The notes beneath the pieces are model-generated. The model worked only from the letters and a program-made list of their open reading frames with translations. It ran no database searches and was not told the origin of the DNA. Made by a program: the position numbers and the translations under genes. This document shows positions 1 to 64,000 of a stretch of 64,000 nucleotides of DNA, piece by piece. The DNA is from Nonlabens marinus S1-08 (GTDB lineage Bacteria; Bacteroidota; Bacteroidia; Flavobacteriales; Flavobacteriaceae). How positions within the stretch are numbered: the stretch's first letter is position 1; every line of letters begins with the position of its first letter. Location: positions 2,851,921-2,915,920 of the forward strand of contig NZ_AP014548.1 of the NCBI RefSeq assembly GCF_000831385.1. Direction: 5' to 3'.

Positions 1-763
1 CGTGAATATATTCATAGGCGTGAGGTTGCTTTGCTGTTGTGGTTAAATATTTGGCCTTAATTCCTAAAGCAGTATTATTGGTAACAATAGCTCCTCCACC
101 TCCACTGGTTACTATTTTGTTCCCGTTAAAAGAAAAGACACCTACAGCCCCAAAACCTCCTGTCGGTTGCCCGTTGTATTCACTACCTAAAGATTCTGCA
201 GCGTCCTCTACTACGGGAATTTTCCAATTATCACATATTCCAATGATTTCTTCAATACGGACTGGGAAACCAAAAGTATGCATAGGTAAACACGCACTTA
301 TACGATTGCCCGTCTTCTTATTGTAACATCCATCTTCGCGAAGATCCCCATATTCTTCTAGGAAACTTCTAACGGAATCGGGAGATAATCCCATTGTGTC
401 TAGGTCAACATCAAGAAAAACCGGCTTGGCTCCATTATAAGCGATAGCATTGGCTGTAGCTACAAATGTGAGCGCCTGTGTTATAACTTCATCGCCACCT
501 TTAACTCCGACTAGACGCAGGGCTACCTGAATTCCAGAAGTCCCATTAACTACCGCTATCGCTTTTTTAGTATGGGTGATCGCTTGCATCATTTCTTCAA
601 ATCTATCCACATATGCACCTACTGAAGAAACAAACGTAGAGTCAATGGTGTCAAGAACATACTTCTTCTCATTTCCCACAAATCGAGGTTCGTGAAGTGG
701 AATAAAATCGTGAGATTGGTACTGTTCTCTTATAAATGAAATTGTATTCTTTATTTCTGACAT
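1..763 (-). CDS. LegC-family sugar-nucleotide aminotransferase (partial, C-terminus off window)
   Basis: PLP-dependent DegT/DnrJ/EryC1-type aminotransferase. I translated it directly: it starts at the ATG at 763 (MSEIKNTISFIREQYQ) and stays open to the left edge, giving about 254 residues of a family usually near 360-390. Visible marks are the EDAAESLGSEY segment, which carries the Asp that contacts the PLP ring nitrogen, and SFNGNK with the presumed Schiff-base Lys216. The start overlaps the stop of the upstream dehydratase by one base (TAATG), so translation is probably coupled. With that dehydratase it should convert a UDP-4-keto-6-deoxy-HexNAc to the 4-amino sugar, as in legionaminic acid or bacillosamine synthesis (family knowledge). 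The exact sugar is inference; LegC is the closest family I recognise. Confidence 0.85.
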   Translation of the reverse strand, partial: MSEIKNTISFIREQYQSHDFIPLHEPRFVGNEKKYVLDTIDSTFVSSVGAYVDRFEEMMQAITHTKKAIAVVNGTSGIQVALRLVGVKGGDEVITQALTFVATANAIAYNGAKPVFLDVDLDTMGLSPDSVRSFLEEYGDLREDGCYNKKTGNRISACLPMHTFGFPVRIEEIIGICDNWKIPVVEDAAESLGSEYNGQPTGGFGAVGVFSFNGNKIVTSGGGGAIVTNNTALGIKAKYLTTTAKQPHAYEYIH

Positions 764-1950
764 TACATTTTTGAATCTAAATATTTACCGGTCTCTTTAT
801 GACCAAAATCTGGAATCATTTTGTTAAACAAAACCAGAATTTCAGTTTTTGACCATATTCCCGAACTAATTAATTCTGAGATAGATTTCTCAAATAAATG
901 TAGTTTATCTTGTTCAATTTTTAGTTCATTCTTAATAACCCCTAGGTTATTAAAACTTTCCAGATCTAATTCCTCATTTGCAGTGAAAAACTCCTCAAAA
1001 TCTTTTTCACCAGTAGTATCACTATTGGTAAATAGACAAGGCCATTTTTTTTCCTGAGGTAAGGTTTTCACTAATTCCCTGGCTTCATTTTCAGATTCGC
1101 AAAGAAAAGGTTGGTATCCCAATTGCTCTAAGTATTTTACAGCGATATCTGCAAAGGATATCAAATGCAGACCCTCGCTTAATTTAGGAAAATAAATATC
1201 CCGGTTTTCACCAAAGATGCATGACAGCAAACAAAGTTCTCCGGATTCCTGCGGTGTAACGAAATATCTCTTCACATCTTTAGGTGCTACTATAGGTTGT
1301 TTTTTTTGAATTCGTTCATTGAATCCATGCAATAACGAACCGTCCGAAAATGCCACATTAGCAAAACGGGCTGTTGATATATTAATTTCCTTACTTCTTC
1401 GCATTAAAAACATTTCCATAATCCGCTTTGAGGCACCCATCATATTTACTGGATTTGCAGCTTTATCTGTGGAAACACAAAAATATTTTTTTACTCCACT
1501 ATCTATGGATTGTTGAATTGTCTTGTCTGTGTTAAAGATATTTACGTTAATCATTCGCATCAACGTATAAGGATCCTTTTCGCTGCGTACATGTTTCAAA
1601 GCAGAAAGGTTTAGAACATAATCATATTTTCCATCGGCTTTTATAAATGCATCATATTCTAGTGATCCAATATCTAAAGCGAAGGTTTTGAAATCCCCAT
1701 CAATGTATCCGTGAGAACTTCTTACATCCCTAACTAATTCAACCATGTTGTTTTCACTAATGTCGACAACATGCAATTTATTTGGATTTCTTTTGAAAAT
1801 CTCTTTAGTAACTGCCTGACCTATCGAACCAGCCCCTCCTAAAACTAAAAATGAAGAGGAATTTACTATAGAGCGAATCTTATTCTCGTGTTGGGAAATA
1901 TCATCAGTCAATAATTCAGTATTCCTGCCAATTAAAGATAAAATGTTCAT
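763..1950 (-). CDS. UDP-N-acetylglucosamine 4,6-dehydratase-like protein (LegB/CapD type)
   Basis: Short-chain dehydrogenase of the Polysacc_synt_2/CapD family, 395 residues. The NAD-binding loop LGGAGSIGQAV lies near residues 37-47. SALKHVRSEKDPY and VSTDKAANPVNMMGASKR follow; the latter replaces the classical YxxxK with the MGxxK form typical of UDP-GlcNAc 4,6-dehydratases. It has no N-terminal membrane domain, so it is the soluble short class rather than the WbpM/PglF class. It should act in the cytoplasm to give UDP-4-keto-6-deoxy-GlcNAc, which the coupled downstream aminotransferase would use. The spacer to fcl is about 60 bp with no hairpin, so it is probably co-transcribed with the genes to its right. 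Stereochemistry (inverting or retaining) cannot be read here. Confidence 0.85.
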   Translation of the reverse strand: MNILSLIGRNTELLTDDISQHENKIRSIVNSSSFLVLGGAGSIGQAVTKEIFKRNPNKLHVVDISENNMVELVRDVRSSHGYIDGDFKTFALDIGSLEYDAFIKADGKYDYVLNLSALKHVRSEKDPYTLMRMINVNIFNTDKTIQQSIDSGVKKYFCVSTDKAANPVNMMGASKRIMEMFLMRRSKEINISTARFANVAFSDGSLLHGFNERIQKKQPIVAPKDVKRYFVTPQESGELCLLSCIFGENRDIYFPKLSEGLHLISFADIAVKYLEQLGYQPFLCESENEARELVKTLPQEKKWPCLFTNSDTTGEKDFEEFFTANEELDLESFNNLGVIKNELKIEQDKLHLFEKSISELISSGIWSKTEILVLFNKMIPDFGHKETGKYLDSKM

Positions 1951-2011
1951 TTGATATTAGTTTGGAAATATGTATTGATAAAGAGTATATTCATTATTAG
2001 CAACGTTCAAA

Positions 2012-2962
2012 TTAATATTTAACTTGCTTATAATCGTTTGTACTCTCTAAAAACCAATGATAAGTTAATTTAATCCCTTCTTCAAGTTCTATTGAAGATT
2101 CCCAGCCAGCATTTTTCATCTTATCTATATTCATCAGTTTTCTCGGAGTGCCATCGGGTTTCGAAACGTCCCAAATTATATCGCCTTTATGACCAACAAC
2201 TTTTTGTATCAACTCAGCGAGTTTTTTTATAGTCAGATCTTTTCCTGTTCCAATATTGTAAAGGTTTTCAGGCATCTTATTTTCCAAAGCAAATACAGCC
2301 GCATCAGCCATATCCTCAACATGTAAAAATTCCCGTAACGGTGTTCCACTCCCCCATAATTCAACAGACTCATTATCATTTAGCTTTGCTTCATGAAATT
2401 TACGGATCATTGCTGGAAGCACATGCGAGGTCTTTAGATCAAAATTATCATGACTACCATACAAATTAGTGGGCATCAAGCTGACAAAATCCTTTCCAAA
2501 TTGTTTTCTTATGGCTTCACAAGCCTTCACCCCAGAGATTTTTGCTAAAGCATACCACTCATTAGTTGGTTCTAGACTTCCCGTTAGCAAATACTCTTCC
2601 CTTAATGGTTGAGGTGCTAGTTTAGGATAAATACAAGAGCTTCCTAGAAAGATAAATTTTTTGACTTCAGCAATATGAGCAGTATCGATAAGATTATTCT
2701 GTATCTGCAAATTTTCCATTAAAAACTGATAAGGATATTCAGAGTTTGCCAATATTCCACCCACTCTAGCTGCTGCATCAAAAACGACTTCTGGTTTTTC
2801 ATTATTAAAAAAATCTTTAACCGCTTGCTGATTCTTGAGGTCTAACTCTGCACTGGTTCTACCTATCAAGTTGGTATAGCCTTTTGCTGTCAATGCTCTC
2901 CATATGGCAGAGCCCACCATGCCTCGATGACCGGCTACATATATTTTTGAATCTTTATTCAT
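2012..2962 (-). CDS. fcl: GDP-L-fucose synthase
   Basis: Epimerase/reductase that turns GDP-4-keto-6-deoxy-D-mannose into GDP-L-fucose with NADPH. It has 316 residues, normal for the family. GHRGMVG (11-17) is the nucleotide-binding glycine motif with the usual Fcl GHxGMVG form. GSSCIYP (107-113) carries the catalytic Ser/Cys region, Y137 and K141 form the YxxxK pair, and MPTNLYG is also typical. It directly follows gmd, the enzyme that makes its substrate, separated by an 85-bp spacer that contains an interrupted copy of the TTCGCTTTCG repeat. Identification is secure. Confidence 0.95.
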   Translation of the reverse strand: MNKDSKIYVAGHRGMVGSAIWRALTAKGYTNLIGRTSAELDLKNQQAVKDFFNNEKPEVVFDAAARVGGILANSEYPYQFLMENLQIQNNLIDTAHIAEVKKFIFLGSSCIYPKLAPQPLREEYLLTGSLEPTNEWYALAKISGVKACEAIRKQFGKDFVSLMPTNLYGSHDNFDLKTSHVLPAMIRKFHEAKLNDNESVELWGSGTPLREFLHVEDMADAAVFALENKMPENLYNIGTGKDLTIKKLAELIQKVVGHKGDIIWDVSKPDGTPRKLMNIDKMKNAGWESSIELEEGIKLTYHWFLESTNDYKQVKY

Positions 2963-2984
2963 TTACAAATGATTAAATTAATTC

Positions 2985-3048
2985 CACTTTCGCAATTCGA
3001 CTACGCTCAGCATAAACTTCTTCGTCGTTTCACTCCTTGAAAGCGAAC
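2985..3048. repeat. Interrupted ('opened') palindrome in the gmd-fcl spacer
   Basis: Imperfect left arm CACTTTCG (2985-2992) and right arm GAAAGCGAA (3039-3047) match the two halves of the genome-wide TTCGCTTTCGCGAAAGCGAA palindrome but are separated by about 46 bp. That insert contains TTCGACTACGCTCAGC. The right arm abuts the gmd stop codon. A similarly built element lies at 7336-7394, and the two share GCATWAACTTCT in the middle. Homology of the two elements is inference. Confidence 0.5.
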
Positions 3049-4160
3049 TATTCGAAATAATTGAGCGTATCATACCCACCATCCTTCAAGTATTGATCTT
3101 TTTGCATCAACTTAACGTCACTTTTCATCATATCTTTAACTAGATCTTGAAGGTCATATTGACATTCCCATCCTAATTTAGTTTTTGCTTTTGTGGCATC
3201 TCCAATAAGAAGGTCTACCTCAGTAGGTCTAAAATATTTAGGGTCTACGGAAAGTACTTCTTTCCCTATTTCCAATTGGAACTGCGGGTGCGAACAGGAT
3301 ACTACAAAAGCCTTTTCTTCAACTCCTTCGCCTTTAAATTCCAGCATAATTCCTACCTCTTCAAACGCCATACGTACAAAATCCCTTACTGGAGTTGTTG
3401 TCCCAGTTGCAATAACCCAATCCTCAGCATCTTCTGTCTGAAGAATCATCCACATCATTCTTACGTAATCTTTGGCATGTCCCCAATCACGCTTAGCATC
3501 AAGGTTTCCTAGATAAAATTTATCCTGAAGACCTAAAGCAATACGAGCAGCAGCCCTTGTAATTTTCCTGGTTACGAAAGTTTCCCCACGAATAGGCGAT
3601 TCATGATTGAATAAGATTCCATTACATGCATATATTCCATAAGCTTCTCTGTAGTTTACGGTAATCCAGTACGCGTACATTTTTGCTACAGCATAAGGAG
3701 ACCTGGGGTAGAATGGAGTGGTTTCAGATTGAGGAACCTCTTGTACTTTCCCGTACAACTCAGAAGTCGATGCTTGATAAATTCGGGTTTTCTTTTCAAG
3801 TCCTAACAGGCGAACGGCTTCCAGTATTCGTAGTGTCCCTAGTCCGTCTGCATTACCTGTATATTCTGGCATTTCAAAAGAAACCTGGACATGGCTCATT
3901 GCCGCCAGATTGTAAATCTCATCTGGCATAATTTCTTGGATCAAACGAGTAAGATTCGTACTGTCCGTCATATCCCCATAATGCAATATGAAACGTTGAT
4001 TTTCAACATGTGGATCTTCATACAGATGATCAATGCGATCTGTATTTAAAAGCGACGAACGCCTTTTAAGACCATGTACAGTGTACCCTTTCTTTAAAAG
4101 AAATTCACTCAAATACGCCCCATCTTGACCAGTTACTCCTGTAATTAACGCTACTTTCAT
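3048..4160 (-). CDS. gmd: GDP-mannose 4,6-dehydratase
   Basis: Converts GDP-D-mannose to GDP-4-keto-6-deoxy-D-mannose, the first committed step to GDP-L-fucose. It has 370 residues, the usual length. GVTGQDG (8-14) is the NADP-binding motif, STSELYG (131-137) has the catalytic Thr132/Glu134, and YAVAK gives Tyr156/Lys160. [17 protein letters not shown] is the characteristic substrate-binding stretch. It lies between the mannose-6-P isomerase cupin and fcl, so a whole GDP-fucose branch except the guanylyltransferase is clustered; a manC gene is present at 50.1 kb. Confident call. Confidence 0.97.
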
Positions 4161-4214
4161 TTTAAATTGTAAATATGATAGTGATTTATAATATTGATTT
4201 GTGAGCTAGGAAAG

Positions 4215-4559
4215 CTAACTCCTCTGATAATCGTCTTCTATTCGTACGATATCGTCTTCTCCAAAATAGGTACCATATTGTACCTCTATAAAAGTCAAAA
4301 GTTCACGTTCAGCATTTTCAACCCGATGCTTTACACCTTGAGGGATTTCTACCACTTCACCAATTGAATAATCTTTAGTAGCATCATCTAGAGTGATTCT
4401 AGCCACTCCACAGACCACAGTCCAAACTTCCGATCGTTTATGATGGTATTGGTAAGACAACCGCCCTCCTGGTTTCACCTCTATTCTTTTCACTTTGAAA
4501 TTTTCTCCCTCGTCAAGTATGAAATACTGTCCCCAAGGTCTTTTGGATTCATCCATCAA
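4215..4559 (-). CDS. Mannose-6-phosphate isomerase, stand-alone type II cupin domain
   Basis: A 114-residue single-domain cupin. WGQYFILDEGENFKVKRIEV and SYQYHHKRSEVW (35-46, metal-binding His/His/Glu), then GVKHRVEN (75-82, third His), match the C-terminal isomerase domain normally fused to GDP-mannose pyrophosphorylase in bifunctional ManC/AlgA proteins. Here it is a separate gene, and the ManC of this window (50.1 kb) lacks that domain, so the two look like a split pair (inference). It should interconvert fructose-6-P and mannose-6-P, or act as a small related sugar isomerase. It is upstream of gmd with a 54-bp spacer. Confidence 0.8.
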   Translation of the reverse strand: MMDESKRPWGQYFILDEGENFKVKRIEVKPGGRLSYQYHHKRSEVWTVVCGVARITLDDATKDYSIGEVVEIPQGVKHRVENAERELLTFIEVQYGTYFGEDDIVRIEDDYQRS

Positions 4560-4829
4560 ATTCTATTTATGTAGAATGTATCTAATCCAATTATTAAAAT
4601 AAGATTAAATGTATTAAAAATTGAAGGGCAAAGATAAAGCTTTGAATGAAAGAGGAGCTTTGAAATTAAAGCCAAATTATTTTCGTCATGCTCTTATATT
4701 AACAAATCTGTGAAATTCTTCGCATGAACTGATTTTGGCTAATAATTTCATTCTTTAATTCAAATGAAGTTATCAAATTGACAAAGACTGATTTAAAACA
4801 AGTTGAAAAGTGAGTTATACTTGAAAGTG
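4560..4829. other. 270-bp spacer between rfbC and the isomerase cupin
   Basis: I see no gene and no strong hairpin here. The reverse strand carries a perfect TAnnTTTG -7 box (TATCTTTG, positions 4636-4629) about 65 bp upstream of the cupin start, so the downstream half of the operon may have its own internal promoter. No TTG -33 element is visible at the right distance, so this is only suggestive. Confidence 0.3.
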
Positions 4830-5375
4830 TTACCCTAATAATGAAGCAAGCGGTTGCTGTTTTTGATCTTTAATAGATAATACCTGATGTTCTTCTCCAA
4901 TCTTCCAGTCTATTCCTAAACAAGGATCATTATATGCTATTCCACAATCACTTTGTGGGTGATACACCTGATCACATTTATAAAAAAACAGAGCTGTTTT
5001 GGAAAGCACGGAATATCCATGTGCGAAACCTCGAGGTACGAAAAGCTGTTTTTTGTTGGAAGCTGAAAGCTCTATGGAGAAGTGCTTTCCATAGGTGGCG
5101 GAGTCCTTTCTTAAATCTACCGCTACATCCAGGACTTTCCCTTCCATCACTCGAACCAACTTTGCTTGCGCATAAGGCTCTTTCTGGAAATGTAAACCAC
5201 GGATGACCCCATAAGAAGAAAGGGCCTCATTATCCTGTACAAAGGAGATTTCTCTACCAATAGCCGTTTCAAATTTTTGTTTATTGAAACTTTCCATAAA
5301 ATAACCACGTGAATCCTCATGAATTTGCGGTTCAATAATGAAACATCCTTTTAAATAGGTCTCAGTCACCTTCAT
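4830..5375 (-). CDS. rfbC: dTDP-4-dehydrorhamnose 3,5-epimerase
   Basis: Cupin epimerase of the dTDP-L-rhamnose pathway, 181 residues. VIRGLHFQ carries the catalytic His62; [12 protein letters not shown] (114-125) is the family signature, followed by the YKC and YHP stretches. The start overlaps the stop of rfbA by four bases (ATGA), so rfbA and rfbC are translationally coupled. The reductase rfbD that would complete dTDP-L-rhamnose is not in the window, so either it lies further left or the product is a different 6-deoxyhexose. The family assignment is secure. Confidence 0.95.
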
Positions 5376-6232
5376 TTCAGCAGATCCTTGAGGTTGGTGC
5401 CGTAACCACTTTTTAAAAGCGGAGCAATTAATTCTTCAAATTCCTTTCGGGAGATAAAGCCCATCTCTAGGGCAGTAGCCTCGATAGAGCCTATTTTTAG
5501 ACCTTGTCGCTGCTCGATGACCTCAACAAATTGAGAGGCTTGCATCAAGGAGTCAAAAGTCCCTGTATCCAGCCACGCTGTTCCCTTATCCATAATCTGA
5601 ACCTGTAATTTTGCCTGTTTCAAATAAATTTTATTTACATCAGTAATTTCAAGTTCACCACGTTTACTGGGTTTTAGATTCTTAGCAATTTCAACCACTG
5701 TGTTATCATAAAAATAAATACCAGGAATTGCAAAAGAAGATTTAGGCTTTTCAGGTTTTTCTTCAATGGATATTGCGGTGCCATTTACATCAAACTCTAC
5801 CACACCGTAACGTTCGGGATCCTGGACGTGATAGGCAAACACGATTCCACCATCGGGATCTGTGTTTTTCTGTAGTAATTCGGCCAGACCTGAACCGTAA
5901 AAAATATTATCTCCCAGAATTAGAGCTACTTTATCGTTACCAATAAACTTTTCTCCTATAATAAATGCTTCTGCAAGACCGTTGGGGTCTTGCTGTTGAG
6001 TATATTCGAAAGTGCAGCCGTATTTTGTTCCGTCGCCTAGTAACTCTCGAAATAACACCGCGTCTTTGGGAGTTGTAATTATTAGAAATTCCTGTACTCC
6101 AGCAGACATCAACGTGGATAGCGGATAATAAACCATGGGCTTATCATACACCGGCAAGAGTTGCTTGGAAACCACAGCAGTCAACGGATGCAACCTGGTT
6201 CCTGACCCACCTGCTAGTATGATACCTTTCAT
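5372..6232 (-). CDS. rfbA: Glucose-1-phosphate thymidylyltransferase
   Basis: Makes dTDP-glucose from dTTP and glucose-1-phosphate. It has 286 residues, the standard short RmlA length. [11 protein letters not shown] (8-18) is the nucleotide-binding loop and [17 protein letters not shown] follows it; the downstream LGDNIFYG and EEKP motifs are also readable. It lies between rfbB and rfbC. The 74-bp spacer upstream contains one palindrome copy. Confident identification. Confidence 0.97.
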
Positions 6233-6250
6233 AAAACTTGTGATTTGTTC

Positions 6251-6266
6251 CGCTTTCGCGAAAGCG
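6251..6266. repeat. TTTCGCGAAA palindrome, copy 1 (rfbA/rfbB spacer)
   Basis: A 16-bp perfect palindrome CGCTTTCGCGAAAGCG, located 18 bp upstream of the rfbA start in the leftward operon. No T-run follows, so it is not a classical terminator. Confidence 0.95.
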
Positions 6267-6306
6267 AAAATACCAAAAGCATTTTACTCATTCAACATGC
6301 ATGACG

Positions 6307-7320
6307 CTAACTTCCTAAATAGTCTCTATTATCCAAAAACCAATCTAGGGTCTTTTCTATACCTTCTTCAAAATCGACGCTAGGTTTCCATCCTAGTTCT
6401 CGCTGAATTTTACTGGCATCAATGGCATATCTAAAATCGTGACCTGGACGATCATTTACAAACTTTATTAATTTTCTGGATGTGCCAGAAGGCTTATGTG
6501 ATTTTTTGTCCATCAAATCACAAAGTAGATGAATCAAATCTATATTCTTCCACTCGTTATGGCCACCTATATTATAAGTTTCACCAACCCTGCCATTATG
6601 GAACGCGAGATCAATAGCCCGTGTGTGATCTGCAACGTATAGCCAGTCTCTAGTATAGTTTCCATCACCATAAACCGGAAGTGGTTTCCCTTCTAAAATA
6701 TTCTTAATAAACAACGGAATCAATTTTTCTGGGAAATGGTACGGCCCGTAATTATTGGAACAATTGGAGATGATATATGGAATTTTATAGGTTTCTCCAT
6801 AAGCTCTCACAAAATGATCACTGCTGGCCTTTGATGCACTATAAGGCGAATTAGGGTCGTAGCAAGTTTGCTCAGTAAACAATCCTCTTTCACCAAGACT
6901 GCCATAGACTTCATCAGTACTCACATGGTAAAATAAATGATCAGCACCAAGAGTCCAGTGTTTGCGGCAAACTTCTAATAATTCTACCGTTCCCATAACA
7001 TTTGTTCTCACAAACTGCAAAGGATCAGCAATGGAGCGGTCTACATGCGATTCTGCAGCAAGGTGGATGATATGAGATATTGCATGCTTAGAAAACAGTT
7101 CTTCCAAAAGCTGAGAATCTGTAATATCTCCGTGAATGAATGTATAGTTTAGCTGTTGCTCGACATCACTCAGGTTTTCTAAATTGCCCGCATAAGTCAA
7201 TGCATCTAGGTTGATGATCTTATAATCAGGGTACTTTTGAATAAATAAACGCACTACATGACTTCCTATAAAGCCAGCACCGCCTGTAATTAGTACATGT
7301 TTGGTTATTTCTTGTTGCAT
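6307..7320 (-). CDS. rfbB: dTDP-glucose 4,6-dehydratase
   Basis: Extended SDR that converts dTDP-glucose to dTDP-4-keto-6-deoxyglucose, 337 residues. GGAGFIG (13-19) binds NAD, STDEVYG (134-140) supplies the catalytic Asp136/Glu137 pair, and Y160/K164 form YxxxK. SNNYGPYHFPEKLIP is the RmlB substrate signature. It is upstream of rfbA and rfbC. The spacer on its 5' side (7321-7395) contains an interrupted palindrome element. Secure identification. Confidence 0.97.
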   Translation of the reverse strand: MQQEITKHVLITGGAGFIGSHVVRLFIQKYPDYKIINLDALTYAGNLENLSDVEQQLNYTFIHGDITDSQLLEELFSKHAISHIIHLAAESHVDRSIADPLQFVRTNVMGTVELLEVCRKHWTLGADHLFYHVSTDEVYGSLGERGLFTEQTCYDPNSPYSASKASSDHFVRAYGETYKIPYIISNCSNNYGPYHFPEKLIPLFIKNILEGKPLPVYGDGNYTRDWLYVADHTRAIDLAFHNGRVGETYNIGGHNEWKNIDLIHLLCDLMDKKSHKPSGTSRKLIKFVNDRPGHDFRYAIDASKIQRELGWKPSVDFEEGIEKTLDWFLDNRDYLGS

Positions 7321-7335
7321 TATCTATCTCAATAG

Positions 7336-7394
7336 TTCGCTTTCGTACCACAACAAGTGCGGCATTAACTTCTGTCCTGCGGACAGAAAGCGAA
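7336..7394. repeat. Interrupted ('opened') palindrome in the ugd-rfbB spacer
   Basis: Left arm TTCGCTTTCG (7336-7345) and right arm GAAAGCGAA (7386-7394) are the two exact halves of the dispersed palindrome, held apart by 40 bp. The insert contains a second hairpin, TTCTGTCC-TGC-GGACAGAA (7371-7389). The right arm ends one base before the ugd stop codon. Compare the element at 2985-3048. Confidence 0.6.
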
Positions 7395-7395
7395 A

Positions 7396-8790
7396 TTATC
7401 CTTTACCTATAGCAAAGCCTGTGAATCCAATACCCTCAAGAGCTTGCATATCTAAAATAGCACGACCATCAAAAATAAAGGCCGGTTTGAGCATGTCGAT
7501 ATAAACCTTTGACCAATCGATGGTTTTGAACTCATCCCATTCTGTCATTACAGCGACGGCATGAGCATCCTTAAATAAATCTTCATAATTCTTTGCAACT
7601 GTTACCAGGCTTCTGTTTCTTTCTTCACTTCTTGTGTTTAGATAGTCAAGGTCTGCATAAACCTGCTCTTGGGTGACTTTGGGGTCATAAACTACTATCT
7701 CTGCCTGCTCACTCAATAAATAGTCTGCTACATAAATAGCGGCGGATTCTCGAGTATCATTGGTATCTTTTTTAAAAGCCCAACCTAATAGAACTATTTT
7801 CTTACCATTGACGGTGTTATATAAGGTACTGATGATTTTTTGTGCGAATCGGCGTTTTTGATAATCATTCATCTTGATGACCTGATGCCAATAGTCTGCT
7901 ACTTCATTCAATCCATAAGTCTGACACAAATAGACGAGATTAAGAATATCTTTTTGAAAACAAGAACCTCCAAAACCTACACTTGACTTTAGGAATTTAG
8001 GGCCTATTCTTGAATCCTGTCCTATAGCTCTAGCCACTTCATCCACATCTGCCTCGGTAGCCTCACATAGAGCGCTCAAACTATTGATACTAGATACCCG
8101 TTGTGCAAGGAATGCATTAGCCGTCAATTTAGAAAGCTCAGAAGACCAAACATTGGTCAATAAAATACGTTCTGTTGTGATCCAATTATTATAAACATCA
8201 TGTAGCGCTTGTATGGCCTCTTCACCTTCTAGAGTCCGTTCACCACCTATTAAAACACGGTCTGGTTGGAGCAGGTCTTGTATTGCAGTACCTTCTGCCA
8301 AGAACTCTGGATTAGATAGAACCTGAAATTTCACTCCATTACCACTGCTGGAAAGGATAGACTTCAAGGCTTCGGCAGTTCTTACCGGTAAGGTAGATTT
8401 TTCTACTATGATTTTGTTTGAAGTTGCTACTCTTGCGATCTGTCTAGCACAAAGTTCTATATACTTCAAGTCTGCCGCCATTCCTTTACCGATTCCATAA
8501 GTTTTGGTAGGCGTATTTACCGATATAAAAATCATATCTGCTTCCTGTATTGCCTGATCGACATTGGTACTAAAAATCAGGTTGCGACCTCTAGCTTGAG
8601 CCACTATATCTGATAATCCAGGCTCGTATATAGGTAAGTTATCTAGATTTACATCATTCCAAGCGGCAATGCGTTGCTCGTTTAGATCAACCACGTGGAC
8701 ATCAATATCAGGACACTTTGCTGCGATTACAGCCATAGTAGGACCACCCACATAACCAGCACCAATACAGCATATATTTTTCACTTTCAT
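7396..8790 (-). CDS. ugd: UDP-glucose 6-dehydrogenase
   Basis: Oxidises UDP-glucose to UDP-glucuronate with two NAD+. It has 464 residues with an N-terminal Rossmann motif [12 protein letters not shown] (8-19). [10 protein letters not shown] (160-169), [13 protein letters not shown] with K221/N225, and [10 protein letters not shown] with catalytic Cys277 are all visible. The sequence resembles the animal/plant-like UGDH class (about 460 residues) more than the short bacterial Ugd. It is one of two tandem nucleotide-sugar dehydrogenases, separated from the next by a single base. UDP-glucuronate would feed an acidic polysaccharide (inference). Confidence 0.95.
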
Positions 8791-8791
8791 A

Positions 8792-10069
8792 TTATAGTCG
8801 TTTGTCAGCCTTATCTCCTAAAAATCCTTTTATATCGTAGACTATGGCTTTTAATTCTTTTAATTTGTTAAAATCTATATTTGAAAATTGTTTGTGTCCA
8901 ACAGCTAGCACAATGGAAGAATATAAAGTCGTGGGCAATTGATTAACTATTGATATCCCATGAGTTTTGTAAACTTGTTGTTTATCTGCTAAAGGATCCC
9001 AGACATCTACCTTGATTCCATATTCCTTAAGGCTATGTATCAAGTCTAATACTTTGGAGTTTCGAACGTCCGGACAATTTTCTTTGAAAGTTACCCCTAA
9101 TACTAGAGCTTTAGAATATTTTATTTCAATTCCCTTTTGAAGCATGAGTTTAACTACTTCTCCAGCGACATAATTCCCCATTCCATCATTTACACGTCTA
9201 CCAGCGAGTATAATTTCAGGATGATAACCTACCTCCTGAGCTTTTTGAGCTAAGTAATAAGGATCAACACCTATACAATGTCCACCTACTAATCCGGGAG
9301 TAAATGGTAAAAAATTCCATTTTGTTCCTGCAGCTTTCAACACTTCATGAGTATCGATATCCAGTAAATTGAAAATTTTAGCAAGTTCATTCACAAAGGC
9401 GATATTAATATCTCTTTGAGAATTCTCTATGACCTTAGCAGCTTCTGCCACCTTGATAGAAGGCGCCATATAGGTTCCGGCAGTAATGACTCTTTTATAT
9501 AATTTATCTATTTCTACTGCACTTTCTTTAGTACTTCCAGAAGTTACTTTAAGTATTTTATCTATTGTATGTAATTTATCTCCAGGATTGATACGCTCAG
9601 GGGAATAACCTACGTAGAAATCCTTATTGCATTCCAGTCCACTGATGGCTTCTAGGATAGGTATGCAAAACTCTTGAGTTGCACCCGGGTAGACTGTAGA
9701 TTCATATACCACTATATTGGAAGAAGTGAGAAATCGAGCTACAGTTTCACTAGCTGAACGTAAAGCCTCCATGTCTGGTGCATTTTTTTCATCTACCGGA
9801 GTAGGGACCGTTATTATATACGTGGTACAATCTGCAAGCAGATTTTCATCTGATGTACAAAAAAGACCTAAACCAGAATTGGTTTCTTTTTTCAAAACGG
9901 CGCCTAGTTGCTCTTCCGATACTTCTAAGGTAGCGTCCTGACCTTGTTTCAATGCTGAAACACGAGAATCATCAATATCATAGCCTACTACATCATATTT
10001 GGTCGAAAATAACCGTGCTAATGGCAGCCCCACATATCCTAAGCCTATGATTCCTATCTTAATTTTCAT
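8792..10069 (-). CDS. UDP-N-acetyl-hexosamine 6-dehydrogenase (WbpO/TviB type)
   Basis: Nucleotide-sugar dehydrogenase of the UDP-GlcNAc/GalNAc (WbpO, TviB, VipA) class, 425 residues. [14 protein letters not shown] opens the NAD domain, [10 protein letters not shown] (155-164) is the class signature, and [15 protein letters not shown] holds catalytic Cys265. I chose the ATG at 10069. A longer frame to 10129 exists, but its extra codons are the translated palindrome at 10084-10103 and would overlap the upstream gene. Its partner is the adjacent 4-epimerase; together such pairs make UDP-GalNAcA (Vi antigen, O-antigen). The exact substrate order is inferred. Confidence 0.9.
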
Positions 10070-10083
10070 TTTTTGATAATGAG

Positions 10084-10103
10084 TTCGCTTTCGCGAAAGC
10101 GAA
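10084..10103. repeat. TTTCGCGAAA palindrome, copy 2 (wbpP/wbpO-type spacer)
   Basis: A 20-bp perfect palindrome TTCGCTTTCGCGAAAGCGAA in the 38-bp spacer between two genes of the leftward operon. It lies four bases from the upstream gene's stop and 14 bases before the next start. Confidence 0.97.
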
Positions 10104-10107
10104 ATTA

Positions 10108-11106
10108 TCAAAGATTTTCCCAATACCATTGAATTGAACGATCCAATCCTTGTAAAATGTCGAATTTAGGGTCATAATTAAGTAAAGATCGTGCTTTTTC
10201 TATCGAGGCTAGAGAGTGTGGAACGTCCCCAGCTCGTGCCTTGCGATGGAGGATAGGGACATCTGCAATACGTGCATCCTTGACAATTAATCGAGTTTTA
10301 ATTGCTTCTGCTAATTCTAAAATGGTTGTGCGCTGTCCAAAGGCAACATTATATACTTGATTTAAGGATTGGGGGTTTTTAGCTTCCATTGCGCGTATAT
10401 TGGCTTGTACAACGTTATCAACAAAAGTAAAGTCCCTAGAATAGGTACCATCGCCATTAATATAAACAGGCTCAAGATTCATGAATGCTTTGACAAAAGC
10501 GGGAATTACCGCTGCATAAGCTCCACCAGGGTCCTGGTAAGGTCCGAAAACATTAAAATAACGCAGTCCTATAGTATCAATACCATAAGTTTTGTGGAAA
10601 ACATCAGCGTACAATTCATTGACGTATTTTGTAATAGCATAGGGTGATAATGGTTTACCAATAACTGACTCCACTTTAGGCAAAGATGGTGAATCCCCAT
10701 ATGTAGAAGAGCTTGCTGCATATATAAATCGATCTACATCATTGTCGGCACAGGACTTCAACAAGTTTAAAAAACCAGAAACATTCACTTCATTTGTAGT
10801 TACGGGATCTGCTACGGATCTAGGCACGCTTCCCAAAGCCGCTTGATGAAAAACTATATGTTGATCTGCTACTACTTCCTTACAACTATTTAAATCTCGA
10901 ATATCAGCATTCACAAATTTAAAATTTGAAATCCCTCTCAATTCAGAAAGATTAGATTCAAAACCAGTAGCCAAATTGTCCATACCAAGTACTTGGTAAC
11001 CTTGAAGACAAAGTGCTTTGCAAAGGTTGCTGCCTATAAAGCCAGCAGCGCCGGTAACCAATACATTTTTCAAAAAAAGAGACTTTTGGGATTCAAGTGA
11101 AGACAT
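10108..11106 (-). CDS. UDP-N-acetylglucosamine 4-epimerase (WbpP/TviC type)
   Basis: Extended SDR epimerase, 332 residues. GAAGFIG (19-25) binds NAD, SSSTYGDSP (132-140) and Y156/K160 are catalytic, and RYFNVFGPYQDP with GDGTYSRDFTFVDN is typical of the WbpP/TviC group. It should interconvert UDP-GlcNAc(A) and UDP-GalNAc(A). It is the first gene of the leftward operon, divergent from the OmpA gene across 152 bp. No clean TAnnTTTG box is visible for it in that gap. The family is secure; the substrate is inferred from the neighbouring dehydrogenase. Confidence 0.88.
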   Translation of the reverse strand: MSSLESQKSLFLKNVLVTGAAGFIGSNLCKALCLQGYQVLGMDNLATGFESNLSELRGISNFKFVNADIRDLNSCKEVVADQHIVFHQAALGSVPRSVADPVTTNEVNVSGFLNLLKSCADNDVDRFIYAASSSTYGDSPSLPKVESVIGKPLSPYAITKYVNELYADVFHKTYGIDTIGLRYFNVFGPYQDPGGAYAAVIPAFVKAFMNLEPVYINGDGTYSRDFTFVDNVVQANIRAMEAKNPQSLNQVYNVAFGQRTTILELAEAIKTRLIVKDARIADVPILHRKARAGDVPHSLASIEKARSLLNYDPKFDILQGLDRSIQWYWENL

Positions 11107-11206
11107 TCAAGTTAAACGGTGGGTATTCCTTAAAAGTATCCCAATTAGACACTATTCTACCCCTAAAAATTAGTTAAAGACTGAAATTAAAATTAAAAAT
11201 ACACAG

Positions 11207-11232
11207 TTGTAATGATAACAATTATATATTTG
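11207..11232 (+). promoter_or_regulatory. Promoter of the OmpA-family gene
   Basis: A perfect Bacteroidota -7 box TATATTTG (11225-11232) is preceded by TTG (11207-11209) with 15 bp between, slightly short of the usual 17-23. The start codon is 26 bp downstream, which gives a leader of about 20 nt. Confidence 0.6.
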
Positions 11233-11258
11233 TCAACTGAAAGCAAAAAAACTTTACA

Positions 11259-12461
11259 ATGAAAAAAATACTTTTCTCAGTACTTTTATTAAGTGGTACA
11301 GCCTTAATGGCACAGGATACGATGATGGACGATGCTCCACGTGATCGTGAGACTATTCCTTATAACCAATGGTCTGTTGATCTTGGATTAGGTGTTCATA
11401 AACCAGTACGTCCAGTAGCTGAAGGTTACTTTACAAATACACCTTCCATAGGTCAGGCTGATCTTGGAGTTCGTTACATGATTAATGATAAATTTGGTTT
11501 AAATCTTGATCTTGGATACAATCGTTTTGAAGGGGATGATGAAAGTCTTCCTTTTAAATCTCAAGCATACCGCGTTTCATTAGAAGGTGTTGTTAATGCA
11601 GGTACTTTTTTAGGTTTCAGAGAGTGGACTGATCGTTTTGGTTTATTGCTTCATGGTGGTGCCGGTGTCACTACTCTAAAATATCAAGAACCTCGTGATA
11701 TAGAAGATGGAGATCAAATGTTGAATTTTACAGTAGGAGCGACTCCACAATTAAGAGTGTCAGATCGTGTAGCATTATTTGCTGACTTATCTATATTTGG
11801 TCACGTGAGACAAGATCGTTCTTTTGATGGTACACGTCCAACAGGAACTAGAGGTTTTAATGGATTTCTAGTGAACGCCTCCGTTGGTGCTTCTTTCTAC
11901 CTAGGTGGAAATGACGTACATGCTGACTGGTACAATGGTAGCGTAGATTCAAAATTGAACAAATTAGATGAAAGAGTTACAGCCTTAGAGGTTGATGGTA
12001 CAGATGGAGATGATTATACACTTCCTGGATACCTTGACCAGAATACATTAGATAGCAGATACGCCATGAAAGGTGAAGCTACTAATGGAGGCAATGGTAT
12101 GGATGCTGATGCACTTATTAAGCAATTGATCAATGACGGATACGTAAACGTATATTTTGAGTTCAATAGTACTAAGCCAACTCAATATTCTTTATCTTCT
12201 ATTAACTTCCTAGCTACTTACTTGAATGATAATCCAAGTGTAAATGCGAACCTTACAGGTTATGCTGATGAGTTAGGTACTCCTGAATACAACAAGGATC
12301 TTTCTGAGCGGAGAGCTAATATGGTTAAAGATATTTTAGTTGCTACTGGAATTGATGCTGGAAGATTGACTACTGAAGGTGCTGGTGAAGATGATTCTGT
12401 TAAAAAATCTAGTGAACCTGCAAGACAATTAGTAAGAAGAGTGAAGTTCACTGTGAACTAA
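11259..12461 (+). CDS. OmpA-family outer membrane protein
   Basis: A 400-residue protein with an N-terminal signal peptide (1-19, cleavage after ALMAQ). A beta-barrel region with alternating aromatic strands follows (about 35-215), then an acidic linker with DGTDGDD. The C-terminal OmpA peptidoglycan-binding domain (about 289-400) is recognisable from YFEFNSTKPTQYS, the NLTGYADELGTPEYNKDLSERRA signature (in parts) and the terminal RRVKFTVN. It should anchor the outer membrane to the cell wall. It is a single-gene unit with its own promoter and a clear terminator, consistent with high expression (inference). Confidence 0.93.
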   Translation: MKKILFSVLLLSGTALMAQDTMMDDAPRDRETIPYNQWSVDLGLGVHKPVRPVAEGYFTNTPSIGQADLGVRYMINDKFGLNLDLGYNRFEGDDESLPFKSQAYRVSLEGVVNAGTFLGFREWTDRFGLLLHGGAGVTTLKYQEPRDIEDGDQMLNFTVGATPQLRVSDRVALFADLSIFGHVRQDRSFDGTRPTGTRGFNGFLVNASVGASFYLGGNDVHADWYNGSVDSKLNKLDERVTALEVDGTDGDDYTLPGYLDQNTLDSRYAMKGEATNGGNGMDADALIKQLINDGYVNVYFEFNSTKPTQYSLSSINFLATYLNDNPSVNANLTGYADELGTPEYNKDLSERRANMVKDILVATGIDAGRLTTEGAGEDDSVKKSSEPARQLVRRVKFTVN

Positions 12462-12482
12462 TTCACTTTAAATAAAACTGAG

Positions 12483-12513
12483 AAAAGGGTTGCCAATTGG
12501 CAGCCCTTTTTTT
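12483..12513 (+). terminator. Rho-independent terminator of the OmpA-family gene
   Basis: Stem GGGTTGCC (12487-12494), loop AATT, stem GGCAGCCC (12499-12506) with one G-T wobble, followed by seven T. It lies 25 bp after the stop codon. Confidence 0.9.
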
Positions 12514-13116
12514 ATGTCTGCGATTGAAAGAATTAATATGAGCTTTTAGAAAAAAATCTTAACAAAAAACACTTCCAAATCAATGACAATAACATATTGT
12601 TTCGTCATTTAGAGCTTAGCTGGATACTAATCCTTTTAGCCTTTTCTTCATATTCTTTCTCACTTACTCCATGCTTCTGTAAGCCCCATCAAAAGCAAGA
12701 TTTAATCTTTTGCTTGACTCAATATCGTATGACTAGATGCAGTCTCTCTATCTAAAGTGTAGAGATTCCATTCCAATTCGTGAAGTTTAATTCAATGCCA
12801 TCCTAGGCTTATAAAAACGAAATACGGTAACACATTAAAAGTTAGTAAAACTTCATGGTGTTTCACTAGATGGGTAGTCTATGAAGCAAAAGCGCAAATG
12901 AGACTAAATTGACTGGACTCGATTATAGATATCGTTCCTAGTCCTACTAGTAATGCGCCACACAGAAATCCTAAAGTGCTTTAGTCTATACGGGCTTTCT
13001 CGTTCTGATACAAAAGATGCTGAAACGAATTCAGCAAGACCGAATCTATCCTATGGGTTTGTGCATTTGAGTTTTGACGTAGGCAGTTTTTGTCCTTAGT
13101 GATCGAGGTACAATGC
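12514..13116. other. About 600-bp gene-free convergent spacer
   Basis: This lies between the OmpA terminator and the end of the DUF885 gene. I see no convincing ORF, RNA gene or promoter. The only recognisable element is one copy of a dispersed hairpin repeat at 13015-13040. A stop-free reverse-strand stretch near 12700-12611 has no start codon and no recognisable match, so I do not call it. Confidence 0.6.
13015..13040. repeat. Dispersed hairpin repeat, copy A
   Basis: AGATGCTGAAACGAATTCAG followed by CAAGAC. It folds as TGCTGAA-ACGAA-TTCAGCA, a perfect 7-bp stem. A second copy with the same consensus (AGATGCTGAAAYGAATYCAG then CAWGAC) lies at 33151-33176. From memory, similar elements are common in flavobacterial spacers. 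Confidence 0.65.
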
Positions 13117-14934
13117 CTAATTCTTGGATTCGATATATTCATCGACCAATCCCTCCAACAAACTCAACGGTAAAGAACCATTGGTCAATACTACATCATG
13201 AAACACTCTTATATCAAATTTTTCACCCAATTCGGTTTTTGCTTTGTTGCGCAATTCTAGAATTTTATTCATCCCTATTTTATACGCAGTGGCTTGTGAA
13301 GGCATCACAATATGTCGTTCCACCATTTTAACCGCGTCGCTTTCTGCATTAGGAGTGTTTTCTGTGTAATACTTGATACCTTCTTCTCTTGTCCATTTTC
13401 TCGAATGAATTCCTGTATCTACCACAAGACGGCAGGCACGCCACAATTCCATTGCGAGCCTTCCAAAATCGCTATAAGGATCTTTGTAAAACCCAATTTC
13501 CTTAGGAATCAATTCAGAATACAAACCCCACCCCTCGACGTAAGCGGTGTGAAATAAATGCTTACGGAATTCTGGCAAACTGTCCAACTCTTGAGCGATT
13601 GCTATTTGCATATGGTGTCCAGGAATCCCTTCATGATATGCTAGAGCATCCATTTGATAGGTAGGCATCGCTTTCATATCATAAAGATTCGCATAATAAG
13701 TTCCTGGCCTACTGCCATCACTTGCAGGTTGTTGATAAAATGCTTTTCCAGCACTCGCCTCTCTGAAGGGCTCAACTGCTTTCACAACTATGTCGGCTTC
13801 TGGTAATGTGTTGAACAATTCGGGAAGCTTTGCCTTCATTGTTTGGATATGCGCTGTAGCTTCTTTTAAGTACTTAGCTTTTCCGGCTTCTGTATTCTCG
13901 TAGTAAAACTGATCATCGTCTCTCATGAACGCAAAGAAATCTTGAAGAGACCCTTCAAATTTCACTTGTTTCATGATTCCCTTCATTTCCTCATGAATAC
14001 GCGCCACTTCGCTAAGTCCAAATTCATGAATCGCATCAGCACTCAGGTCTGTTGTGGTTGTACGCTTTAAAGCATACTCATAGAATTCTTTACCTTTTGG
14101 AAATTTCCAAACCCCATCTTCTATCGTGGCTCTTTGTTGCTGATCTTCTAAGGCTAGAATTAAATTCTCGTAGGCAGGTTTTACATGCTGCACAAGAGCC
14201 ATTTTAGCCGACTTCATCAATTCAGCTTTTTTACTTTTACTCAATTTGATCTTTGCAATTTTGTCTTCAAAATCAGCTAGCAGTGTGCTTTTTTGATTCG
14301 AATTTTCAAAGGGTTCGCCCATCAGTAAATTGCGAGAATCTTTCAATACCTTTTCGTATACAAATCTTGGTAATAAAATACCATTGCTCTCCCTTAATTG
14401 CAAGCCTTCAACAAGGTCGCTAAAAAGAGGTTCTATCCCTTCTAATCTAGAGATATAAGCCTCTGCATCTTCTTCGTTATCAATAAGATGCATATTGATC
14501 AAAAAGGCTGGTACTTCTGCGTGCATCCCGTGCATTTGGTTAACGGGATAGGTATACAATCGGTACTCATAATCTTCAATAGCCTGCTCCTGCAGATTCT
14601 TATACAGTTTATAGCTCAGCAAATCTTGCCCCTCTAACGCCGCCGACTTGATCGTATCTTTCAGGTACGCCAATCTAGATTCTGCCAGTTTTCTATCCTC
14701 TAACTCCCGCTCTGAGGATATATCCGTCCATTTTCCATAATCCGTTTTGATTCCCATACTGGTTTGCATTTCGGGATCGCGGGATAAATCTTGCTGAAAT
14801 TGAACTTCCAACCAATCATTGAATTGTTGGGCTATTTGTTGTTTTTCCGCTTTCGCGAAAGCGGAACTATCATTCTTCTCCTTGCAAGAACCTAGAATCA
14901 TTAGCAGGCTGATAAATATTGTTTTTTTCATCAT
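13117..14934 (-). CDS. DUF885 family lipoprotein (putative metallopeptidase-like)
   Basis: A 605-residue protein with a lipoprotein signal (lipobox LGSC, Cys17), so probably anchored in the outer or inner membrane on the periplasmic side. The DUF885 hallmark HEGIPGHHMQIA (434-445) is present, with YVEGWGLYSE downstream; HExxxxHH suggests a metal site and peptidase-like activity, though function is not established for most members. A palindrome copy encodes residues 25-30 (AFAKAE) just after the lipid-anchored Cys, in the tether. It ends the leftward run that starts at pabB and lies five bases from dsbD, so it is probably the same operon. Confidence 0.88.
   Translation of the reverse strand: MMKKTIFISLLMILGSCKEKNDSSAFAKAEKQQIAQQFNDWLEVQFQQDLSRDPEMQTSMGIKTDYGKWTDISSERELEDRKLAESRLAYLKDTIKSAALEGQDLLSYKLYKNLQEQAIEDYEYRLYTYPVNQMHGMHAEVPAFLINMHLIDNEEDAEAYISRLEGIEPLFSDLVEGLQLRESNGILLPRFVYEKVLKDSRNLLMGEPFENSNQKSTLLADFEDKIAKIKLSKSKKAELMKSAKMALVQHVKPAYENLILALEDQQQRATIEDGVWKFPKGKEFYEYALKRTTTTDLSADAIHEFGLSEVARIHEEMKGIMKQVKFEGSLQDFFAFMRDDDQFYYENTEAGKAKYLKEATAHIQTMKAKLPELFNTLPEADIVVKAVEPFREASAGKAFYQQPASDGSRPGTYYANLYDMKAMPTYQMDALAYHEGIPGHHMQIAIAQELDSLPEFRKHLFHTAYVEGWGLYSELIPKEIGFYKDPYSDFGRLAMELWRACRLVVDTGIHSRKWTREEGIKYYTENTPNAESDAVKMVERHIVMPSQATAYKIGMNKILELRNKAKTELGEKFDIRVFHDVVLTNGSLPLSLLEGLVDEYIESKN
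14845..14866. repeat. TTTCGCGAAA palindrome, copy 3 (inside DUF885 gene)
   Basis: A 22-bp perfect palindrome (TTCCGC arm form), read in the FAKA frame as SAFAKAE within the tether after the lipobox. Confidence 0.97.
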
Positions 14935-14939
14935 AGCAA

Positions 14940-16982
14940 TTAGTTGTTAAGTGCTGATTTGAGCCAATTGGCATATTCTGAAACATCGGGTGTGTAACCT
15001 ATAGGCGCTACCAAATCATTCCCATCTGCATCGACCAAGGCATAAAAAGGTTGGGCATTCACCTGATATTTTTCAATCTGGAGATCGCTCCATTTATTAC
15101 CTATAGTTCTTATCTTTTTTCCAGTCACATTAGATATATACTGCTCTCCAGTAGGTAAATCTTCGCGTTCATCAACATATAAAGAGATGAGCACTATTTC
15201 GTTTTTCAAAAGATCCAAAACTTCTGGCTCTCCCCAAACGCGTTCTTCCATTTTACGACAATTGACACATGCCCAGCCTGTAAAGTCGATTAAGGCTGGC
15301 TTCCCTACCTCCTGAGCATATTCTAATCCTGCTTCATAATTATCAAAAGCAACAATATCATGAACGGCGAGATGCGCTCCTTCAGGTAAATCAATAGTGT
15401 CTGCACTAGCGGTACCCGCAAATCCATTAGGAGACTCACTGTACGTCATGGGTGGTGGGAAACCGCTAATCAATTTTAAAGGTGCGCCCCACAATCCTGG
15501 AATCAAATAAAGGGTAAAGCAGAAGGTCAAAATAGCGAGCAGCAATCGTCCCACTGAAATCGATTGATCTTTATCATCGTGAGGCAGTCGCAGTTTACCA
15601 AATAAGTAGATCGTCATGGCACCAAAAATGGCAATCCAAATTGCAATGAACAACTCCCGCTGTATCCAACCGGCTTGCCATACAAGGTCTGCATTAGATA
15701 AAAACTTAAAGGCAAATGCCAATTCCAAGAATCCTAGAAAGACCTTTACTGTATTTAACCATCCACCAGATTTAGGTAAATTGTTCATCCAGCTAGGGAA
15801 AATAGCAAATAAGGCAAATGGTATTCCCAATCCAAAACCGAAACCAGCCAGTCCAACACTCAAAGCGGTAGCACCACCATCAGATGAAAGTACGCTTCCT
15901 AAAACACCGCCTATTACAGGACCCGTACAGGAAAAAGAGACCAAAACTAAGGTGAGCGCCATAAAAAAAACGCCTACTACCCCACCAACCGTAGAGGCTT
16001 TATCTACTTTGTTAATCAAAGAATTGGGCATAGTTATTTCAAATGCTCCAAAGAAGCTAATCGCAAAAACTACAAATATCACAAAGAAGAAAATATTCAA
16101 ATACGGGTTGGTACTGAATTCATTGAATATATCTGGGGATACTGATTGAAATAAGTGAAAAGGCAAACTACACAATACGTAGATGAGCAAGATGAAGAAC
16201 CCGTAAAGCAAACCTTGAAATTTTCCTTTGGTTTTATTCTCACTTTGCTTGGTAAAGAATGATACTGTCATTGGGATCATGGGATACACGCAAGGAGTGA
16301 GTAATGCACTGAACCCTGCTAGCAAACACAAAATAAAAATGGTGCTTAAATCGTTCGAATCTTCCTCAGTAAAGCCTGTTGTTTCAACATCTATTGATTT
16401 GTTACTAGTTGGGGTAGAGCTAGACAGATTAGATAAATCCGGAGCGGTTGCCGTTAAAGGTTCTTGATCATTCTCATAGTAGGTATCGATAATCGTGGTG
16501 ACCTCATCGCCTATAACAGCGTCAGGGTTTAATTTATAGATCAAAACCTCTGGAGTACCCTGAATACAGCGCTCATCGTCACAAACCATAAAAACGGCCT
16601 CAGCGATGATGTAGCTCAGGTCTCTATTTTGAACCTTTATTTTTTGCTTAAATACAGCCTGATTTTTAAACTGCAACACATCTGCTCCCCATACTTCTGT
16701 ATATTCTGCATAGGTTCCAATTTCTTCATTTGAGCCTAGAAGTTGGAAATTTCCATCGCTTTCATAGAATCTCAATTGGGTAGGTGTAGGACCTATTTCT
16801 GCATCGATGGCGACCTGAGAGTATATATGCCAGCCAGGCTCTAGAATTGCTGTAGTCACCAACTCATATTGATCGTCTCCCAGATCTTGTACAGCTGTTT
16901 CCCAAGAAGTTGGATCAAACACTTGTGCCTGAATCGTTATACCAGCAAATAGGATGGTAAAAGCTATAAGTAGCTTTCTCAT
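14940..16982 (-). CDS. dsbD: Thiol:disulfide interchange protein DsbD
   Basis: Inner-membrane electron conduit that passes reducing power from cytoplasmic thioredoxin to the periplasm. It has a signal peptide, an N-terminal periplasmic domain (about 20-170), then eight or so membrane segments with ALLTPCVYPMIPMT and SCTGPVIGGV, the two Cys-bearing CcdA-like halves, and a C-terminal thioredoxin domain with GWACVNCRKME. The start at 16982 (MRKLLIAF) makes an ATGA overlap with the tilS stop; an in-frame ATG at 16991 is the alternative. About 680 residues, normal for Bacteroidota DsbD. Confidence 0.93.
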   Translation of the reverse strand: MRKLLIAFTILFAGITIQAQVFDPTSWETAVQDLGDDQYELVTTAILEPGWHIYSQVAIDAEIGPTPTQLRFYESDGNFQLLGSNEEIGTYAEYTEVWGADVLQFKNQAVFKQKIKVQNRDLSYIIAEAVFMVCDDERCIQGTPEVLIYKLNPDAVIGDEVTTIIDTYYENDQEPLTATAPDLSNLSSSTPTSNKSIDVETTGFTEEDSNDLSTIFILCLLAGFSALLTPCVYPMIPMTVSFFTKQSENKTKGKFQGLLYGFFILLIYVLCSLPFHLFQSVSPDIFNEFSTNPYLNIFFFVIFVVFAISFFGAFEITMPNSLINKVDKASTVGGVVGVFFMALTLVLVSFSCTGPVIGGVLGSVLSSDGGATALSVGLAGFGFGLGIPFALFAIFPSWMNNLPKSGGWLNTVKVFLGFLELAFAFKFLSNADLVWQAGWIQRELFIAIWIAIFGAMTIYLFGKLRLPHDDKDQSISVGRLLLAILTFCFTLYLIPGLWGAPLKLISGFPPPMTYSESPNGFAGTASADTIDLPEGAHLAVHDIVAFDNYEAGLEYAQEVGKPALIDFTGWACVNCRKMEERVWGEPEVLDLLKNEIVLISLYVDEREDLPTGEQYISNVTGKKIRTIGNKWSDLQIEKYQVNAQPFYALVDADGNDLVAPIGYTPDVSEYANWLKSALNN

Positions 16983-18310
16983 TTTTTCCATGTAATTTTC
17001 AATATTTCGTTTGTTTTGTCGCTTACTGTAGCGTGCCTGCTCGATCGAACGCCTACCACCCAAAGCACATCTTGTGGTGTGCATAACATCAAGACTCTTT
17101 TTTTCTCAGTTCTAGACAGTTTTTTGTTCGTTAGAATATCACTTACGAGTTGGGAACCCTTCATGCCAAATGGTTCTAAACGGTCACCTTTATGCCAGGC
17201 TCGTAAAGTTAACGGATAATGCAATCGTTCCTTATCCAACCACAGCACATTTTTAGCCGATTGAGTTTTTATAAAGCCAACAGGATCATCCATTCTGATG
17301 GTTTCTAAAGTCAAGCTAGAATTCTGTAGGTCTATGGATGTAGTTTCTGGTAACAAATACCATTTTTTGGTAAGCGGTTCTGTTATTTTTTCTAAGCGCA
17401 ATAAGTCCCTGTCTTTAAGCAAAATAAAAGTAGCGTTAGACAAATATTTCCCAGTTTCCGCACCCATAAGTGCCACTACTTCGTCTGTTTGATTAAACCC
17501 GTATTCTTCTAGAAGATAGAATAGATATGCCTTGAAATTAGGATACTTCCTAACCTCATCCAGATGTAAATCAATTCCCGTGGTGCTGATGGTAGTTACG
17601 CTTTCGCGAAAGCGGGCTACCGCATCTTTCAAGATCAAATCTATGTCTTGTAAATAGTTTAACGTCTGTGAAAAATGTCCTCTCAATTGAGGTAAGGCGT
17701 CATGCAAGACGGGCAATGCTTGGTTTCGCAGTTTATTTCTTTGATAATCGTTTCTTTGATTGCTGGAATCTTCCCTCCATGTGATCTGATTTTGCTGGGC
17801 AAATTCGAGAATGTCATTTCTTGAAAATTTTAAAAGCGGTCTGAGTAATCCAGGACTTTGCTCTGGTATTCCTGTCAAACCGGCGAGTCCAGTCCCACGG
17901 TTTAAATTGATCAAAAAAGTCTCTAATTGATCATCCAGGTGGTGCGCTGTCAACACTGCAGCTAAATCGTTTGCTTTTAGTAATTGGTCAAACCACTCAT
18001 AGCGCAATTTCCTAGCCGCCATTTGGGTAGAGATGCCCAACTTCTCCACCACTTTCTTTGTCTTAAAATGCTGCACATGAAGATCTACCGATAATTGTTG
18101 CGCCAGATTCCTTACAAAAAGTTCATCGGCATCACTTTCTTCCCCTCGTAAATGAAAATTGACATGAGCCATTTGAAAGCTGATCTCGCTGGACTTAAGT
18201 AGATGAGCCAATACCACACTGTCCAGTCCACCGCTGATCGCTAGCAAAACATCCTGCTTCAAAAGTTGAGGAAATTGATCCTGTAGGTGTAGTTGAAAGG
18301 CTTGTTGCAT
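16979..18310 (-). CDS. tilS: tRNA(Ile)-lysidine synthetase
   Basis: Modifies C34 of the CAU-anticodon tRNA-Ile to lysidine using ATP; essential in most bacteria. It has 443 residues. The PP-loop SGGLDS (26-31) lies in the N-terminal ATPase domain, followed by HLRGEESDADE and DDQLETFLINLNRG; the C-terminal TilS domain ends with SRTEKKRVL and WVVGVRSS. A palindrome copy lies around residues 232-237 (ARFRES), in the linker between the N-terminal ATPase and central domains. It follows pabB by ten bases and overlaps dsbD by four. Confidence 0.95.
   Translation of the reverse strand: MQQAFQLHLQDQFPQLLKQDVLLAISGGLDSVVLAHLLKSSEISFQMAHVNFHLRGEESDADELFVRNLAQQLSVDLHVQHFKTKKVVEKLGISTQMAARKLRYEWFDQLLKANDLAAVLTAHHLDDQLETFLINLNRGTGLAGLTGIPEQSPGLLRPLLKFSRNDILEFAQQNQITWREDSSNQRNDYQRNKLRNQALPVLHDALPQLRGHFSQTLNYLQDIDLILKDAVARFRESVTTISTTGIDLHLDEVRKYPNFKAYLFYLLEEYGFNQTDEVVALMGAETGKYLSNATFILLKDRDLLRLEKITEPLTKKWYLLPETTSIDLQNSSLTLETIRMDDPVGFIKTQSAKNVLWLDKERLHYPLTLRAWHKGDRLEPFGMKGSQLVSDILTNKKLSRTEKKRVLMLCTPQDVLWVVGVRSSRHATVSDKTNEILKITWKK
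17599..17614. repeat. TTTCGCGAAA palindrome, copy 4 (inside tilS)
   Basis: A 16-bp perfect palindrome read in the RFRES frame (ARFRESV) of TilS, in an inter-domain segment. Confidence 0.96.
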
Positions 18311-18320
18311 GCCCCCAAAT

Positions 18321-19634
18321 TTAAGAAAAGTGAATCCCTTGAAGCTCTAGAACCTTCATTAATGCAGCCGCTTTGACGAAACATTCTTGATACTCTGCTT
18401 CTGGAATAGCAGCTGCTGTAATGGCACTACCTACACTCAAGGAAACGACCTTTCTAGTGTCATTGTATAAAATGGTGCGAATGACCACGTTGAAGTCAAA
18501 ATCTCCTGATGGAGTGAAATATCCTACAGCACCGCTGTAGACACCACGTTTAAAAGATTCTGTTTGTTCAATGATTTTCATGGCACTGATCTTAGGTGCG
18601 CCTGTCATGCTGCCCATAGGAAAGGTGGCTTTGACCGCGTCAATGCCTTTATTCTTCTGATCTAAAGTTGCCGTAATACTACTGATCATGTGATGTACCT
18701 GTGGGAACGTGTACAGCCCAAAAAGTTCTGAAACTTTGACACTCCCTTTTTGGGCTACTTTGGACAAATCATTGCGAACAAGATCCACGATCATGACATT
18801 TTCTGATCGCTCTTTTTGGTTGGCTAGCAATTCTTGTTTAGCCTCTTCATCCTTTAAGCTATCTTCAGCACGCGGTGCTGTTCCCTTGATAGGTTGTGAA
18901 AGCAATTGTTTACCCATTTTCTTCAGGTAACGCTCAGGACTCGCACTGATGATGTGACACTCCGCAAATCTGGCATATGCAGCAAAAGGCGGTGCGCTGC
19001 TTTTGTTCAAATGTGCAAACGCTTTAACAGAGTCTAACTCGACTTCTAAGGCGTGAAACTCAGTGCACAAATTTGCTTCATAGATATCTCCTCTATGAAT
19101 GTGGTTCAAAAACTTCTGTGCTTTTTCTAGATACGCTTCTTTAGAGTCTATGGCTTCTAAATGACCATTTTTTGCTACCTCTTCTTCCTTGGATAGCATT
19201 TGATTGTTTATTTCTTCTAGTACTGATTTTAGTGCAGATCTTTCTTCTTCGTAACTATGAATGGTGATTGATTTTTCATTTATTTCCATCACTATTTCTG
19301 GAACAAAAAATTGCAGATCGGGAAAACACAGTATATCTCTATTGTGGCTAGACAAAGGCTCCAATTCATTTTTTAGATCGTAACCCAAATAACCAAACAT
19401 CCAATCCTGATGCTCGTATTGAAATCGTTCCAGTTGATGAAATGCATTTCCCGCGACACATGTCAACACATCGATCGCTCCTACCCCACACAAGCAGGTG
19501 TATTCAGACTGATCAAAATCATTACTATCTAGAAAAACAAAGTAGGTTTCCTGCTCGTAAAACGATATTAATTTTTTCTTGAACTCATTAGAATTCAAGA
19601 GGCTAAAACTGTGGGTGTAGCGTTGCTGATTCAC
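18321..19634 (-). CDS. pabB: Aminodeoxychorismate synthase component I
   Basis: Chorismate-using enzyme for p-aminobenzoate (folate) synthesis, 437 residues. QPIKGTAPR carries the Lys that separates PabB (PIKGT) from anthranilate synthase TrpE (PIAGT). VDLVRNDLSKV, FPQVHHMISSI, FPMGSMTGAPK and the C-terminal AGSAIT-like SVGSAITAAA follow. It starts with GTG at 19634, the only in-frame initiator near the N-terminus. No pabA or pabC is adjacent. A strong promoter ends four bases upstream of the GTG, so the transcript may be leaderless (see the promoter entry). Confidence 0.9.
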   Translation of the reverse strand: MNQQRYTHSFSLLNSNEFKKKLISFYEQETYFVFLDSNDFDQSEYTCLCGVGAIDVLTCVAGNAFHQLERFQYEHQDWMFGYLGYDLKNELEPLSSHNRDILCFPDLQFFVPEIVMEINEKSITIHSYEEERSALKSVLEEINNQMLSKEEEVAKNGHLEAIDSKEAYLEKAQKFLNHIHRGDIYEANLCTEFHALEVELDSVKAFAHLNKSSAPPFAAYARFAECHIISASPERYLKKMGKQLLSQPIKGTAPRAEDSLKDEEAKQELLANQKERSENVMIVDLVRNDLSKVAQKGSVKVSELFGLYTFPQVHHMISSITATLDQKNKGIDAVKATFPMGSMTGAPKISAMKIIEQTESFKRGVYSGAVGYFTPSGDFDFNVVIRTILYNDTRKVVSLSVGSAITAAAIPEAEYQECFVKAAALMKVLELQGIHFS

Positions 19635-19638
19635 GGTA

Positions 19639-19667
19639 CAAAGGTACTAGGGATTAATACAACCCAA
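19639..19667 (-). promoter_or_regulatory. Promoter of pabB-tilS-dsbD (possibly leaderless)
   Basis: On the reverse strand TTG (19667-19665), an 18-bp spacer and a perfect -7 box TACCTTTG (19646-19639) match the Bacteroidota consensus. The box ends only four bases before the GTG start, so transcription should begin at or beside the start codon. Confidence 0.55.
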
Positions 19668-19680
19668 CTTAAAAGTGCAT

Positions 19681-19718
19681 AAAAAACCTGATGACAAATT
19701 AATTTGCATCAGGCTTTT
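19681..19718 (-). terminator. Terminator downstream of the TonB receptor gene
   Basis: Reading leftward, CCTGATG...CATCAGG encloses CAAATTAATTTG, giving a long near-perfect stem, followed by six T. The forward strand also ends in six T, so it may act in both directions. It separates the receptor gene from pabB. Confidence 0.85.
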
Positions 19719-19735
19719 TTGAAGGCTACTTCAAA

Positions 19736-21985
19736 TTAAAATCTATACTGCAGGATTCCTCTAATAAAAAAAGGAGTTCCTGGAGTGAAATGAATTTCTT
19801 CTACTGACGCTGTTTCATTTTGCAATCTAGATTCAGTGGCAAACTGGGTTTCATTCCATTCTACATCAAATAGGTTTTGAACAGCAAATCCTGCTCGCAA
19901 ATGATCTGTGACATCATAATTGACATTGAGGTCTGAAACAAAATATCCTTCTGCAACAATGCTGTTGTCTTCATTTGCTGGGCGGTCTCCAATGTATCGG
20001 TATCTGATTCCTGCATTGAAACGGTTCCAGTCTTTCAAGCTCAAACCTCCTGTAGATGTAAACTTAGGTGCTAATGGTATTAAGTCTTGGCCATCGGGCT
20101 CGTTAATTGCTCTAGCGTGTGCGTAGTTTACATCTGTATCTAAAAACAAGTGTTTGGAAAGCTGGTAGCGTAAGCTCACATCAAATCCAAAACGCTCTGT
20201 TTCACCGCTAGGTTCTACAATTCCAGCATCTCCAACATACACAAATTCTTGCTCCAGAAATAAGTACCAAAGTGCTGTGTTTACAATCATGCGGTTGGTA
20301 GGCTTCCATACAAAACCTAAATCTGAGCCATATGATTTGGGTAAGATATCGTCTGCTGTTTGCTGTAAGACCACCCGAGTGTCATTACTGTGAAAGCCCA
20401 CTCCATTTTTGAAATACAACTGGAAGTTTTCTGAGACTCTGTAATTAAAATTCAACTTAGGTAACAGTGCCGTTTCTGATTGAGCTTGCGTGTCGTACAA
20501 GGTACTAAGGGCGTCCTTATAGGTAAACTTGAAGTGCTCTAACCTCAATCCTGCATCAATCAAGAAGTCGTTTACATACCAGGTGGCTCCTACAAACCCA
20601 GACGTATTCGTTTCATTAATATCCCCTAGCTGAATGTTTTCAAGTGTGGTTCTCCTGTTCAAAGTTCTGGATAGCTCACTGCCCTCAGTACGATCATTAC
20701 GCAATCTGAGTCCAGCAGTCAGGTCGAGCTTGTAATCTGACAAGCTAGTCCTATACGTGTACGCCGCGTCAAAACCAGCTAAATCACGAGATTCTTGTTG
20801 CTTGATTTGATCGCCATTTACCGGATCTTCGAGGAAAAAGGTAAAGTTAGAGAATAGCAGGAAATCATACTTAGAATAATACAAATGTGTACTGAACTGC
20901 TCGTTATCGCTCAAAGCCATATCGTAATTGATGTTCACGCTGGTTCTTGAGGTCTCGCCACCTTCCGTATCATCAATTGCTCCAAATCTCCCGATCAAGC
21001 CTCTATCCACGGCACGCTGCGGGATTTGGCCGCTAGCATCCCACTCACTATCAAAATGAGAAATACTCACACCCAATTCATTCCCAGCATCTGATATATA
21101 ATTCAGCTTCCCGAATAAGTTTACCCTATCAAAATTTTGCGGACTGTCAAACGGACCATCAAATGTCAAGTACTCTGTTGCTATGTAAGCGCTGGTGTTT
21201 GCGTTGTCCAGTACTTGCACTAGCCCTACATATCGCTGGTAATTAAAGTCCCCAATTTCAGCATTTATGACATTTTCACGAATAACATCTCTTGTGCGAA
21301 AATCTACATGACCTGCAGTGGCAAAATTACCAATGGATTTATCATAGCTTCCTTTCCCATAAGAGATATTCTCAATAGTTTCTGGAATGACAAAATGTAG
21401 ATCTGCATATCCTTGACCATGCGCATGCGATACCATATTGACAGGCATTCCATCCACACTTATCGCCACATCAGTCCCGTGATCGATGTCAAAACCTCTT
21501 AAAAATAATTGTTCGGCTTTACCGCCACCCGCATGTTGACCTATAAATAGTCCAGGCACTGTGCGCAGCACTTCTTGAGTAGAGGTTACTGGGTTCACTT
21601 CCAGATCGGCTTGAGTGATGGTATTGAGGACGTCTAACTCGTTAGTGATGGTAACAGCTTGCAAGTCAATGGATGCTTCCAATAATACAATTTGAAGCAC
21701 TTCAGACTCTTCTGTTATCGCTTTCGCGAAAGCGGCATAACCCAACTTTGAGAACCTCAATTCATCACCTTCCTCTACCTGATCAATGGTAAAAAAGCCT
21801 TTACTATTCGTATGGGTGTGGGTTCCTGATTTCAGGTGCATCACATAAACATCCTTTAATGGCTTGTTATTTTCATCCACCACATAACCGGTAATGGTAT
21901 GGGCAAATAAAACCTGAGTACTTAAAATGAATAGCGAGAAGAATAAAAGCTGCGAACAAGCTTTTTTATAAAAGAGAATTGTCAT
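19736..21985 (-). CDS. TonB-dependent outer-membrane receptor
   Basis: A 749-residue protein. It has a signal peptide (about 1-28), a CarboxypepD_reg-like domain (about 30-110) typical of Bacteroidota receptors, a plug domain with VLRTVPGLFIGQHAGGGKAEQLFLRG (in parts) and a C-terminal beta-barrel ending in an aromatic residue (GILQYRF). His-rich short stretches GTHTHTNS and HAHGQGYADLHF are visible; whether they bind metal is unknown. No SusD partner is adjacent, so a glycan role is not favoured; the substrate is not identifiable. It is a single-gene unit with a terminator, and it carries one palindrome copy (AAFAKA) near residues 84-89. Confidence 0.92.
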   Translation of the reverse strand: MTILFYKKACSQLLFFSLFILSTQVLFAHTITGYVVDENNKPLKDVYVMHLKSGTHTHTNSKGFFTIDQVEEGDELRFSKLGYAAFAKAITEESEVLQIVLLEASIDLQAVTITNELDVLNTITQADLEVNPVTSTQEVLRTVPGLFIGQHAGGGKAEQLFLRGFDIDHGTDVAISVDGMPVNMVSHAHGQGYADLHFVIPETIENISYGKGSYDKSIGNFATAGHVDFRTRDVIRENVINAEIGDFNYQRYVGLVQVLDNANTSAYIATEYLTFDGPFDSPQNFDRVNLFGKLNYISDAGNELGVSISHFDSEWDASGQIPQRAVDRGLIGRFGAIDDTEGGETSRTSVNINYDMALSDNEQFSTHLYYSKYDFLLFSNFTFFLEDPVNGDQIKQQESRDLAGFDAAYTYRTSLSDYKLDLTAGLRLRNDRTEGSELSRTLNRRTTLENIQLGDINETNTSGFVGATWYVNDFLIDAGLRLEHFKFTYKDALSTLYDTQAQSETALLPKLNFNYRVSENFQLYFKNGVGFHSNDTRVVLQQTADDILPKSYGSDLGFVWKPTNRMIVNTALWYLFLEQEFVYVGDAGIVEPSGETERFGFDVSLRYQLSKHLFLDTDVNYAHARAINEPDGQDLIPLAPKFTSTGGLSLKDWNRFNAGIRYRYIGDRPANEDNSIVAEGYFVSDLNVNYDVTDHLRAGFAVQNLFDVEWNETQFATESRLQNETASVEEIHFTPGTPFFIRGILQYRF
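21719..21734. repeat. TTTCGCGAAA palindrome, copy 5 (inside TonB receptor gene)
   Basis: A 16-bp perfect palindrome read in the FAKA frame (AAFAKAI) within the CarboxypepD-like domain. Confidence 0.96.
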
Positions 21986-22092
21986 GAATATTTGATTGAT
22001 GGACTGATCTAATTACGATAGAAAAACCCATTACAGTTTGCTATTGTAGGTTAAGAAAATATTAAATGAACTACTGGCCTGGTCTTAAAAAC

Positions 22093-22122
22093 AAAAAAGC
22101 CGACTTTTCAGTCGGCTTTTCT
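22093..22122 (-). terminator. Terminator of lpd
   Basis: Stem GCCGAC (22099-22104), loop of six, stem GTCGGC (22111-22116), with T-runs on both strands. It lies about 20 bp beyond the lpd stop in the leftward direction. Confidence 0.88.
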
Positions 22123-22139
22123 TAATTCTATGCTGCGCG

Positions 22140-23540
22140 TTAGATGTGAATTGCGCGATCACCAGTTGCTGCTAGGGCTGCTTCTTTAACCGCCTCTGCA
22201 TAAGTTGGGTGTGCGTGGGACATTCTTGCGATATCTTCAGAGCTTGCTCTAAATTCCATGGCAGTAACTGCTTCAGCAATCAAGTCTGCTACTCGTGCTC
22301 CTACCATGTGAACTCCTAGGACTTCGTCCGTTTCCTTATCGGCAAGAATTTTGATCAATCCGTCTGTATCTCCTGAAGCTCTAGATCGACCTAGCGCTCT
22401 CATAGGGAATTGTCCTGATTTGTACTCCACACCAGCTTCTTTCAATTCTTCCTCAGTTTTACCAACACTGGCCACCTCTGGCCAAGTGTATATCACATTA
22501 GGAATGAGGTTATAGTTTACGTGAGGCTTTTGACCAGCAATAGTTTCTGCTACAAAAACACCTTCTTCCTCAGCTTTGTGAGCTAGCATAATGCCACGAA
22601 CCACATCACCTATAGCGTAAATGTTGTCAACGTTAGTTCTCATGTGCTCATCCACTTCCACTTGACCACGCTCGTTGATCTTGATTCCAGCAGCGGTAGC
22701 ATTTAACTTATCTGTATAAGGACGACGACCTACAGAAACAAGTACGTAATCTCCTTTAAATTCAACTTCTTCACCCTTTTTATTCTTAGCTGTTACAGTA
22801 ACCTCATCACCGTTGCGCTCTACCTTATTCACCGCATGAGAAAGCTGGAATTTCACACCTTGCTTTTTCATGACTTTCATCAATTCCTTAGAAAGTGAGC
22901 TGTCCATAGCTGGCGCAATGCGGTCTAGGTATTCAATTACAGTAACCTCAGCACCTAGACGGCGGTACACTTGACCTAGTTCTAGACCTATTACTCCACC
23001 ACCTATCACGATCATGTGCTTAGGTATTTCCTTAAGTTTCAAGGCTTCGGTAGATGTGATAACACGTTCTTTGTCTAATGTTATGAAGGGTAGGCTTGCA
23101 GGCTTTGAACCGGTGGCTACTATGATGTTTTTAGCTTCTATGGTTTGTTCCTTCTCTCCATCGATCTTGATATGAGTGGCATCTACAAAAGACCCCATCC
23201 CTGTGAACACATCGATCTCATTTTTCTTCATCAAATAAGCCACCCCATCGCAAGTTTGTGAAACCACACTTGCTTTGCGAGCAATCATTTTTTCAAAATT
23301 GATTTTGATATCTCCAGGGATTTCAATACCGTGTCCTTCAAAATGTTTCGTCGCATCTTCATAGTGATGAGAAGAATCCAACAATGCTTTGGAAGGAATG
23401 CAACCTACATTAAGACAAGTTCCCCCTAGGGTATCGTATTTCTCTATAATGGCGGTTTTCATGCCTAATTGTGCACAGCGTATTGCGGCTACATAGCCAC
23501 CAGGTCCTGAACCAATTACTGCAACATCGTATGTACTCAT
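22140..23540 (-). CDS. lpd: Dihydrolipoyl dehydrogenase
   Basis: E3 flavoenzyme of 2-oxoacid dehydrogenase complexes; it reoxidises dihydrolipoamide with NAD+. It has 466 residues. GSGPGGYVAA binds FAD, GGTCLNVGCIPSK has the redox pair Cys42/Cys47, and IGGGVIGLELG is the NAD site. The C-terminal HAHPTYAEAVKEA supplies the catalytic His-Glu dyad of the partner subunit. It stands alone rather than beside E1/E2 genes. It has a perfect -7 box and a terminator, so it is probably monocistronic. Confidence 0.97.
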   Translation of the reverse strand: MSTYDVAVIGSGPGGYVAAIRCAQLGMKTAIIEKYDTLGGTCLNVGCIPSKALLDSSHHYEDATKHFEGHGIEIPGDIKINFEKMIARKASVVSQTCDGVAYLMKKNEIDVFTGMGSFVDATHIKIDGEKEQTIEAKNIIVATGSKPASLPFITLDKERVITSTEALKLKEIPKHMIVIGGGVIGLELGQVYRRLGAEVTVIEYLDRIAPAMDSSLSKELMKVMKKQGVKFQLSHAVNKVERNGDEVTVTAKNKKGEEVEFKGDYVLVSVGRRPYTDKLNATAAGIKINERGQVEVDEHMRTNVDNIYAIGDVVRGIMLAHKAEEEGVFVAETIAGQKPHVNYNLIPNVIYTWPEVASVGKTEEELKEAGVEYKSGQFPMRALGRSRASGDTDGLIKILADKETDEVLGVHMVGARVADLIAEAVTAMEFRASSEDIARMSHAHPTYAEAVKEAALAATGDRAIHI

Positions 23541-23571
23541 AAATCTATTTTCTATGTGTTAAAAAGGATTG

Positions 23572-23579
23572 CAAAGATA
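23572..23579 (-). promoter_or_regulatory. -7 box of lpd
   Basis: Reverse-strand TATCTTTG, a perfect TAnnTTTG, ends about 31 bp before the lpd start. No clear TTG -33 element is visible. Confidence 0.45.
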
Positions 23580-23601
23580 GCAAAGGAGAGCTAGATGACC
23601 T

Positions 23602-24915
23602 CTATGAATCGGCAATTTCGCTTACCGGTTTAGGCTCTTGATTGCTCTTTTTATAGGGTCTAATGATCAAACGTGCTGCTCTATCAAAATTGAAATAGTT
23701 ATAAGTCCAATTCAAGAACACCACAATCCGGTTGCGAACTCCTACCAGAAAGTACAAATGCACTCCCAACCAAGCGAACCAAGCCATGAATCCTCCCAAA
23801 GTGAACTTACCTATATCTGCTACCGCTCGATTACGACCCACGGTAGCCATCGATCCTTTGTCAAAATAAGAGAACGGCTTCATTTCTTTGCCCTCAGACA
23901 TCCTTATGAGATTCTTTGCTAGGTTTTTCCCTTGCTGTATGGCAGGTTGTGCTACTTGAGGATGCCCGTGAGGGAAATCATCTGTCTTCATTTGAGCAAT
24001 ATCACCTACAGCATACACATTATCAGTGCCTTTCACTTTATTGAAACGATCCACTATCAGACGATTGCCCTTTTCTGATATTGCGGTTTCTGAAAACCCC
24101 TTTGGGTGAGCACCTGTAACGCCAGCACTCCATATAAAGGTGGCGGTTTCCAACTCCATCCCGCTTTTAGTGCTCACAATGTCATCGTTATAATCCGTCA
24201 CTAATTCATTCAAATGGATTTGTACTCCCAATTCTTTCAGGTATTTTTCCGCTTTCGCGGAAGCTTTTTTACTGAAAGCAGACAACACTCGATCTTCACC
24301 ATCCAACAGATGGATTTCCATGAAATCTGGATTAAGATCTGGGTAATCATTTTCAAGAACTCCATTTTTGAACTCGGCAAAAGCTCCAGATAATTCTACG
24401 CCTGTAGGGCCAGCACCAGACATAATGATGCGCATGAGCTTTTGCTGCTCCTTAGGGTCATCTGTAATGGTGGCTTTTTCTAGGTTTTGAAGCATCAAGC
24501 TACGTATGTCCAGTGATTCTGGAACAGACTTCATGGACAGGGCATTTTTTTCAATCTGATCATTCCCGAAGAAATTCGTTTTAGTCCCGGTAGCAATAAT
24601 CAAATGATCGTAAGAGATATCGCCGATGCTGGTGGTTACATAATTTTCTTTTATGTTCACCTGCTCCACTTCCGTCAAGCGGAATAAATAATCCTGATTT
24701 TCATCTACAATACTTCGCAAAGGAAACGCGATAGAGTCAGGTTCTAAGCCGCTGGTGGCCACTTGATACAATAGTGGTTGAAAGGTGTGGTAGTTGTGCC
24801 GATCTAGTAATACTACTTGAAATTTGTGTTCTGTAAGCTTTCGCGAAAGCGTAACACCGCCAAAACCTCCTCCTACTATGACGATACGAGGGTGTGGACT
24901 GGTGGGAATTTGCAT
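23602..24915 (-). CDS. ndh: Type II NADH dehydrogenase (NDH-2)
   Basis: Single-subunit, non-proton-pumping NADH:quinone oxidoreductase on the inner membrane, 437 residues. IVIVGGGFGGVTLSRKL (11-27) is the FAD-binding motif, SGAGPTGVELSGA the NADH site, and NVYAVGDIAQ the second FAD motif. A hydrophobic C-terminal stretch (FMAWFAWLGVHLYFLVG) fits membrane attachment. Unusually it carries two palindrome copies: an intact one encoding LSRKL within the first helix of the FAD fold, and a decayed one near residues 218-223 (ASAKAE). Confidence 0.92.
   Translation of the reverse strand: MQIPTSPHPRIVIVGGGFGGVTLSRKLTEHKFQVVLLDRHNYHTFQPLLYQVATSGLEPDSIAFPLRSIVDENQDYLFRLTEVEQVNIKENYVTTSIGDISYDHLIIATGTKTNFFGNDQIEKNALSMKSVPESLDIRSLMLQNLEKATITDDPKEQQKLMRIIMSGAGPTGVELSGAFAEFKNGVLENDYPDLNPDFMEIHLLDGEDRVLSAFSKKASAKAEKYLKELGVQIHLNELVTDYNDDIVSTKSGMELETATFIWSAGVTGAHPKGFSETAISEKGNRLIVDRFNKVKGTDNVYAVGDIAQMKTDDFPHGHPQVAQPAIQQGKNLAKNLIRMSEGKEMKPFSYFDKGSMATVGRNRAVADIGKFTLGGFMAWFAWLGVHLYFLVGVRNRIVVFLNWTYNYFNFDRAARLIIRPYKKSNQEPKPVSEIADS
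24247..24264. repeat. Decayed TTTCGCGAAA palindrome, copy 6 (inside ndh)
   Basis: TTCCGCTTTCGCGGAAGC differs from the palindrome by one substitution in the core, which changes the FAKA-frame Phe to Ser (ASAKAE). It is the only clearly decayed copy and lies 590 bp from an intact one in the same gene. Confidence 0.8.
24837..24850. repeat. TTTCGCGAAA palindrome, copy 7 (inside ndh)
   Basis: A 14-bp perfect palindrome GCTTTCGCGAAAGC read in the LSRK frame, immediately after the GGGFGG flavin-binding loop. Confidence 0.95.
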
Positions 24916-25035
24916 GTTGGTTTTTGCATAAAATTAAAGCATGAACACCAATAAGCACTGCCGCTTAACAATCTTTTCATAACCTTGTAACAGATCGCTA
25001 GATCCAGATACTAATCTTTTAACCAAACCAAACTA

Positions 25036-25530
25036 GTGAGTACTGATCAAGAAAAAGAATTTGTTGAACAGTTAGAAGCAAATCAAAACATTGTCCATAA
25101 AATTTGTAGACTCTACACGGATAATCAAGATGCGCATAACGATCTGTTTCAAGAAGTGACGATCCAGCTATGGAAGGCTTACCCAAAATTTAGGGGTGAT
25201 TCAAAGTTTTCTACATGGATGTATCGTGTTGCTTTAAATACAGCGATCACTTTGTATCGTAAGTCTAAACGCAGGGTGCAGACTCAACGCTACGAGACTG
25301 TTGAATTTAAAATTGAAGACACGACAGAAGATGATGAAACTATGGAGCAATTGACGCTTCTCTATGGGGCAGTCAAGCAATTGAATGATATTGAAAAGGC
25401 GCTTGTTTTTCTCTATCTAGAGGATAAAAATTACAGAGAAATAGCAGAAACGCTGGGGATCAGCGAGGTGAATGCACGAGTAAAGATGAACAGGATCAAG
25501 ACGAAGTTAACGAACATTATAAATCCATAA
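25036..25530 (+). CDS. RNA polymerase sigma-70 family (ECF-like) sigma factor
   Basis: A 164-residue sigma factor with only regions 2 and 4. Region 2 (about 17-78) includes DLFQEVTIQLWKAYPKFRG and FSTWMYRVALNTAI; region 4 (about 106-160) includes YLEDKNYREIAETLGISE, a helix-turn-helix. It starts with GTG at 25036; no ATG is available before region 2. It is followed three bases later by a four-span membrane protein, the arrangement of a sigma/anti-sigma pair, though that protein has no recognisable zinc-finger anti-sigma domain. The target regulon is unknown. Confidence 0.88.
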   Translation: MSTDQEKEFVEQLEANQNIVHKICRLYTDNQDAHNDLFQEVTIQLWKAYPKFRGDSKFSTWMYRVALNTAITLYRKSKRRVQTQRYETVEFKIEDTTEDDETMEQLTLLYGAVKQLNDIEKALVFLYLEDKNYREIAETLGISEVNARVKMNRIKTKLTNIINP

Positions 25531-25532
25531 AC

Positions 25533-26174
25533 ATGGATCAATTAGATATTTTAAAAGCAAAATGGCAGTCGCAAAAAAGCGATTTCCCGCAGTATTCCAA
25601 AGATCAGCTCACAGGCTTGATCGCTAAGAAATCCAGCAGCATTGTTAAGTGGATTTTTTATATAGGTATTGCGGAGTTTGTTCTCTTGACCCTGGTCAAC
25701 ATACTGATGATGGATAGCGATCAACACGATAAATACATTCAGATTTTAGGTGGTAACTTGTACATAGGCTCGTATTTATTGAGCTATGTGGTCATCTTGT
25801 TCTTTATCTACAAGTTCTGGATGAATTACAAGAACATTTCTGCAGACCAGCCGGCCCGAATGTTGATGAAAAATATTCTCAAGACCAGGCGTACCATGAG
25901 GTATTATATATGGTTCAACCTAATATATGTAATGGTTTTTGGAACTCTAGCGGCTATTCTTGTGCTATTCAACGATCCGTCTATGACGCCTATGTTAGAG
26001 TCGGTAGAATTTCAAGAGCATAAGGTGAGTTTTATGGCTAAATACATCACGATTATGGTTCTTTTCTTTGCGGTCTTCTGCGGATTGCTTTACGGTGTGT
26101 ATAGCTTGATTTACGGGATACTTTTAAGAAAGCTGAAAAGGAATTATCAGGAATTGAAGAAGATGGAAGTTTGA
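25533..26174 (+). CDS. Four-span membrane protein, partner of the sigma factor
   Basis: I do not recognise a named family. It has 213 residues. A soluble N-terminus (1-35, MDQLDILKAKWQSQKSDFP) precedes four hydrophobic segments at about 37-58, 75-96, 117-140 and 166-190, ending in a basic tail (KLKRNYQELKK). The stop of the sigma gene is two bases upstream, so the two are co-transcribed and may be coupled. By position it is a candidate membrane regulator of the sigma factor (inference). The N-terminal cytosolic segment would be the place to bind it. Confidence 0.7.
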   Translation: MDQLDILKAKWQSQKSDFPQYSKDQLTGLIAKKSSSIVKWIFYIGIAEFVLLTLVNILMMDSDQHDKYIQILGGNLYIGSYLLSYVVILFFIYKFWMNYKNISADQPARMLMKNILKTRRTMRYYIWFNLIYVMVFGTLAAILVLFNDPSMTPMLESVEFQEHKVSFMAKYITIMVLFFAVFCGLLYGVYSLIYGILLRKLKRNYQELKKMEV

Positions 26175-26188
26175 TCTCATGATCAAAC
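26169..26188. other. Perfect inverted repeat at the end of the sigma-partner gene
   Basis: GTTTGATC-TCAT-GATCAAAC: an 8-bp perfect stem with a 4-base loop that includes the stop codon. No T-run follows, so it may be a weak terminator or mRNA 3' stabiliser; I cannot tell which. Confidence 0.4.
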
Positions 26189-26276
26189 GTCATCCATTTC
26201 ATTCCTAAACGATGGTATCAATAAGCAATTGAAAAAACCTATTGATTTAAAATCACAGTTCAAAATTCTCATACTG

Positions 26277-26996
26277 CTATGGATTTGTAGACCACAAGGC
26301 AGCGCTCTTCATCATGGCACGGCGTGGCAACTTTAATCCAGCAACTATAAGTTGTGCAAAATCCTCTGGTTGTAGAACACTATCCTCTGAGTCTTTGTCG
26401 GCTATTCCTAATTCTACCGTCATGTCTGTAACAATAGTACTGGGAGTAAGCGTGCATACACGAATGTTGTCTTTACGCACTTCTTTCATCAGGGATTCTG
26501 ACATTCCAATAACCGCAAATTTTGACGCGGAGTAAGCTGATGTATTGGCATTACCAGACAGTCCTGCGGTGGAACTAACATTGATGATATCGCCTTCGTT
26601 TTTTTTAATAAGATGAGGCAGCACCTCTTTTGTCATGTAATATATCCCCATAACGTTCGTCTGTATGATTTGCGACCACTGGGCTACTTCCATATCTTGA
26701 AAGGAACCAAATGCTGCGATTCCTGCATTGTTGACTAAAATATCTACTGACCCAAGCTTACTGATAATATCACTTACACTGCTTTGCACCTCTTCATAAT
26801 TACTCAAATCAAATGCTGCATAGTAGGCTTTAACACCTAGCTGCTCCAGTTGCTTGACAGTTTCTTGTAGTGCAGCTTCATCTCTTCCTGTTACGGCTAC
26901 ATCGATCCCTTCTTTCGCGAAAGCGATAGCCGTTGCTTTACCTAATCCTCTACTACCACCTGTAATGATGGCTTTTTTATTTTTAAGATGACTCAT
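26277..26996 (-). CDS. Short-chain dehydrogenase/reductase (FabG-like)
   Basis: Classical SDR, 239 residues. TGGSRGLG (12-19) is the NADP loop, NNAG (89-92) stabilises the core, and S141/Y155/K159 form the catalytic triad (SSTAGLSGN, AYSASKFA). It could be a 3-oxoacyl-reductase-like or other ketone reductase; the genes around it do not specify a substrate. A palindrome copy encodes IAFAKEG (24-30), part of the helix after the cofactor loop. It may be co-transcribed with the upstream lipoprotein gene (44-bp gap). Confidence 0.85.
   Translation of the reverse strand: MSHLKNKKAIITGGSRGLGKATAIAFAKEGIDVAVTGRDEAALQETVKQLEQLGVKAYYAAFDLSNYEEVQSSVSDIISKLGSVDILVNNAGIAAFGSFQDMEVAQWSQIIQTNVMGIYYMTKEVLPHLIKKNEGDIINVSSTAGLSGNANTSAYSASKFAVIGMSESLMKEVRKDNIRVCTLTPSTIVTDMTVELGIADKDSEDSVLQPEDFAQLIVAGLKLPRRAMMKSAALWSTNP
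26912..26923. repeat. TTTCGCGAAA palindrome, copy 8 (inside SDR gene)
   Basis: A 12-bp perfect palindrome CTTTCGCGAAAG, with the right arm continuing CG while the left arm has lost it. FAKA frame. Confidence 0.92.
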
Positions 26997-27040
26997 ATCT
27001 GATTTTGACTTTTATATAAATAAATGATTTAATCAAGCTT

Positions 27041-28138
27041 CTAATTACCTGGCAATGGGGTTTTATTGAGGGTAAAGGTCATATCTGAAATATCGCCAGT
27101 GGCCTCATTGATCCTTGAGTTGGTGTAGTATAATTCATTGTTGTAGATACTGAATGTATCTGCCCAGCTTACCTGATCGCCTTCTACTAATGTATGGATG
27201 GTGCCGTCTGGTTTTCTATATTGAATTTTATTGTTCTCTAAATCTGCAAAATATAGATTTCCATTACTGTCCAAAATCATTCCATCTGGCGCTGCAGTTT
27301 TACCTTCATAAACCACACTTTGCTCGATAGCCTTTTCACTTTTAGTCAGCAAATCATCTGTTGATATAGAATAAAGACTGTAAGCTGTGAGTGCATGATA
27401 ATACAAACGATTATTGATTGCATCCAGTGCAATACCGTCTGAATGAATAGTGCCTTTCCATTTTTGATTATCAAAGGTGAGATAAGACTGCTCTGCCTTG
27501 GTGGATTGATGCTCGTTTAAAATTCTTCTAGAAGCTCCGGTCTCACGATCTAAAACGATCAATCCTGCGTGGCCAGAATCCGTAAGGTAAATCAGGTTCT
27601 TAATGGGATCCACCCGTAAATCGTTGATGTATGAATCTGGAAAATAACTGGAAGTACCTAAGGTGTAGGTTTTCTTCAAGTTGTCTGTCTCAAGATCAAA
27701 AACATAGATACGAGGTGCATCCAGAACTTCTTGAAAAAGGACGCTTCTAGTATCGATAATGTATAATTCATTCTCAAAAGCTATCACAGATTGTACCCCT
27801 ACAAATTGATCTTGTTGTGTAGGTTGTCCTATTTCCCAAGCATTCCATGAATCATTAGGATAACTTTTCAAGGACTGATCTGCCTTAATTTCAATTACAG
27901 AGTTTTCCACACCCTTACGCCATCTAGGAAAATTGACAAATATGCGGCCGTCATCACTCACTGTAACTCCCGTGACTTGTTGTCCTGTGAAGCTCGCTAC
28001 TTGAGTAACCGGTTGTGAAAGTGAATCTGCTGGTTGAGAATTTTCTAGTGGTATTGTGGCAGACGTGTTTTCCTTACAGGAATTCAGAAAGGTCACCAAT
28101 AATAGCGATACAAAGATATTTTTAATAAATGTGGTCAT
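27041..28138 (-). CDS. Yellow/major royal jelly protein-like lipoprotein
   Basis: A 365-residue lipoprotein (lipobox LNSC near residue 21) with a beta-propeller of the MRJP/yellow (L-dopachrome tautomerase-related) type: GVTVSDDGRIFVNFPRW at the start, then NDLRVDPIKNLIYLTDSG, SDGIALDAINNRLYYHALT and PDGMILDSNGNLYFADLENN. These bacterial members resemble SMP-30-like propellers and probably act in the periplasm; catalytic activity is not established. It lies upstream of the SDR. Confidence 0.82.
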   Translation of the reverse strand: MTTFIKNIFVSLLLVTFLNSCKENTSATIPLENSQPADSLSQPVTQVASFTGQQVTGVTVSDDGRIFVNFPRWRKGVENSVIEIKADQSLKSYPNDSWNAWEIGQPTQQDQFVGVQSVIAFENELYIIDTRSVLFQEVLDAPRIYVFDLETDNLKKTYTLGTSSYFPDSYINDLRVDPIKNLIYLTDSGHAGLIVLDRETGASRRILNEHQSTKAEQSYLTFDNQKWKGTIHSDGIALDAINNRLYYHALTAYSLYSISTDDLLTKSEKAIEQSVVYEGKTAAPDGMILDSNGNLYFADLENNKIQYRKPDGTIHTLVEGDQVSWADTFSIYNNELYYTNSRINEATGDISDMTFTLNKTPLPGN

Positions 28139-28296
28139 AGGTTGAATTCTAAAAGGCCTTTGCTCTATATACCAATAGCGCTATACGCTTGCTGATCAAA
28201 GAGAAACCAAAGTTAAAAGGTGATGGAGCTATGAGCTCCTAAAGCCTTCATAAATCTGAAGATGACTGTAGTTGGGAAACTAGATATTTGACCAGC

Positions 28297-28374
28297 CTAA
28301 GGAATTACTAAAAATTCTTGTAATCGCTTTCGCGAAAGCCAACTCCATCGTAATTTTCTGAAAATTTTAATCAT
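28297..28374 (-). pseudogene. Truncated seventh DUF6090 copy (5' remnant ending at a palindrome)
   Basis: The reverse strand from the ATG at 28374 reads MIKIFRKLRWSWLSRKRLQE and stops at 28297. Its first 18 codons closely match the start of the array gene at 31390-32145 (MIKFFRKLRWSSLSRKR), including the palindrome and its flanking bases (positions 28325-28359 against 32096-32130, one mismatch). Directly after the palindrome the similarity ends: no YAIGEI segment, no membrane helix. It lies just downstream of the last intact array gene. I read it as a decapitated array member whose breakpoint is the palindrome. Confidence 0.75.
28326..28339. repeat. TTTCGCGAAA palindrome, copy 9 (in DUF6090 remnant)
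   Basis: A 14-bp perfect palindrome GCTTTCGCGAAAGC in the LSRK frame of the remnant; homology to the array gene at 31390-32145 stops here. Confidence 0.95.
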
Positions 28375-28409
28375 CGATAATTAGTTGGTTATGATTTTAT
28401 ACGATTGAT

Positions 28410-29168
28410 TTATTCCTTTAATTCTTCATCAATTTTCTGAATGATGCTTGTTGCCTTTTGTTTCATTTTCTGAAAATCTTCTTTTAATCTCATTTTGCGA
28501 TAGATATTCATCTTAATAGAATTTCTTATAGCAGGTTGCTTTAATTGCTCTAAAAAGGCAATCTTACGATCCTCTTCTGACTGTTCCATTTTGATCTCGT
28601 TTTCAGTATAAAACGTGTCCTGATAAACATCAACTTCATAATTCATATCAAGCCAGCGTACGCCATCCTTAGAGGTGTCCTCATCGTCCCACTTGATCAC
28701 TTGATTATACCGATTTGAATCAGTTGTATAGTAAGTATTGATATCATCAAAAAGCGAATTGAATTCAAAGAAGTCTGTGATACCGGCATTAATGACCTTT
28801 TCATAGCTTTGATTTTTAACCACATGTGCAAAAGAATAATAAGGTAGTTTTTCGAATAAGGCATTTGCACTTATCGTATCCTGGAAGGTGCCATTCAATA
28901 ATTCTCTAGAAGGATCCATAGCTATAGGAATTTGTTTAAGCATTCCCGCGTAAGCAACCGTGTCTGCCACCAGATCGTAACGTATATTTTTCAATACATC
29001 TTGTACAATCGCTTTATCCTTTCTATCCTCATTCCAATTATTAATCTGCAACGCAATTAATATTCCTATGACTACAAGGACGATCTCGCCAACCGCATAT
29101 TTGAAATATTTGGTTGTTTCACCATCGTTGAGAAGGTTTTTGCGGATGTTTCTAAAGAGTTTGATCAT
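28410..29168 (-). CDS. DUF6090 family membrane protein, array member 6
   Basis: Last gene of a six-gene paralogous array; 252 residues. The N-terminus has a basic cytosolic stretch (IRKNLLNDGETTKYFK), then the conserved signal-anchor YAVGEIVLVVIGILIALQIN (in the 25-44 region) and NWNEDRK. The remaining 200 or so residues are predicted helical and should face the periplasm by the positive-inside rule. A mid-domain stretch (VINAGITDFFEFNSLFDDIN) corresponds to the shared G-x-LI-x-N-x-x-L motif of its siblings but is the most diverged. The function of DUF6090 is unknown. It is 11 bp from the previous array gene. Confidence 0.85.
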   Translation of the reverse strand: MIKLFRNIRKNLLNDGETTKYFKYAVGEIVLVVIGILIALQINNWNEDRKDKAIVQDVLKNIRYDLVADTVAYAGMLKQIPIAMDPSRELLNGTFQDTISANALFEKLPYYSFAHVVKNQSYEKVINAGITDFFEFNSLFDDINTYYTTDSNRYNQVIKWDDEDTSKDGVRWLDMNYEVDVYQDTFYTENEIKMEQSEEDRKIAFLEQLKQPAIRNSIKMNIYRKMRLKEDFQKMKQKATSIIQKIDEELKE

Positions 29169-29179
29169 TGATAATAATT

Positions 29180-29965
29180 TTATTCAATTTCATTTTCAAT
29201 TAATTCTAAAATGGTAATGATATTTTTTCTGTACCCTTCAGAATCCCAATTAAGACTAATATTGAGCCCTACCGCATTAGCCAAAATTCCCTTTAGCTTT
29301 TTATCAGCCAATATCTCCTCCACCGCGGGTAAGTTTTTAGAACCTGTCATTTGAATATCTTCTATTAAAGTCTTATCAACTACGTAAGAAAGATTCTCAG
29401 GTCTTAAGAAAAAACTGACGTTTATATTCCGGGTAATTCCTAAATCAATAAAATGCTCTATGATGATGTTTCGGTATATATCCACCCATTCTGATTCTTG
29501 ATCTTTAAAATCAACAATACCCGATGAAAATGTGGTGAGATAATACCGTAACGAATCGTTTTGAATCAATTGTAGGTTTTCTGCAGTCATTATTTCGTTA
29601 TCGACGGGATCAAAAGTAGGGCAGAGTATAAGTGGGCTTAAAATTGTCGTGAGCGTATCCATAGCTACTATCGTTTTATTATCCATCAATTCAAGCGCTC
29701 TGTTTGAATTTTTAATAATGATTTTGCGTTGGTATATCTTATTTTCTAATTGAACAAGATTATCCTTAAACTGGATTTGAAGCTCCACTAATATTTTTTG
29801 CTCTATAGCACGTGCTTTACGTTCCTCATTCCAATTATTAATGCTCAATGCAATCAATATCCCAATAACCACAAGCACAATCTCACCAATGGCATATTTG
29901 AAATACCTAGTGGTTTTACCTTCCTTAAGAAGGTTTTTACGGATGTTGCGGAAGAATTTTATCAT
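29180..29965 (-). CDS. DUF6090 family membrane protein, array member 5
   Basis: A 261-residue paralogue with MIKFFRNIRKNLLKEGKTTR and the anchor YAIGEIVLVVIGILIALSIN, then NWNEERK. The periplasmic part has the array's central motif as AENLQLIQNDSLRYYLTTF. Its start overlaps the preceding gene's stop by four bases (ATGA), so expression is coupled. Nucleotide identity to its neighbours is limited to scattered codons even where the protein is nearly identical, so the duplication is old and the N-terminus is under purifying selection (inference). Confidence 0.85.
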   Translation of the reverse strand: MIKFFRNIRKNLLKEGKTTRYFKYAIGEIVLVVIGILIALSINNWNEERKARAIEQKILVELQIQFKDNLVQLENKIYQRKIIIKNSNRALELMDNKTIVAMDTLTTILSPLILCPTFDPVDNEIMTAENLQLIQNDSLRYYLTTFSSGIVDFKDQESEWVDIYRNIIIEHFIDLGITRNINVSFFLRPENLSYVVDKTLIEDIQMTGSKNLPAVEEILADKKLKGILANAVGLNISLNWDSEGYRKNIITILELIENEIE

Positions 29966-30687
29966 TCAATTTGATTTTGATAGGTCACTACATCGTCAAT
30001 AAGAAATTTAACTGTTTCCAGGACTCGCTGAATTTCGCTTAAAGCAAATTCTTTAATTGCGCTCATGTAACTGATCGCATTGAAATACTGCTGGTTATTT
30101 AATAAACGCTCATAATCGTTAGGCGTCATCATGGCATTATCACCGTATGAAAAGTTTTGAACATTAAGCGGCATAAGCGAAGTTATTACAACTGACTCCA
30201 TATTATTGCTCAGTTTGTGGCCTATAGAGGGTAGCTGTGCCTCATAAAATTGGATGATAGCCGTTTTGAGACGATCATTTTTAATGAGTTGTAGTGAGTT
30301 AATTTTGAAATTATCATAAACCCCTATCTCAAACAAAGGTTCAGGATAAGATTCTATGTGATGAAAACTCATTTTAAGTTCATCATCCAGTGGGCGCCTA
30401 GAGTTTAGCTGATCTACCACATAGTTCATCCTTTCAAGATTACTTTTATAAATTAAGATTAAATCTCCCAGTTGGCTTTCTGTATTAATGAGACTAGCTT
30501 TTAAGTCTGCTATAACCTTTTTTTCTGCATTTCTCTCTTGGTATTCCTGGTTCCAGTTGTTGATTTGAAGGGCTATAAGAATACCTATAACTACTAACAC
30601 AATCTCACCAATAGCATATTTAAAATACTTGGTAGTCTTCCCTTCATTCAAAAGGTTTTTACGGATTTTTCTAAAGAATTTAATCAT
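29962..30687 (-). CDS. DUF6090 family membrane protein, array member 4
   Basis: A 241-residue paralogue: MIKFFRKIRKNLLNEGKTTK, anchor YAIGEIVLVVIGILIALQIN, NWNQEYQ. The central motif reads INSLQLIKNDRLKTAIIQFY. The C-terminal helix region ends VVTYQNQIE. It overlaps the next gene by four bases and the previous one by eight. No catalytic motif or cysteine pattern is visible that would suggest an enzyme. Confidence 0.85.
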   Translation of the reverse strand: MIKFFRKIRKNLLNEGKTTKYFKYAIGEIVLVVIGILIALQINNWNQEYQERNAEKKVIADLKASLINTESQLGDLILIYKSNLERMNYVVDQLNSRRPLDDELKMSFHHIESYPEPLFEIGVYDNFKINSLQLIKNDRLKTAIIQFYEAQLPSIGHKLSNNMESVVITSLMPLNVQNFSYGDNAMMTPNDYERLLNNQQYFNAISYMSAIKEFALSEIQRVLETVKFLIDDVVTYQNQIE

Positions 30688-31393
30688 TAGCCAGATCTAT
30701 TTGTGATTTTATGATTGCAATCTTGTCCAGTGCCAGAACCATTTTATCTATTGATCCTTCGCGGTTATCCTGATAAAGTTTAAACTGCATCAGGTGAGTT
30801 TGGTTATTAAAAAACAATTTATAATCTCTTGGTTCTGCATATTCCATCCAGCGGAAATCTGAAAACTCAGATTTTAAAATCGGAATCCAGTCTGTATTAA
30901 AAGCGCCCAATACATCATTAAGACCTTGAGACATATTAAACAGGTCAGAATCGTAATACGAAATGAGATCTGTTTGAAGATTTTTGTTCTTTATAACATC
31001 AAAACCCTTTGATTTTAGAACTTCGTAGCCACTTGACTGGGACTGAAACCGTTCGAAGGTTATTATCTTCCCGAGCCAGAATGGAATACTATCACTATAG
31101 GTTTTTTCTTTTGCCGCTTTTAAGACCCGGTCGGTAAGTGCCGTGGCAGTTAGAGCCTTTTTCAGTTCAATGCTTATCATTACCGAATCCCTTTCAAGAT
31201 TCTGACTGATCAACTTTAAAATTTCACTTTCAAACTTTGAACTCTTTTTTTCTTCATTCCAGTTGTTGATTTGCAGCGCAATTAAAATACCTATAACCAC
31301 CAGAAAGATTTCGCCGATGGCATAAAAAAAGTAGTTGCGAACTTTGGATTGCTCTATGAGGTTTTTACGGATGGTGCGGAAGAATTTTATCAT
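30680..31393 (-). CDS. DUF6090 family membrane protein, array member 3
   Basis: A 237-residue paralogue, the shortest. MIKFFRTIRKNLIEQSKVRN and the anchor YAIGEIFLVVIGILIALQIN, then NWNEEKK; the central motif is SKGFDVIKNKNLQTDLISYY. The C-terminal half is rich in charged helices (VMISIELKKALTATALT). It overlaps the upstream array gene by four bases (ATGA). Confidence 0.85.
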   Translation of the reverse strand: MIKFFRTIRKNLIEQSKVRNYFFYAIGEIFLVVIGILIALQINNWNEEKKSSKFESEILKLISQNLERDSVMISIELKKALTATALTDRVLKAAKEKTYSDSIPFWLGKIITFERFQSQSSGYEVLKSKGFDVIKNKNLQTDLISYYDSDLFNMSQGLNDVLGAFNTDWIPILKSEFSDFRWMEYAEPRDYKLFFNNQTHLMQFKLYQDNREGSIDKMVLALDKIAIIKSQIDLAND

Positions 31394-32145
31394 TTTTGAG
31401 TCGGAGTTTCTGTATTGGTAAACCTGACAATATCGTTAATGATTATTTCCAGACGTTTCAGTTTCAATAGGTAATTGGTAACTCCCCAGACCTGGTTATC
31501 CATATGGTTTTCAAATTCTCTTTCCTTAAAAAGTTTATAATTGACAGCTTCGAATTTTGAGTGCCCAATTTTTACAATCCCAAACTGGTCAATATCTTTC
31601 ATAGATCCATTTTTAGTAATATAAGGAAGGGTTAGGGTTTGACTCATTTCGTCCATGGTTTCATAACCCTCTGTTTTTTCTTCCACGGCACTCACCCATT
31701 CAAAAATCAGCAAGCGTAAGTTGTCTGAGGTTATTAAGTTTAGTTTTCCCGATGAAATCAACTCCGATATTGCCGATTCATTTGGGCTGAAATCATAGTG
31801 ATCTATGGTAATATATAGCAAGCTATCAATGTTATGCTGTAAAATAGCAGCTTCAGGCTGACCAACCAGATTTAAAACCTGAGTGGTGGCATCAACAATT
31901 TCCTGATGATGCTGTATAACAGATTGTAGTTTTTCTTTATTTTTTTGAAACTCCAGATGAAGGTCTTTGAGTATGAGCTGCTCTTTGTTATCGTTTTTCA
32001 GGTTTTCATTCCAGTCATTCACCTGAAGAGCAATAAGAATTCCTATCACAACCAGCAGGATTTCTCCCGTAGCATAGAGTAAGTATTTGGGTATTCGCTT
32101 TCGCGAAAGCGAACTCCATCGTAATTTTCTAAAGAATTTTATCAT
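31390..32145 (-). CDS. DUF6090 family membrane protein, array member 2 (palindrome in its N-terminus)
   Basis: A 251-residue paralogue. Its basic N-terminal segment is replaced: where siblings have IRKNLLNEGKTTKYFK this one has LRWSSLSRKRIPKYLL, encoded by a palindrome copy, with the total distance to the anchor (YATGEILLVVIGILIALQVN) unchanged at 29 residues to GEI. The central motif is SSGKLNLITSDNLRLLIFEW. The REFENHMDN and LPYITKN stretches are shared with member 1, so these two form a subgroup. The first 17 codons recur in the truncated copy at 28297-28374. Confidence 0.85.
   Translation of the reverse strand: MIKFFRKLRWSSLSRKRIPKYLLYATGEILLVVIGILIALQVNDWNENLKNDNKEQLILKDLHLEFQKNKEKLQSVIQHHQEIVDATTQVLNLVGQPEAAILQHNIDSLLYITIDHYDFSPNESAISELISSGKLNLITSDNLRLLIFEWVSAVEEKTEGYETMDEMSQTLTLPYITKNGSMKDIDQFGIVKIGHSKFEAVNYKLFKEREFENHMDNQVWGVTNYLLKLKRLEIIINDIVRFTNTETPTQK
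32094..32113. repeat. TTTCGCGAAA palindrome, copy 10 (inside DUF6090 member 2)
   Basis: A 20-bp perfect palindrome TTCGCTTTCGCGAAAGCGAA read in the SLSRKR frame, in the cytosolic segment before the membrane anchor. Confidence 0.97.
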
Positions 32146-32170
32146 TGGTTTTATTGTAAAAAAAATCTGT

Positions 32171-32929
32171 TTACTGATCGGCTGGAGAATCTTCTTTTGT
32201 CAATATTAAAATCTGGTCAATGATGTTATCGAGGTTTTGATATTCACTAATAAGTAAACCATTATGGTACAGGTGATTATCCATAATATTTTCAAACTCC
32301 CGATCTTTTAGAATGACGTTGTAATCACTTTCAAATTCAGAAATTTCTTTCCACTGAAGTTGACCAAAACGGCCCACATTTTTCGATGCAATATTTTTAG
32401 TTAAATAGGGTAAAATCCCGTCTTCCACCCATTTTTCGAATACCCTAAAAGTTCCTTGGTGGTGGTTGTATTGAATGCTCCATTGACCTAGGAGATCCTT
32501 TAGTTTTTGGTTAGAAATAAGGTCTAATTTTCCCGTCTGTGTAACCTCTGTCAATGTGGTACTTAACGGATTATAAGCAGAATATTCAATCGTGTGAAAC
32601 AAAAGACTATCAATTGTATTTGTTTCAACTTGAGAGATGTCCTTATTCATTAAGTTCATGATTCTTAAGGACGCATCCTCGCTTTGAATAAGCACGATTA
32701 CTCTTTTTGTCAACAAGTCTTTATTCTCTTGATACTCTTTATGTAGTCTGGTGATGAGTTGTTGTTCTAGCTTTTGCTCTTTGCGAGTTTCACTGGCATT
32801 ATTTATCGCCAAAGCAATCAAAATCCCAATAACCACGAGAATGATTTCACCTATGGCATAGGTCAAATACTTGGTTGTTCTACCAGTTGTAAGAAAGCCT
32901 TTACGGATTTTTTTTAAGAAGTTTATCAT
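32171..32929 (-). CDS. DUF6090 family membrane protein, array member 1
   Basis: First gene of the leftward array, 252 residues. MINFLKKIRKGFLTTGRTTK, anchor YAIGEIILVVIGILIALAIN, then NASETRKEQ in place of the NWNE found in the siblings. The central motif is QTGKLDLISNQKLKDLLGQW. It shares REFENIMDN and LPYLTKN with member 2. A weak promoter with an embedded 14-bp palindrome precedes it, so the whole array is probably one transcript of about 4.6 kb (inference). Confidence 0.85.
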   Translation of the reverse strand: MINFLKKIRKGFLTTGRTTKYLTYAIGEIILVVIGILIALAINNASETRKEQKLEQQLITRLHKEYQENKDLLTKRVIVLIQSEDASLRIMNLMNKDISQVETNTIDSLLFHTIEYSAYNPLSTTLTEVTQTGKLDLISNQKLKDLLGQWSIQYNHHQGTFRVFEKWVEDGILPYLTKNIASKNVGRFGQLQWKEISEFESDYNVILKDREFENIMDNHLYHNGLLISEYQNLDNIIDQILILTKEDSPADQ

Positions 32930-32959
32930 TGGTTAAAAAAACGTTAATAAGCTTATAAC

Positions 32960-32988
32960 TTAAAGTATTTCAGTAGTTTAAACTACAA
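32960..32988 (-). promoter_or_regulatory. Possible promoter/operator of the DUF6090 array
   Basis: Reverse strand: TTG (32988-32986), 18 bp, then TACTTTAA (32967-32960), only 6 of 8 matches to TAnnTTTG. Between them lies a perfect 14-bp palindrome GTAGTTTAAACTAC (32973-32986), placed where a repressor would block the polymerase. Suggestive only. Confidence 0.3.
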
Positions 32989-33150
32989 CCAATTTTAATA
33001 TAATTGATCTCTGGCGAACATTAAAATCGGGTTTCCCCTATAAACCTGCATTCATTTCAGGATCTTACCGACTCTGTCAGTATAATAATATAGCCTACCA
33101 GTATTATTACATTTTCAATGGTATGCTCAAAAGCTGACAATCATGACGAT
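32989..33150. other. Gene-free part of the recG/DUF6090 spacer
   Basis: The gap between the array start (32929) and the recG end (33357) is 427 bp. Up to about 33150 I see no gene or strong hairpin. Beyond it come a dispersed repeat (33151-33176) and a possible decayed acetyltransferase fragment (33183-33345). Confidence 0.5.
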
Positions 33151-33176
33151 AGATGCTGAAATGAATCCAGCATGAC
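33151..33176. repeat. Dispersed hairpin repeat, copy B
   Basis: AGATGCTGAAATGAATCCAG followed by CATGAC, the same consensus as 13015-13040, with one mismatch in the 7-bp stem. It is in the spacer downstream of recG. Confidence 0.65.
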
Positions 33177-33182
33177 AGTAGT

Positions 33183-33345
33183 TTGAGGTTTTTGAAGCGG
33201 CTGGGTTTGTTTGAGATTGAAATGGCAACCCTGGATTCGAGTGCCTCAGCCCTCAAATTGTACAAGAAAACGAGCATTGAGGCTCTCGAAATGTGGCTCT
33301 ACTTGAATTCGCAATCGGCAATAATATTTACGAAAGCAAATCGAG
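33183..33345 (+). pseudogene. Possible GNAT acetyltransferase C-terminal remnant
   Basis: The forward frame reads ATLDSSASALKLYKKTSIEA and then LEMWLYLN. This resembles the end of a GNAT acetyltransferase, where N-x-x-A-x-x-LYKK-x-GF is the acceptor-helix motif. There is no N-terminal acetyl-CoA domain and no credible start, and the frame runs on antisense into recG, so at most this is a decayed fragment. The resemblance is by eye only. Confidence 0.25.
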
Positions 33346-33356
33346 AATTGACGATG

Positions 33357-35492
33357 TCAACTGATGTATTTCCACAAGCCTTTCCTGCTTTGCAAGTGTG
33401 CCATGACTCGGCGCACGTTGATGTTCTTTTCCATTCCTATAGCTGGATCTTCCTGCAAGAAGTTGATGGCGGCGTTTCTGGCAACTGCGAGTAACTCATT
33501 GTCCTTTACAATGTCTGCAATGCGCAATTCCATAACACCGCTTTGTCGGGTTCCCATGATGTCGCCTGGACCGCGCAGTTTGAGGTCTACCTCAGCGATT
33601 TTGAATCCGTCTGTGGTTTCTACCATGGTTTCTAGTCTCGTCTTGGCTTCTGCACTTAATTTGTGACCGGTCATTAAAATGCAAAAACTTTGATCTGCGC
33701 CACGACCTACCCTACCTCGCAGCTGGTGGAGTTGTGACAAGCCAAAACGCTCTGCACTCTCAATAATCATCACACTAGCATTAGGAACATTCACGCCTAC
33801 CTCAATTACGGTAGTCGCTACCATAATTTGCGTCTTTCCTTCTACAAAGCGTTGCATCTCATAATCCTTGTCTTCTGACTTCATCTGGCCGTGAACAATG
33901 CTGACTTGATATTGAGGCATTGGAAATTCACGAACGATGCTTTCATAACCGTCCATTAAATCTTTGTAGTCCAGCGTTTCCGATTCCTGGATCAACGGAT
34001 ACACAATATAAATCTGCCGGCCTTTTTGAATTTCTTCTTTGATGAAGGAGAAAACCCCCAGCCTATTCTTGTCATAGCGATGCACGGTCTTGATCTCTTT
34101 GCGACCAGGCGGTAATTCATCAATCACAGAGATATCCAAATCTCCGTACAAACTCATCGCTAAGGTCCGTGGGATGGGCGTTGCAGTCATGACCAACACA
34201 TGTGGTGGTAGTTTGTTTTTCTTCCAAAGCTTGGCACGTTGTGCAACGCCAAAACGGTGTTGCTCGTCTACAATCGCTACTCCAAGATTCAAAAACTTCA
34301 CCTTGTCTTCAATCAACGCATGCGTTCCTATCAAGATATCCAGACTTCCATCTTCCAGTGCCTCGTGAATGATTCGGCGTGCTTTTGTTTTTACTGATCC
34401 TGTTAATAGTGCCACCCTTAAACCCGTAGGCGCCAGTAATTCTGAAACGCCAGCCATGTGTTGTTGTGCAAGGATCTCGGTTGGCGCCATGATGCAGGCT
34501 TGAAAACCATTATCAATAGCTAGTAAACAAGTCAATACAGCAACGATAGTTTTTCCTGAACCTACATCGCCTTGCAATAACCGGTTCATATGGGCACCGT
34601 TAGCCATGTCTGCCCTAATTTCCTTGACTACTCGTTTTTGAGCGCCAGTCAATTCAAACGGCAAATTAAAATTGTAGAAATTATTAAAATGATCGCCCAC
34701 AATTTCAAAAGCAAAACTTTTGATCTGAGTTTTCCTGATTCGGTTTTGTAATAATAATTCGAGCTGTATGAAAAACAATTCTTCAAACTTCAATCGCTTT
34801 AAGGCAGCTTGCAACCCATTAGTGCTGGACGGGAAATGAATTTCCTGCATCGCCGCATTTTTGGTAATCAATTGCTGATCGCGCATCACATCGTCAGGAA
34901 GCGTTTCTACAAATGCGGCTTTGATTTCAGAGAACAGTTGCCGCATCAATCGGACAAAATATTTGTTAGTTAAATGTCGCTTTGTCAGCATTTCCGTGGA
35001 CGGATAAATGGGCGTCATGGAGTTTTGCTGGCGACCTCGATATTCTTTTAACAGCTCTACATCAGGATGGGCAATGCTGTACATGGCTCCATAGCGCGAG
35101 ACTTTCCCATACACTACATAGACCTCATTCACTTTTAGACTTTCCTTGAAATACTTTTGCCCTTTGAACCAGACCAGTTCCATCCTACCTGTATCGTCGG
35201 CCAGAGTGGCTACTAATCGGGTGGCCTTTCCTGCTCCTGCCGTAGAAATGCTCATTAATTTTCCTACAATCTGTACTTGTGCGGTTTCGGGAACGAGCTG
35301 ATTGATTTTGTGAAATTGCGTGCGGTCGACGTATCGATTTGGGAAAAAATTTGCCAAATCACCGTACGTCATAATACCCAATTCCTTTCGCAACAATTCC
35401 GCACGAGAAGGCCCAACTCCTGAAAGGTAGTCTATAGGTGTAGTTAAAAAGTTTACCGGCACATGTGAGCAGTTAGTGCTCAAAGGTAGCAT
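33357..35492 (-). CDS. recG: ATP-dependent DNA helicase RecG
   Basis: Branch-migration helicase that reverses stalled forks, about 711 residues. The N-terminal wedge/OB region (YLSGVGPSRAELL, then VQIVGKLMSI), Walker A GDVGSGKT, DEQHRFGV, TATPIPRTLAMSLYGDL and QLRGRVGRG are all present in the normal order. I prefer the ATG at 35492; a TTG four codons earlier (35504) is possible. It is divergent from the M1 peptidase gene with a very short gap. Confidence 0.96.
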   Translation of the reverse strand: MLPLSTNCSHVPVNFLTTPIDYLSGVGPSRAELLRKELGIMTYGDLANFFPNRYVDRTQFHKINQLVPETAQVQIVGKLMSISTAGAGKATRLVATLADDTGRMELVWFKGQKYFKESLKVNEVYVVYGKVSRYGAMYSIAHPDVELLKEYRGRQQNSMTPIYPSTEMLTKRHLTNKYFVRLMRQLFSEIKAAFVETLPDDVMRDQQLITKNAAMQEIHFPSSTNGLQAALKRLKFEELFFIQLELLLQNRIRKTQIKSFAFEIVGDHFNNFYNFNLPFELTGAQKRVVKEIRADMANGAHMNRLLQGDVGSGKTIVAVLTCLLAIDNGFQACIMAPTEILAQQHMAGVSELLAPTGLRVALLTGSVKTKARRIIHEALEDGSLDILIGTHALIEDKVKFLNLGVAIVDEQHRFGVAQRAKLWKKNKLPPHVLVMTATPIPRTLAMSLYGDLDISVIDELPPGRKEIKTVHRYDKNRLGVFSFIKEEIQKGRQIYIVYPLIQESETLDYKDLMDGYESIVREFPMPQYQVSIVHGQMKSEDKDYEMQRFVEGKTQIMVATTVIEVGVNVPNASVMIIESAERFGLSQLHQLRGRVGRGADQSFCILMTGHKLSAEAKTRLETMVETTDGFKIAEVDLKLRGPGDIMGTRQSGVMELRIADIVKDNELLAVARNAAINFLQEDPAIGMEKNINVRRVMAHLQSRKGLWKYIS

Positions 35493-35576
35493 TGCCGCAG
35501 CCAATTGTCAAGGACTAAACTTTATGGCACGATCCTAGTCACAGATTGCATACTGATTTTGTATTTTGGCAGGCCT

Positions 35577-37673
35577 ATGACTCGACTCTTTTTTATCTAT
35601 CTTACTTTTTTATCCGCACTCATTTCCAGTGCTCAAGGAATCGATCAACCCAGCGTTGATTTTAAGCGAGCTGCGGTGGACGTGAGTTTTGACCCTTCCA
35701 GTGAACTAGTTGTGGGGAGCATTAGTTTTGAGATTGACATTTTAAAAGCTACAGATCAAGTTCATATCGATGCTAATAATCTGTTGGAATATTCCGTAAG
35801 CTCCACAAGTCACCCTGATATTAAGGGTACAACTGATGATGCAGGGTTGTTGTTGAGAGCTCGCTTTCGCGAAAGCGAAAAAGCCACCGTTACCATTACA
35901 TTCAAAAGTCAACCGAACAAGGCTCTTTATTTTATAGATACAGATGCGGATAAGCGATGGGATCAAGCCTGGACGCAAGGTCAAGGGAAATATACCAGCA
36001 ACTGGCTGCCCAGTATTGACGATATGAATGAAAAGATGGAATGGGATATCAGTATTACTGCTCCTGCCGAATTTACTGTGATATCAAATGGAAAATTAAT
36101 ATCAAAATCAACGGAAAGCAGTGGAATCCAATGGAATTTTGACATGTCCCAGCCTATGTCCAGCTATTTAGTGGCAGTTGTGGTAGGCGATTATCAGGTT
36201 TCTAGCCAAGTTTCTAGTACAGGAATTCCACTAGATTTTTATTACTACCCGCAAGACAGTTCTAAGGTAGCGAGCACATACCAGCATTCTCGACAGATTT
36301 TTGATTTTTTGGAGAAGGAAATCGGCATCGGGTATCCATGGGAGGTTTATAAGCAGATTCCGGTGAAAGACTTTTTGTATGCTGGAATGGAAAATACGAG
36401 CGCAACGATATTTAGTGATCAGTTTGTACAGGACGAGATAGGTGCTTTGGATCGCAGCTATGTGAACGTGAATGCGCATGAACTGGCACACCAATGGTTT
36501 GGCGATCTAGTGACTGAGGAGTCTGGAACACACCACTGGCTGCAGGAAGGTTTTGCGACCTATTATGCGCTTCTAGCCGAACGCGCACTTTATGGCGATG
36601 TGCATTATTATGTGAACCTCTATGAACAAGCGGAATTGCTGAATGATCAAAATCAGTCGGGAAACACCACTGCCCTGATGGATCCTAATGCTAGCTCGCT
36701 GACTTTCTACCAGCATGGCGCTTGGGCTATTCATGCCTTGAGAGATTTAGTAGGTGATGTCGTATTTAAAAATAGCATTAAAGTCTTTTTAAAAAAGTAT
36801 GCCTTTGAAAATGCAACAACAGATGATTTACTAAAAATAGTTGCTGATCAATCTGGAAAAGACCTGACCGATTATAAAGCCTTATGGCTTACCAACAAAC
36901 AATTCCCTAGTGAAGAAGCATTGAGGTTGTTGCGCAAGGATTTGTTTATGGAGGCGTATCTGCAGTTATTAGCAAGACGCATCTCAACATTTGATGAAGC
37001 TTACAACAGCTATAAAGAAACCTTGAAACAACCGGTACAAAAAGAAGCAGTTCTAGAAATGGTAGGGCAATTGAGCCTTCACGATGACGCAAGAAAATAT
37101 AAGCTTTTAGAACAAGCCGCTGCCTTGAATAATCTTGAAATACGCCAGTTGATTGCTTTGACCACTACCGAGGTAAATGACAATAACAAATCCATGATCA
37201 GTAGCTTTTTGACTGACAATTCCTATGTCACCAGAGAGCAAAGCTTGGTTTTACTATGGAATGCTGCGGGAGATAAAAAGCGATTGTTAGAAACGGCAAA
37301 AAAGGCTTGGAAACAAACTAACGAGAGCTTCGATCTCGCATGGCTCGCATTAGCCATCAACACAGAAGGTTACACTAAAACAGAGCGCAAGAAGTTTCTA
37401 CAAGAACTTCAAGAATATACTAGACCATCGTTCTCAACAGAGACCAGGCAAGTGGCTTTTGATTATTTGGTCGCTTTAGATTATCTGGACGATCAAAACT
37501 ATCTGGATTTATATCAAGCTGCACTGCATCATAATTATAGGTTTTATGAGTATGCCCGTAAATTAGTCAATGAGCAGTATGCTCAAGAAAAGCGCAGAGC
37601 GCTTATGGATGAAGTGGTTGAATTACTCACTCCTGCGGAGCAGGAGAAATTGAAGTTGGTGACAGATTTGTAG
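35577..37673 (+). CDS. M1 family metallopeptidase (secreted)
   Basis: Gluzincin aminopeptidase, 698 residues. The start at 35577 gives a clean signal peptide (MTRLFFIYLTFLSALISSAQ); a longer frame to 35505 lacks one. YAGMENTSAT is the exopeptidase GxMEN motif, HELAHQWFGDLV supplies the zinc ligands HExxH, and WLQEGFATYY the third ligand Glu. A C-terminal helical repeat domain follows. It probably trims peptides in the periplasm or outside. A palindrome copy encodes ARFRESEK near residues 95-101, in the N-terminal beta-domain. Confidence 0.93.
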   Translation: MTRLFFIYLTFLSALISSAQGIDQPSVDFKRAAVDVSFDPSSELVVGSISFEIDILKATDQVHIDANNLLEYSVSSTSHPDIKGTTDDAGLLLRARFRESEKATVTITFKSQPNKALYFIDTDADKRWDQAWTQGQGKYTSNWLPSIDDMNEKMEWDISITAPAEFTVISNGKLISKSTESSGIQWNFDMSQPMSSYLVAVVVGDYQVSSQVSSTGIPLDFYYYPQDSSKVASTYQHSRQIFDFLEKEIGIGYPWEVYKQIPVKDFLYAGMENTSATIFSDQFVQDEIGALDRSYVNVNAHELAHQWFGDLVTEESGTHHWLQEGFATYYALLAERALYGDVHYYVNLYEQAELLNDQNQSGNTTALMDPNASSLTFYQHGAWAIHALRDLVGDVVFKNSIKVFLKKYAFENATTDDLLKIVADQSGKDLTDYKALWLTNKQFPSEEALRLLRKDLFMEAYLQLLARRISTFDEAYNSYKETLKQPVQKEAVLEMVGQLSLHDDARKYKLLEQAAALNNLEIRQLIALTTTEVNDNNKSMISSFLTDNSYVTREQSLVLLWNAAGDKKRLLETAKKAWKQTNESFDLAWLALAINTEGYTKTERKKFLQELQEYTRPSFSTETRQVAFDYLVALDYLDDQNYLDLYQAALHHNYRFYEYARKLVNEQYAQEKRRALMDEVVELLTPAEQEKLKLVTDL
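35861..35878. repeat. TTTCGCGAAA palindrome, copy 11 (inside M1 peptidase gene)
   Basis: An 18-bp perfect palindrome TCGCTTTCGCGAAAGCGA read in the RFRESE frame, between two beta-strand segments. Confidence 0.97.
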
Positions 37674-37721
37674 AGGTTGAACTTGAATACAATTTTGTGT
37701 TCAGAAATTATAATTTAAGTA

Positions 37722-38201
37722 ATGTTACCTAAGATAGGTTCTAAAATTAAAGAGCTGATATCCAAATTTTATTGGGTACTGATAATTCCGTTCTTTATTT
37801 GGGGACTTTTTTTTCATCTTAAAGAAGAGCAAGACTTTGATTACAATCAAGCTTATGCTTACGGAGTGGTTACTCGTTTCAACTCTATACATAAGCAACA
37901 TAGCAAAAGAAATTATCATTATTATTTCCAAATCAATGGGAATAACTATACAGGAACTAGTGTAGGTTACCATTCACAGAACATTGAAATTGGAAACTGG
38001 TATAAGATTAAATATTCAGCCATAGACCCAGAAAATAGCCGAATGATTTTTGATCAGAGATATTACCCTAAGTATGAAAAAGATAGTTTAGGAAAAGTGG
38101 TTGACACCACTTTTTCAATTGAAGAGTCCTTAAACAAAGACAGTTTGGATCTTCGAATTAAAAGAATAAAATCGGTTATCGATGGTGGTTTAAAAGGATG
38201 A
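37722..38201 (+). CDS. Hypothetical membrane-anchored protein
   Basis: I do not recognise the family. It has 159 residues, one N-terminal hydrophobic segment (about 17-32, FYWVLIIPFFIWGLFF) after a basic start, then a soluble domain with a Y/N-rich beta-like stretch (YHYYFQINGNNYTGTSVGYH) and a charged C-terminus. The YxFxINGxxYxG pattern recalls small DUF3592-like domains, but this is only resemblance. It follows the M1 gene by 48 bp on the same strand and may be co-transcribed. Confidence 0.6.
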   Translation: MLPKIGSKIKELISKFYWVLIIPFFIWGLFFHLKEEQDFDYNQAYAYGVVTRFNSIHKQHSKRNYHYYFQINGNNYTGTSVGYHSQNIEIGNWYKIKYSAIDPENSRMIFDQRYYPKYEKDSLGKVVDTTFSIEESLNKDSLDLRIKRIKSVIDGGLKG

Positions 38202-38358
38202 GAGATAGCAATAAAATTGAGTATAGGCACAGCTCTTAACTAGAAGTCAAAACTTATTTAGAGAGATTCATTGTTGGGTTTTAATATGAGATAACTCACG
38301 ACTTCGCTTGAGCAAGCGCCTCCCAAATATCCTAGTCCTCATGCCTCATGCCTAAAAC

Positions 38359-38877
38359 CTAAAACAACTCCCTAACTTCTTTGCGCACATAACTCAAGGC
38401 CGTCTCACTAGGCGCCAGGCTTTCCATAAACTCATTGATAATTTGAGCCCGCAGTTCTTCAGCAGTTGTTGATTTGTTGCTCATTCCTACCTGACGTATT
38501 TTTTGAATGGTCGTGTTTTTTGCAGCCCGTATGACATTCCAGCATTCTTCTGTGAAGTAAATCTGTTGGGCTACATTATGCTCAAACTCCTGCTCGATCG
38601 TGGCGACCAGCATAGATTCATATGCTGATTTACTTAAACTACCCGTATTTGTTCTTACTAATAGACTATTAGGTTTCATGCGCTCTAGAAATAAGGTCAA
38701 CCGCTCGTAGGCTGCCATGCGCATGGGTAAAGTTTTGGGCTTCAACGATTTTGAAGCAAGAAAGATGCGGCGTTTTTCCTCATTGTCTAAAAAGGCCTTA
38801 ATCAGCAGGTAAGCTATTAATCCAACAATGAGAGCCGGTAGGAATGCGATGAGAATTTGGGTTGTAGACTGATTCAT
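38359..38877 (-). CDS. Conserved flavobacterial protein with N-terminal membrane anchor
   Basis: A 172-residue protein with one membrane segment (about 8-29, LIAFLPALIVGLIAYLLIKAFL), then a helical cytosolic domain: LPMRMAAYERLTLFLERMKP, SMLVATIEQEFEHNVAQQIY and the C-terminal SPSETALSYVRKEV-like end. It looks like the small conserved protein often seen in this family of bacteria with no known function (DUF7935-like; recalled, not checked). It is convergent with the hypothetical gene to its left and divergent from the UvrD/PcrA gene. Confidence 0.65.
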   Translation of the reverse strand: MNQSTTQILIAFLPALIVGLIAYLLIKAFLDNEEKRRIFLASKSLKPKTLPMRMAAYERLTLFLERMKPNSLLVRTNTGSLSKSAYESMLVATIEQEFEHNVAQQIYFTEECWNVIRAAKNTTIQKIRQVGMSNKSTTAEELRAQIINEFMESLAPSETALSYVRKEVRELF

Positions 38878-38987
38878 TCGTTCTGTAAAAAATTCAATGT
38901 GTTGCTAAAATACGTTATGACACTCAAGTGCGCCTCAAAATTTCAATCCTATTTTGAATCTCAATGTTGAAAAAATGCTGGTATTTA

Positions 38988-39009
38988 GTTCGCTTTCGCG
39001 AAAGCGAAC
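38988..39009. repeat. TTTCGCGAAA palindrome, copy 12 (upstream of the UvrD/PcrA gene)
   Basis: A 22-bp perfect palindrome in the divergent spacer. It ends 12 bp before a near-consensus -7 box (TATCTTTA, 39022-39029), so it covers the expected -33 region of the helicase promoter. Confidence 0.97.
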
Positions 39010-39053
39010 AACCCTCAAACCGTATCTTTAAAGACTAGAAAATGAAGTAGATT

Positions 39054-41378
39054 TTGGAAGATTATTTATCCCAATTAAATGAAGCGCAGCGCCTTCCCGT
39101 GCTGCAAAAAGAAGGCCCAATGATCGTTATCGCAGGCGCTGGTTCAGGTAAAACCAGAGTACTAACCTTGCGCATTGCCTATCTCATGCAACAAGGCGTC
39201 GATCCATTCAATATACTATCGCTGACCTTTACTAATAAGGCGGCGCGGGAGATGAAAAAACGTATTGCAGATATTGTAGGGGTAAGCGAATCCAAGAACT
39301 TGTGGATGGGAACTTTCCACTCCGTTTTTGCTCGTTTGCTGCGCATGGAAGCTGATAAATTAGGCTACCCTTCTAACTTTACGATTTACGATTCTCAAGA
39401 TTCTCAACGATTGACGAGTGCGATCATCAAGGAAATGGGACTGGATAAGGATGTTTATAAGTACAAACAGATTTTCTCTAGGATCTCGTCTCTCAAAAAC
39501 AGCTTGATTACAGTACGTGCTTATTTTGCTGATGCAGATCTCCAGGAAGCAGATGCGATGGCGCGTAGGCCACGGTTTGGTGATATTTATAAAGAGTATG
39601 TAGAGCGCTGTTTTAAAGCTGGCGCGATGGATTTTGATGATCTATTATTGAAAACCAATGAATTGCTAAATCGATTCCCAGACGTTCTTGCAAAATACCA
39701 GAACCGTTTTCAATACATTCTGGTAGATGAGTATCAGGATACGAATCATTCCCAATATTTGATCGTAAAGGCGCTATCAGATAAATTTCAGAATATATGT
39801 GTAGTTGGCGATGATGCCCAATCTATTTATGCCTTTAGAGGAGCTAATATCAATAACATCTTAAACTTCCAGCGGGATTATGATGATGTAAAGGCCTACC
39901 GACTGGAACAAAATTACCGCTCTACCAAGAATATTGTAGAGGCGGCCAATTCTATTATTGAGCACAATAAAACCAAGTTGGATAAAGTGGTTTGGACCGC
40001 TAACAATGATGGCCCCAAAATCATTGTACATAGATTAATGAGCGATGCCGAAGAAGGTCGTTATGTAGCGAGTAGTATTTGGGAAAATAAAATGAATCAC
40101 CAGCTGGGCAATGATCAGTTTGCTATACTTTATAGAACTAACGCGCAATCCAGAGCCATGGAAGACGCGCTTAGAAAGCGTGATATTCCCTACCGTATTT
40201 ATGGCGGCCTCAGTTTCTACCAGCGTAAAGAGGTAAAAGACGTACTCTCCTATTTGCGATTAGTAGTCAACCCGAAAGATGAGGAAGCGCTCAAAAGGGT
40301 GATCAACTATCCAGCACGTGGTATAGGTCAAACGACCATGGACAAACTCATTGTAGGAGCCAAACAATACGACCGCAGCATTTTTGAAGTTATTGAGAAT
40401 ATCGATCGTGTAGACATCAACATCAATGGCGCTACAAAAACAAAATTGCGCAATTTCGTAACGATGATTAAGAGCTTCCAAGCGCTGGAAGAAACTCAAA
40501 ACGTATTTGAGTTAACGGAATATGTTATCAAAAAAAGTGCCTTATTAACGGAATTAAAAAAGGACGGAACCCAAGAAGGAATTTCAAGAATTGAAAACAT
40601 TGAAGAGTTACTCAATGGTATGCGTGACTTTGTCGAAGGGCAAAAAGAAGTGGCAGATGCTAGGGGATCGCTTTCTGAATTTTTAGAAGATGTAGCGCTT
40701 GCAACAGATTTAGACAATGACACAGGTGATACAGATCGCGTTTCATTAATGACTATTCACCTTTCTAAAGGTTTGGAGTTTCCATACCTATATATCGTTG
40801 GAATGGAAGAAGACTTATTCCCTAGTGGGATGAGCATGAATACTAGAGAGGAGTTGGAAGAAGAGCGTCGACTGTTTTATGTGGCACTTACTAGAGCAGA
40901 ACATCAGGCTTACCTAACCTATACCTTAAGTCGATACCGCTGGGGAAAATTAGTAGATGCAGAACCTAGTCGCTTTATCAATGAAATTGATGATCAGTAT
41001 GTAGAGTATACCACTCCCATGGATGATTACAAATACAAGCCACTGCTCGATGCAGACTTGTGGGACGAACCCGATAAATCCAAACTACGCCAGTCTAAGC
41101 CTAGAAATGGGACTCCCCCTAGCGTGAATAAACCCAGCGAAGAACAAATCAGGAAGCTGAGGAAAATGAGACCAGTGAGCACCGCGACAAATTCCACACC
41201 AGCTGGATTTGAAGGTGACCTTCAACCAGGAATGATGGTGGAACATGCCAGATTTGGACGTGGAGAGGTAGTAAATATTGAAGGTGTAGGCGGTGAGAAA
41301 AAAGCGGAGATACGATTTCAAGTAGGTGGATTGAAGAAGCTTCTCTTGAGGTTTGCGAAATTGGAATTGGTAGAATAA
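39054..41378 (+). CDS. pcrA: UvrD/PcrA-type DNA helicase
   Basis: Superfamily 1A 3'-5' helicase for nucleotide excision repair and fork clearance, 774 residues. Walker A AGAGSGKT (27-34), LTFTNKAAREMKKRI, VDEYQDTNHSQY (motif II), GDDAQSIYAFRGA (III), LEQNYRST (IV) and VALTRAEH (VI) appear in order; the C-terminal tail VEHARFGRGEVVNIEG is the PcrA/UvrD Tudor-like end. It starts with TTG at 39054; an ATG just upstream is followed at once by a stop. UvrD and PcrA cannot be told apart by reading. Confidence 0.93.
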   Translation: MEDYLSQLNEAQRLPVLQKEGPMIVIAGAGSGKTRVLTLRIAYLMQQGVDPFNILSLTFTNKAAREMKKRIADIVGVSESKNLWMGTFHSVFARLLRMEADKLGYPSNFTIYDSQDSQRLTSAIIKEMGLDKDVYKYKQIFSRISSLKNSLITVRAYFADADLQEADAMARRPRFGDIYKEYVERCFKAGAMDFDDLLLKTNELLNRFPDVLAKYQNRFQYILVDEYQDTNHSQYLIVKALSDKFQNICVVGDDAQSIYAFRGANINNILNFQRDYDDVKAYRLEQNYRSTKNIVEAANSIIEHNKTKLDKVVWTANNDGPKIIVHRLMSDAEEGRYVASSIWENKMNHQLGNDQFAILYRTNAQSRAMEDALRKRDIPYRIYGGLSFYQRKEVKDVLSYLRLVVNPKDEEALKRVINYPARGIGQTTMDKLIVGAKQYDRSIFEVIENIDRVDININGATKTKLRNFVTMIKSFQALEETQNVFELTEYVIKKSALLTELKKDGTQEGISRIENIEELLNGMRDFVEGQKEVADARGSLSEFLEDVALATDLDNDTGDTDRVSLMTIHLSKGLEFPYLYIVGMEEDLFPSGMSMNTREELEEERRLFYVALTRAEHQAYLTYTLSRYRWGKLVDAEPSRFINEIDDQYVEYTTPMDDYKYKPLLDADLWDEPDKSKLRQSKPRNGTPPSVNKPSEEQIRKLRKMRPVSTATNSTPAGFEGDLQPGMMVEHARFGRGEVVNIEGVGGEKKAEIRFQVGGLKKLLLRFAKLELVE

Positions 41379-41540
41379 GACATAAAACCCATTTTAAATT
41401 TCAAATCACAGGATAAGAAAATGTCTAACGGATTATAGATATTAAATCTTAGCCTACGGTGCTAGATTGTAACTTCTTTAAGCTGCATTTCTTGAAAGAG
41501 AAATTATCCCATACATTTACAATAACCATCATACCTAGGA

Positions 41541-42137
41541 ATGCAAAATATTCAGTATCCCGTACGTTTCTCCTTTAGAATAACAACTTTAAGCAACGAT
41601 TTTACGGCCAAGGATGCCACCGGTCAAACCATTGCCTATGTTAGGCAAAAAATGTTCAAGCTTAAGGAGGCGATCACTGTTTACAATAATACCAGTAAAT
41701 CTGAGGTTCTGTTTACTATTAAAGCAGACCGATGGCTAGACTGGAGTGCCGCTTACAGCATATACGACGCTCAAGGAAAAGTGTTAGGTAAGATTGCTCG
41801 AAAAGGATGGAAATCCATGTGGAAAGCAGAGTATAACATTATAGATCAAAACGACAAGCAACAATATAAAGTTCAAGAAGCCAGCGCGATGACGCGTCTT
41901 GCAGACTCACTAGTTGGCGAAATCCCTGTAGTCGGTTTTTTTACAGGTTACCTATTTAACCCCACCTATAATGTCACAGATAGAAACGGTGACATTGTTG
42001 TCAAATTAAAGAAAAAAGGATCCTTCTTTGGGAAAGAGTTTGAGCTCAACAAAATCGTAGATATTGAAGAAGATGATAAAGAAAGAGTGATGCTAGGTTT
42101 GATGATGATGATACTCTTAGAGCGCCGTCGCGGATAG
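41541..42137 (+). CDS. LURP-one-related / tubby-like family protein
   Basis: A 198-residue protein with repeated beta-strands of the LURP-one/scramblase fold: AKDATGQTIAYVRQKMFKLK, YSIYDAQGKVLGKIARKG, YNIIDQNDKQQYKVQE and YNVTDRNGDIVVKLKKKG, four repeats of the x-Y-x-(I/V)-x-D-x-x-G-x form. The C-terminus has a hydrophobic LGLMMMILLERRRG. The function of bacterial members is unknown, though phospholipid-binding is suspected from the fold. It precedes the APC permease by 57 bp. Confidence 0.75.
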   Translation: MQNIQYPVRFSFRITTLSNDFTAKDATGQTIAYVRQKMFKLKEAITVYNNTSKSEVLFTIKADRWLDWSAAYSIYDAQGKVLGKIARKGWKSMWKAEYNIIDQNDKQQYKVQEASAMTRLADSLVGEIPVVGFFTGYLFNPTYNVTDRNGDIVVKLKKKGSFFGKEFELNKIVDIEEDDKERVMLGLMMMILLERRRG

Positions 42138-42194
42138 GCCAGACGACAAAAGCTGAGACCATACAGTGACAATAGACGTTTTCCATACAAATTC

Positions 42195-43439
42195 ATGGCT
42201 GACAAGAAACTAAAAAGAGATTTAGGTTTTTGGGACGTCCTACTATTTGGTGTAGGCAATATTGTTGGTGCTGGAATTTATGCCATTATAGGACAGGCCG
42301 CAGGCTTAAGCGGCAATATGTTATGGCTTAGTTTTGCTGTCGCTGCAATAGTTGCTTTGCTGACTGGATTATCATATGCAGAGTTTGTTAGCCGATTCCC
42401 TGATGCCGGAGGTAGTTTTGAATATTTAAAGCAAGGCCTAGGAGAAAAGACAGCCATTGCCATGTCTGTTTTCATAACTCTTACTGGAATAGTTGCTGCA
42501 GCCGCCATTTCTATAAGCTTTGCAGATTATGTGAGTCGACTTTTCGATATTCCCAACACCCTAAGTGTCGTTAGTATCATTGTGTTGATGGCCTTTTTCA
42601 ATATCATAGGTTCCAAATATAGCTCCTACTACAATGGCCTTGCGACTATAATAACCCTAGCAGGTTTGATACTTGTGATTGCAGTTTGTATCCCAGATTT
42701 AGGTAATACCTCATTATTTGAAATGAATGAAATGGGATGGACAGGGATACTTGCTGGATCTGCCTTGATTTTTTTTAGTTATGTAGGATTTGAAGACCTC
42801 GTCAAAATGGCTGAGGAAACAAAGCAGCCGCGCAAGAACATGCCAAAAGCCATATTATTAAGTGGTCTGATTGTTTTGGTCGTCTATGTGCTAATCGCTA
42901 TGGTAAGCGTGAGTGTCATGGATATAGATCAGTTAAGCAGTAGCAATGGGCCGCTAGCAGCGGTGATAGAATCAAAGCTAGGGGCTATAGGCTCTATCAT
43001 ACTAGTGGTAGTTGCGCTATTTGCCACGAGTAAGACCATTTTAAGTAATATTCTAGGCACCTCTCGTCTATTATTTGACGTGGCCAGAGACAGTGAAATT
43101 TCATGGCTCAAAAAGTTTACCACAATTAGCGGAATTGGCAATACGCCAAACTACGCCATCATAGCTATATCCATAATTACATTGTGTTTTGGCCTAATTG
43201 GCAATTTGAAAATGGTCGCCTCCATCAGCAACGTATTTGTATTTATAGTCTTTGTGATGGTCAATATCGCCTTGATCTCTTACCGAGTCAAGATCAGAAA
43301 GGAAAAAGATACGGATGAGGATCTTTTTAGGATACCGCTTAACGTCAACAACATTCCATTGCCTACCTTGCTTGCTATAGTCACTTTAGTTTTACTTTTA
43401 GCCTTTAATATTTACAATATCATAGAGGGTAAAGCCTGA
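42195..43439 (+). CDS. APC family amino acid permease
   Basis: A polytopic inner-membrane transporter, 414 residues with about 12 hydrophobic segments. The first-helix motif GVGNIVGAGIYAIIG (with the unwound G-x-G substrate site), AEFVSRFPDAGGSFEYLKQG and ISYVGFEDLVKMAEETK-like FFSYVGFEDLVKMAEE are typical of the APC superfamily. The substrate amino acid cannot be inferred. It is the second gene in a rightward group that also holds the methyltransferase and GT2 genes. Confidence 0.88.
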   Translation: MADKKLKRDLGFWDVLLFGVGNIVGAGIYAIIGQAAGLSGNMLWLSFAVAAIVALLTGLSYAEFVSRFPDAGGSFEYLKQGLGEKTAIAMSVFITLTGIVAAAAISISFADYVSRLFDIPNTLSVVSIIVLMAFFNIIGSKYSSYYNGLATIITLAGLILVIAVCIPDLGNTSLFEMNEMGWTGILAGSALIFFSYVGFEDLVKMAEETKQPRKNMPKAILLSGLIVLVVYVLIAMVSVSVMDIDQLSSSNGPLAAVIESKLGAIGSIILVVVALFATSKTILSNILGTSRLLFDVARDSEISWLKKFTTISGIGNTPNYAIIAISIITLCFGLIGNLKMVASISNVFVFIVFVMVNIALISYRVKIRKEKDTDEDLFRIPLNVNNIPLPTLLAIVTLVLLLAFNIYNIIEGKA

Positions 43440-43459
43440 TATAAATAGAAACAAATACC

Positions 43460-43987
43460 TTGTACGAGAACAGCTTTCCTACCAAACGATTTAAAAACAC
43501 TTTTGAATTTCTTCAATTGCATGTTGAGCCTTCAGAGAAGATTCTGGATCTAGGTGTAGAGAATCCATTCTCTGTGATCCTGAAGGAAAATGGTTTTCAA
43601 GTTGAGAATACCGGTGGTGAAGATTTAGACGACAATTTAAGTACCATTCAATCTTTCACGGGTAGTGTGATTACCGCCTTTGAGATTTTTGAACATTTAG
43701 TGAATCCTTATGGTGTTTTGAAGGCCATACCTTGCGATAAATTACTGGTAAGCGTACCCTTGAAGCTTTGGTTTGCGAGCGCTTATCGTAATCCTAATGA
43801 CCTTAGAGACCAACATTATCATGAGTTTGAAGATTGGCAATTGGATTATGTCTTAAACAAAGCGGGTTGGGAGATCAAAGATTCCATCAAGTTTACAAAC
43901 CCTACTTCTAAACTAGGTCTAAGACCGCTCTTGCGTCACTTTACAGACCGCTACTATCTTGTATATTGCGAGCGCACTAAAAACTAG
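43460..43987 (+). CDS. SAM-dependent methyltransferase (class I, short)
   Basis: A 175-residue protein with a compact class I fold: motif I as KILDLGVENPFSVIL, an acidic strand end GEDLDD, then TAFEIFEHLVNPYGVL and LLVSVPLKLW, like the Methyltransf_23/11 group. HEFEDWQLDYVLNKAGW fits the end of the fold. It starts with TTG at 43460; no ATG is available between the in-frame stop upstream and motif I. It sits three bases before the GT2 gene, so the pair probably modifies a glycan or lipid jointly (inference). Confidence 0.8.
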   Translation: MYENSFPTKRFKNTFEFLQLHVEPSEKILDLGVENPFSVILKENGFQVENTGGEDLDDNLSTIQSFTGSVITAFEIFEHLVNPYGVLKAIPCDKLLVSVPLKLWFASAYRNPNDLRDQHYHEFEDWQLDYVLNKAGWEIKDSIKFTNPTSKLGLRPLLRHFTDRYYLVYCERTKN

Positions 43988-43990
43988 AAA

Positions 43991-44842
43991 TTGCACATCG
44001 CTATCGTCATACCAGCTTTTAATGAAGAAGCACTGATCGCCCAGACGCTAGAAAGCCTCTGCGATCAAACTCATCCCGCTGCTCAAATAGTAGTCGTAGA
44101 CGATAATTCTACAGACCATACCTACGACATTGCTGCATCATTTATCACTCGATTACCGCTACAAGTCATTCGTAATTCTTCAAGCGCAGAAAATATTCCA
44201 GGCGCCAAGGTGATTCAAGCTTTTAAAAAAGGCCTCTCCTTGTTGGATCTTTCTAAATATGATGTGATCTGTAAGTTTGATGCTGATCTCATTTTTCCAA
44301 CTGATTATCTGGAGCAAATTGTAGTTCGCTTTCGCGAAAGCGATACCATCGGCATGGTGGCAGGTCATTGTACTATTGAGAAAAACGGGAGTTGGGTACT
44401 AGAAAACCAAAATAACCCAGATCACATAAGAGGTGCTTTAAAAGCTTATCGCATCAATTGCTTTGATGCAATTGGAGGTCTAAAAACCAGCATAGGATGG
44501 GACACTATGGATGAAATGCTGGCGCGGTACAACGGTTGGAAGGTGGTAACTATAGAGGGTTTGCATGTCAAGCATCTCAAACCTACTGGTGTTTCTTACA
44601 AACCGAAATCCCTGCGATTACAAGGGGAAGCATTTTATAAAATGCGATACGGATTACCGCTAACCATGATCACCGCAATTAAGATGGCGTTTAAAAACAA
44701 TAATTGGAGATTGATTGGTGACTACTTACAGGGATATTTCAACGCACAAAAAAGCGACCTTGATCCTTTAATGACTAAGGATCAAGGCCGCTTTTTGAGA
44801 TCTTACCGCTGGAAAGGTATTAAATCTAAAATAGGTTTCTAG
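43991..44842 (+). CDS. Glycosyltransferase family 2
   Basis: A 283-residue GT-A enzyme. IVIPAFNEEALIAQTLESL is the nucleotide-sugar-binding start, VVVDDNSTDHTYD follows, and KFDADLIFP gives the DxD metal site; GWDTMDEMLARYNGWK carries the acceptor-site E/D. It starts with TTG. A palindrome encodes VRFRESD after the DxD strand. The last 30 codons contain a long hairpin that looks like a terminator of the converging gene, and the two genes overlap by four bases at their stops. Confidence 0.88.
   Translation: MHIAIVIPAFNEEALIAQTLESLCDQTHPAAQIVVVDDNSTDHTYDIAASFITRLPLQVIRNSSSAENIPGAKVIQAFKKGLSLLDLSKYDVICKFDADLIFPTDYLEQIVVRFRESDTIGMVAGHCTIEKNGSWVLENQNNPDHIRGALKAYRINCFDAIGGLKTSIGWDTMDEMLARYNGWKVVTIEGLHVKHLKPTGVSYKPKSLRLQGEAFYKMRYGLPLTMITAIKMAFKNNNWRLIGDYLQGYFNAQKSDLDPLMTKDQGRFLRSYRWKGIKSKIGF
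44326..44343. repeat. TTTCGCGAAA palindrome, copy 13 (inside GT2 gene)
   Basis: An 18-bp perfect palindrome read in the RFRES frame (VRFRESD), 19 codons after the DxD motif start. Confidence 0.97.
44749..44796. terminator. Bidirectional terminator-like hairpin inside the GT2 coding sequence
   Basis: AAAAAGCG-A-CCTTGATCCTT, loop TAATGACT, AAGGATCAAGG-C-CGCTTTTT: a stem of about 19 bp with one mismatch, with T-runs on both strands. It lies 43 bp beyond the stop of the leftward outer-membrane gene and so would terminate it, but it is also coding (SDLDPLMTKDQG) for the rightward GT2. Confidence 0.8.
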
Positions 44843-45330
44843 AAATTAAAGGACATGCCAAAATTAAAATTGAATTGGTTGTTCAGTTCCTCTTCAGGAG
44901 TCAACTCATCAGAATCATACTTTGCAAAAGGCACTTGAGCTTCTGTATACAACCCGAAGCCGTCAGAGAAAAAATAACGTGCTCCTAAATGACCACCAAA
45001 GTTTTTTGTTCCAAAACTCAGACCTGGATAAAAGTCAAACATTTCATCAACGTTTAAGACACTTCCTATGTTTGCGTTGAAACGCAAGCGCAAGTCTGCT
45101 CGTTGACCAAAATCGGCATCCAAAGCATCATCTATAGCCATTGCATAAACAGTAGCCACACCAAACGAGATGTTCTCGCCTACCCCATAATCGTAGGTAG
45201 CCTGTATTCCAGTGGCGTTGTCCTGCAAGTTCAATCCTACTTGAAATTTTTGATCACCCTTACCTGTAAAGGCTTGCCCCATCGATAAAGATGTAATTAA
45301 AAATGCTGTTGCAAATAATAGCTTTTTCAT
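44839..45330 (-). CDS. Small outer-membrane beta-barrel protein
   Basis: A 163-residue protein with a signal peptide (1-18, MKKLLFATAFLITSLSMGQA). The rest is alternating beta-strand, with FQVGLNLQDNATGIQATYDY, ISFGVATVYAM, LRLRFNANIG, FDFYPGLSFGT and GGHLGARYFFSDGFGLYTEA, and it ends in the aromatic GMSFNF expected of a barrel recognised by BamA. It resembles the small DUF6646-like flavobacterial barrels (recalled, not checked). I chose the ATG at 45330; a TTG seven codons upstream is possible. Confidence 0.75.
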   Translation of the reverse strand: MKKLLFATAFLITSLSMGQAFTGKGDQKFQVGLNLQDNATGIQATYDYGVGENISFGVATVYAMAIDDALDADFGQRADLRLRFNANIGSVLNVDEMFDFYPGLSFGTKNFGGHLGARYFFSDGFGLYTEAQVPFAKYDSDELTPEEELNNQFNFNFGMSFNF

Positions 45331-45373
45331 AATAGCTGTTTTAAGAGTCAAATATACTAGTAATACATTCGAA

Positions 45374-47065
45374 TTATTTTAAAACTTTGGTAATAGGGTT
45401 CCCAGTAGCACTATTGGGAAAACTGATTTTTAGTAAAGTAGAGATGGTTGGTGCAATATCTGTTATAGAGGTACGCTCTGCCGATTCTCCCTTTTTAATC
45501 CCATTCCCGTAGAAAAGTAAGGGTACATGTGTATCGTAGCTTTGAGCGCTGCCGTGGGTTGAACCTGTTCTAGAATAAACGATCACACCTGGATCTAAAA
45601 TGAAAATCACATCACCGCTGCGCTGGTGGTGAAAACCATTTTGAATCATAGCAGCCATTCCAGTAGTGAATGATCCTGATACCATAGCATCTCTAGTAAA
45701 TGCTTTATCAACCCCAGGATAGTTGCGCATCTCTGCCGCTAAAAAATCTTGAAGTTCACCAGAATTTAATTTATTAGAGCGAATCAACTCTTGATCAAAG
45801 AAGACCTGGTCGTTGCTCACATTTTTGATAAGACCATTGATCTCAAATTGCGAGACCAATAAACTATCCATCTTTTTTACAAAATTGCGCTCATCAAAAT
45901 AACCAGCACTAAATTTTTGCTCTTGCAAATATGCAGGAACATTAACGGCTCCATGATCTGCTGTTAGAAATACCGTATAATTTCCCTCTCCTACTTTATC
46001 ATCCAGCGCCTTTAAAACTCGAGCTATATCTTGATCTAATCTCAAATAGGTATCCTCAATCTCTACAGAATTGACGCCATACTGATGGCCTACATAATCG
46101 GTACTTGAAAAGCTAATGGCAAGAAAGTCTGGAATTGAATCCGTACCCATGTTTTCTTTGTCTATTGCTTCAATAGCAAAATCAGCTACTATAGAATTAC
46201 CGTAAGGCGTCGCTTTAATGAGGTTATAACCTCCATTTTTAGAAGCTAATGACTTTAAATCGTATGGAAAGGTTGCAGTTTCTTTTCCCCTAGGACTTCC
46301 TTCATACGGATTCAAATCTGGCCCGCTTGCGGTATACGACTCTAATGGATATAAGGTCTGCCATGTGGTTAAGTATTTCTCTGCTGGTTGAGATGCATTA
46401 AATGATGCTACCCAATCTGGCAATTGATTCCTGTAAAAAGAACTGGTGATAAAAGTTCCTTCGTCGCCTCCTCTAAACCAGTAAGCCGCATCTGCTGCGT
46501 GTCCCGCCGGTAAAATAGCCCCACGGTCTTTTATGGAAATCCCTATGACTTTAGAGCGACCTTGTGTAAAGAGCTTGAGTTCATCAGTGACCGTTGAACT
46601 CAACATGCGTGAGGGCGACATCTTTCCCTCATCGCTAGTAGTGCCTACAGGACTGGCCGATTCATCATCTGCATTGTAAATTGTACGATCAATAAACTTG
46701 TCGTACCAATTATTGCCTATGATACCATGATCAGCAGGAACGGTCCCTGTATAAATAGAGGCATGACCAGGAGCTGTATAGGTAGGAACATAATTATAAT
46801 GATTGTTAGTGACGTTAAAGCCTTCATTCATTAATCGTTTAAATCCACCGTTACCATACCTACTGTAGAAGCGTGTCAAGTAATCATACCTCATTTGATC
46901 TACTACGATACCAACTACTAATCTCGGCCCTTCTGGTGGGGTCTCTATAGCTTTGTAATTAGTGCTTTCCAGTTCCGTTGGTTCTTGGTCAGTTAGCTTT
47001 CGCGAAAGCGAACAAGAAGTCAACATTAATGCACAGATTGCAACGAGGTAATAAGAAATTTTCAT
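45374..47065 (-). CDS. pafA: PafA-type alkaline phosphatase (lipoprotein)
   Basis: Phosphate-irrepressible phosphomonoesterase of the alkaline phosphatase superfamily, 563 residues. It has a lipobox (LTSC, Cys18), D56 in VVDQMRYD as a zinc ligand, T97 in YTAPGHASIYTG as the nucleophile, N118, and K179/R181 in ISIKDRGAILPAGH, the Lys/Arg pair that marks PafA against diesterases. Later ligands lie in the SSTDYVGHQYG and TADHGAVN stretches. It should release phosphate from organic esters at the cell surface. A palindrome encodes SLSRKLT right after the lipid-modified Cys. Confidence 0.93.
   Translation of the reverse strand: MKISYYLVAICALMLTSCSLSRKLTDQEPTELESTNYKAIETPPEGPRLVVGIVVDQMRYDYLTRFYSRYGNGGFKRLMNEGFNVTNNHYNYVPTYTAPGHASIYTGTVPADHGIIGNNWYDKFIDRTIYNADDESASPVGTTSDEGKMSPSRMLSSTVTDELKLFTQGRSKVIGISIKDRGAILPAGHAADAAYWFRGGDEGTFITSSFYRNQLPDWVASFNASQPAEKYLTTWQTLYPLESYTASGPDLNPYEGSPRGKETATFPYDLKSLASKNGGYNLIKATPYGNSIVADFAIEAIDKENMGTDSIPDFLAISFSSTDYVGHQYGVNSVEIEDTYLRLDQDIARVLKALDDKVGEGNYTVFLTADHGAVNVPAYLQEQKFSAGYFDERNFVKKMDSLLVSQFEINGLIKNVSNDQVFFDQELIRSNKLNSGELQDFLAAEMRNYPGVDKAFTRDAMVSGSFTTGMAAMIQNGFHHQRSGDVIFILDPGVIVYSRTGSTHGSAQSYDTHVPLLFYGNGIKKGESAERTSITDIAPTISTLLKISFPNSATGNPITKVLK
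46996..47009. repeat. TTTCGCGAAA palindrome, copy 14 (inside pafA)
   Basis: A 14-bp perfect palindrome GCTTTCGCGAAAGC, with the downstream arm extended by GAA. Read in the SLSRK frame directly after the lipobox. Confidence 0.96.
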
Positions 47066-47079
47066 CCTTTTGTTTTGTG

Positions 47080-47087
47080 CAAAAATA
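47080..47087 (-). promoter_or_regulatory. -7 box of pafA
   Basis: Reverse-strand TATTTTTG, a perfect TAnnTTTG, 14 bp upstream of the start codon; the leader would be under ten nucleotides. No TTG at the usual distance. Confidence 0.4.
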
Positions 47088-47160
47088 CGGTATGCAAATC
47101 CTCAGAAGTTTAAGAAAGGATTAAATCCCACCTTGCATTTTATATATATATTTACCGTCA

Positions 47161-47895
47161 ATGAAGATTTTTACTCATTTAGGAAAATACATGATCATGC
47201 TTTTTGAGGTCTTCCGTAGACCTACAAAAGCAATAGTTCTCAAGGAGCTAATCTTGAAAGAAATTGATGATCTAATCATCGGCTCAATAGGCATCACTGC
47301 TTTTATTGCATTTTTTATGGGTGCCGTTGTCGCGCTGCAAACATCCTTGAACCTTGCCAATCCATTGATCCCAAAATCATTAATTGGTTTTGCTGTACGT
47401 CAATCTATTATTCTAGAATTTGCTCCTACGGTAATTTCTATCATTATGGCTGGTAAAGTGGGGTCCTATATTACATCCAGTATTGGAACCATGAATGTGA
47501 CTGAGCAAATTGATGCATTGAAGGTAATGGGAATCAATCCTTTAAATTATCTAGTGTTTCCTAAAGTGATTGCTATGCTTTTTTACCCACTACTGATTGC
47601 GATAATTATGTTTGTGGGAATTCTAGGTGGTTTCATAGCGGCTGTATTTGGTGATTTAGTTAGTGCTCAAGATTTTATAATCGGTTTGCAGGATACATTC
47701 GTTCCCTATCAGGTACTGTATGCTTTCATAAAAACTATGGTATTTGGTATAATACTGGCTACCATCCCTAGTTATCATGGGTACTATATGAAAGGCGGTG
47801 CGCTCGAGGTTGGTGAAGCCTCTACAACATCTTTTGTTTGGACTTGTGTTGCCATCATTGTTGCTAACTACTTATTGACTTTACTTCTTCTCTGA
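47161..47895 (+). CDS. mlaE: MlaE-type ABC transporter permease
   Basis: Inner-membrane permease of the Mla/Mce phospholipid transporter, 244 residues with about five membrane spans. GAVVALQTSLNLANPLIP, LEFAPTVISIIMAGKVGSYI and EQIDALKVMGINPLNYLVFP are the MlaE/YrbE signatures. Its stop overlaps the ATPase start by one base (TGATG). The substrate-binding MlaD/Mce protein is not in this cluster, so it must be elsewhere. Confidence 0.93.
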   Translation: MKIFTHLGKYMIMLFEVFRRPTKAIVLKELILKEIDDLIIGSIGITAFIAFFMGAVVALQTSLNLANPLIPKSLIGFAVRQSIILEFAPTVISIIMAGKVGSYITSSIGTMNVTEQIDALKVMGINPLNYLVFPKVIAMLFYPLLIAIIMFVGILGGFIAAVFGDLVSAQDFIIGLQDTFVPYQVLYAFIKTMVFGIILATIPSYHGYYMKGGALEVGEASTTSFVWTCVAIIVANYLLTLLLL

Positions 47896-48659
47896 TGATC
47901 GAAATAAAAGATTTACATAAAAGCTTTAATGAAGAAATCATCCTTAACGGCATAGATGCAGAATTTATCGCTGGAAAAACTAATATGATCATTGGATCCA
48001 GTGGATCTGGAAAATCTGTTTTTCTAAAGAACATGCTGGGCCTTTTTAAACCAGATGCAGGAGAAATCATTTATGACGGTGAGCGATTAAATGAAATGGA
48101 TGAAGACCGTCAGAAAGAATTGCGTGAGCAAATGGGGATGTTATTTCAGCACAGTGCTCTTTTTGATTCCATGACGGTTGAAGAAAACGTCATGTTCCCG
48201 TTACGCATGTTTACTAAAATGCGTCGCAAAGAACGTCAAGAAAGAGCAAACGACATTTTAGAGCGCGTAAACCTAATCAACCTTAATAAGAAAAAGCCAA
48301 GTGAGATTTCCGGTGGACAGCAAAAAAGGGTCGCTCTAGCAAGAGCTGTGGTAAATCGTCCTAAATTCCTGTTTTGTGATGAGCCAAATTCTGGACTAGA
48401 CCCTAAAACTGCAACAATTATCGATAATTTGATTCAGGAGTTAACTCATGAATCAAATATGACTACCGTTATTATTTCTCATGATATGAATTCTGTACTT
48501 GAAATAGGAGAAACCATTATCTTTTTGAAAGACGGTAAAATTGCTTGGAAAGGAAATAATAAGCAGATCTTTAAAACAGATAATGAGTCTGTAACTGATT
48601 TCGTTTACAGCTCAGAACTATTCCGTAAAGTGCGGATTGCTCAAAATAAGGGGCTCTAG
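47895..48659 (+). CDS. mlaF: MlaF-type ABC transporter ATPase
   Basis: ATP-binding subunit of the phospholipid transporter, 254 residues. Walker A GSSGSGKS (34-41), the Q-loop in MGMLFQHSALFDSMTV, signature SGGQQKRVALARA, Walker B FLFCDEPNSGLDP and the switch His in ISHDMNS are all present. The C-terminal tail TDFVYSSELFRKVR binds the permease in MlaF relatives. It forms an operon with mlaE and converges on the DUF389 gene with 17 bp between stops. Confidence 0.93.
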   Translation: MIEIKDLHKSFNEEIILNGIDAEFIAGKTNMIIGSSGSGKSVFLKNMLGLFKPDAGEIIYDGERLNEMDEDRQKELREQMGMLFQHSALFDSMTVEENVMFPLRMFTKMRRKERQERANDILERVNLINLNKKKPSEISGGQQKRVALARAVVNRPKFLFCDEPNSGLDPKTATIIDNLIQELTHESNMTTVIISHDMNSVLEIGETIIFLKDGKIAWKGNNKQIFKTDNESVTDFVYSSELFRKVRIAQNKGL

Positions 48660-48676
48660 ATTCAAGACGCAGTAGC

Positions 48677-50086
48677 TTAAGACGCTTTTACAACCACACT
48701 ATCTGACTGAATGCGGTAGCGTAACCATTTACCCAATCTTTTATTAATACTCAACCTATCCTTAGGTCCAAGAGTTGCATCCTTAAAAGAAGTAGTAAAT
48801 ACGTCCACGGTATCTATTTTTTGAGAATCAAATTTTTTTGTAACGTTAGGTGCGTAAGATATGGACTTCAACTCTGGATATAGCAAGTAAGCCTCTTCAC
48901 TGATGCCTTGAAAATTTTGATTTGCTGATTTTAAACTCAATAATTCTGTTTCCAAAGTGGATATTTTCAGACTTTGGTCTTGGAGTAACTTGATGTCGTT
49001 GATTCGGTCATTTTGAATGGCAGTTATATCTCCAAAATTACCATCCACTGTTGGCGATGATCCTTGATAAAATCTAGCGGTAACATTTTCTAATTCTGGA
49101 ATGGAATTAAATTTAGCTTTCCACTGGTTTATTATGGCTTCAGGCACGGTGGCCCCAAAAAGTACAATATCAACCTGGTTGTCTACCTGATTGTACTCCT
49201 TAGTTGCTCTAGTCCCATCATATTGTATATATTCTTTCATGTAACTATCTATGGCGCTCTTTTTAACCTCGTTTTGATACAATTGAACAAATAGATAGAC
49301 AGAAGGAGCCAACACAAGAAGCCCAACCACAGTTGCAATCCGCGAAACTTTTCTACGTTGTTTTTGATTGGCATATTTTACCATCGGGAACTTCAGCATC
49401 TTGCACACTACATAAGTGGACAAGCCTATAAACACCGTATTGATGGAAAACAGATACATGGCCCCACCAAAGTATTGTAGATTTCCTTCCGCTATTCCAT
49501 ATCCTGCCGTACATAGTGGCGGCATTAAAGCAGTAGCGATTGCTACACCCGCAATAGCATTAGAAATAGTGCCCTTTTTAGCTTTAGCTACAATCAACGC
49601 TAAACCTCCAAAAATGGCAACCAGCACATCCAAAATAGTAGGATAAGTACGTGCTTCTAACTCTGGGGTGAATAAAGATATCGGAGTTAAGGCAAAATAA
49701 AAGGTAGCGGTAAGTAGTGACAGGGCTACCATCACACCTAAATTAATTAATGATCTGCGCAGCATCCTGTCATCGTTGATTGCCACACCTAACCCCATAC
49801 CAACTATGGGTCCCATAAGTGGCGAGATTAACATCGCACCTATGACCACAGCCGTTGAACTCACGTTAAGTCCTATAGATGCGACAAATATGGAGAATAC
49901 CAGAATCCAGGCGTTATGTCCTTGAAATGAAATATCCTTCCTGACCGATTCTATAGTTTCATTACGGTCTGAATCCTCACGTATATCTAATAAACCATGA
50001 AGAAAGGATTTGGTATTATCCCAAATTCCTAAAATTGATTTTTTATTATCCTCGAGTTGATTCTCTTCTTTAGATGCTTGTTCCAT
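48677..50086 (-). CDS. DUF389 (TIGR00341) family membrane protein
   Basis: A 469-residue protein with six or so membrane spans in the N-terminal 260 residues: WILVFSIFVASIGLNVSSTA, VIGAMLISPLMGPIVGMGLG and AGVAIATALMPPLCTAGYG are the DUF389 repeats. The C-terminal 200 residues are soluble, with a coiled-coil-like ISTLETELLSLKSANQ. The function of the family is unknown. Start and manC stop overlap by one base (TAATG), so it is translationally coupled to manC. Confidence 0.88.
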   Translation of the reverse strand: MEQASKEENQLEDNKKSILGIWDNTKSFLHGLLDIREDSDRNETIESVRKDISFQGHNAWILVFSIFVASIGLNVSSTAVVIGAMLISPLMGPIVGMGLGVAINDDRMLRRSLINLGVMVALSLLTATFYFALTPISLFTPELEARTYPTILDVLVAIFGGLALIVAKAKKGTISNAIAGVAIATALMPPLCTAGYGIAEGNLQYFGGAMYLFSINTVFIGLSTYVVCKMLKFPMVKYANQKQRRKVSRIATVVGLLVLAPSVYLFVQLYQNEVKKSAIDSYMKEYIQYDGTRATKEYNQVDNQVDIVLFGATVPEAIINQWKAKFNSIPELENVTARFYQGSSPTVDGNFGDITAIQNDRINDIKLLQDQSLKISTLETELLSLKSANQNFQGISEEAYLLYPELKSISYAPNVTKKFDSQKIDTVDVFTTSFKDATLGPKDRLSINKRLGKWLRYRIQSDSVVVKAS

Positions 50087-51162
50087 TAACCAATTGCGTC
50101 GCCATACGTATCCATAGCGTCTTTTCTTATTTCTTTAATTTCTTGATCTGCCTCGATGGGTATAATCATCAAAACGTCCTCTTCGTCTACAATAATATAA
50201 TCCTTGAGACCTTGAACAATCACTTTTTTACCTTTAGCGGTACGGATCATGTTTCTACTTGCATCCCTTGAGGTCACTTGGGCATTTACAATGGCATTTT
50301 GATCTTTAGTTTTATCCAACCTTGAGTACAAACTCCCCCAAGTTCCTACATCGTTCCAGCCAAAGTCTACCGGCAACACATACACGTCTGGACTGCGTTC
50401 CATAACAGCGTAATCGATGGATATGTCTTTGGCTTTGGCATAATTCTCTTCTAAAAATTGTTGTTCTCCAGCTTCATTATAAAACTGCATTCCATTTTGA
50501 AAGAGTTGGTATAATTCTGTTTCCGCTTTCGCGAAAGCGGAAATTACCGCGTCTACAGACCATATAAAAGTACCAGAATTCCATAGAAAATTACCTTCTG
50601 CAACATATTTCTTAGCAGTAGCTAAATCTGGTTTCTCCCTAAACTGTTTCACTTTTTTCACGGAACCCTCTGACTCCTGAAATTCGATATAACCAAATCC
50701 CGTGTTAGGAGAGTCTGGCTCTACCCCCATCGTCATAAGTGCTTCTGGATGATCCTCGCAAAATTGAAAGGCCGTGGTCAAGTCTTTTTGGAATTGATTG
50801 TCGTTTTCAATAAAACTATCGCTGGGAGCTACTATCATCCTAGCTTCCGGATTTTTCTTTTGAACTTTCAGGGCTGCAAGTAAAATACAAGGGGCTGTGT
50901 TGCGCATAGCTGGTTCTGCTACAATATTCTCAGCGAGAATTTCTGGTAGTTGCTGTTGAACCAAATCAATGTAATCTGTGTTAGTTAAAATCAAGATATT
51001 TTCAGTGGGCACCTGTTTCTTCAATCGGTCAAATGTGGTTTGGAGCAAGGATTGGCCTACTCCCAGCATATCATGAAATTGTTTAGGAAAAGATTGACGG
51101 CTCACTGGCCAAAATCTTGATCCCACACCACCAGCCATAATTACTGCATACTTATCACTCAT
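50086..51162 (-). CDS. manC: Mannose-1-phosphate guanylyltransferase
   Basis: Makes GDP-mannose from GTP and mannose-1-P. From the ATG at 51162 it is 358 residues, with AVIMAGGVGSRFWPVSRQSF and PKQF at the active site, and later FREKP and WNSGTFIW typical of the family. It lacks the C-terminal isomerase domain, which is present as a separate gene at 4215-4559. The chosen start makes an ATGA overlap with sprT; the alternative ATG is at 51174. A palindrome encodes SAFAKAE in a surface segment. It provides the substrate for gmd in the polysaccharide operon. Confidence 0.93.
   Translation of the reverse strand: MSDKYAVIMAGGVGSRFWPVSRQSFPKQFHDMLGVGQSLLQTTFDRLKKQVPTENILILTNTDYIDLVQQQLPEILAENIVAEPAMRNTAPCILLAALKVQKKNPEARMIVAPSDSFIENDNQFQKDLTTAFQFCEDHPEALMTMGVEPDSPNTGFGYIEFQESEGSVKKVKQFREKPDLATAKKYVAEGNFLWNSGTFIWSVDAVISAFAKAETELYQLFQNGMQFYNEAGEQQFLEENYAKAKDISIDYAVMERSPDVYVLPVDFGWNDVGTWGSLYSRLDKTKDQNAIVNAQVTSRDASRNMIRTAKGKKVIVQGLKDYIIVDEEDVLMIIPIEADQEIKEIRKDAMDTYGDAIG
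50520..50543. repeat. TTTCGCGAAA palindrome, copy 15 (inside manC), longest copy
   Basis: A 24-bp perfect palindrome, the longest in the window, read in the FAKA frame (ISAFAKAETE). Confidence 0.98.
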
Positions 51163-51758
51163 AGACTTTTCCATAATTGAACGTGCACATTAGGCTGAAA
51201 AACATACATCCTCCCTGTATCAACCTCCATACATTCATACCGTTTACGTAATTTTTTTCCTCTTTGAAACCTTCGCCCATCTTTGGTCAAGAAGTAGTCC
51301 CCAGTATTCATCTCAAATATATAGATTTTATCTGTTGGGGGGTCATAGGATTTTAACGCAACACTCATAGCTGCGTCTGTATCACTACTAGCGTAAGGAT
51401 TTCTGAAATGTCTGGCCAATACTGGCAGTAAATCCATAGGAAACACTTCCGGTCGCAAAAAAGGCAACATTAGTTTTTGAAAGGTTTGCTTCCATTCTAT
51501 CCCGTGCGGCTTGATACGATACCCGTATTTTTTGAATGCGACCAAATGGGCAATCTCATGCACAAGGGTAATCAAAAACCGATAAGGGTTGAGATTAGAA
51601 TTGATCGTGATCTTATGAGAGCCATCTGGTAGTGGACGGTAATCCCCATGCCTAGTTCTGCGCTCGTTGACAATTTTCAAATGCACATGATGTTCCTCCA
51701 ACAGTGCAGTCAGTGGACTGACAGCAACAACTGGAAGATACTTTTCTAGAACATTCAT
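51159..51758 (-). CDS. SprT-like zinc metalloprotease-fold protein
   Basis: A 199-residue SprT-domain protein. LVHEIAHLVAFKKYG carries HExxH, with a downstream His in the PHGIEW stretch as a likely third ligand; a C-terminal strand region with RRFQRGKKLRKRYECMEV follows. The family is related to the DNA-protein-crosslink protease Spartan, but bacterial function is not established. It overlaps manC and follows yidC by 44 bp, so it is probably in one transcript with them. Confidence 0.85.
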   Translation of the reverse strand: MNVLEKYLPVVAVSPLTALLEEHHVHLKIVNERRTRHGDYRPLPDGSHKITINSNLNPYRFLITLVHEIAHLVAFKKYGYRIKPHGIEWKQTFQKLMLPFLRPEVFPMDLLPVLARHFRNPYASSDTDAAMSVALKSYDPPTDKIYIFEMNTGDYFLTKDGRRFQRGKKLRKRYECMEVDTGRMYVFQPNVHVQLWKSL

Positions 51759-51802
51759 AGTTTTTACTGTAAATAAGCGTCAACTGAAAAGCTGATTCTA
51801 GC

Positions 51803-53617
51803 CTATTTCCCTTTCTTCTGAGCTTCTTGCTGTGCTTGAGCTTGCTCCATGATCTTTTGCATCTTAGTAGCAAAGCCACCTTTTTTCTTAGGCTTAGCTT
51901 TCGCCTTTTCAATTTTAGCTAACACGCGATCCTTGTCGATAATAAAGTTTTTGATTACTAACATGATACCAATCGTAATCAAGTTAGACACAAAGTAATA
52001 CAATGACAATCCACTCGCATAGTTATTAAAGAAAACTAGCATGAATAATGGTGATAAATACATGATAAACTTCATGTTAGGCATACCAGGTTGTGGCGTC
52101 TGCATGCTTTGACCTGTAGTCATTTGCATATAAAAGAATATAGATATAGAAGCCAGAATCGGGAATAAACTTACGTGATCACCGTAAAATGGTATATCAA
52201 AACCTTCTGGAAACTTGTATATCGTGTCATAACTGGATAAGTCATTTGCCCATAAGAAACTCTTCTGCCTCAAATCAAATGCGGTAGGGAAAAACTTAAA
52301 CAGCGCAAAGAACACAGGCATTTGAAGCAATGCTGGCAAGCAACCCGACAAAGGACTCGCGCCCGCCTCGCTCTGCACCTTCATAGTTTCCTGCTGCTTT
52401 TTCATCGCATTGTCCTTGTACTTCTCCGCAATGCGGTTGATTTCTGGACGTAGGATTTTCATTTTTGCCTGGGTCAAATAACTCTTGTACAGGACGGGAG
52501 ATAGCACTAACCGCACACATATAGTCAACAGAATGATCGCAATACCAAAAGCAATACCTAGATCAACCGTCAAGAATGAAAACAACGGGCGAATGGCATA
52601 TTGATTGATCCAACCAAAAATTCCCCAACCTAAATCAACTACTTCATCTAAATTGCGTTCATACCCATTTAAAATATCAAAGTCAGTCGGACCGAAGTAC
52701 CAATTCATATTGTAAGCTAACTCACCACCGCTGTATTCCATTTGAAGTTCTGACTCAAATTCTTTTGTAAATGTGTCTTGCTCTTCATTTATTTCCTCAA
52801 TATTCTTTGATTTCAATACACCACTAGCAAACGGTGTATCTGTCAATAATATAGAGGAGAAGAAGTGCTGCTTGTAAGCTACATAAGTAATGTTCTCTTC
52901 TTCCTCTTCTGCACTCTCTCCTTGACCGGTATAATCGTCGCTACCGCCATCGTATTCGAATTTAATCTCCGTATAACGATTCTCGTTAGTCATGCTCTTT
53001 GACCTGCGGTAGGCTTTCATTTGCCAATCGAGAACAGCATTTTCTGAGGAATTTACAACGCTTGAAACCCCTTGAGTTCGAATAGTGAAATCCAGCATAT
53101 AATCACCTGGTTCCATCTCATATCTATACTCAATAGAACCGGATCCTACAGGTGCTTTCATTGAAAGTACCTTATTAGCACCGTTAGTAGATTGAGTAGG
53201 TGTAAAAACTAGATCCTTGGTATGAATTTTACGACCGTCCTTAGCTGTTAAGATCAGATCAAAGGAATGATCATTTTCCTTAGCTAGATATACTGGTAAG
53301 GAGTCATATGTGTGAAATTTCTTAAGTAATGCCTCAGTAACATAAGCTCCTTTAGTATTAAATTTCAAATCCAACAAATCATTGGAGAGTTGCACTTCTT
53401 GACCCGCAGCAGGTTGTGGTATAAACGTAGAATCTGAAACTTGAGTCACTGAATCAATAGCTGCAGTCTTCACCGGCTCTTCTTCAACCTGCGCTACTTC
53501 TGCTTCCTGATCTACAGGCTGCTCTGGCTCATTATTGTAAACAAAAGTGTACATGAGAATGGCAAAAATTAATGTCATTCCTAGTATGGTCTTCCAGTCT
53601 GTTTTCTTCTCTTCCAT
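51803..53617 (-). CDS. yidC: Membrane protein insertase YidC
   Basis: Inserts and folds inner-membrane proteins, alone or with Sec; 604 residues. It has an N-terminal membrane segment (about 9-26, TILGMTLIFAILMYTFVYNN), a large periplasmic beta-domain (about 60-345) and the C-terminal five-helix core with RLVLSPVLYKSYLTQAKM (including the conserved hydrophilic-groove Arg), LSGCLPALLQMPVFFALFKF and a basic tail (KAKAKPKKKGG). It lies between pyrG and sprT, the usual flavobacterial order. Confidence 0.96.
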   Translation of the reverse strand: MEEKKTDWKTILGMTLIFAILMYTFVYNNEPEQPVDQEAEVAQVEEEPVKTAAIDSVTQVSDSTFIPQPAAGQEVQLSNDLLDLKFNTKGAYVTEALLKKFHTYDSLPVYLAKENDHSFDLILTAKDGRKIHTKDLVFTPTQSTNGANKVLSMKAPVGSGSIEYRYEMEPGDYMLDFTIRTQGVSSVVNSSENAVLDWQMKAYRRSKSMTNENRYTEIKFEYDGGSDDYTGQGESAEEEEENITYVAYKQHFFSSILLTDTPFASGVLKSKNIEEINEEQDTFTKEFESELQMEYSGGELAYNMNWYFGPTDFDILNGYERNLDEVVDLGWGIFGWINQYAIRPLFSFLTVDLGIAFGIAIILLTICVRLVLSPVLYKSYLTQAKMKILRPEINRIAEKYKDNAMKKQQETMKVQSEAGASPLSGCLPALLQMPVFFALFKFFPTAFDLRQKSFLWANDLSSYDTIYKFPEGFDIPFYGDHVSLFPILASISIFFYMQMTTGQSMQTPQPGMPNMKFIMYLSPLFMLVFFNNYASGLSLYYFVSNLITIGIMLVIKNFIIDKDRVLAKIEKAKAKPKKKGGFATKMQKIMEQAQAQQEAQKKGK

Positions 53618-53687
53618 AAAAATCCCCAGAATCGGGTGAATTTGCTCGTTAAAGCTTTTACTTGTATGCGATATGATTGTTAGCAGC

Positions 53688-53705
53688 TCGCTTTCGCGAA
53701 AGCGA
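53688..53705. repeat. TTTCGCGAAA palindrome, copy 16 (pyrG/yidC spacer)
   Basis: An 18-bp perfect palindrome TCGCTTTCGCGAAAGCGA, eight bases after the pyrG stop and 70 bp before yidC. No T-run. Confidence 0.97.
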
Positions 53706-53713
53706 ACTTCTTT

Positions 53714-55372
<1,659 letters not shown>

Positions 55373-55499
55373 TTATTTTACGAGGAAATTAAGAATCTAA
55401 ACGCAGGGAAAAATCGCCCCATTTCGTAATCAAGATAATCCGATATGAGCTTAAGAACTTTTTTGATTGATACTGAACATAATCGTCAAATCGTAACCT

Positions 55500-55919
55500 C
55501 TAAGACCAGCTGAACTCAATATTCTTTTCAATATCTGGATGAAGGCTATTCATCACTGGACAAGTTTGAGCTACGCGCTCTAGAATCAATTGAGCCCTTT
55601 TGTCACAATTTCCTTTCATGGATAGCTGCACCTCAATTTTAGAAATTCGTCGTGGTTCTGCAGCCATGATTTTAGTCACTTGTGCGGTGCTTCCTGCCAA
55701 GTCAACTTTTAAATCTGCCGCTTTGATTCCCATAACGGTCATCATACAACTTGCAAGACCTGCTGCTACAGTATCAGTTGGGGAAAAAGCTTCGCCTTTA
55801 CCATTATTATCTATTGGAGCATCAGTTGGATATTCACTACCGCTTTTCAAATGCTTTGAATTGCACCTCAAATCACCTAAATAGGTGACCTGTGAGGTAA
55901 TAGGTCTAGTTTCTTTCAT
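55500..55919 (-). CDS. OsmC family peroxiredoxin-like protein
   Basis: A 140-residue thiol-dependent peroxidase-fold protein. TDTVAAGLASCMMTVMGIKA holds the first catalytic Cys on the central helix, and ERVAQTCPVMNSL the second; EVQLSMKGNCDKR is the strand between them. It should reduce organic hydroperoxides (OsmC/Ohr superfamily; it looks more like the YhfA/OsmC-like group). I chose the ATG at 55919, which overlaps the upstream LysM gene by 14 bases; a TTG six codons earlier is possible. Confidence 0.85.
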   Translation of the reverse strand: MKETRPITSQVTYLGDLRCNSKHLKSGSEYPTDAPIDNNGKGEAFSPTDTVAAGLASCMMTVMGIKAADLKVDLAGSTAQVTKIMAAEPRRISKIEVQLSMKGNCDKRAQLILERVAQTCPVMNSLHPDIEKNIEFSWS

Positions 55920-57915
55920 AGACTTGTACTTCTTCAATACTTAAATCTGGTTGATAACGTAAGATGTAACAAGCCTCATTATAAAAACCTGCCAAAAACC
56001 TCTTGTTGTATTCAAAGCTATTTTCGACCATTACTGTGCGGCCGTTACGCATAGCACTTTCATACAAATTGTCTGCACTGGCCTGTCTCAAAATAACATC
56101 CATTGCAACATCAAATCCTCTAGTGGCATAATCACTAGGTGTAATTCCATGCTTCTTGAAATAATGGCTTGCAAAAATATTCTCGCTACTGGTATTTCTG
56201 TTAATTTGAGGGTACGTGTAGTTAACGGCAGCCAATCCTAAATTATTAATGCTATTATCATCTAGATCCTCCATCCCAACCATGGTGATGTTGTAAGAGC
56301 GTGCCTTTGCACCATAATCAGATACCGCACCTGTAAAAATCTTAGCTTCTTCTGCAGCTAGAATAACTACATTATCTCGATCCTTTACTAGTGGACTGGT
56401 GTACTTGTTACTAGATATGTAATTATTGTCATCAGGATACAACACGGTTGCATTAGGAAACAGCGCTGTAAATTGATTTTTCAATTGTGGCTTCTTATTG
56501 TCGCTGACTATAATAACATTTTTACCCGCGGCAAATCCAACCAAATAATTTTTCAACCGGTTCATCAAGAAGTCTTCGTCTGGCCTAGCTTGAAATAAAT
56601 TCTTGTACAACTTTACATCAGTATTTGTAAGCGGAGAAACAACTGGGATATCATCGTCCTTCAATTCCTTGGCTACGGCTACCACATTTTTAGCCATCAA
56701 TGGGCCAATAACACTGTTGTATTTTTTGAAATCATTATTCCTCACAATACTTATTGCAGTAGACTCATTTTTACCAGTATCAAATACATCAAAATCAACA
56801 GTCACTCCTAGAGCTCTTGCAGAGTCTCGAGCGATCATCATACCACTATAAAAGTCTGTAGCGATTCTCATGGTTTTGTCTGATTTAAGCAATCCTACCA
56901 ACTCATCTCCAGACGCATTTCTTACTGAAAGTGGTAACATGACTGCGATGCGCTGATTCCTGTAGTTCCGAATGCTATCTACAAGCCTAGCATACGTAGC
57001 AGTGCTTTTCCAGGGTGCTGGCGCACCACGCTCCTTCACTCCTTTATAAGGAATTCGCAGCACCATGCCAGATTTCACACCATCTTTCAAGGCAGGATTA
57101 AGTGCAATCAAAGAATCTTTTTTAAGCCCAGTCATTTTTTCTAGACTGTACATGGTCATTTTAGGTTGAACTTGATATTCGACATATTGAAGACTGGCTT
57201 TTTTTGCTTCGCCCTGCTCCGATTTACGGTCAGTTTTGACCTTAGTGACAGAACTTGATGAAATTTCAGTAACTAATGGGCGGATGCTTTCCTCAACCTC
57301 ATAAGGAACATTCAATACCATTCCTTCTTGTAAATCTTCAATTCCTGGATTCAAATCATCCAAAATATCAATAGAAATATTATGCTTCTTAGCAACTCGA
57401 TACTTTCCCTCAGATTTTTGAACACGGTATTTTCCTGGAACTAAGCCTTCTTGACCGGCATATTCTGGTACAGCGTTCGTACTAACTGCGACTGATTCTA
57501 CAGCTGCGCCTTTCTTAAAAACAGGAATAAGAATCCTGTCTCCTTTTTGAAGCGACTCAGAATACAGTTTTTTATTAGCCTCCTTGATGTCTAGAACGGT
57601 GACCTTGTATTCTTTGGCCAGTGTGTACAGCGTTTCTTTACGTTTGACTTTATGCTCTTCGTAGCGCTCTATGGGTCTTTTTGTGATCGTTTTATTTGAC
57701 TTTGGAATTAACAAAGTCGCCCCTTTTTTCAAACCCATTTTTAGGTCTGGGTTGAGCTCGATCAGTTGCTCTGCAGTAATGTTATACTGGTTAATGATTT
57801 TGTAAACGGTATCTCCTTGTTCCACAACATGGCGTTCATAGCCTTGAACTATGGAGGAGTTCGCTTTCGCGAAAGCGAAACAAACCATCATTATTACTGC
57901 TATATATTTTATCAT
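55906..57915 (-). CDS. LysM-repeat protein fused to a periplasmic-binding-protein domain
   Basis: A 669-residue secreted protein. The signal peptide (about 1-21) is followed by four LysM-like repeats at about 28-72 (VVEQGDTVYKIINQYNI), 84-134 (KVKRKETLYTLAKEYKV), 162-206 and 246-293, then a type I periplasmic-binding fold (about 322-660; RIATDFYSGMMIARDSAR, SVIGPLMAKNVVAVAKEL). The LysM part should bind peptidoglycan; the ligand of the binding domain is unknown, and no ABC permease is nearby. A palindrome encodes FAFAKANS inside the signal peptide. It starts one base after guaA. Confidence 0.88.
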   Translation of the reverse strand: MIKYIAVIMMVCFAFAKANSSIVQGYERHVVEQGDTVYKIINQYNITAEQLIELNPDLKMGLKKGATLLIPKSNKTITKRPIERYEEHKVKRKETLYTLAKEYKVTVLDIKEANKKLYSESLQKGDRILIPVFKKGAAVESVAVSTNAVPEYAGQEGLVPGKYRVQKSEGKYRVAKKHNISIDILDDLNPGIEDLQEGMVLNVPYEVEESIRPLVTEISSSSVTKVKTDRKSEQGEAKKASLQYVEYQVQPKMTMYSLEKMTGLKKDSLIALNPALKDGVKSGMVLRIPYKGVKERGAPAPWKSTATYARLVDSIRNYRNQRIAVMLPLSVRNASGDELVGLLKSDKTMRIATDFYSGMMIARDSARALGVTVDFDVFDTGKNESTAISIVRNNDFKKYNSVIGPLMAKNVVAVAKELKDDDIPVVSPLTNTDVKLYKNLFQARPDEDFLMNRLKNYLVGFAAGKNVIIVSDNKKPQLKNQFTALFPNATVLYPDDNNYISSNKYTSPLVKDRDNVVILAAEEAKIFTGAVSDYGAKARSYNITMVGMEDLDDNSINNLGLAAVNYTYPQINRNTSSENIFASHYFKKHGITPSDYATRGFDVAMDVILRQASADNLYESAMRNGRTVMVENSFEYNKRFLAGFYNEACYILRYQPDLSIEEVQVYERN
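57860..57879. repeat. TTTCGCGAAA palindrome, copy 17 (in the signal peptide of the LysM protein)
   Basis: A 20-bp perfect palindrome TTCGCTTTCGCGAAAGCGAA read in the FAFAKAN frame; it supplies the end of the hydrophobic core and the cleavage region. Confidence 0.97.
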
Positions 57916-57916
57916 T

Positions 57917-59446
57917 TTATTCCCATTCTATGGTTGCAGGCGGTTTTGAACTGATGTCATACACTACTCTATTAACGCCTTTCACTTTATTTATTATCTC
58001 ATTGCTGGTATCCTGAAGGAATTTGTAGGGTAAGTCCACCCAGTCTGCTGTCATTCCATCAGTACTTTCCACCGCTCGCAATGCCACACACTTTTCATAG
58101 GTGCGTTCATCTCCCATAACTCCTACTGAATTCACAGGAAGTAGAATCACTCCAGCTTGCCATACTTTATCGTATAGTTTCCACTTCTTTAGGTTAGCTA
58201 TAAAAATAGCATCTGCTTCTTGTAGTAACCGCACCTTTTCTAGATCCACATCTCCCAAAATACGTATAGCAAGTCCTGGTCCAGGAAATGGATGCCTTCC
58301 TAATAGGTTCGTTGCCATTCCCATCTCAGCCCCTACACGTCGCACTTCATCTTTAAATAGCATGCGCAATGGCTCAACTATTTTGAGTTTCATGAAATCT
58401 GGTAAGCCACCTACATTGTGGTGAGACTTTATCGTTGCACTAGGTCCATTTACTGAAATACTTTCAATAACATCAGGATAAATGGTTCCTTGAGCTAGAT
58501 AAGTCACATCCTCAATGGCATGCGCTTCATCATCAAAAACCTCAATGAAAGCACGGCCTATAGCCTTGCGTTTCAACTCAGGATCACTGATATCTTTCAA
58601 CGCATCCATAAATCGTGCCGTCGCATCTACACCTTTTACGTTCAAGCCCATATCCTTGTATTGATGAAGCACTTCATCAAATTCATTTTTGCGCAATAAT
58701 CCATTGTTTACAAAAATGCAGTACAAGTTTTCACCTATCGCCTTATGAAGCAAAATGGCGGCCACGCTAGAATCTACACCACCGCTTAAACCTAGAACCA
58801 CTTTGTCCTCTCCTATTTTTTCTTTGAGCTCTGCAACTGTCATATCAACAAAAGCACCCGGTGTCCAGTCTGGAACCACACCTGCAATCTCGATTAAAAA
58901 GTTATGCAACAACTGTTTCCCATCGGTACTGTGGTACACTTCTGGGTGAAATTGAATTCCATATGTTTCTTCACCGTCTACTCGGTACGCAGCATTCAAT
59001 ACATCTTGTGTACTAGCCAGAGTTATAGCGTTTGCTGGTAACTCTTTAATAGTATCGCTGTGCGACATCCACACTTGCGAGTTTTCAGTAATGTTTTCGA
59101 ATAAAGTTTCAGCGTCTTTAACTACTGTCAAATTTGCGCGTCCATATTCTCTGGTGCTCGATGGGGCCACTTTACCACCATGAAAATGAGCTAAATATTG
59201 AGCGCCATAGCATACTCCTAGTAAGGGTAGCTTCCCTTTTATATGAGATAAATCTGGGTGCGGCGCATCGTCAGATCGTACAGAAAATGGACTACCTGAT
59301 AAAATAACCGCCTTAAAGGCAGATAAATCTTGTGGAACTTTATGAAAGGGGTGGATCTCACAGTAAATATTGAGTTCTCTAACACGGCGTGCTATAAGCT
59401 GTGTATACTGGGATCCGAAATCTAAAATTAAGACACTGTTTTGCAT
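57917..59446 (-). CDS. guaA: GMP synthase (glutamine-hydrolysing)
   Basis: Converts XMP to GMP, 509 residues from the ATG at 59446 ([20 protein letters not shown]). The N-terminal glutaminase has GVCYGAQYL with the nucleophile Cys and FHPEVYH with His; the ATP-pyrophosphatase domain has [12 protein letters not shown]; the C-terminal dimerisation domain ends with the usual [10 protein letters not shown] -7 box lies four bases before the ATG, so the mRNA may be leaderless. Confidence 0.97.
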
Positions 59447-59450
59447 GCGC

Positions 59451-59458
59451 AAATTTAC
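59451..59458 (-). promoter_or_regulatory. -7 box of guaA (possibly leaderless)
   Basis: Reverse-strand TAAATTTG, a perfect TAnnTTTG, ends four bases before the ATG. No TTG -33 element is clear. The same geometry is seen at pabB. Confidence 0.35.
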
Positions 59459-59517
59459 TTTATTAAATAAAAAAGATAGACTCTTTAACGTCAGTTATTA
59501 TTAAACTCATAAAAAAC

Positions 59518-61110
59518 CTAGAGCTCAATCACTGTAAATTGAAAATCTAAGGGGTCTAAGGATTCCTTTAAAATGTTAATCAATTCAGGACCGTAGTCTT
59601 TATAGAAATAAGAAAAATTAGCTTGACGTTCTTGTAAACTTTCTTTAGGAAACAAAACCTGCTTTAATTGAAGAGCTCGTGAAATTTGATCGTTCCATTT
59701 CCGCTTTTGGGCTTTGATCAATCGTTTTTCAAGGTGTTCCAACCCTTTAATTTGCTTACGCTCCTGCGCTCCCACCGCATTTAAAAAAGTAGGATCTGTT
59801 TTTTCAGCTAATGAATACAACTCCTCAAATTGTTTCTTTAGATGATTTTTTTGGTCTTCAAAATCAATTGGGATTTCGCTGACCTGACGCACAATCTGTT
59901 CCTCTAGTTCAAAGTCTTTTTGAAATAAGTCTTGCACTTGGAGGTTCATTTTAGCCAATTTCCCCACTTGCTTTCCAGGTACTAAAACTGCGGAGTTACG
60001 CAGAAGCAAAATCGGAAACGGTATTTCTTGCGAATCAAAATAACTTTTAAGTTCTAACCAGTAAGCGATTTCACCACCACCGCCTATGTAGCATAAGTTA
60101 GGTAAAATCACCTCTTGATACAGCGGCCGTAAAATTACATTTGGAGAAAAACGTTGTGGATGAGTATATAATTCCTGTAAAATTTCTTGCTTTGAAAACA
60201 CCAGTTTTGTTTCATCAATATAAAACTGTTGTTCTTTTTCAATTATGCGATGCCGACCGTAATCAGTTAAATAAAAAAGGTTTATTTCTCTGGGATTCAC
60301 TTGAATTTTGTAATCTTCTTTCCAACCCTTTATCGTTTTTGATACTTTCTTAAAAGACGTTTGCTGTAGTAGCTCATCTTCAAAATAAGGAATCACTAAC
60401 TCTTTCAAAGCAGCATCATCAGCATCTAAAATAACCAGGCCTTCCTCTTTGAAAAGCGAGTGAGCGAGTAGTTGAGTGGCTACAGCTAAATTTTCACCAG
60501 AATAAGAATGTTCAAATAAGGTACTAAGTTCTTCAGCATATCTAGCCGGCCCCATCAGTAATTCTAGCTGCTCTTTTACCTGCTCCAAGCCTGATGTATC
60601 CAGCCGCCCTACCGCTCCAGCACTTTCCCTGTCATATACTAATTTGCGCTCGCCGTAGTTAAAATATTTAATTTCATCAAAATCATGATCTTCTGTCGCC
60701 ATCCAGTATATCGGTACAAAACGACTATCTGGATAGGCCTCTTTCAATTGCTTACATAAGTTGATGGTACTTATGATTTTATACAAGAAATAAAGCGGGC
60801 CAGTAAAGAGGTTTAATTGGTGTCCTGTTGTGACAGTAAACGTATCCTGATGATCCAGCGCATTGATATTCTCAAGAGTTTTAGCTGCATCAGTATTATT
60901 TTCGTACTGAATTAGTAGACTTTTCTTTAACACAGCACGCTGTATTTGAAGATTTGCCTGATTACGCTTTTCTTCCATCTGCGCTTCAAAATTTTGCACA
61001 TCAGGAAATCGATGGTACAGATCCCGTACGGAATCTTTTTGATCCAAATAATCCTTTATCAGCTTTGAAAAATACCTCAAACGTTGGTATGGAATTTTGG
61101 ATGAATTCAT
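59518..61110 (-). CDS. bshC: Bacillithiol biosynthesis cysteine-adding enzyme BshC
   Basis: Adds cysteine to glucosaminyl-malate, the last step to bacillithiol, the main low-molecular-weight thiol of many Bacteroidota. It has 530 residues. TVTTGHQLNLFTGPLYFLYK and YWMATEDHDFDEI are the family signatures; PNVILRPLYQEVILPNLCYI and GGGGEIAYWLELK lie in the core, with a coiled-coil before the C-terminus (about 400-500). It is separated from fahA by 66 bp containing a palindrome copy. Confidence 0.92.
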   Translation of the reverse strand: MNSSKIPYQRLRYFSKLIKDYLDQKDSVRDLYHRFPDVQNFEAQMEEKRNQANLQIQRAVLKKSLLIQYENNTDAAKTLENINALDHQDTFTVTTGHQLNLFTGPLYFLYKIISTINLCKQLKEAYPDSRFVPIYWMATEDHDFDEIKYFNYGERKLVYDRESAGAVGRLDTSGLEQVKEQLELLMGPARYAEELSTLFEHSYSGENLAVATQLLAHSLFKEEGLVILDADDAALKELVIPYFEDELLQQTSFKKVSKTIKGWKEDYKIQVNPREINLFYLTDYGRHRIIEKEQQFYIDETKLVFSKQEILQELYTHPQRFSPNVILRPLYQEVILPNLCYIGGGGEIAYWLELKSYFDSQEIPFPILLLRNSAVLVPGKQVGKLAKMNLQVQDLFQKDFELEEQIVRQVSEIPIDFEDQKNHLKKQFEELYSLAEKTDPTFLNAVGAQERKQIKGLEHLEKRLIKAQKRKWNDQISRALQLKQVLFPKESLQERQANFSYFYKDYGPELINILKESLDPLDFQFTVIEL

Positions 61111-61144
61111 GAAACTTGAGTAAATGGGATAAAATGTGGTGTTT

Positions 61145-61164
61145 TTCGCTTTCGCGAAAGCGAA
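61145..61164. repeat. TTTCGCGAAA palindrome, copy 18 (fahA/bshC spacer)
   Basis: A 20-bp perfect palindrome TTCGCTTTCGCGAAAGCGAA, 12 bases after the fahA stop. No T-run. Confidence 0.97.
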
Positions 61165-61176
61165 CTTGATAACCAG

Positions 61177-62481
61177 CTATTTTGCTGTTTTAGATTTTGG
61201 TTTAGGTTGATATACCGGTAGAATCTTATTAGACACCTCTCCAAAACCTATACGGATAGGGCCGTTGTTGCAAAAGCCTCTCATCGTTACCGTATCGTGA
61301 TCATTAATAAAGCTACGTTCTGATCCATCATTTAACTGGACAGGTTTTTCTCCTTTCCAACTCAATTCGAGCATGGACCCATAACTATCTGCGCTAGGAC
61401 CTGATATGGTACCACTTCCCATCATATCACCGCTGTTGATTCGACAACCATTTATGGTATGATGAGCCAATTGTTGTGACATACTCCAGTACATATATTT
61501 AAAGTTGGATTTACTGACGGTTGTAGCTGTTCCATTCTCTGGAGTAATATCTACCTCTAAATGGATATCAAAACTTTTCTTTCCTTTCTGTTTTAAATAA
61601 TCTAGCAAAGGCTGTTCTGGCTCAGGCCCTTCACATCTAAAAGGCTCTAAAGCATCCATAGTAACTATCCATGGACTAACGGAGCTTGCAAAGTTTTTAC
61701 CTAAAAACGGTCCTAACGGCACATATTCCCAGCGCTGTATATCTCTTGCACTCCAGTCATTGAATAAAACCATTCCAAAAATATAATCCTCTGCCTTATC
61801 GACTGGAATAGGTTGCCCTAGGTTGTTAGCATCTGTAGTGATAAATGCCATTTCCAATTCAAAGTCTAATGAAGTTGAAGGCGCTACAATCGGTTTATCT
61901 GACCCATTAGGTAACTGCTGTCCTTGCGGGCGGTGAATGGCTTTTCCTGAGGGAATAATGGAGCTAGAACGACCGTGATAAGCTACTGGCATGTGCAGCC
62001 AATTGGGCAACAAAGCATTTTCTGGATCCCTAAACATGGATCCTACGTTTGTGGCATGCTCTTTACTACTATAAAAATCAGTATAATCACCTATCTGTAC
62101 AGGCAATTGCATTTCAACATCGTCCATATGAAAAATGACGCGTTCACGGTGCTCCTTATGATCCCTCAGCTCAGCATTTGATTTGTCAAAAATATCGCCT
62201 ATCCTATTTCTCACCAGCCTCCAGGTTTTTTTACCATCAGATATAAAGTCGTTCAAGGTATCCTGCATAAACATATCATCAGTCAAGGGGACACTATCAA
62301 AGTAACCTAACTCCTGCAATGCGCCTAAGTCGATAGCATAATCTCCTATACGGGATCCTATGGTGATAACATTCTCCCTTGTAAGAAAAACTCCGAAGGG
62401 TATATTCTGAATAGGGAAATGTGTGTCCTGGCTATAACCTATCCAAGAGGTTCGATTTGGGTTATTCGTGATTTTTGGCAT
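61177..62481 (-). CDS. fahA: Fumarylacetoacetase
   Basis: Hydrolyses fumarylacetoacetate, the last step of tyrosine/homogentisate breakdown; 434 residues, normal for the family. SWIGYSQDTHFPIQNIPFGV at the N-terminus, DFYSSKEHATNVG (metal and catalytic His), VAYHGRSSSI and FELEMAFIT (metal Glu ligands), and SARDIQRWEYVPLGPFLGKN are all family-typical. Other catabolic genes (hmgA, hppD) are not in the window. It is divergent from glyA across 99 bp. Confidence 0.95.
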   Translation of the reverse strand: MPKITNNPNRTSWIGYSQDTHFPIQNIPFGVFLTRENVITIGSRIGDYAIDLGALQELGYFDSVPLTDDMFMQDTLNDFISDGKKTWRLVRNRIGDIFDKSNAELRDHKEHRERVIFHMDDVEMQLPVQIGDYTDFYSSKEHATNVGSMFRDPENALLPNWLHMPVAYHGRSSSIIPSGKAIHRPQGQQLPNGSDKPIVAPSTSLDFELEMAFITTDANNLGQPIPVDKAEDYIFGMVLFNDWSARDIQRWEYVPLGPFLGKNFASSVSPWIVTMDALEPFRCEGPEPEQPLLDYLKQKGKKSFDIHLEVDITPENGTATTVSKSNFKYMYWSMSQQLAHHTINGCRINSGDMMGSGTISGPSADSYGSMLELSWKGEKPVQLNDGSERSFINDHDTVTMRGFCNNGPIRIGFGEVSNKILPVYQPKPKSKTAK

Positions 62482-62510
62482 GGGTCGGTTTTAGGTTGTT
62501 AAAAAGTACT

Positions 62511-62527
62511 GATCAAATATATTGATC
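62511..62527. promoter_or_regulatory. fahA -7 box within an inverted repeat (possible operator)
   Basis: Reverse-strand TATATTTG (62521-62514) is a perfect TAnnTTTG for fahA. It lies inside GATCAA-ATATA-TTGATC, a perfect 6+5+6 inverted repeat, so a repressor bound here would block fahA. This is inference. Confidence 0.4.
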
Positions 62528-62554
62528 ATCCATGCTAACATAAGGGTTGTAACG

Positions 62555-62562
62555 TACTTTTG
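62555..62562 (+). promoter_or_regulatory. -7 box of glyA
   Basis: TACTTTTG, a perfect TAnnTTTG, 18 bp before the ATG at 62581. It overlaps the TTG at 62560 that could be mistaken for a start codon. Confidence 0.5.
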
Positions 62563-62580
62563 TATTTAAATTTTTCACAA

Positions 62581-63858
62581 ATGGCAGCAATGGATAACCA
62601 GATATTTGATTTAATAGAATTAGAGGGAAAAAGACAAGTTTCAGGACTAGAATTAATAGCAAGTGAAAACTATGTGAGTGATAATGTACTGCGAGCAGCA
62701 GGCTCTATTTTGACCAATAAATACGCAGAAGGCTATCCAGGTAAAAGGTATTATGGAGGCTGTGAAGTCGTTGATGAAATAGAAAATCTAGCGATCGATC
62801 GCGCAAAATTACTTTTCAATGCAGAATATGTAAACGTACAACCACACTCTGGTAGCCAAGCAAACACTGCTGTATTTCATGCCTGCTTAAAACCAGGTGA
62901 CAAGATATTAGGTTTTGATTTGTCCCATGGTGGACATTTGACACATGGCTCACCTGTTAACTTTTCAGGAAAACTCTATGAAACTTCATTTTACGGAGTC
63001 GAAAAAGAAACAGGCCTACTGGATTACGATAAAATTCAAGAGAATGCGGAGAGGGAACAACCTAAATTAATCATTGCGGGTGCATCTGCCTATAGTAGAG
63101 AAATTGATTATAAGAGATTCAGAGAAATAGCAGACTCTGTGAATGCTATTTTACTAGCAGATATTGCCCATCCAGCGGGATTGATTGCGAAAGGACTTCT
63201 TCAAGATGCAGTAGAACATGCCCATATTTGTACCAGTACCACTCACAAGACCTTAAGAGGACCACGTGGGGGTATCATCATCATGGGAGCTGATTTTGAA
63301 AATCCATTTGGAGACAAGCTCAAGAATGGCAATCTGAAAATGATGTCTAGCTTGTTGAACAGTGGTGTTTTCCCAGGAAATCAAGGTGGTCCATTAATGC
63401 ACATCATAGCAGCTAAAGCAGTCGCATTTGAAGAGGCATTGCAGGATGATTTTTTACATTACACGGTCCAGACTAAGAAGAATGCAGCAGCCTTAGCCAA
63501 TTCACTTAAAGCGAAAGGCTATAACATCATATCTGGTGGAACTGATAACCACATGATGCTTATCGATCTACGCAACAAAAATATTACAGGTAAGGATGCA
63601 GAAATTGCACTCGGCAAGAGTCACATTACTGTGAATAAAAACATGGTACCATTTGATAGCGAATCTCCATTTGTAACCAGTGGTATCCGCATAGGAACAG
63701 CTGCGATAACAACTCGAGGTATAGACACGCAAGACATGGAAAAGGTTGCAAGTTGGATCGACGCAGTAATCAATAACAAGGAAGATGAAGAAAAGCTCAA
63801 GGAAATCGGTGAAGAAGTCGCAGAATTTACCGCAGGTTATCCTATATTTTCCAAATAA
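62581..63858 (+). CDS. glyA: Serine hydroxymethyltransferase
   Basis: PLP enzyme that interconverts serine and glycine and feeds C1 units to folate; 425 residues from the ATG at 62581 ([12 protein letters not shown]); a second ATG at 62590 is equally possible. [47 protein letters not shown] and [13 protein letters not shown] with PLP Lys223 are all in place. It is followed by a strong terminator and is probably monocistronic. Confidence 0.97.
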
Positions 63859-63896
63859 GCAGCGATTAAGCACACAATAGCGCCCACCACTTCAAG

Positions 63897-63923
63897 CCCG
63901 ATACCAACGTATCGGGTTTTTTT
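63897..63923 (+). terminator. Rho-independent terminator of glyA
   Basis: Stem CCCGATA, loop CCAACG, stem TATCGGG, then seven T, 38 bp after the stop codon. Confidence 0.93.
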
Positions 63924-63951
63924 ATGTCCCTATTTTATTCCTGTAAAGAAG

Positions 63952-63967
63952 TTCGCTTTCGCGAAAG
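63952..63967. repeat. TTTCGCGAAA palindrome, copy 19 (right edge)
   Basis: TTCGCTTTCGCGAAAG: full left arm but only a 12-bp perfect palindrome, because the right arm ends in GAAAG-AAT. A half-decayed intergenic copy beyond the glyA terminator. Confidence 0.9.
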
Positions 63968-64000
63968 AATACTTCCCATAAATTACGTAGAAGTTTAACA

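Follow-up and report, generated by a model that had tools for sequence, protein, structure and literature searches.

Near-regular palindromes in Nonlabens and Dokdonia genomes: a possible self-DNA recognition signal

Why should a long palindrome recur every few kilobases along a flavobacterial chromosome, within genes as well as between them? The question was raised by a 64,000-nucleotide stretch of Nonlabens marinus S1-08 (NZ_AP014548.1, positions 2,851,921 to 2,915,920; hereafter the window), in which a sequence-only reading had reported 18 intact copies of the core TTTCGCGAAA and one decayed copy, and had offered an uptake signal, a nucleoid or segregation site, a methylation site and a self-spreading element as possible roles without choosing among them.

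The motif in the window and around genes

All 18 cores were located, as was the decayed copy (GCTTTCGCGGAAGC, 24251..24264, one mismatch), against an expectation of 0.07 (mean of 100 dinucleotide shuffles of the window, maximum 2) that agrees with the earlier estimate of well under 0.1. The repeat unit is the 16-bp palindrome CGCTTTCGCGAAAGCG, which lies inside a symmetric, T-rich and C-poor flank of about 40 bp in total, and perfect symmetry extends over 12-24 bp at the individual window sites, as had been described. The 20-mer TTCGCTTTCGCGAAAGCGAA, previously taken for the most frequent form, was found at 5 of the 18 sites in the window and at 30 of the 115 in the first genome sample, and is thus a frequent extension yet a minority form. 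Gaps between intact cores range from 1,415 to 5,336 bp, so that the reported maximum of 5.3 kb stands, while the reported minimum of 0.6 kb is obtained only when the decayed copy is counted. The first 6 kb contain only the opened form CTTCGCGAAG near position 335, also in keeping with the first description.

The sites are given here without strand; since the motif is palindromic, strand bias is undefined. By our own gene caller, site 1 (6251..6266; core at 6254, symmetry 16 bp) is intergenic, as are sites 8 (28325..28340), 15 (53689..53704), 17 (61147..61162) and 18 (63954..63969), the last with a right arm degraded past GAAAG. Site 2 (10086..10101) is intergenic or at the extreme start of a gene, site 9 (32096..32111) is intergenic or at the start of a DUF6090 gene, and site 11 (38991..39006) occupies a divergent intergenic region upstream of a UvrD-like helicase gene. 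Site 3 (14848..14863) lies 46 nt into a minus-strand gene (DUF885), site 6 (24836..24851) at about codon 24 of an NDH-2-like gene, site 13 (46995..47010) at about codon 8 of a phosphodiesterase gene and site 16 (57862..57877) at about codon 6 of a LysM gene. The others fall within genes for a TilS-like protein (site 4, 17599..17614; gene 16979-18310), a TonB-dependent receptor (site 5, 21719..21734), an adh_short protein (site 7, 26910..26925, where the 14-mer has one mismatch), a peptidase M1 (site 10, 35862..35877), a glycosyltransferase (site 12, 44327..44342) and a nucleotidyltransferase (site 14, 50524..50539, whose 24-bp symmetry is the longest of all the window sites).

In an 864-kb sample of the same genome (30% of it), 102 of 221 sites were intergenic although only about 16% of the sequence is non-coding, corresponding to a 4-5-fold higher density between genes than in them, and gene starts were somewhat enriched; the simple script used for gene calling misses some genes, so that part of these intergenic sites may be coding. 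Coding sites prefer one reading frame (AFAKA in 72 of 119). The earlier statement that the motif is not tied to one strand or operon position needs one qualification, namely this higher density between genes and at gene starts. The types of intergenic region are occupied roughly in proportion to their length (15 sites in convergent regions versus 15.6 expected, hence no preference). Runs of at least five T within 15 bp past the palindrome occurred at 5 of 219 sites compared with 156 of 2,050 random positions in the 864 kb; terminator tails are thus depleted, which bears out their reported absence. On these two counts, T-runs and intergenic types, a terminator or promoter was rejected.

Spread among genomes, mobile elements and phages

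Enrichment is not confined to the window, since the 2.9-Mb genome holds 774 cores compared with 5 copies of a backwards control pattern, and the 16-mer occurs on the chromosome about once per 3.5-4 kb. Counts in related genomes were likewise high: the motif is abundant in 22 of 22 other Nonlabens drawn, in two Dokdonia species and in one further genus (G234), while about 790 other Bacteroidota genomes have 0-19 copies each, partly in transferred islands among the matches listed, and the near relatives Kordia and Leeuwenhoekiella only 0-10; our UvrD tree is that of a single gene. No equivalent motif was found in the Leeuwenhoekiella and Aquimarina samples, and a search for other dialects, which screened 80 loci of 7.8-15 kb for palindromic 10-mers present at least three times in a single locus, yielded nothing apart from the known motif and words rich in A+T. 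In the window TCGCGA seemed strikingly avoided except within the motif, an effect that faded over 464 kb (40 found versus about 57 expected under a trinucleotide model). Literature searches for the exact motif in several spellings and for Nonlabens palindromes gave nothing relevant judging by titles, and a search for a highly iterated palindrome in flavobacteria returned nothing; a Dokdonia paper retrieved for overrepresented or palindromic terms concerns, in the relevant passages, CRISPR and GO terms (PMC3478194).

Two mobile regions are sparsely marked. Against a mean of 5.1 sites per 20-kb stretch, the two poorest of 40 own-genome stretches carry mobile-element genes, one (L096; integrase, C5 methyltransferase) with 1 site and the other (L090; conjugative transfer genes) with 2, and our view of recently acquired DNA is drawn from these two regions. 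One of the L090 sites adjoins a TraM-like gene. Some tailed phages also carry the motif, at least one of them together with an integrase, and some retain it at a conserved place; these viral contigs were picked by a 16-mer match, and the stretches around the matches were examined. The Nonlabens phage P12024S has no copy. The occurrence of the motif in phages and in metal-resistance islands (copper, metal efflux) of other genera may mark DNA that has passed through Nonlabens or Dokdonia hosts, and the conserved place in phages could alternatively reflect a direct benefit to the phage.

Conservation in place and even spacing

In orthologous comparisons at 60-70% flank identity (n=96, run both ways and hence non-independent), the motif was exact in 47%, compared with 1.1% of 10,087 control words, and 47 of 125 non-exact aligned places differed by just one or two bases; among single-mismatch comparisons a C-to-T change at the central CpG recurred (14 of 33). 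Site 10 is intact at the matching place in seven other Nonlabens and has one mismatch in an eighth, and site 11 is intact just upstream of the UvrD-like helicase gene in six. Site 12 is intact in five (62-72% flank identity), has one mismatch in two and is absent in three, and site 13 is intact in three, decayed in five and absent in one. By these alignments the 16-mer is kept through deep evolution. On either side of it about 20 bp are T-rich and C-poor; more than about 26 bp away from the centre little sequence is common to the copies, and from about 26-35 bp outwards the composition is close to background. Matches between the left and right flanks were not in excess (largest z 1.8 of 90), which suggests that the DNA is read via two half-site contacts and not as a hairpin. 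Information amounts to about 38 bits per site, compared with the 11.8 bits needed to locate that many sites, a value from 237 sites within two mismatches of the 16-mer, whose selection inflates the core bits.

The even spacing noted at the outset was also found at larger scale. Across 116 gaps, taken from the first 100 listed genome places and the window, the coefficient of variation (CV) was 0.567, and none of 10,000 Poisson nulls or of 2,000 intergenic-weighted nulls was equally even; gaps below 1 kb made up 4.3%, compared with 25% expected. A second sample gave a CV of 0.52 with 0 of 86 gaps below 1 kb, six sampled stretches (L081-L083, L252-L254) overlapping or touching the span of the first test. 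Evenness was weaker elsewhere, with CVs of 0.69 in another genome (G004), 0.75 in D. sinensis (14-mer) and 0.55 on 19 gaps in D. pacifica. An origin-to-terminus trend, which had been raised as worth checking, was not visible in density over the 40 own-genome stretches (dnaA at 1,936,455).

What might read the motif

Taken together, the even spacing, the bias towards intergenic and permissive-codon positions, the two sparse mobile regions, the clade restriction, the T-rich flanks and the phage parallel favour a genome-wide self-DNA recognition signal in Nonlabens and Dokdonia, most likely serving uptake in natural transformation, to which we assign a probability somewhat below one-half (about 0.45). 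A two-fold symmetric protein, periplasmic or located on the cell surface, would read the double-stranded site, and motif-bearing fragments would be preferentially taken up or recombined, such that motif alleles would replace motif-less ones by biased transformation (molecular drive). This drive would act locally, as a second site on one fragment would gain nothing; close neighbours would decay, leaving about one site per fragment length and an even spacing. We infer that drive would be a likelier source of an excess such as 38 over 11.8 bits than ordinary binding sites would be. According to published work, a relatively even distribution of uptake sequences is an expected outcome of drive, such sequences are under-represented in new segments and coding sequence and have AT-rich flanks (PMC7811141), and their cores sit at permissive locations with a spacing near the conversion-tract length (PMC2397512). 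Riemerella columbina, placed in the Flavobacteriaceae, favours its own DNA (PMC7965970). The motif resembles the uptake sequences of Haemophilus (USS) and Neisseria (DUS) in having hundreds of exact copies that are spread relatively evenly (likened by description and not by a shared spacing statistic), in its intergenic and permissive-codon bias, in strong conservation in place and, judging by the two mobile regions, perhaps in scarcity in new segments, and USS in particular in AT-rich flanks and in carriage by temperate phage, as the Haemophilus phage HP1 has 17 exact uptake cores of host type in 32 kb. It differs in being a perfect 16-bp palindrome of about 38 bits, in its phylum, in a density of one per about 3.8 kb rather than about 1 kb, and in that uptake is here deduced from the pattern. 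That known uptake sequences are not palindromic (PMC1939737) counts against the uptake reading, as do the weaker evenness in other species and the island copies, including that beside the TraM-like gene in L090. The ComEC family was present in 36 of 36 genomes, equally in motif-poor genera, and so does not discriminate; the literature searches made here yielded no account of competence for either Nonlabens or Dokdonia.

The nucleoid or segregation role proposed earlier stays as a rival, in the form of a clade-specific chromosome-organising protein, a Noc- or MatP-like dimer using the motif as a landmark every few kilobases, and we consider it unlikely though worth serious attention. The two-fold symmetric site, whose footprint covers 40 bp and whose T-rich flanks are separated by roughly one helical turn, the regular spacing and the retention in place in some phages would suit such a protein, and compaction sites should, according to one source, be more even than Haemophilus uptake sites (PMC1939737). 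The lack of a visible origin or terminus trend, the tolerance of site-poor regions and the conservation of 38 bits where 11.8 are needed argue against it. Noc-binding sites and parS are 14-16-bp palindromes with TTTC/GAAA half-sites, a form that our motif shares, and are read by dimers, as our motif may be, but ParB/Noc sites are unevenly distributed relative to the origin and have a dedicated ParB-family protein, whereas here the copies are far more numerous, the centre is 2 bp instead of 4 bp and no origin bias is visible. A ParB/Noc reader was rejected, as no additional family member is common to motif-rich genomes: ParB_N is single-copy in 19 of 23, and extra copies occur in 3 of 13 motif-poor genomes too. 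A Chi-like signal that halts or switches a recombination nuclease, and that, being palindromic, would act from either direction, is distinctly improbable. One site per about 3.8 kb is of the same order as the E. coli density of Chi, even spacing could follow from selection against long stretches that lack protection, and phages could profit; Chi, however, is a short, asymmetric, one-strand word, read as a single strand (PMC1939737), and far smaller than this motif with its 16 nearly invariant bp and T-rich flank. Nucleases of this type should be widespread, yet Kordia and Leeuwenhoekiella are nearly devoid of copies and phage P12024S has none.

The two remaining roles from the sequence-only reading fared worse. 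A methylation mark maintained by an orphan methyltransferase, in the manner of cyanobacterial HIP1 (GCGATCGC), seems very improbable despite the palindrome, its copy number, its clade restriction and the recurrent C-to-T change at the central CpG. Cyanobacterial genomes with highly over-represented sequences all have a matching methyltransferase (PMC4390886), whereas a search of three families in 36 genomes, 23 of them motif-rich (G011, G013 and G021 not included), found none universal among the latter: 10 lack PF00145, 12 lack PF01555 and 18 lack PF02086, and three genomes rich in cores (G007, 700; G008, 791; G010, 602) have none of the three, which, for these families, weakens the case for such a mark. 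TCGCGA, moreover, is not enriched outside the motif. The analogy with HIP1 and with uptake sequences stands for behaviour only, HIP1 too being a highly iterated, clade-specific palindrome, but HIP1 differs in sequence, in length (8-10 bp versus 16 bp) and in its methyltransferase link, and uptake sequences differ in lacking palindromy. One-mismatch forms are also rarer here (30 against 205 exact 14-mers) than for the Synechocystis 10-mer GGCGATCGCC (1830 vs 5648), the word lengths being different. Less credible still is a self-spreading palindrome of the REP, RPE or MITE kind, or an RNA hairpin or terminator. A dispersed, often intergenic palindrome invites this idea, but unlike such elements, which insert as units and have sequence in common past the palindrome, the copies share little outside the palindrome region, and they are conserved in place, with 47 of 125 non-exact places only one or two bases off. 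An RNA hairpin was rejected, as flank pairs do not covary and no Rfam match was found in the window, and the motif differs from an intrinsic terminator in that T-run tails are depleted and gene ends are not preferred.

Returning to self-DNA recognition, we see an even chance that the motif labels self-DNA by means of a palindrome, with a putative dimeric reader, that it is set at near-regular intervals along chromosomes and that tailed phages and metal-resistance islands acquired by transfer carry it too. According to our searches, such a label would be without precedent, both as a kind and within Bacteroidota. Pasteurellaceae and Neisseriaceae have known uptake sequences, and an uptake label here would, if true, be a new one for Bacteroidota, would explain which DNA moves among marine flavobacteria and may give a simple transformation route. 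A protein landmark would, if true, represent a new chromosome-wide binding system. So strict a palindrome of 16 bp, regularly spaced, offers a clean new case in which models of drive, chromosome organisation and repair predict differently, and a palindromic self-DNA label, if true, would act as a barrier or a highway when genes move between marine flavobacteria.

Sequence and abundance of the palindromic site

All 18 intact TTTCGCGAAA cores proposed for the window by the sequence-only reading were recovered at the same positions, compared with 0.07 in shuffled sequences, as were a decayed copy with a single mismatch at 24251-24264 and CTTCGCGAAG near 335, the only form in the first 6 kb. The enrichment extends over the whole genome (one contig, 2,915,920 bases), with 774 cores relative to 5 for the backwards control, and 728 copies of the 14-mer GCTTTCGCGAAAGC relative to none. 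In a first sample of this genome, comprising the window and the stretches L081-L100 (464 kb), 115 cores were present, of which 114 were part of CTTTCGCGAAAG, 111 of GCTTTCGCGAAAGC, 96 of CGCTTTCGCGAAAGCG and 30 of the 20-mer. The 14-mer was exact in these 111 copies, compared with 11 copies differing at one position and 7 at two, while 60 permuted palindromes used as a control gave no exact copies and a mean of 0.08 with one mismatch. The pattern recurred in a separate second sample (L252-L271, 400 kb), with 106 cores, 94 exact 14-mers and 19 with one mismatch. When the 219 sites are profiled together, each half shows eight near-invariant positions, five of which were set by the search word, flanked by T at -9 to -11 and -19/-20 and by A at -12; C is scarce out to about -26, and farther out composition approaches background. 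Flanks of coding and intergenic sites are alike, and at position -9 A is preferred in Dokdonia and T in this Nonlabens. Information per site amounts to about 38 bits, compared with 11.8 bits that would be enough to specify the number of sites. Left and right flanks were compared in five species sets without any excess of matching (90 tests, maximum z 1.8), so each half-site is probably read by itself, from DNA.

Placement, spacing and conservation

Using our own gene caller, 53 of 115 sites in the first sample (17% non-coding) and 49 of 106 in the second (15% non-coding) were found to be intergenic (combined p about 1e-26), a site density 4.3-fold and about 5-fold that of coding sequence, respectively. 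Use of the intergenic types roughly follows their length (observed versus expected: tandem minus 36 versus 38.9, tandem plus 19 versus 22.9, divergent 27 versus 19.7, convergent 15 versus 15.6). Among 119 coding sites, 72 lie in the frame that reads AFAKA, and 18 fall within the first 60 nt of genes relative to about 6 expected.

The even spacing noticed in the window also held against random placement: 116 gaps averaged 3,528 bp with a CV of 0.567, and none of 10,000 nulls was as even. Gaps below 1 kb numbered 5 of 116 (4.3%), compared with 24.7% under a Poisson model. A null weighted for the intergenic preference had a mean CV of 1.00, and the 0.54 observed in the first sample was reached in 0 of 2,000; the second sample had a CV of 0.52 and no gap below 1 kb among 86. 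Site counts per 20 kb in 40 stretches gave a variance/mean of 0.53 (p 0.007). Evenness was weaker in other species, with CVs of 0.69 (58 gaps), 0.75 (42) and 0.55 (19), for which 19, 305 and 26 of 10,000 nulls, respectively, were as even. Site density showed no visible trend between origin and terminus in the 40 own stretches (dnaA at 1,936,455).

Site comparisons among 18 Nonlabens stretches numbered 257, run in both directions and thus not independent, and comprised 132 exact matches, 33 with one mismatch, 14 with two and 78 worse. At a flank identity of 60-70% the motif was exact in 47% of 96 comparisons, compared with 1.1% of 10,087 control words, and 32 of the 33 single mismatches were confined to two half-site positions. 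Window sites 35865, 38994, 44330 and 46998 occur in intact, decayed and absent states among relatives, and in some relatives that lack the motif a linker of variable length occupies its place. Site 32099 had a two-sided flank match in 0 of 20 stretches. This site and the one at 28328, which have nearly 20 nt in common on their right side as if duplicated, lie beside six adjacent minus-strand ORFs of 237-261 aa (28410-32929), of which the one tested (31390-32145) matches DUF6090.

Distribution among genomes and mobile DNA

Each of the 22 other genus members drawn carried 319-893 cores (22/22), compared with 0-12 in 36 genomes from elsewhere in the family and order. Six of 397 family genomes were rich in the 14-mer, namely N. 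marinus S1-08, three congeners, G234 (408) and G250 (857); among the remaining 391, 74 had 1-19 copies and the rest none. Since the backwards control was 0 in nearly all 397, the low counts in poor genomes are above chance in places. In 395 phylum genomes N. marinus alone was rich, and 21 had 1-6 copies. Together, the family/order, family and phylum surveys covered, once overlaps were removed, about 790 genomes that are not motif-rich. The closest named relatives retrieved with the window helicase as query were Nonlabens; the 49 named genomes surveyed included three titled Nonlabens which, together with Flavobacteria bacterium BBFL7, had 551-664 copies; Dokdonia pacifica had 903, D. sinensis, whose motif places are identical to those of G250, 857, and the other 43 had 0-10. 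A tree of 110 UvrD sequences placed all 31 rich tips within one 40-tip clade (support 0.925) that also takes in motif-poor Kordia and Leeuwenhoekiella, a mixture that would fit one gain followed by loss or more than one gain or transfer, between which this single-gene tree cannot choose. Over 14 kb, a stretch of D. pacifica (L027) also contains several 10-mers in 6-12 copies each, which may form a tandem array.

The two lowest site counts among the 40 own stretches, and the two for which gene content was examined, belong to L096, with one site at the stretch edge and integrase, C5 methyltransferase and HATPase genes, and L090, with two sites, one adjoining a TraM-like gene, and a TraG-like gene. 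A ParB_N domain in a 602-616-aa open frame (G000:C1:1269093-1269371) has homologues in G015, G019, G460, G033 and G447 and recurs in rich and poor genera; the G000 copy lies about 9 kb from the conjugative-transfer stretch and is thus perhaps part of an integrative element. Some copies in poor genera lie inside related islands whose genes encode RND efflux, multicopper oxidase and P-type ATPase proteins, suggesting past passage through a rich host. Related copper/heavy-metal efflux islands with several copies were seen in L101-L111 and L113-L115 (poor genera; G131, G122, G145, G259, G245, G380, G033, G390), and a 933-bp pair of sites is repeated in G145, G259, G131, G122 and G204. In G131 (L201-L207, sample 35% G+C), the G+C-rich words GCCGTGGCCG and CCTCGAACGT are repeated in about 20 copies over both strands.

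No motif copies occur in Nonlabens phage P12024S, whose 59 annotated features do not include an integrase. The 16-mer was found in 30 IMG/VR contigs: seven of high G+C with one copy each, within reach of chance, and 23 of lower G+C, 19 of which had at least two cores in sampled stretches around the matches. These viral stretches show one site per 8.3 kb when one ascertained copy per contig is left out, an upper bound on density since the stretches surround matches. Several motif-bearing contigs are tailed phages (terminase, portal, head and tail genes), with integrase in one among 30 proteins scanned. One metagenomic family of such phages (L213, L216, L222, L225, L226, L233, L235, L238) has major head, portal and tape measure genes, and integrase in one contig. 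At 57-64% nucleotide identity within this family, one motif place is exact in every relative, a second is exact in L233 with one mismatch in L235, and a third is intact in both and decayed by one base in the other relatives. Haemophilus phage HP1, a temperate phage whose annotation includes integrase and attP, carries 17 exact uptake cores over 32 kb, so that carriage by temperate phages matches the behaviour of a real uptake signal.

A proposed uptake role and its rivals

No published description of the motif was found in open-licence papers queried with the motif sequence, the genus, Dokdonia and palindrome, exact-motif matches being judged by title. From its overall behaviour, the system was rated as resembling an uptake or iterated-palindrome system. 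For a HIP a matching methyltransferase would be expected, and none of the three families searched so far occurs in all 23 rich genomes; a HIP1-like methylation system is weakened, since 3 of these 23 lack all three families. A ParB-type system is not supported. The rarity of close sites, their permissive placement, their excess conservation and their sparsity in two mobile regions are as biased uptake with recombination predicts, and these habits are described for uptake sequences in the portions consulted of three papers (PMC7811141, PMC2397512, PMC1939737). However, uptake sequences as described there are non-palindromic, unlike the motif here, and the strongest competing explanation is still a dimer-bound landmark on the chromosome, so that we place the uptake-signal reading at somewhat below an even chance (about 0.45). 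A preference for own DNA in Riemerella columbina, as reported in the part consulted of PMC7965970, indicates that self-preference exists among flavobacteria; under the uptake reading, biased uptake followed by recombination would maintain the motif.
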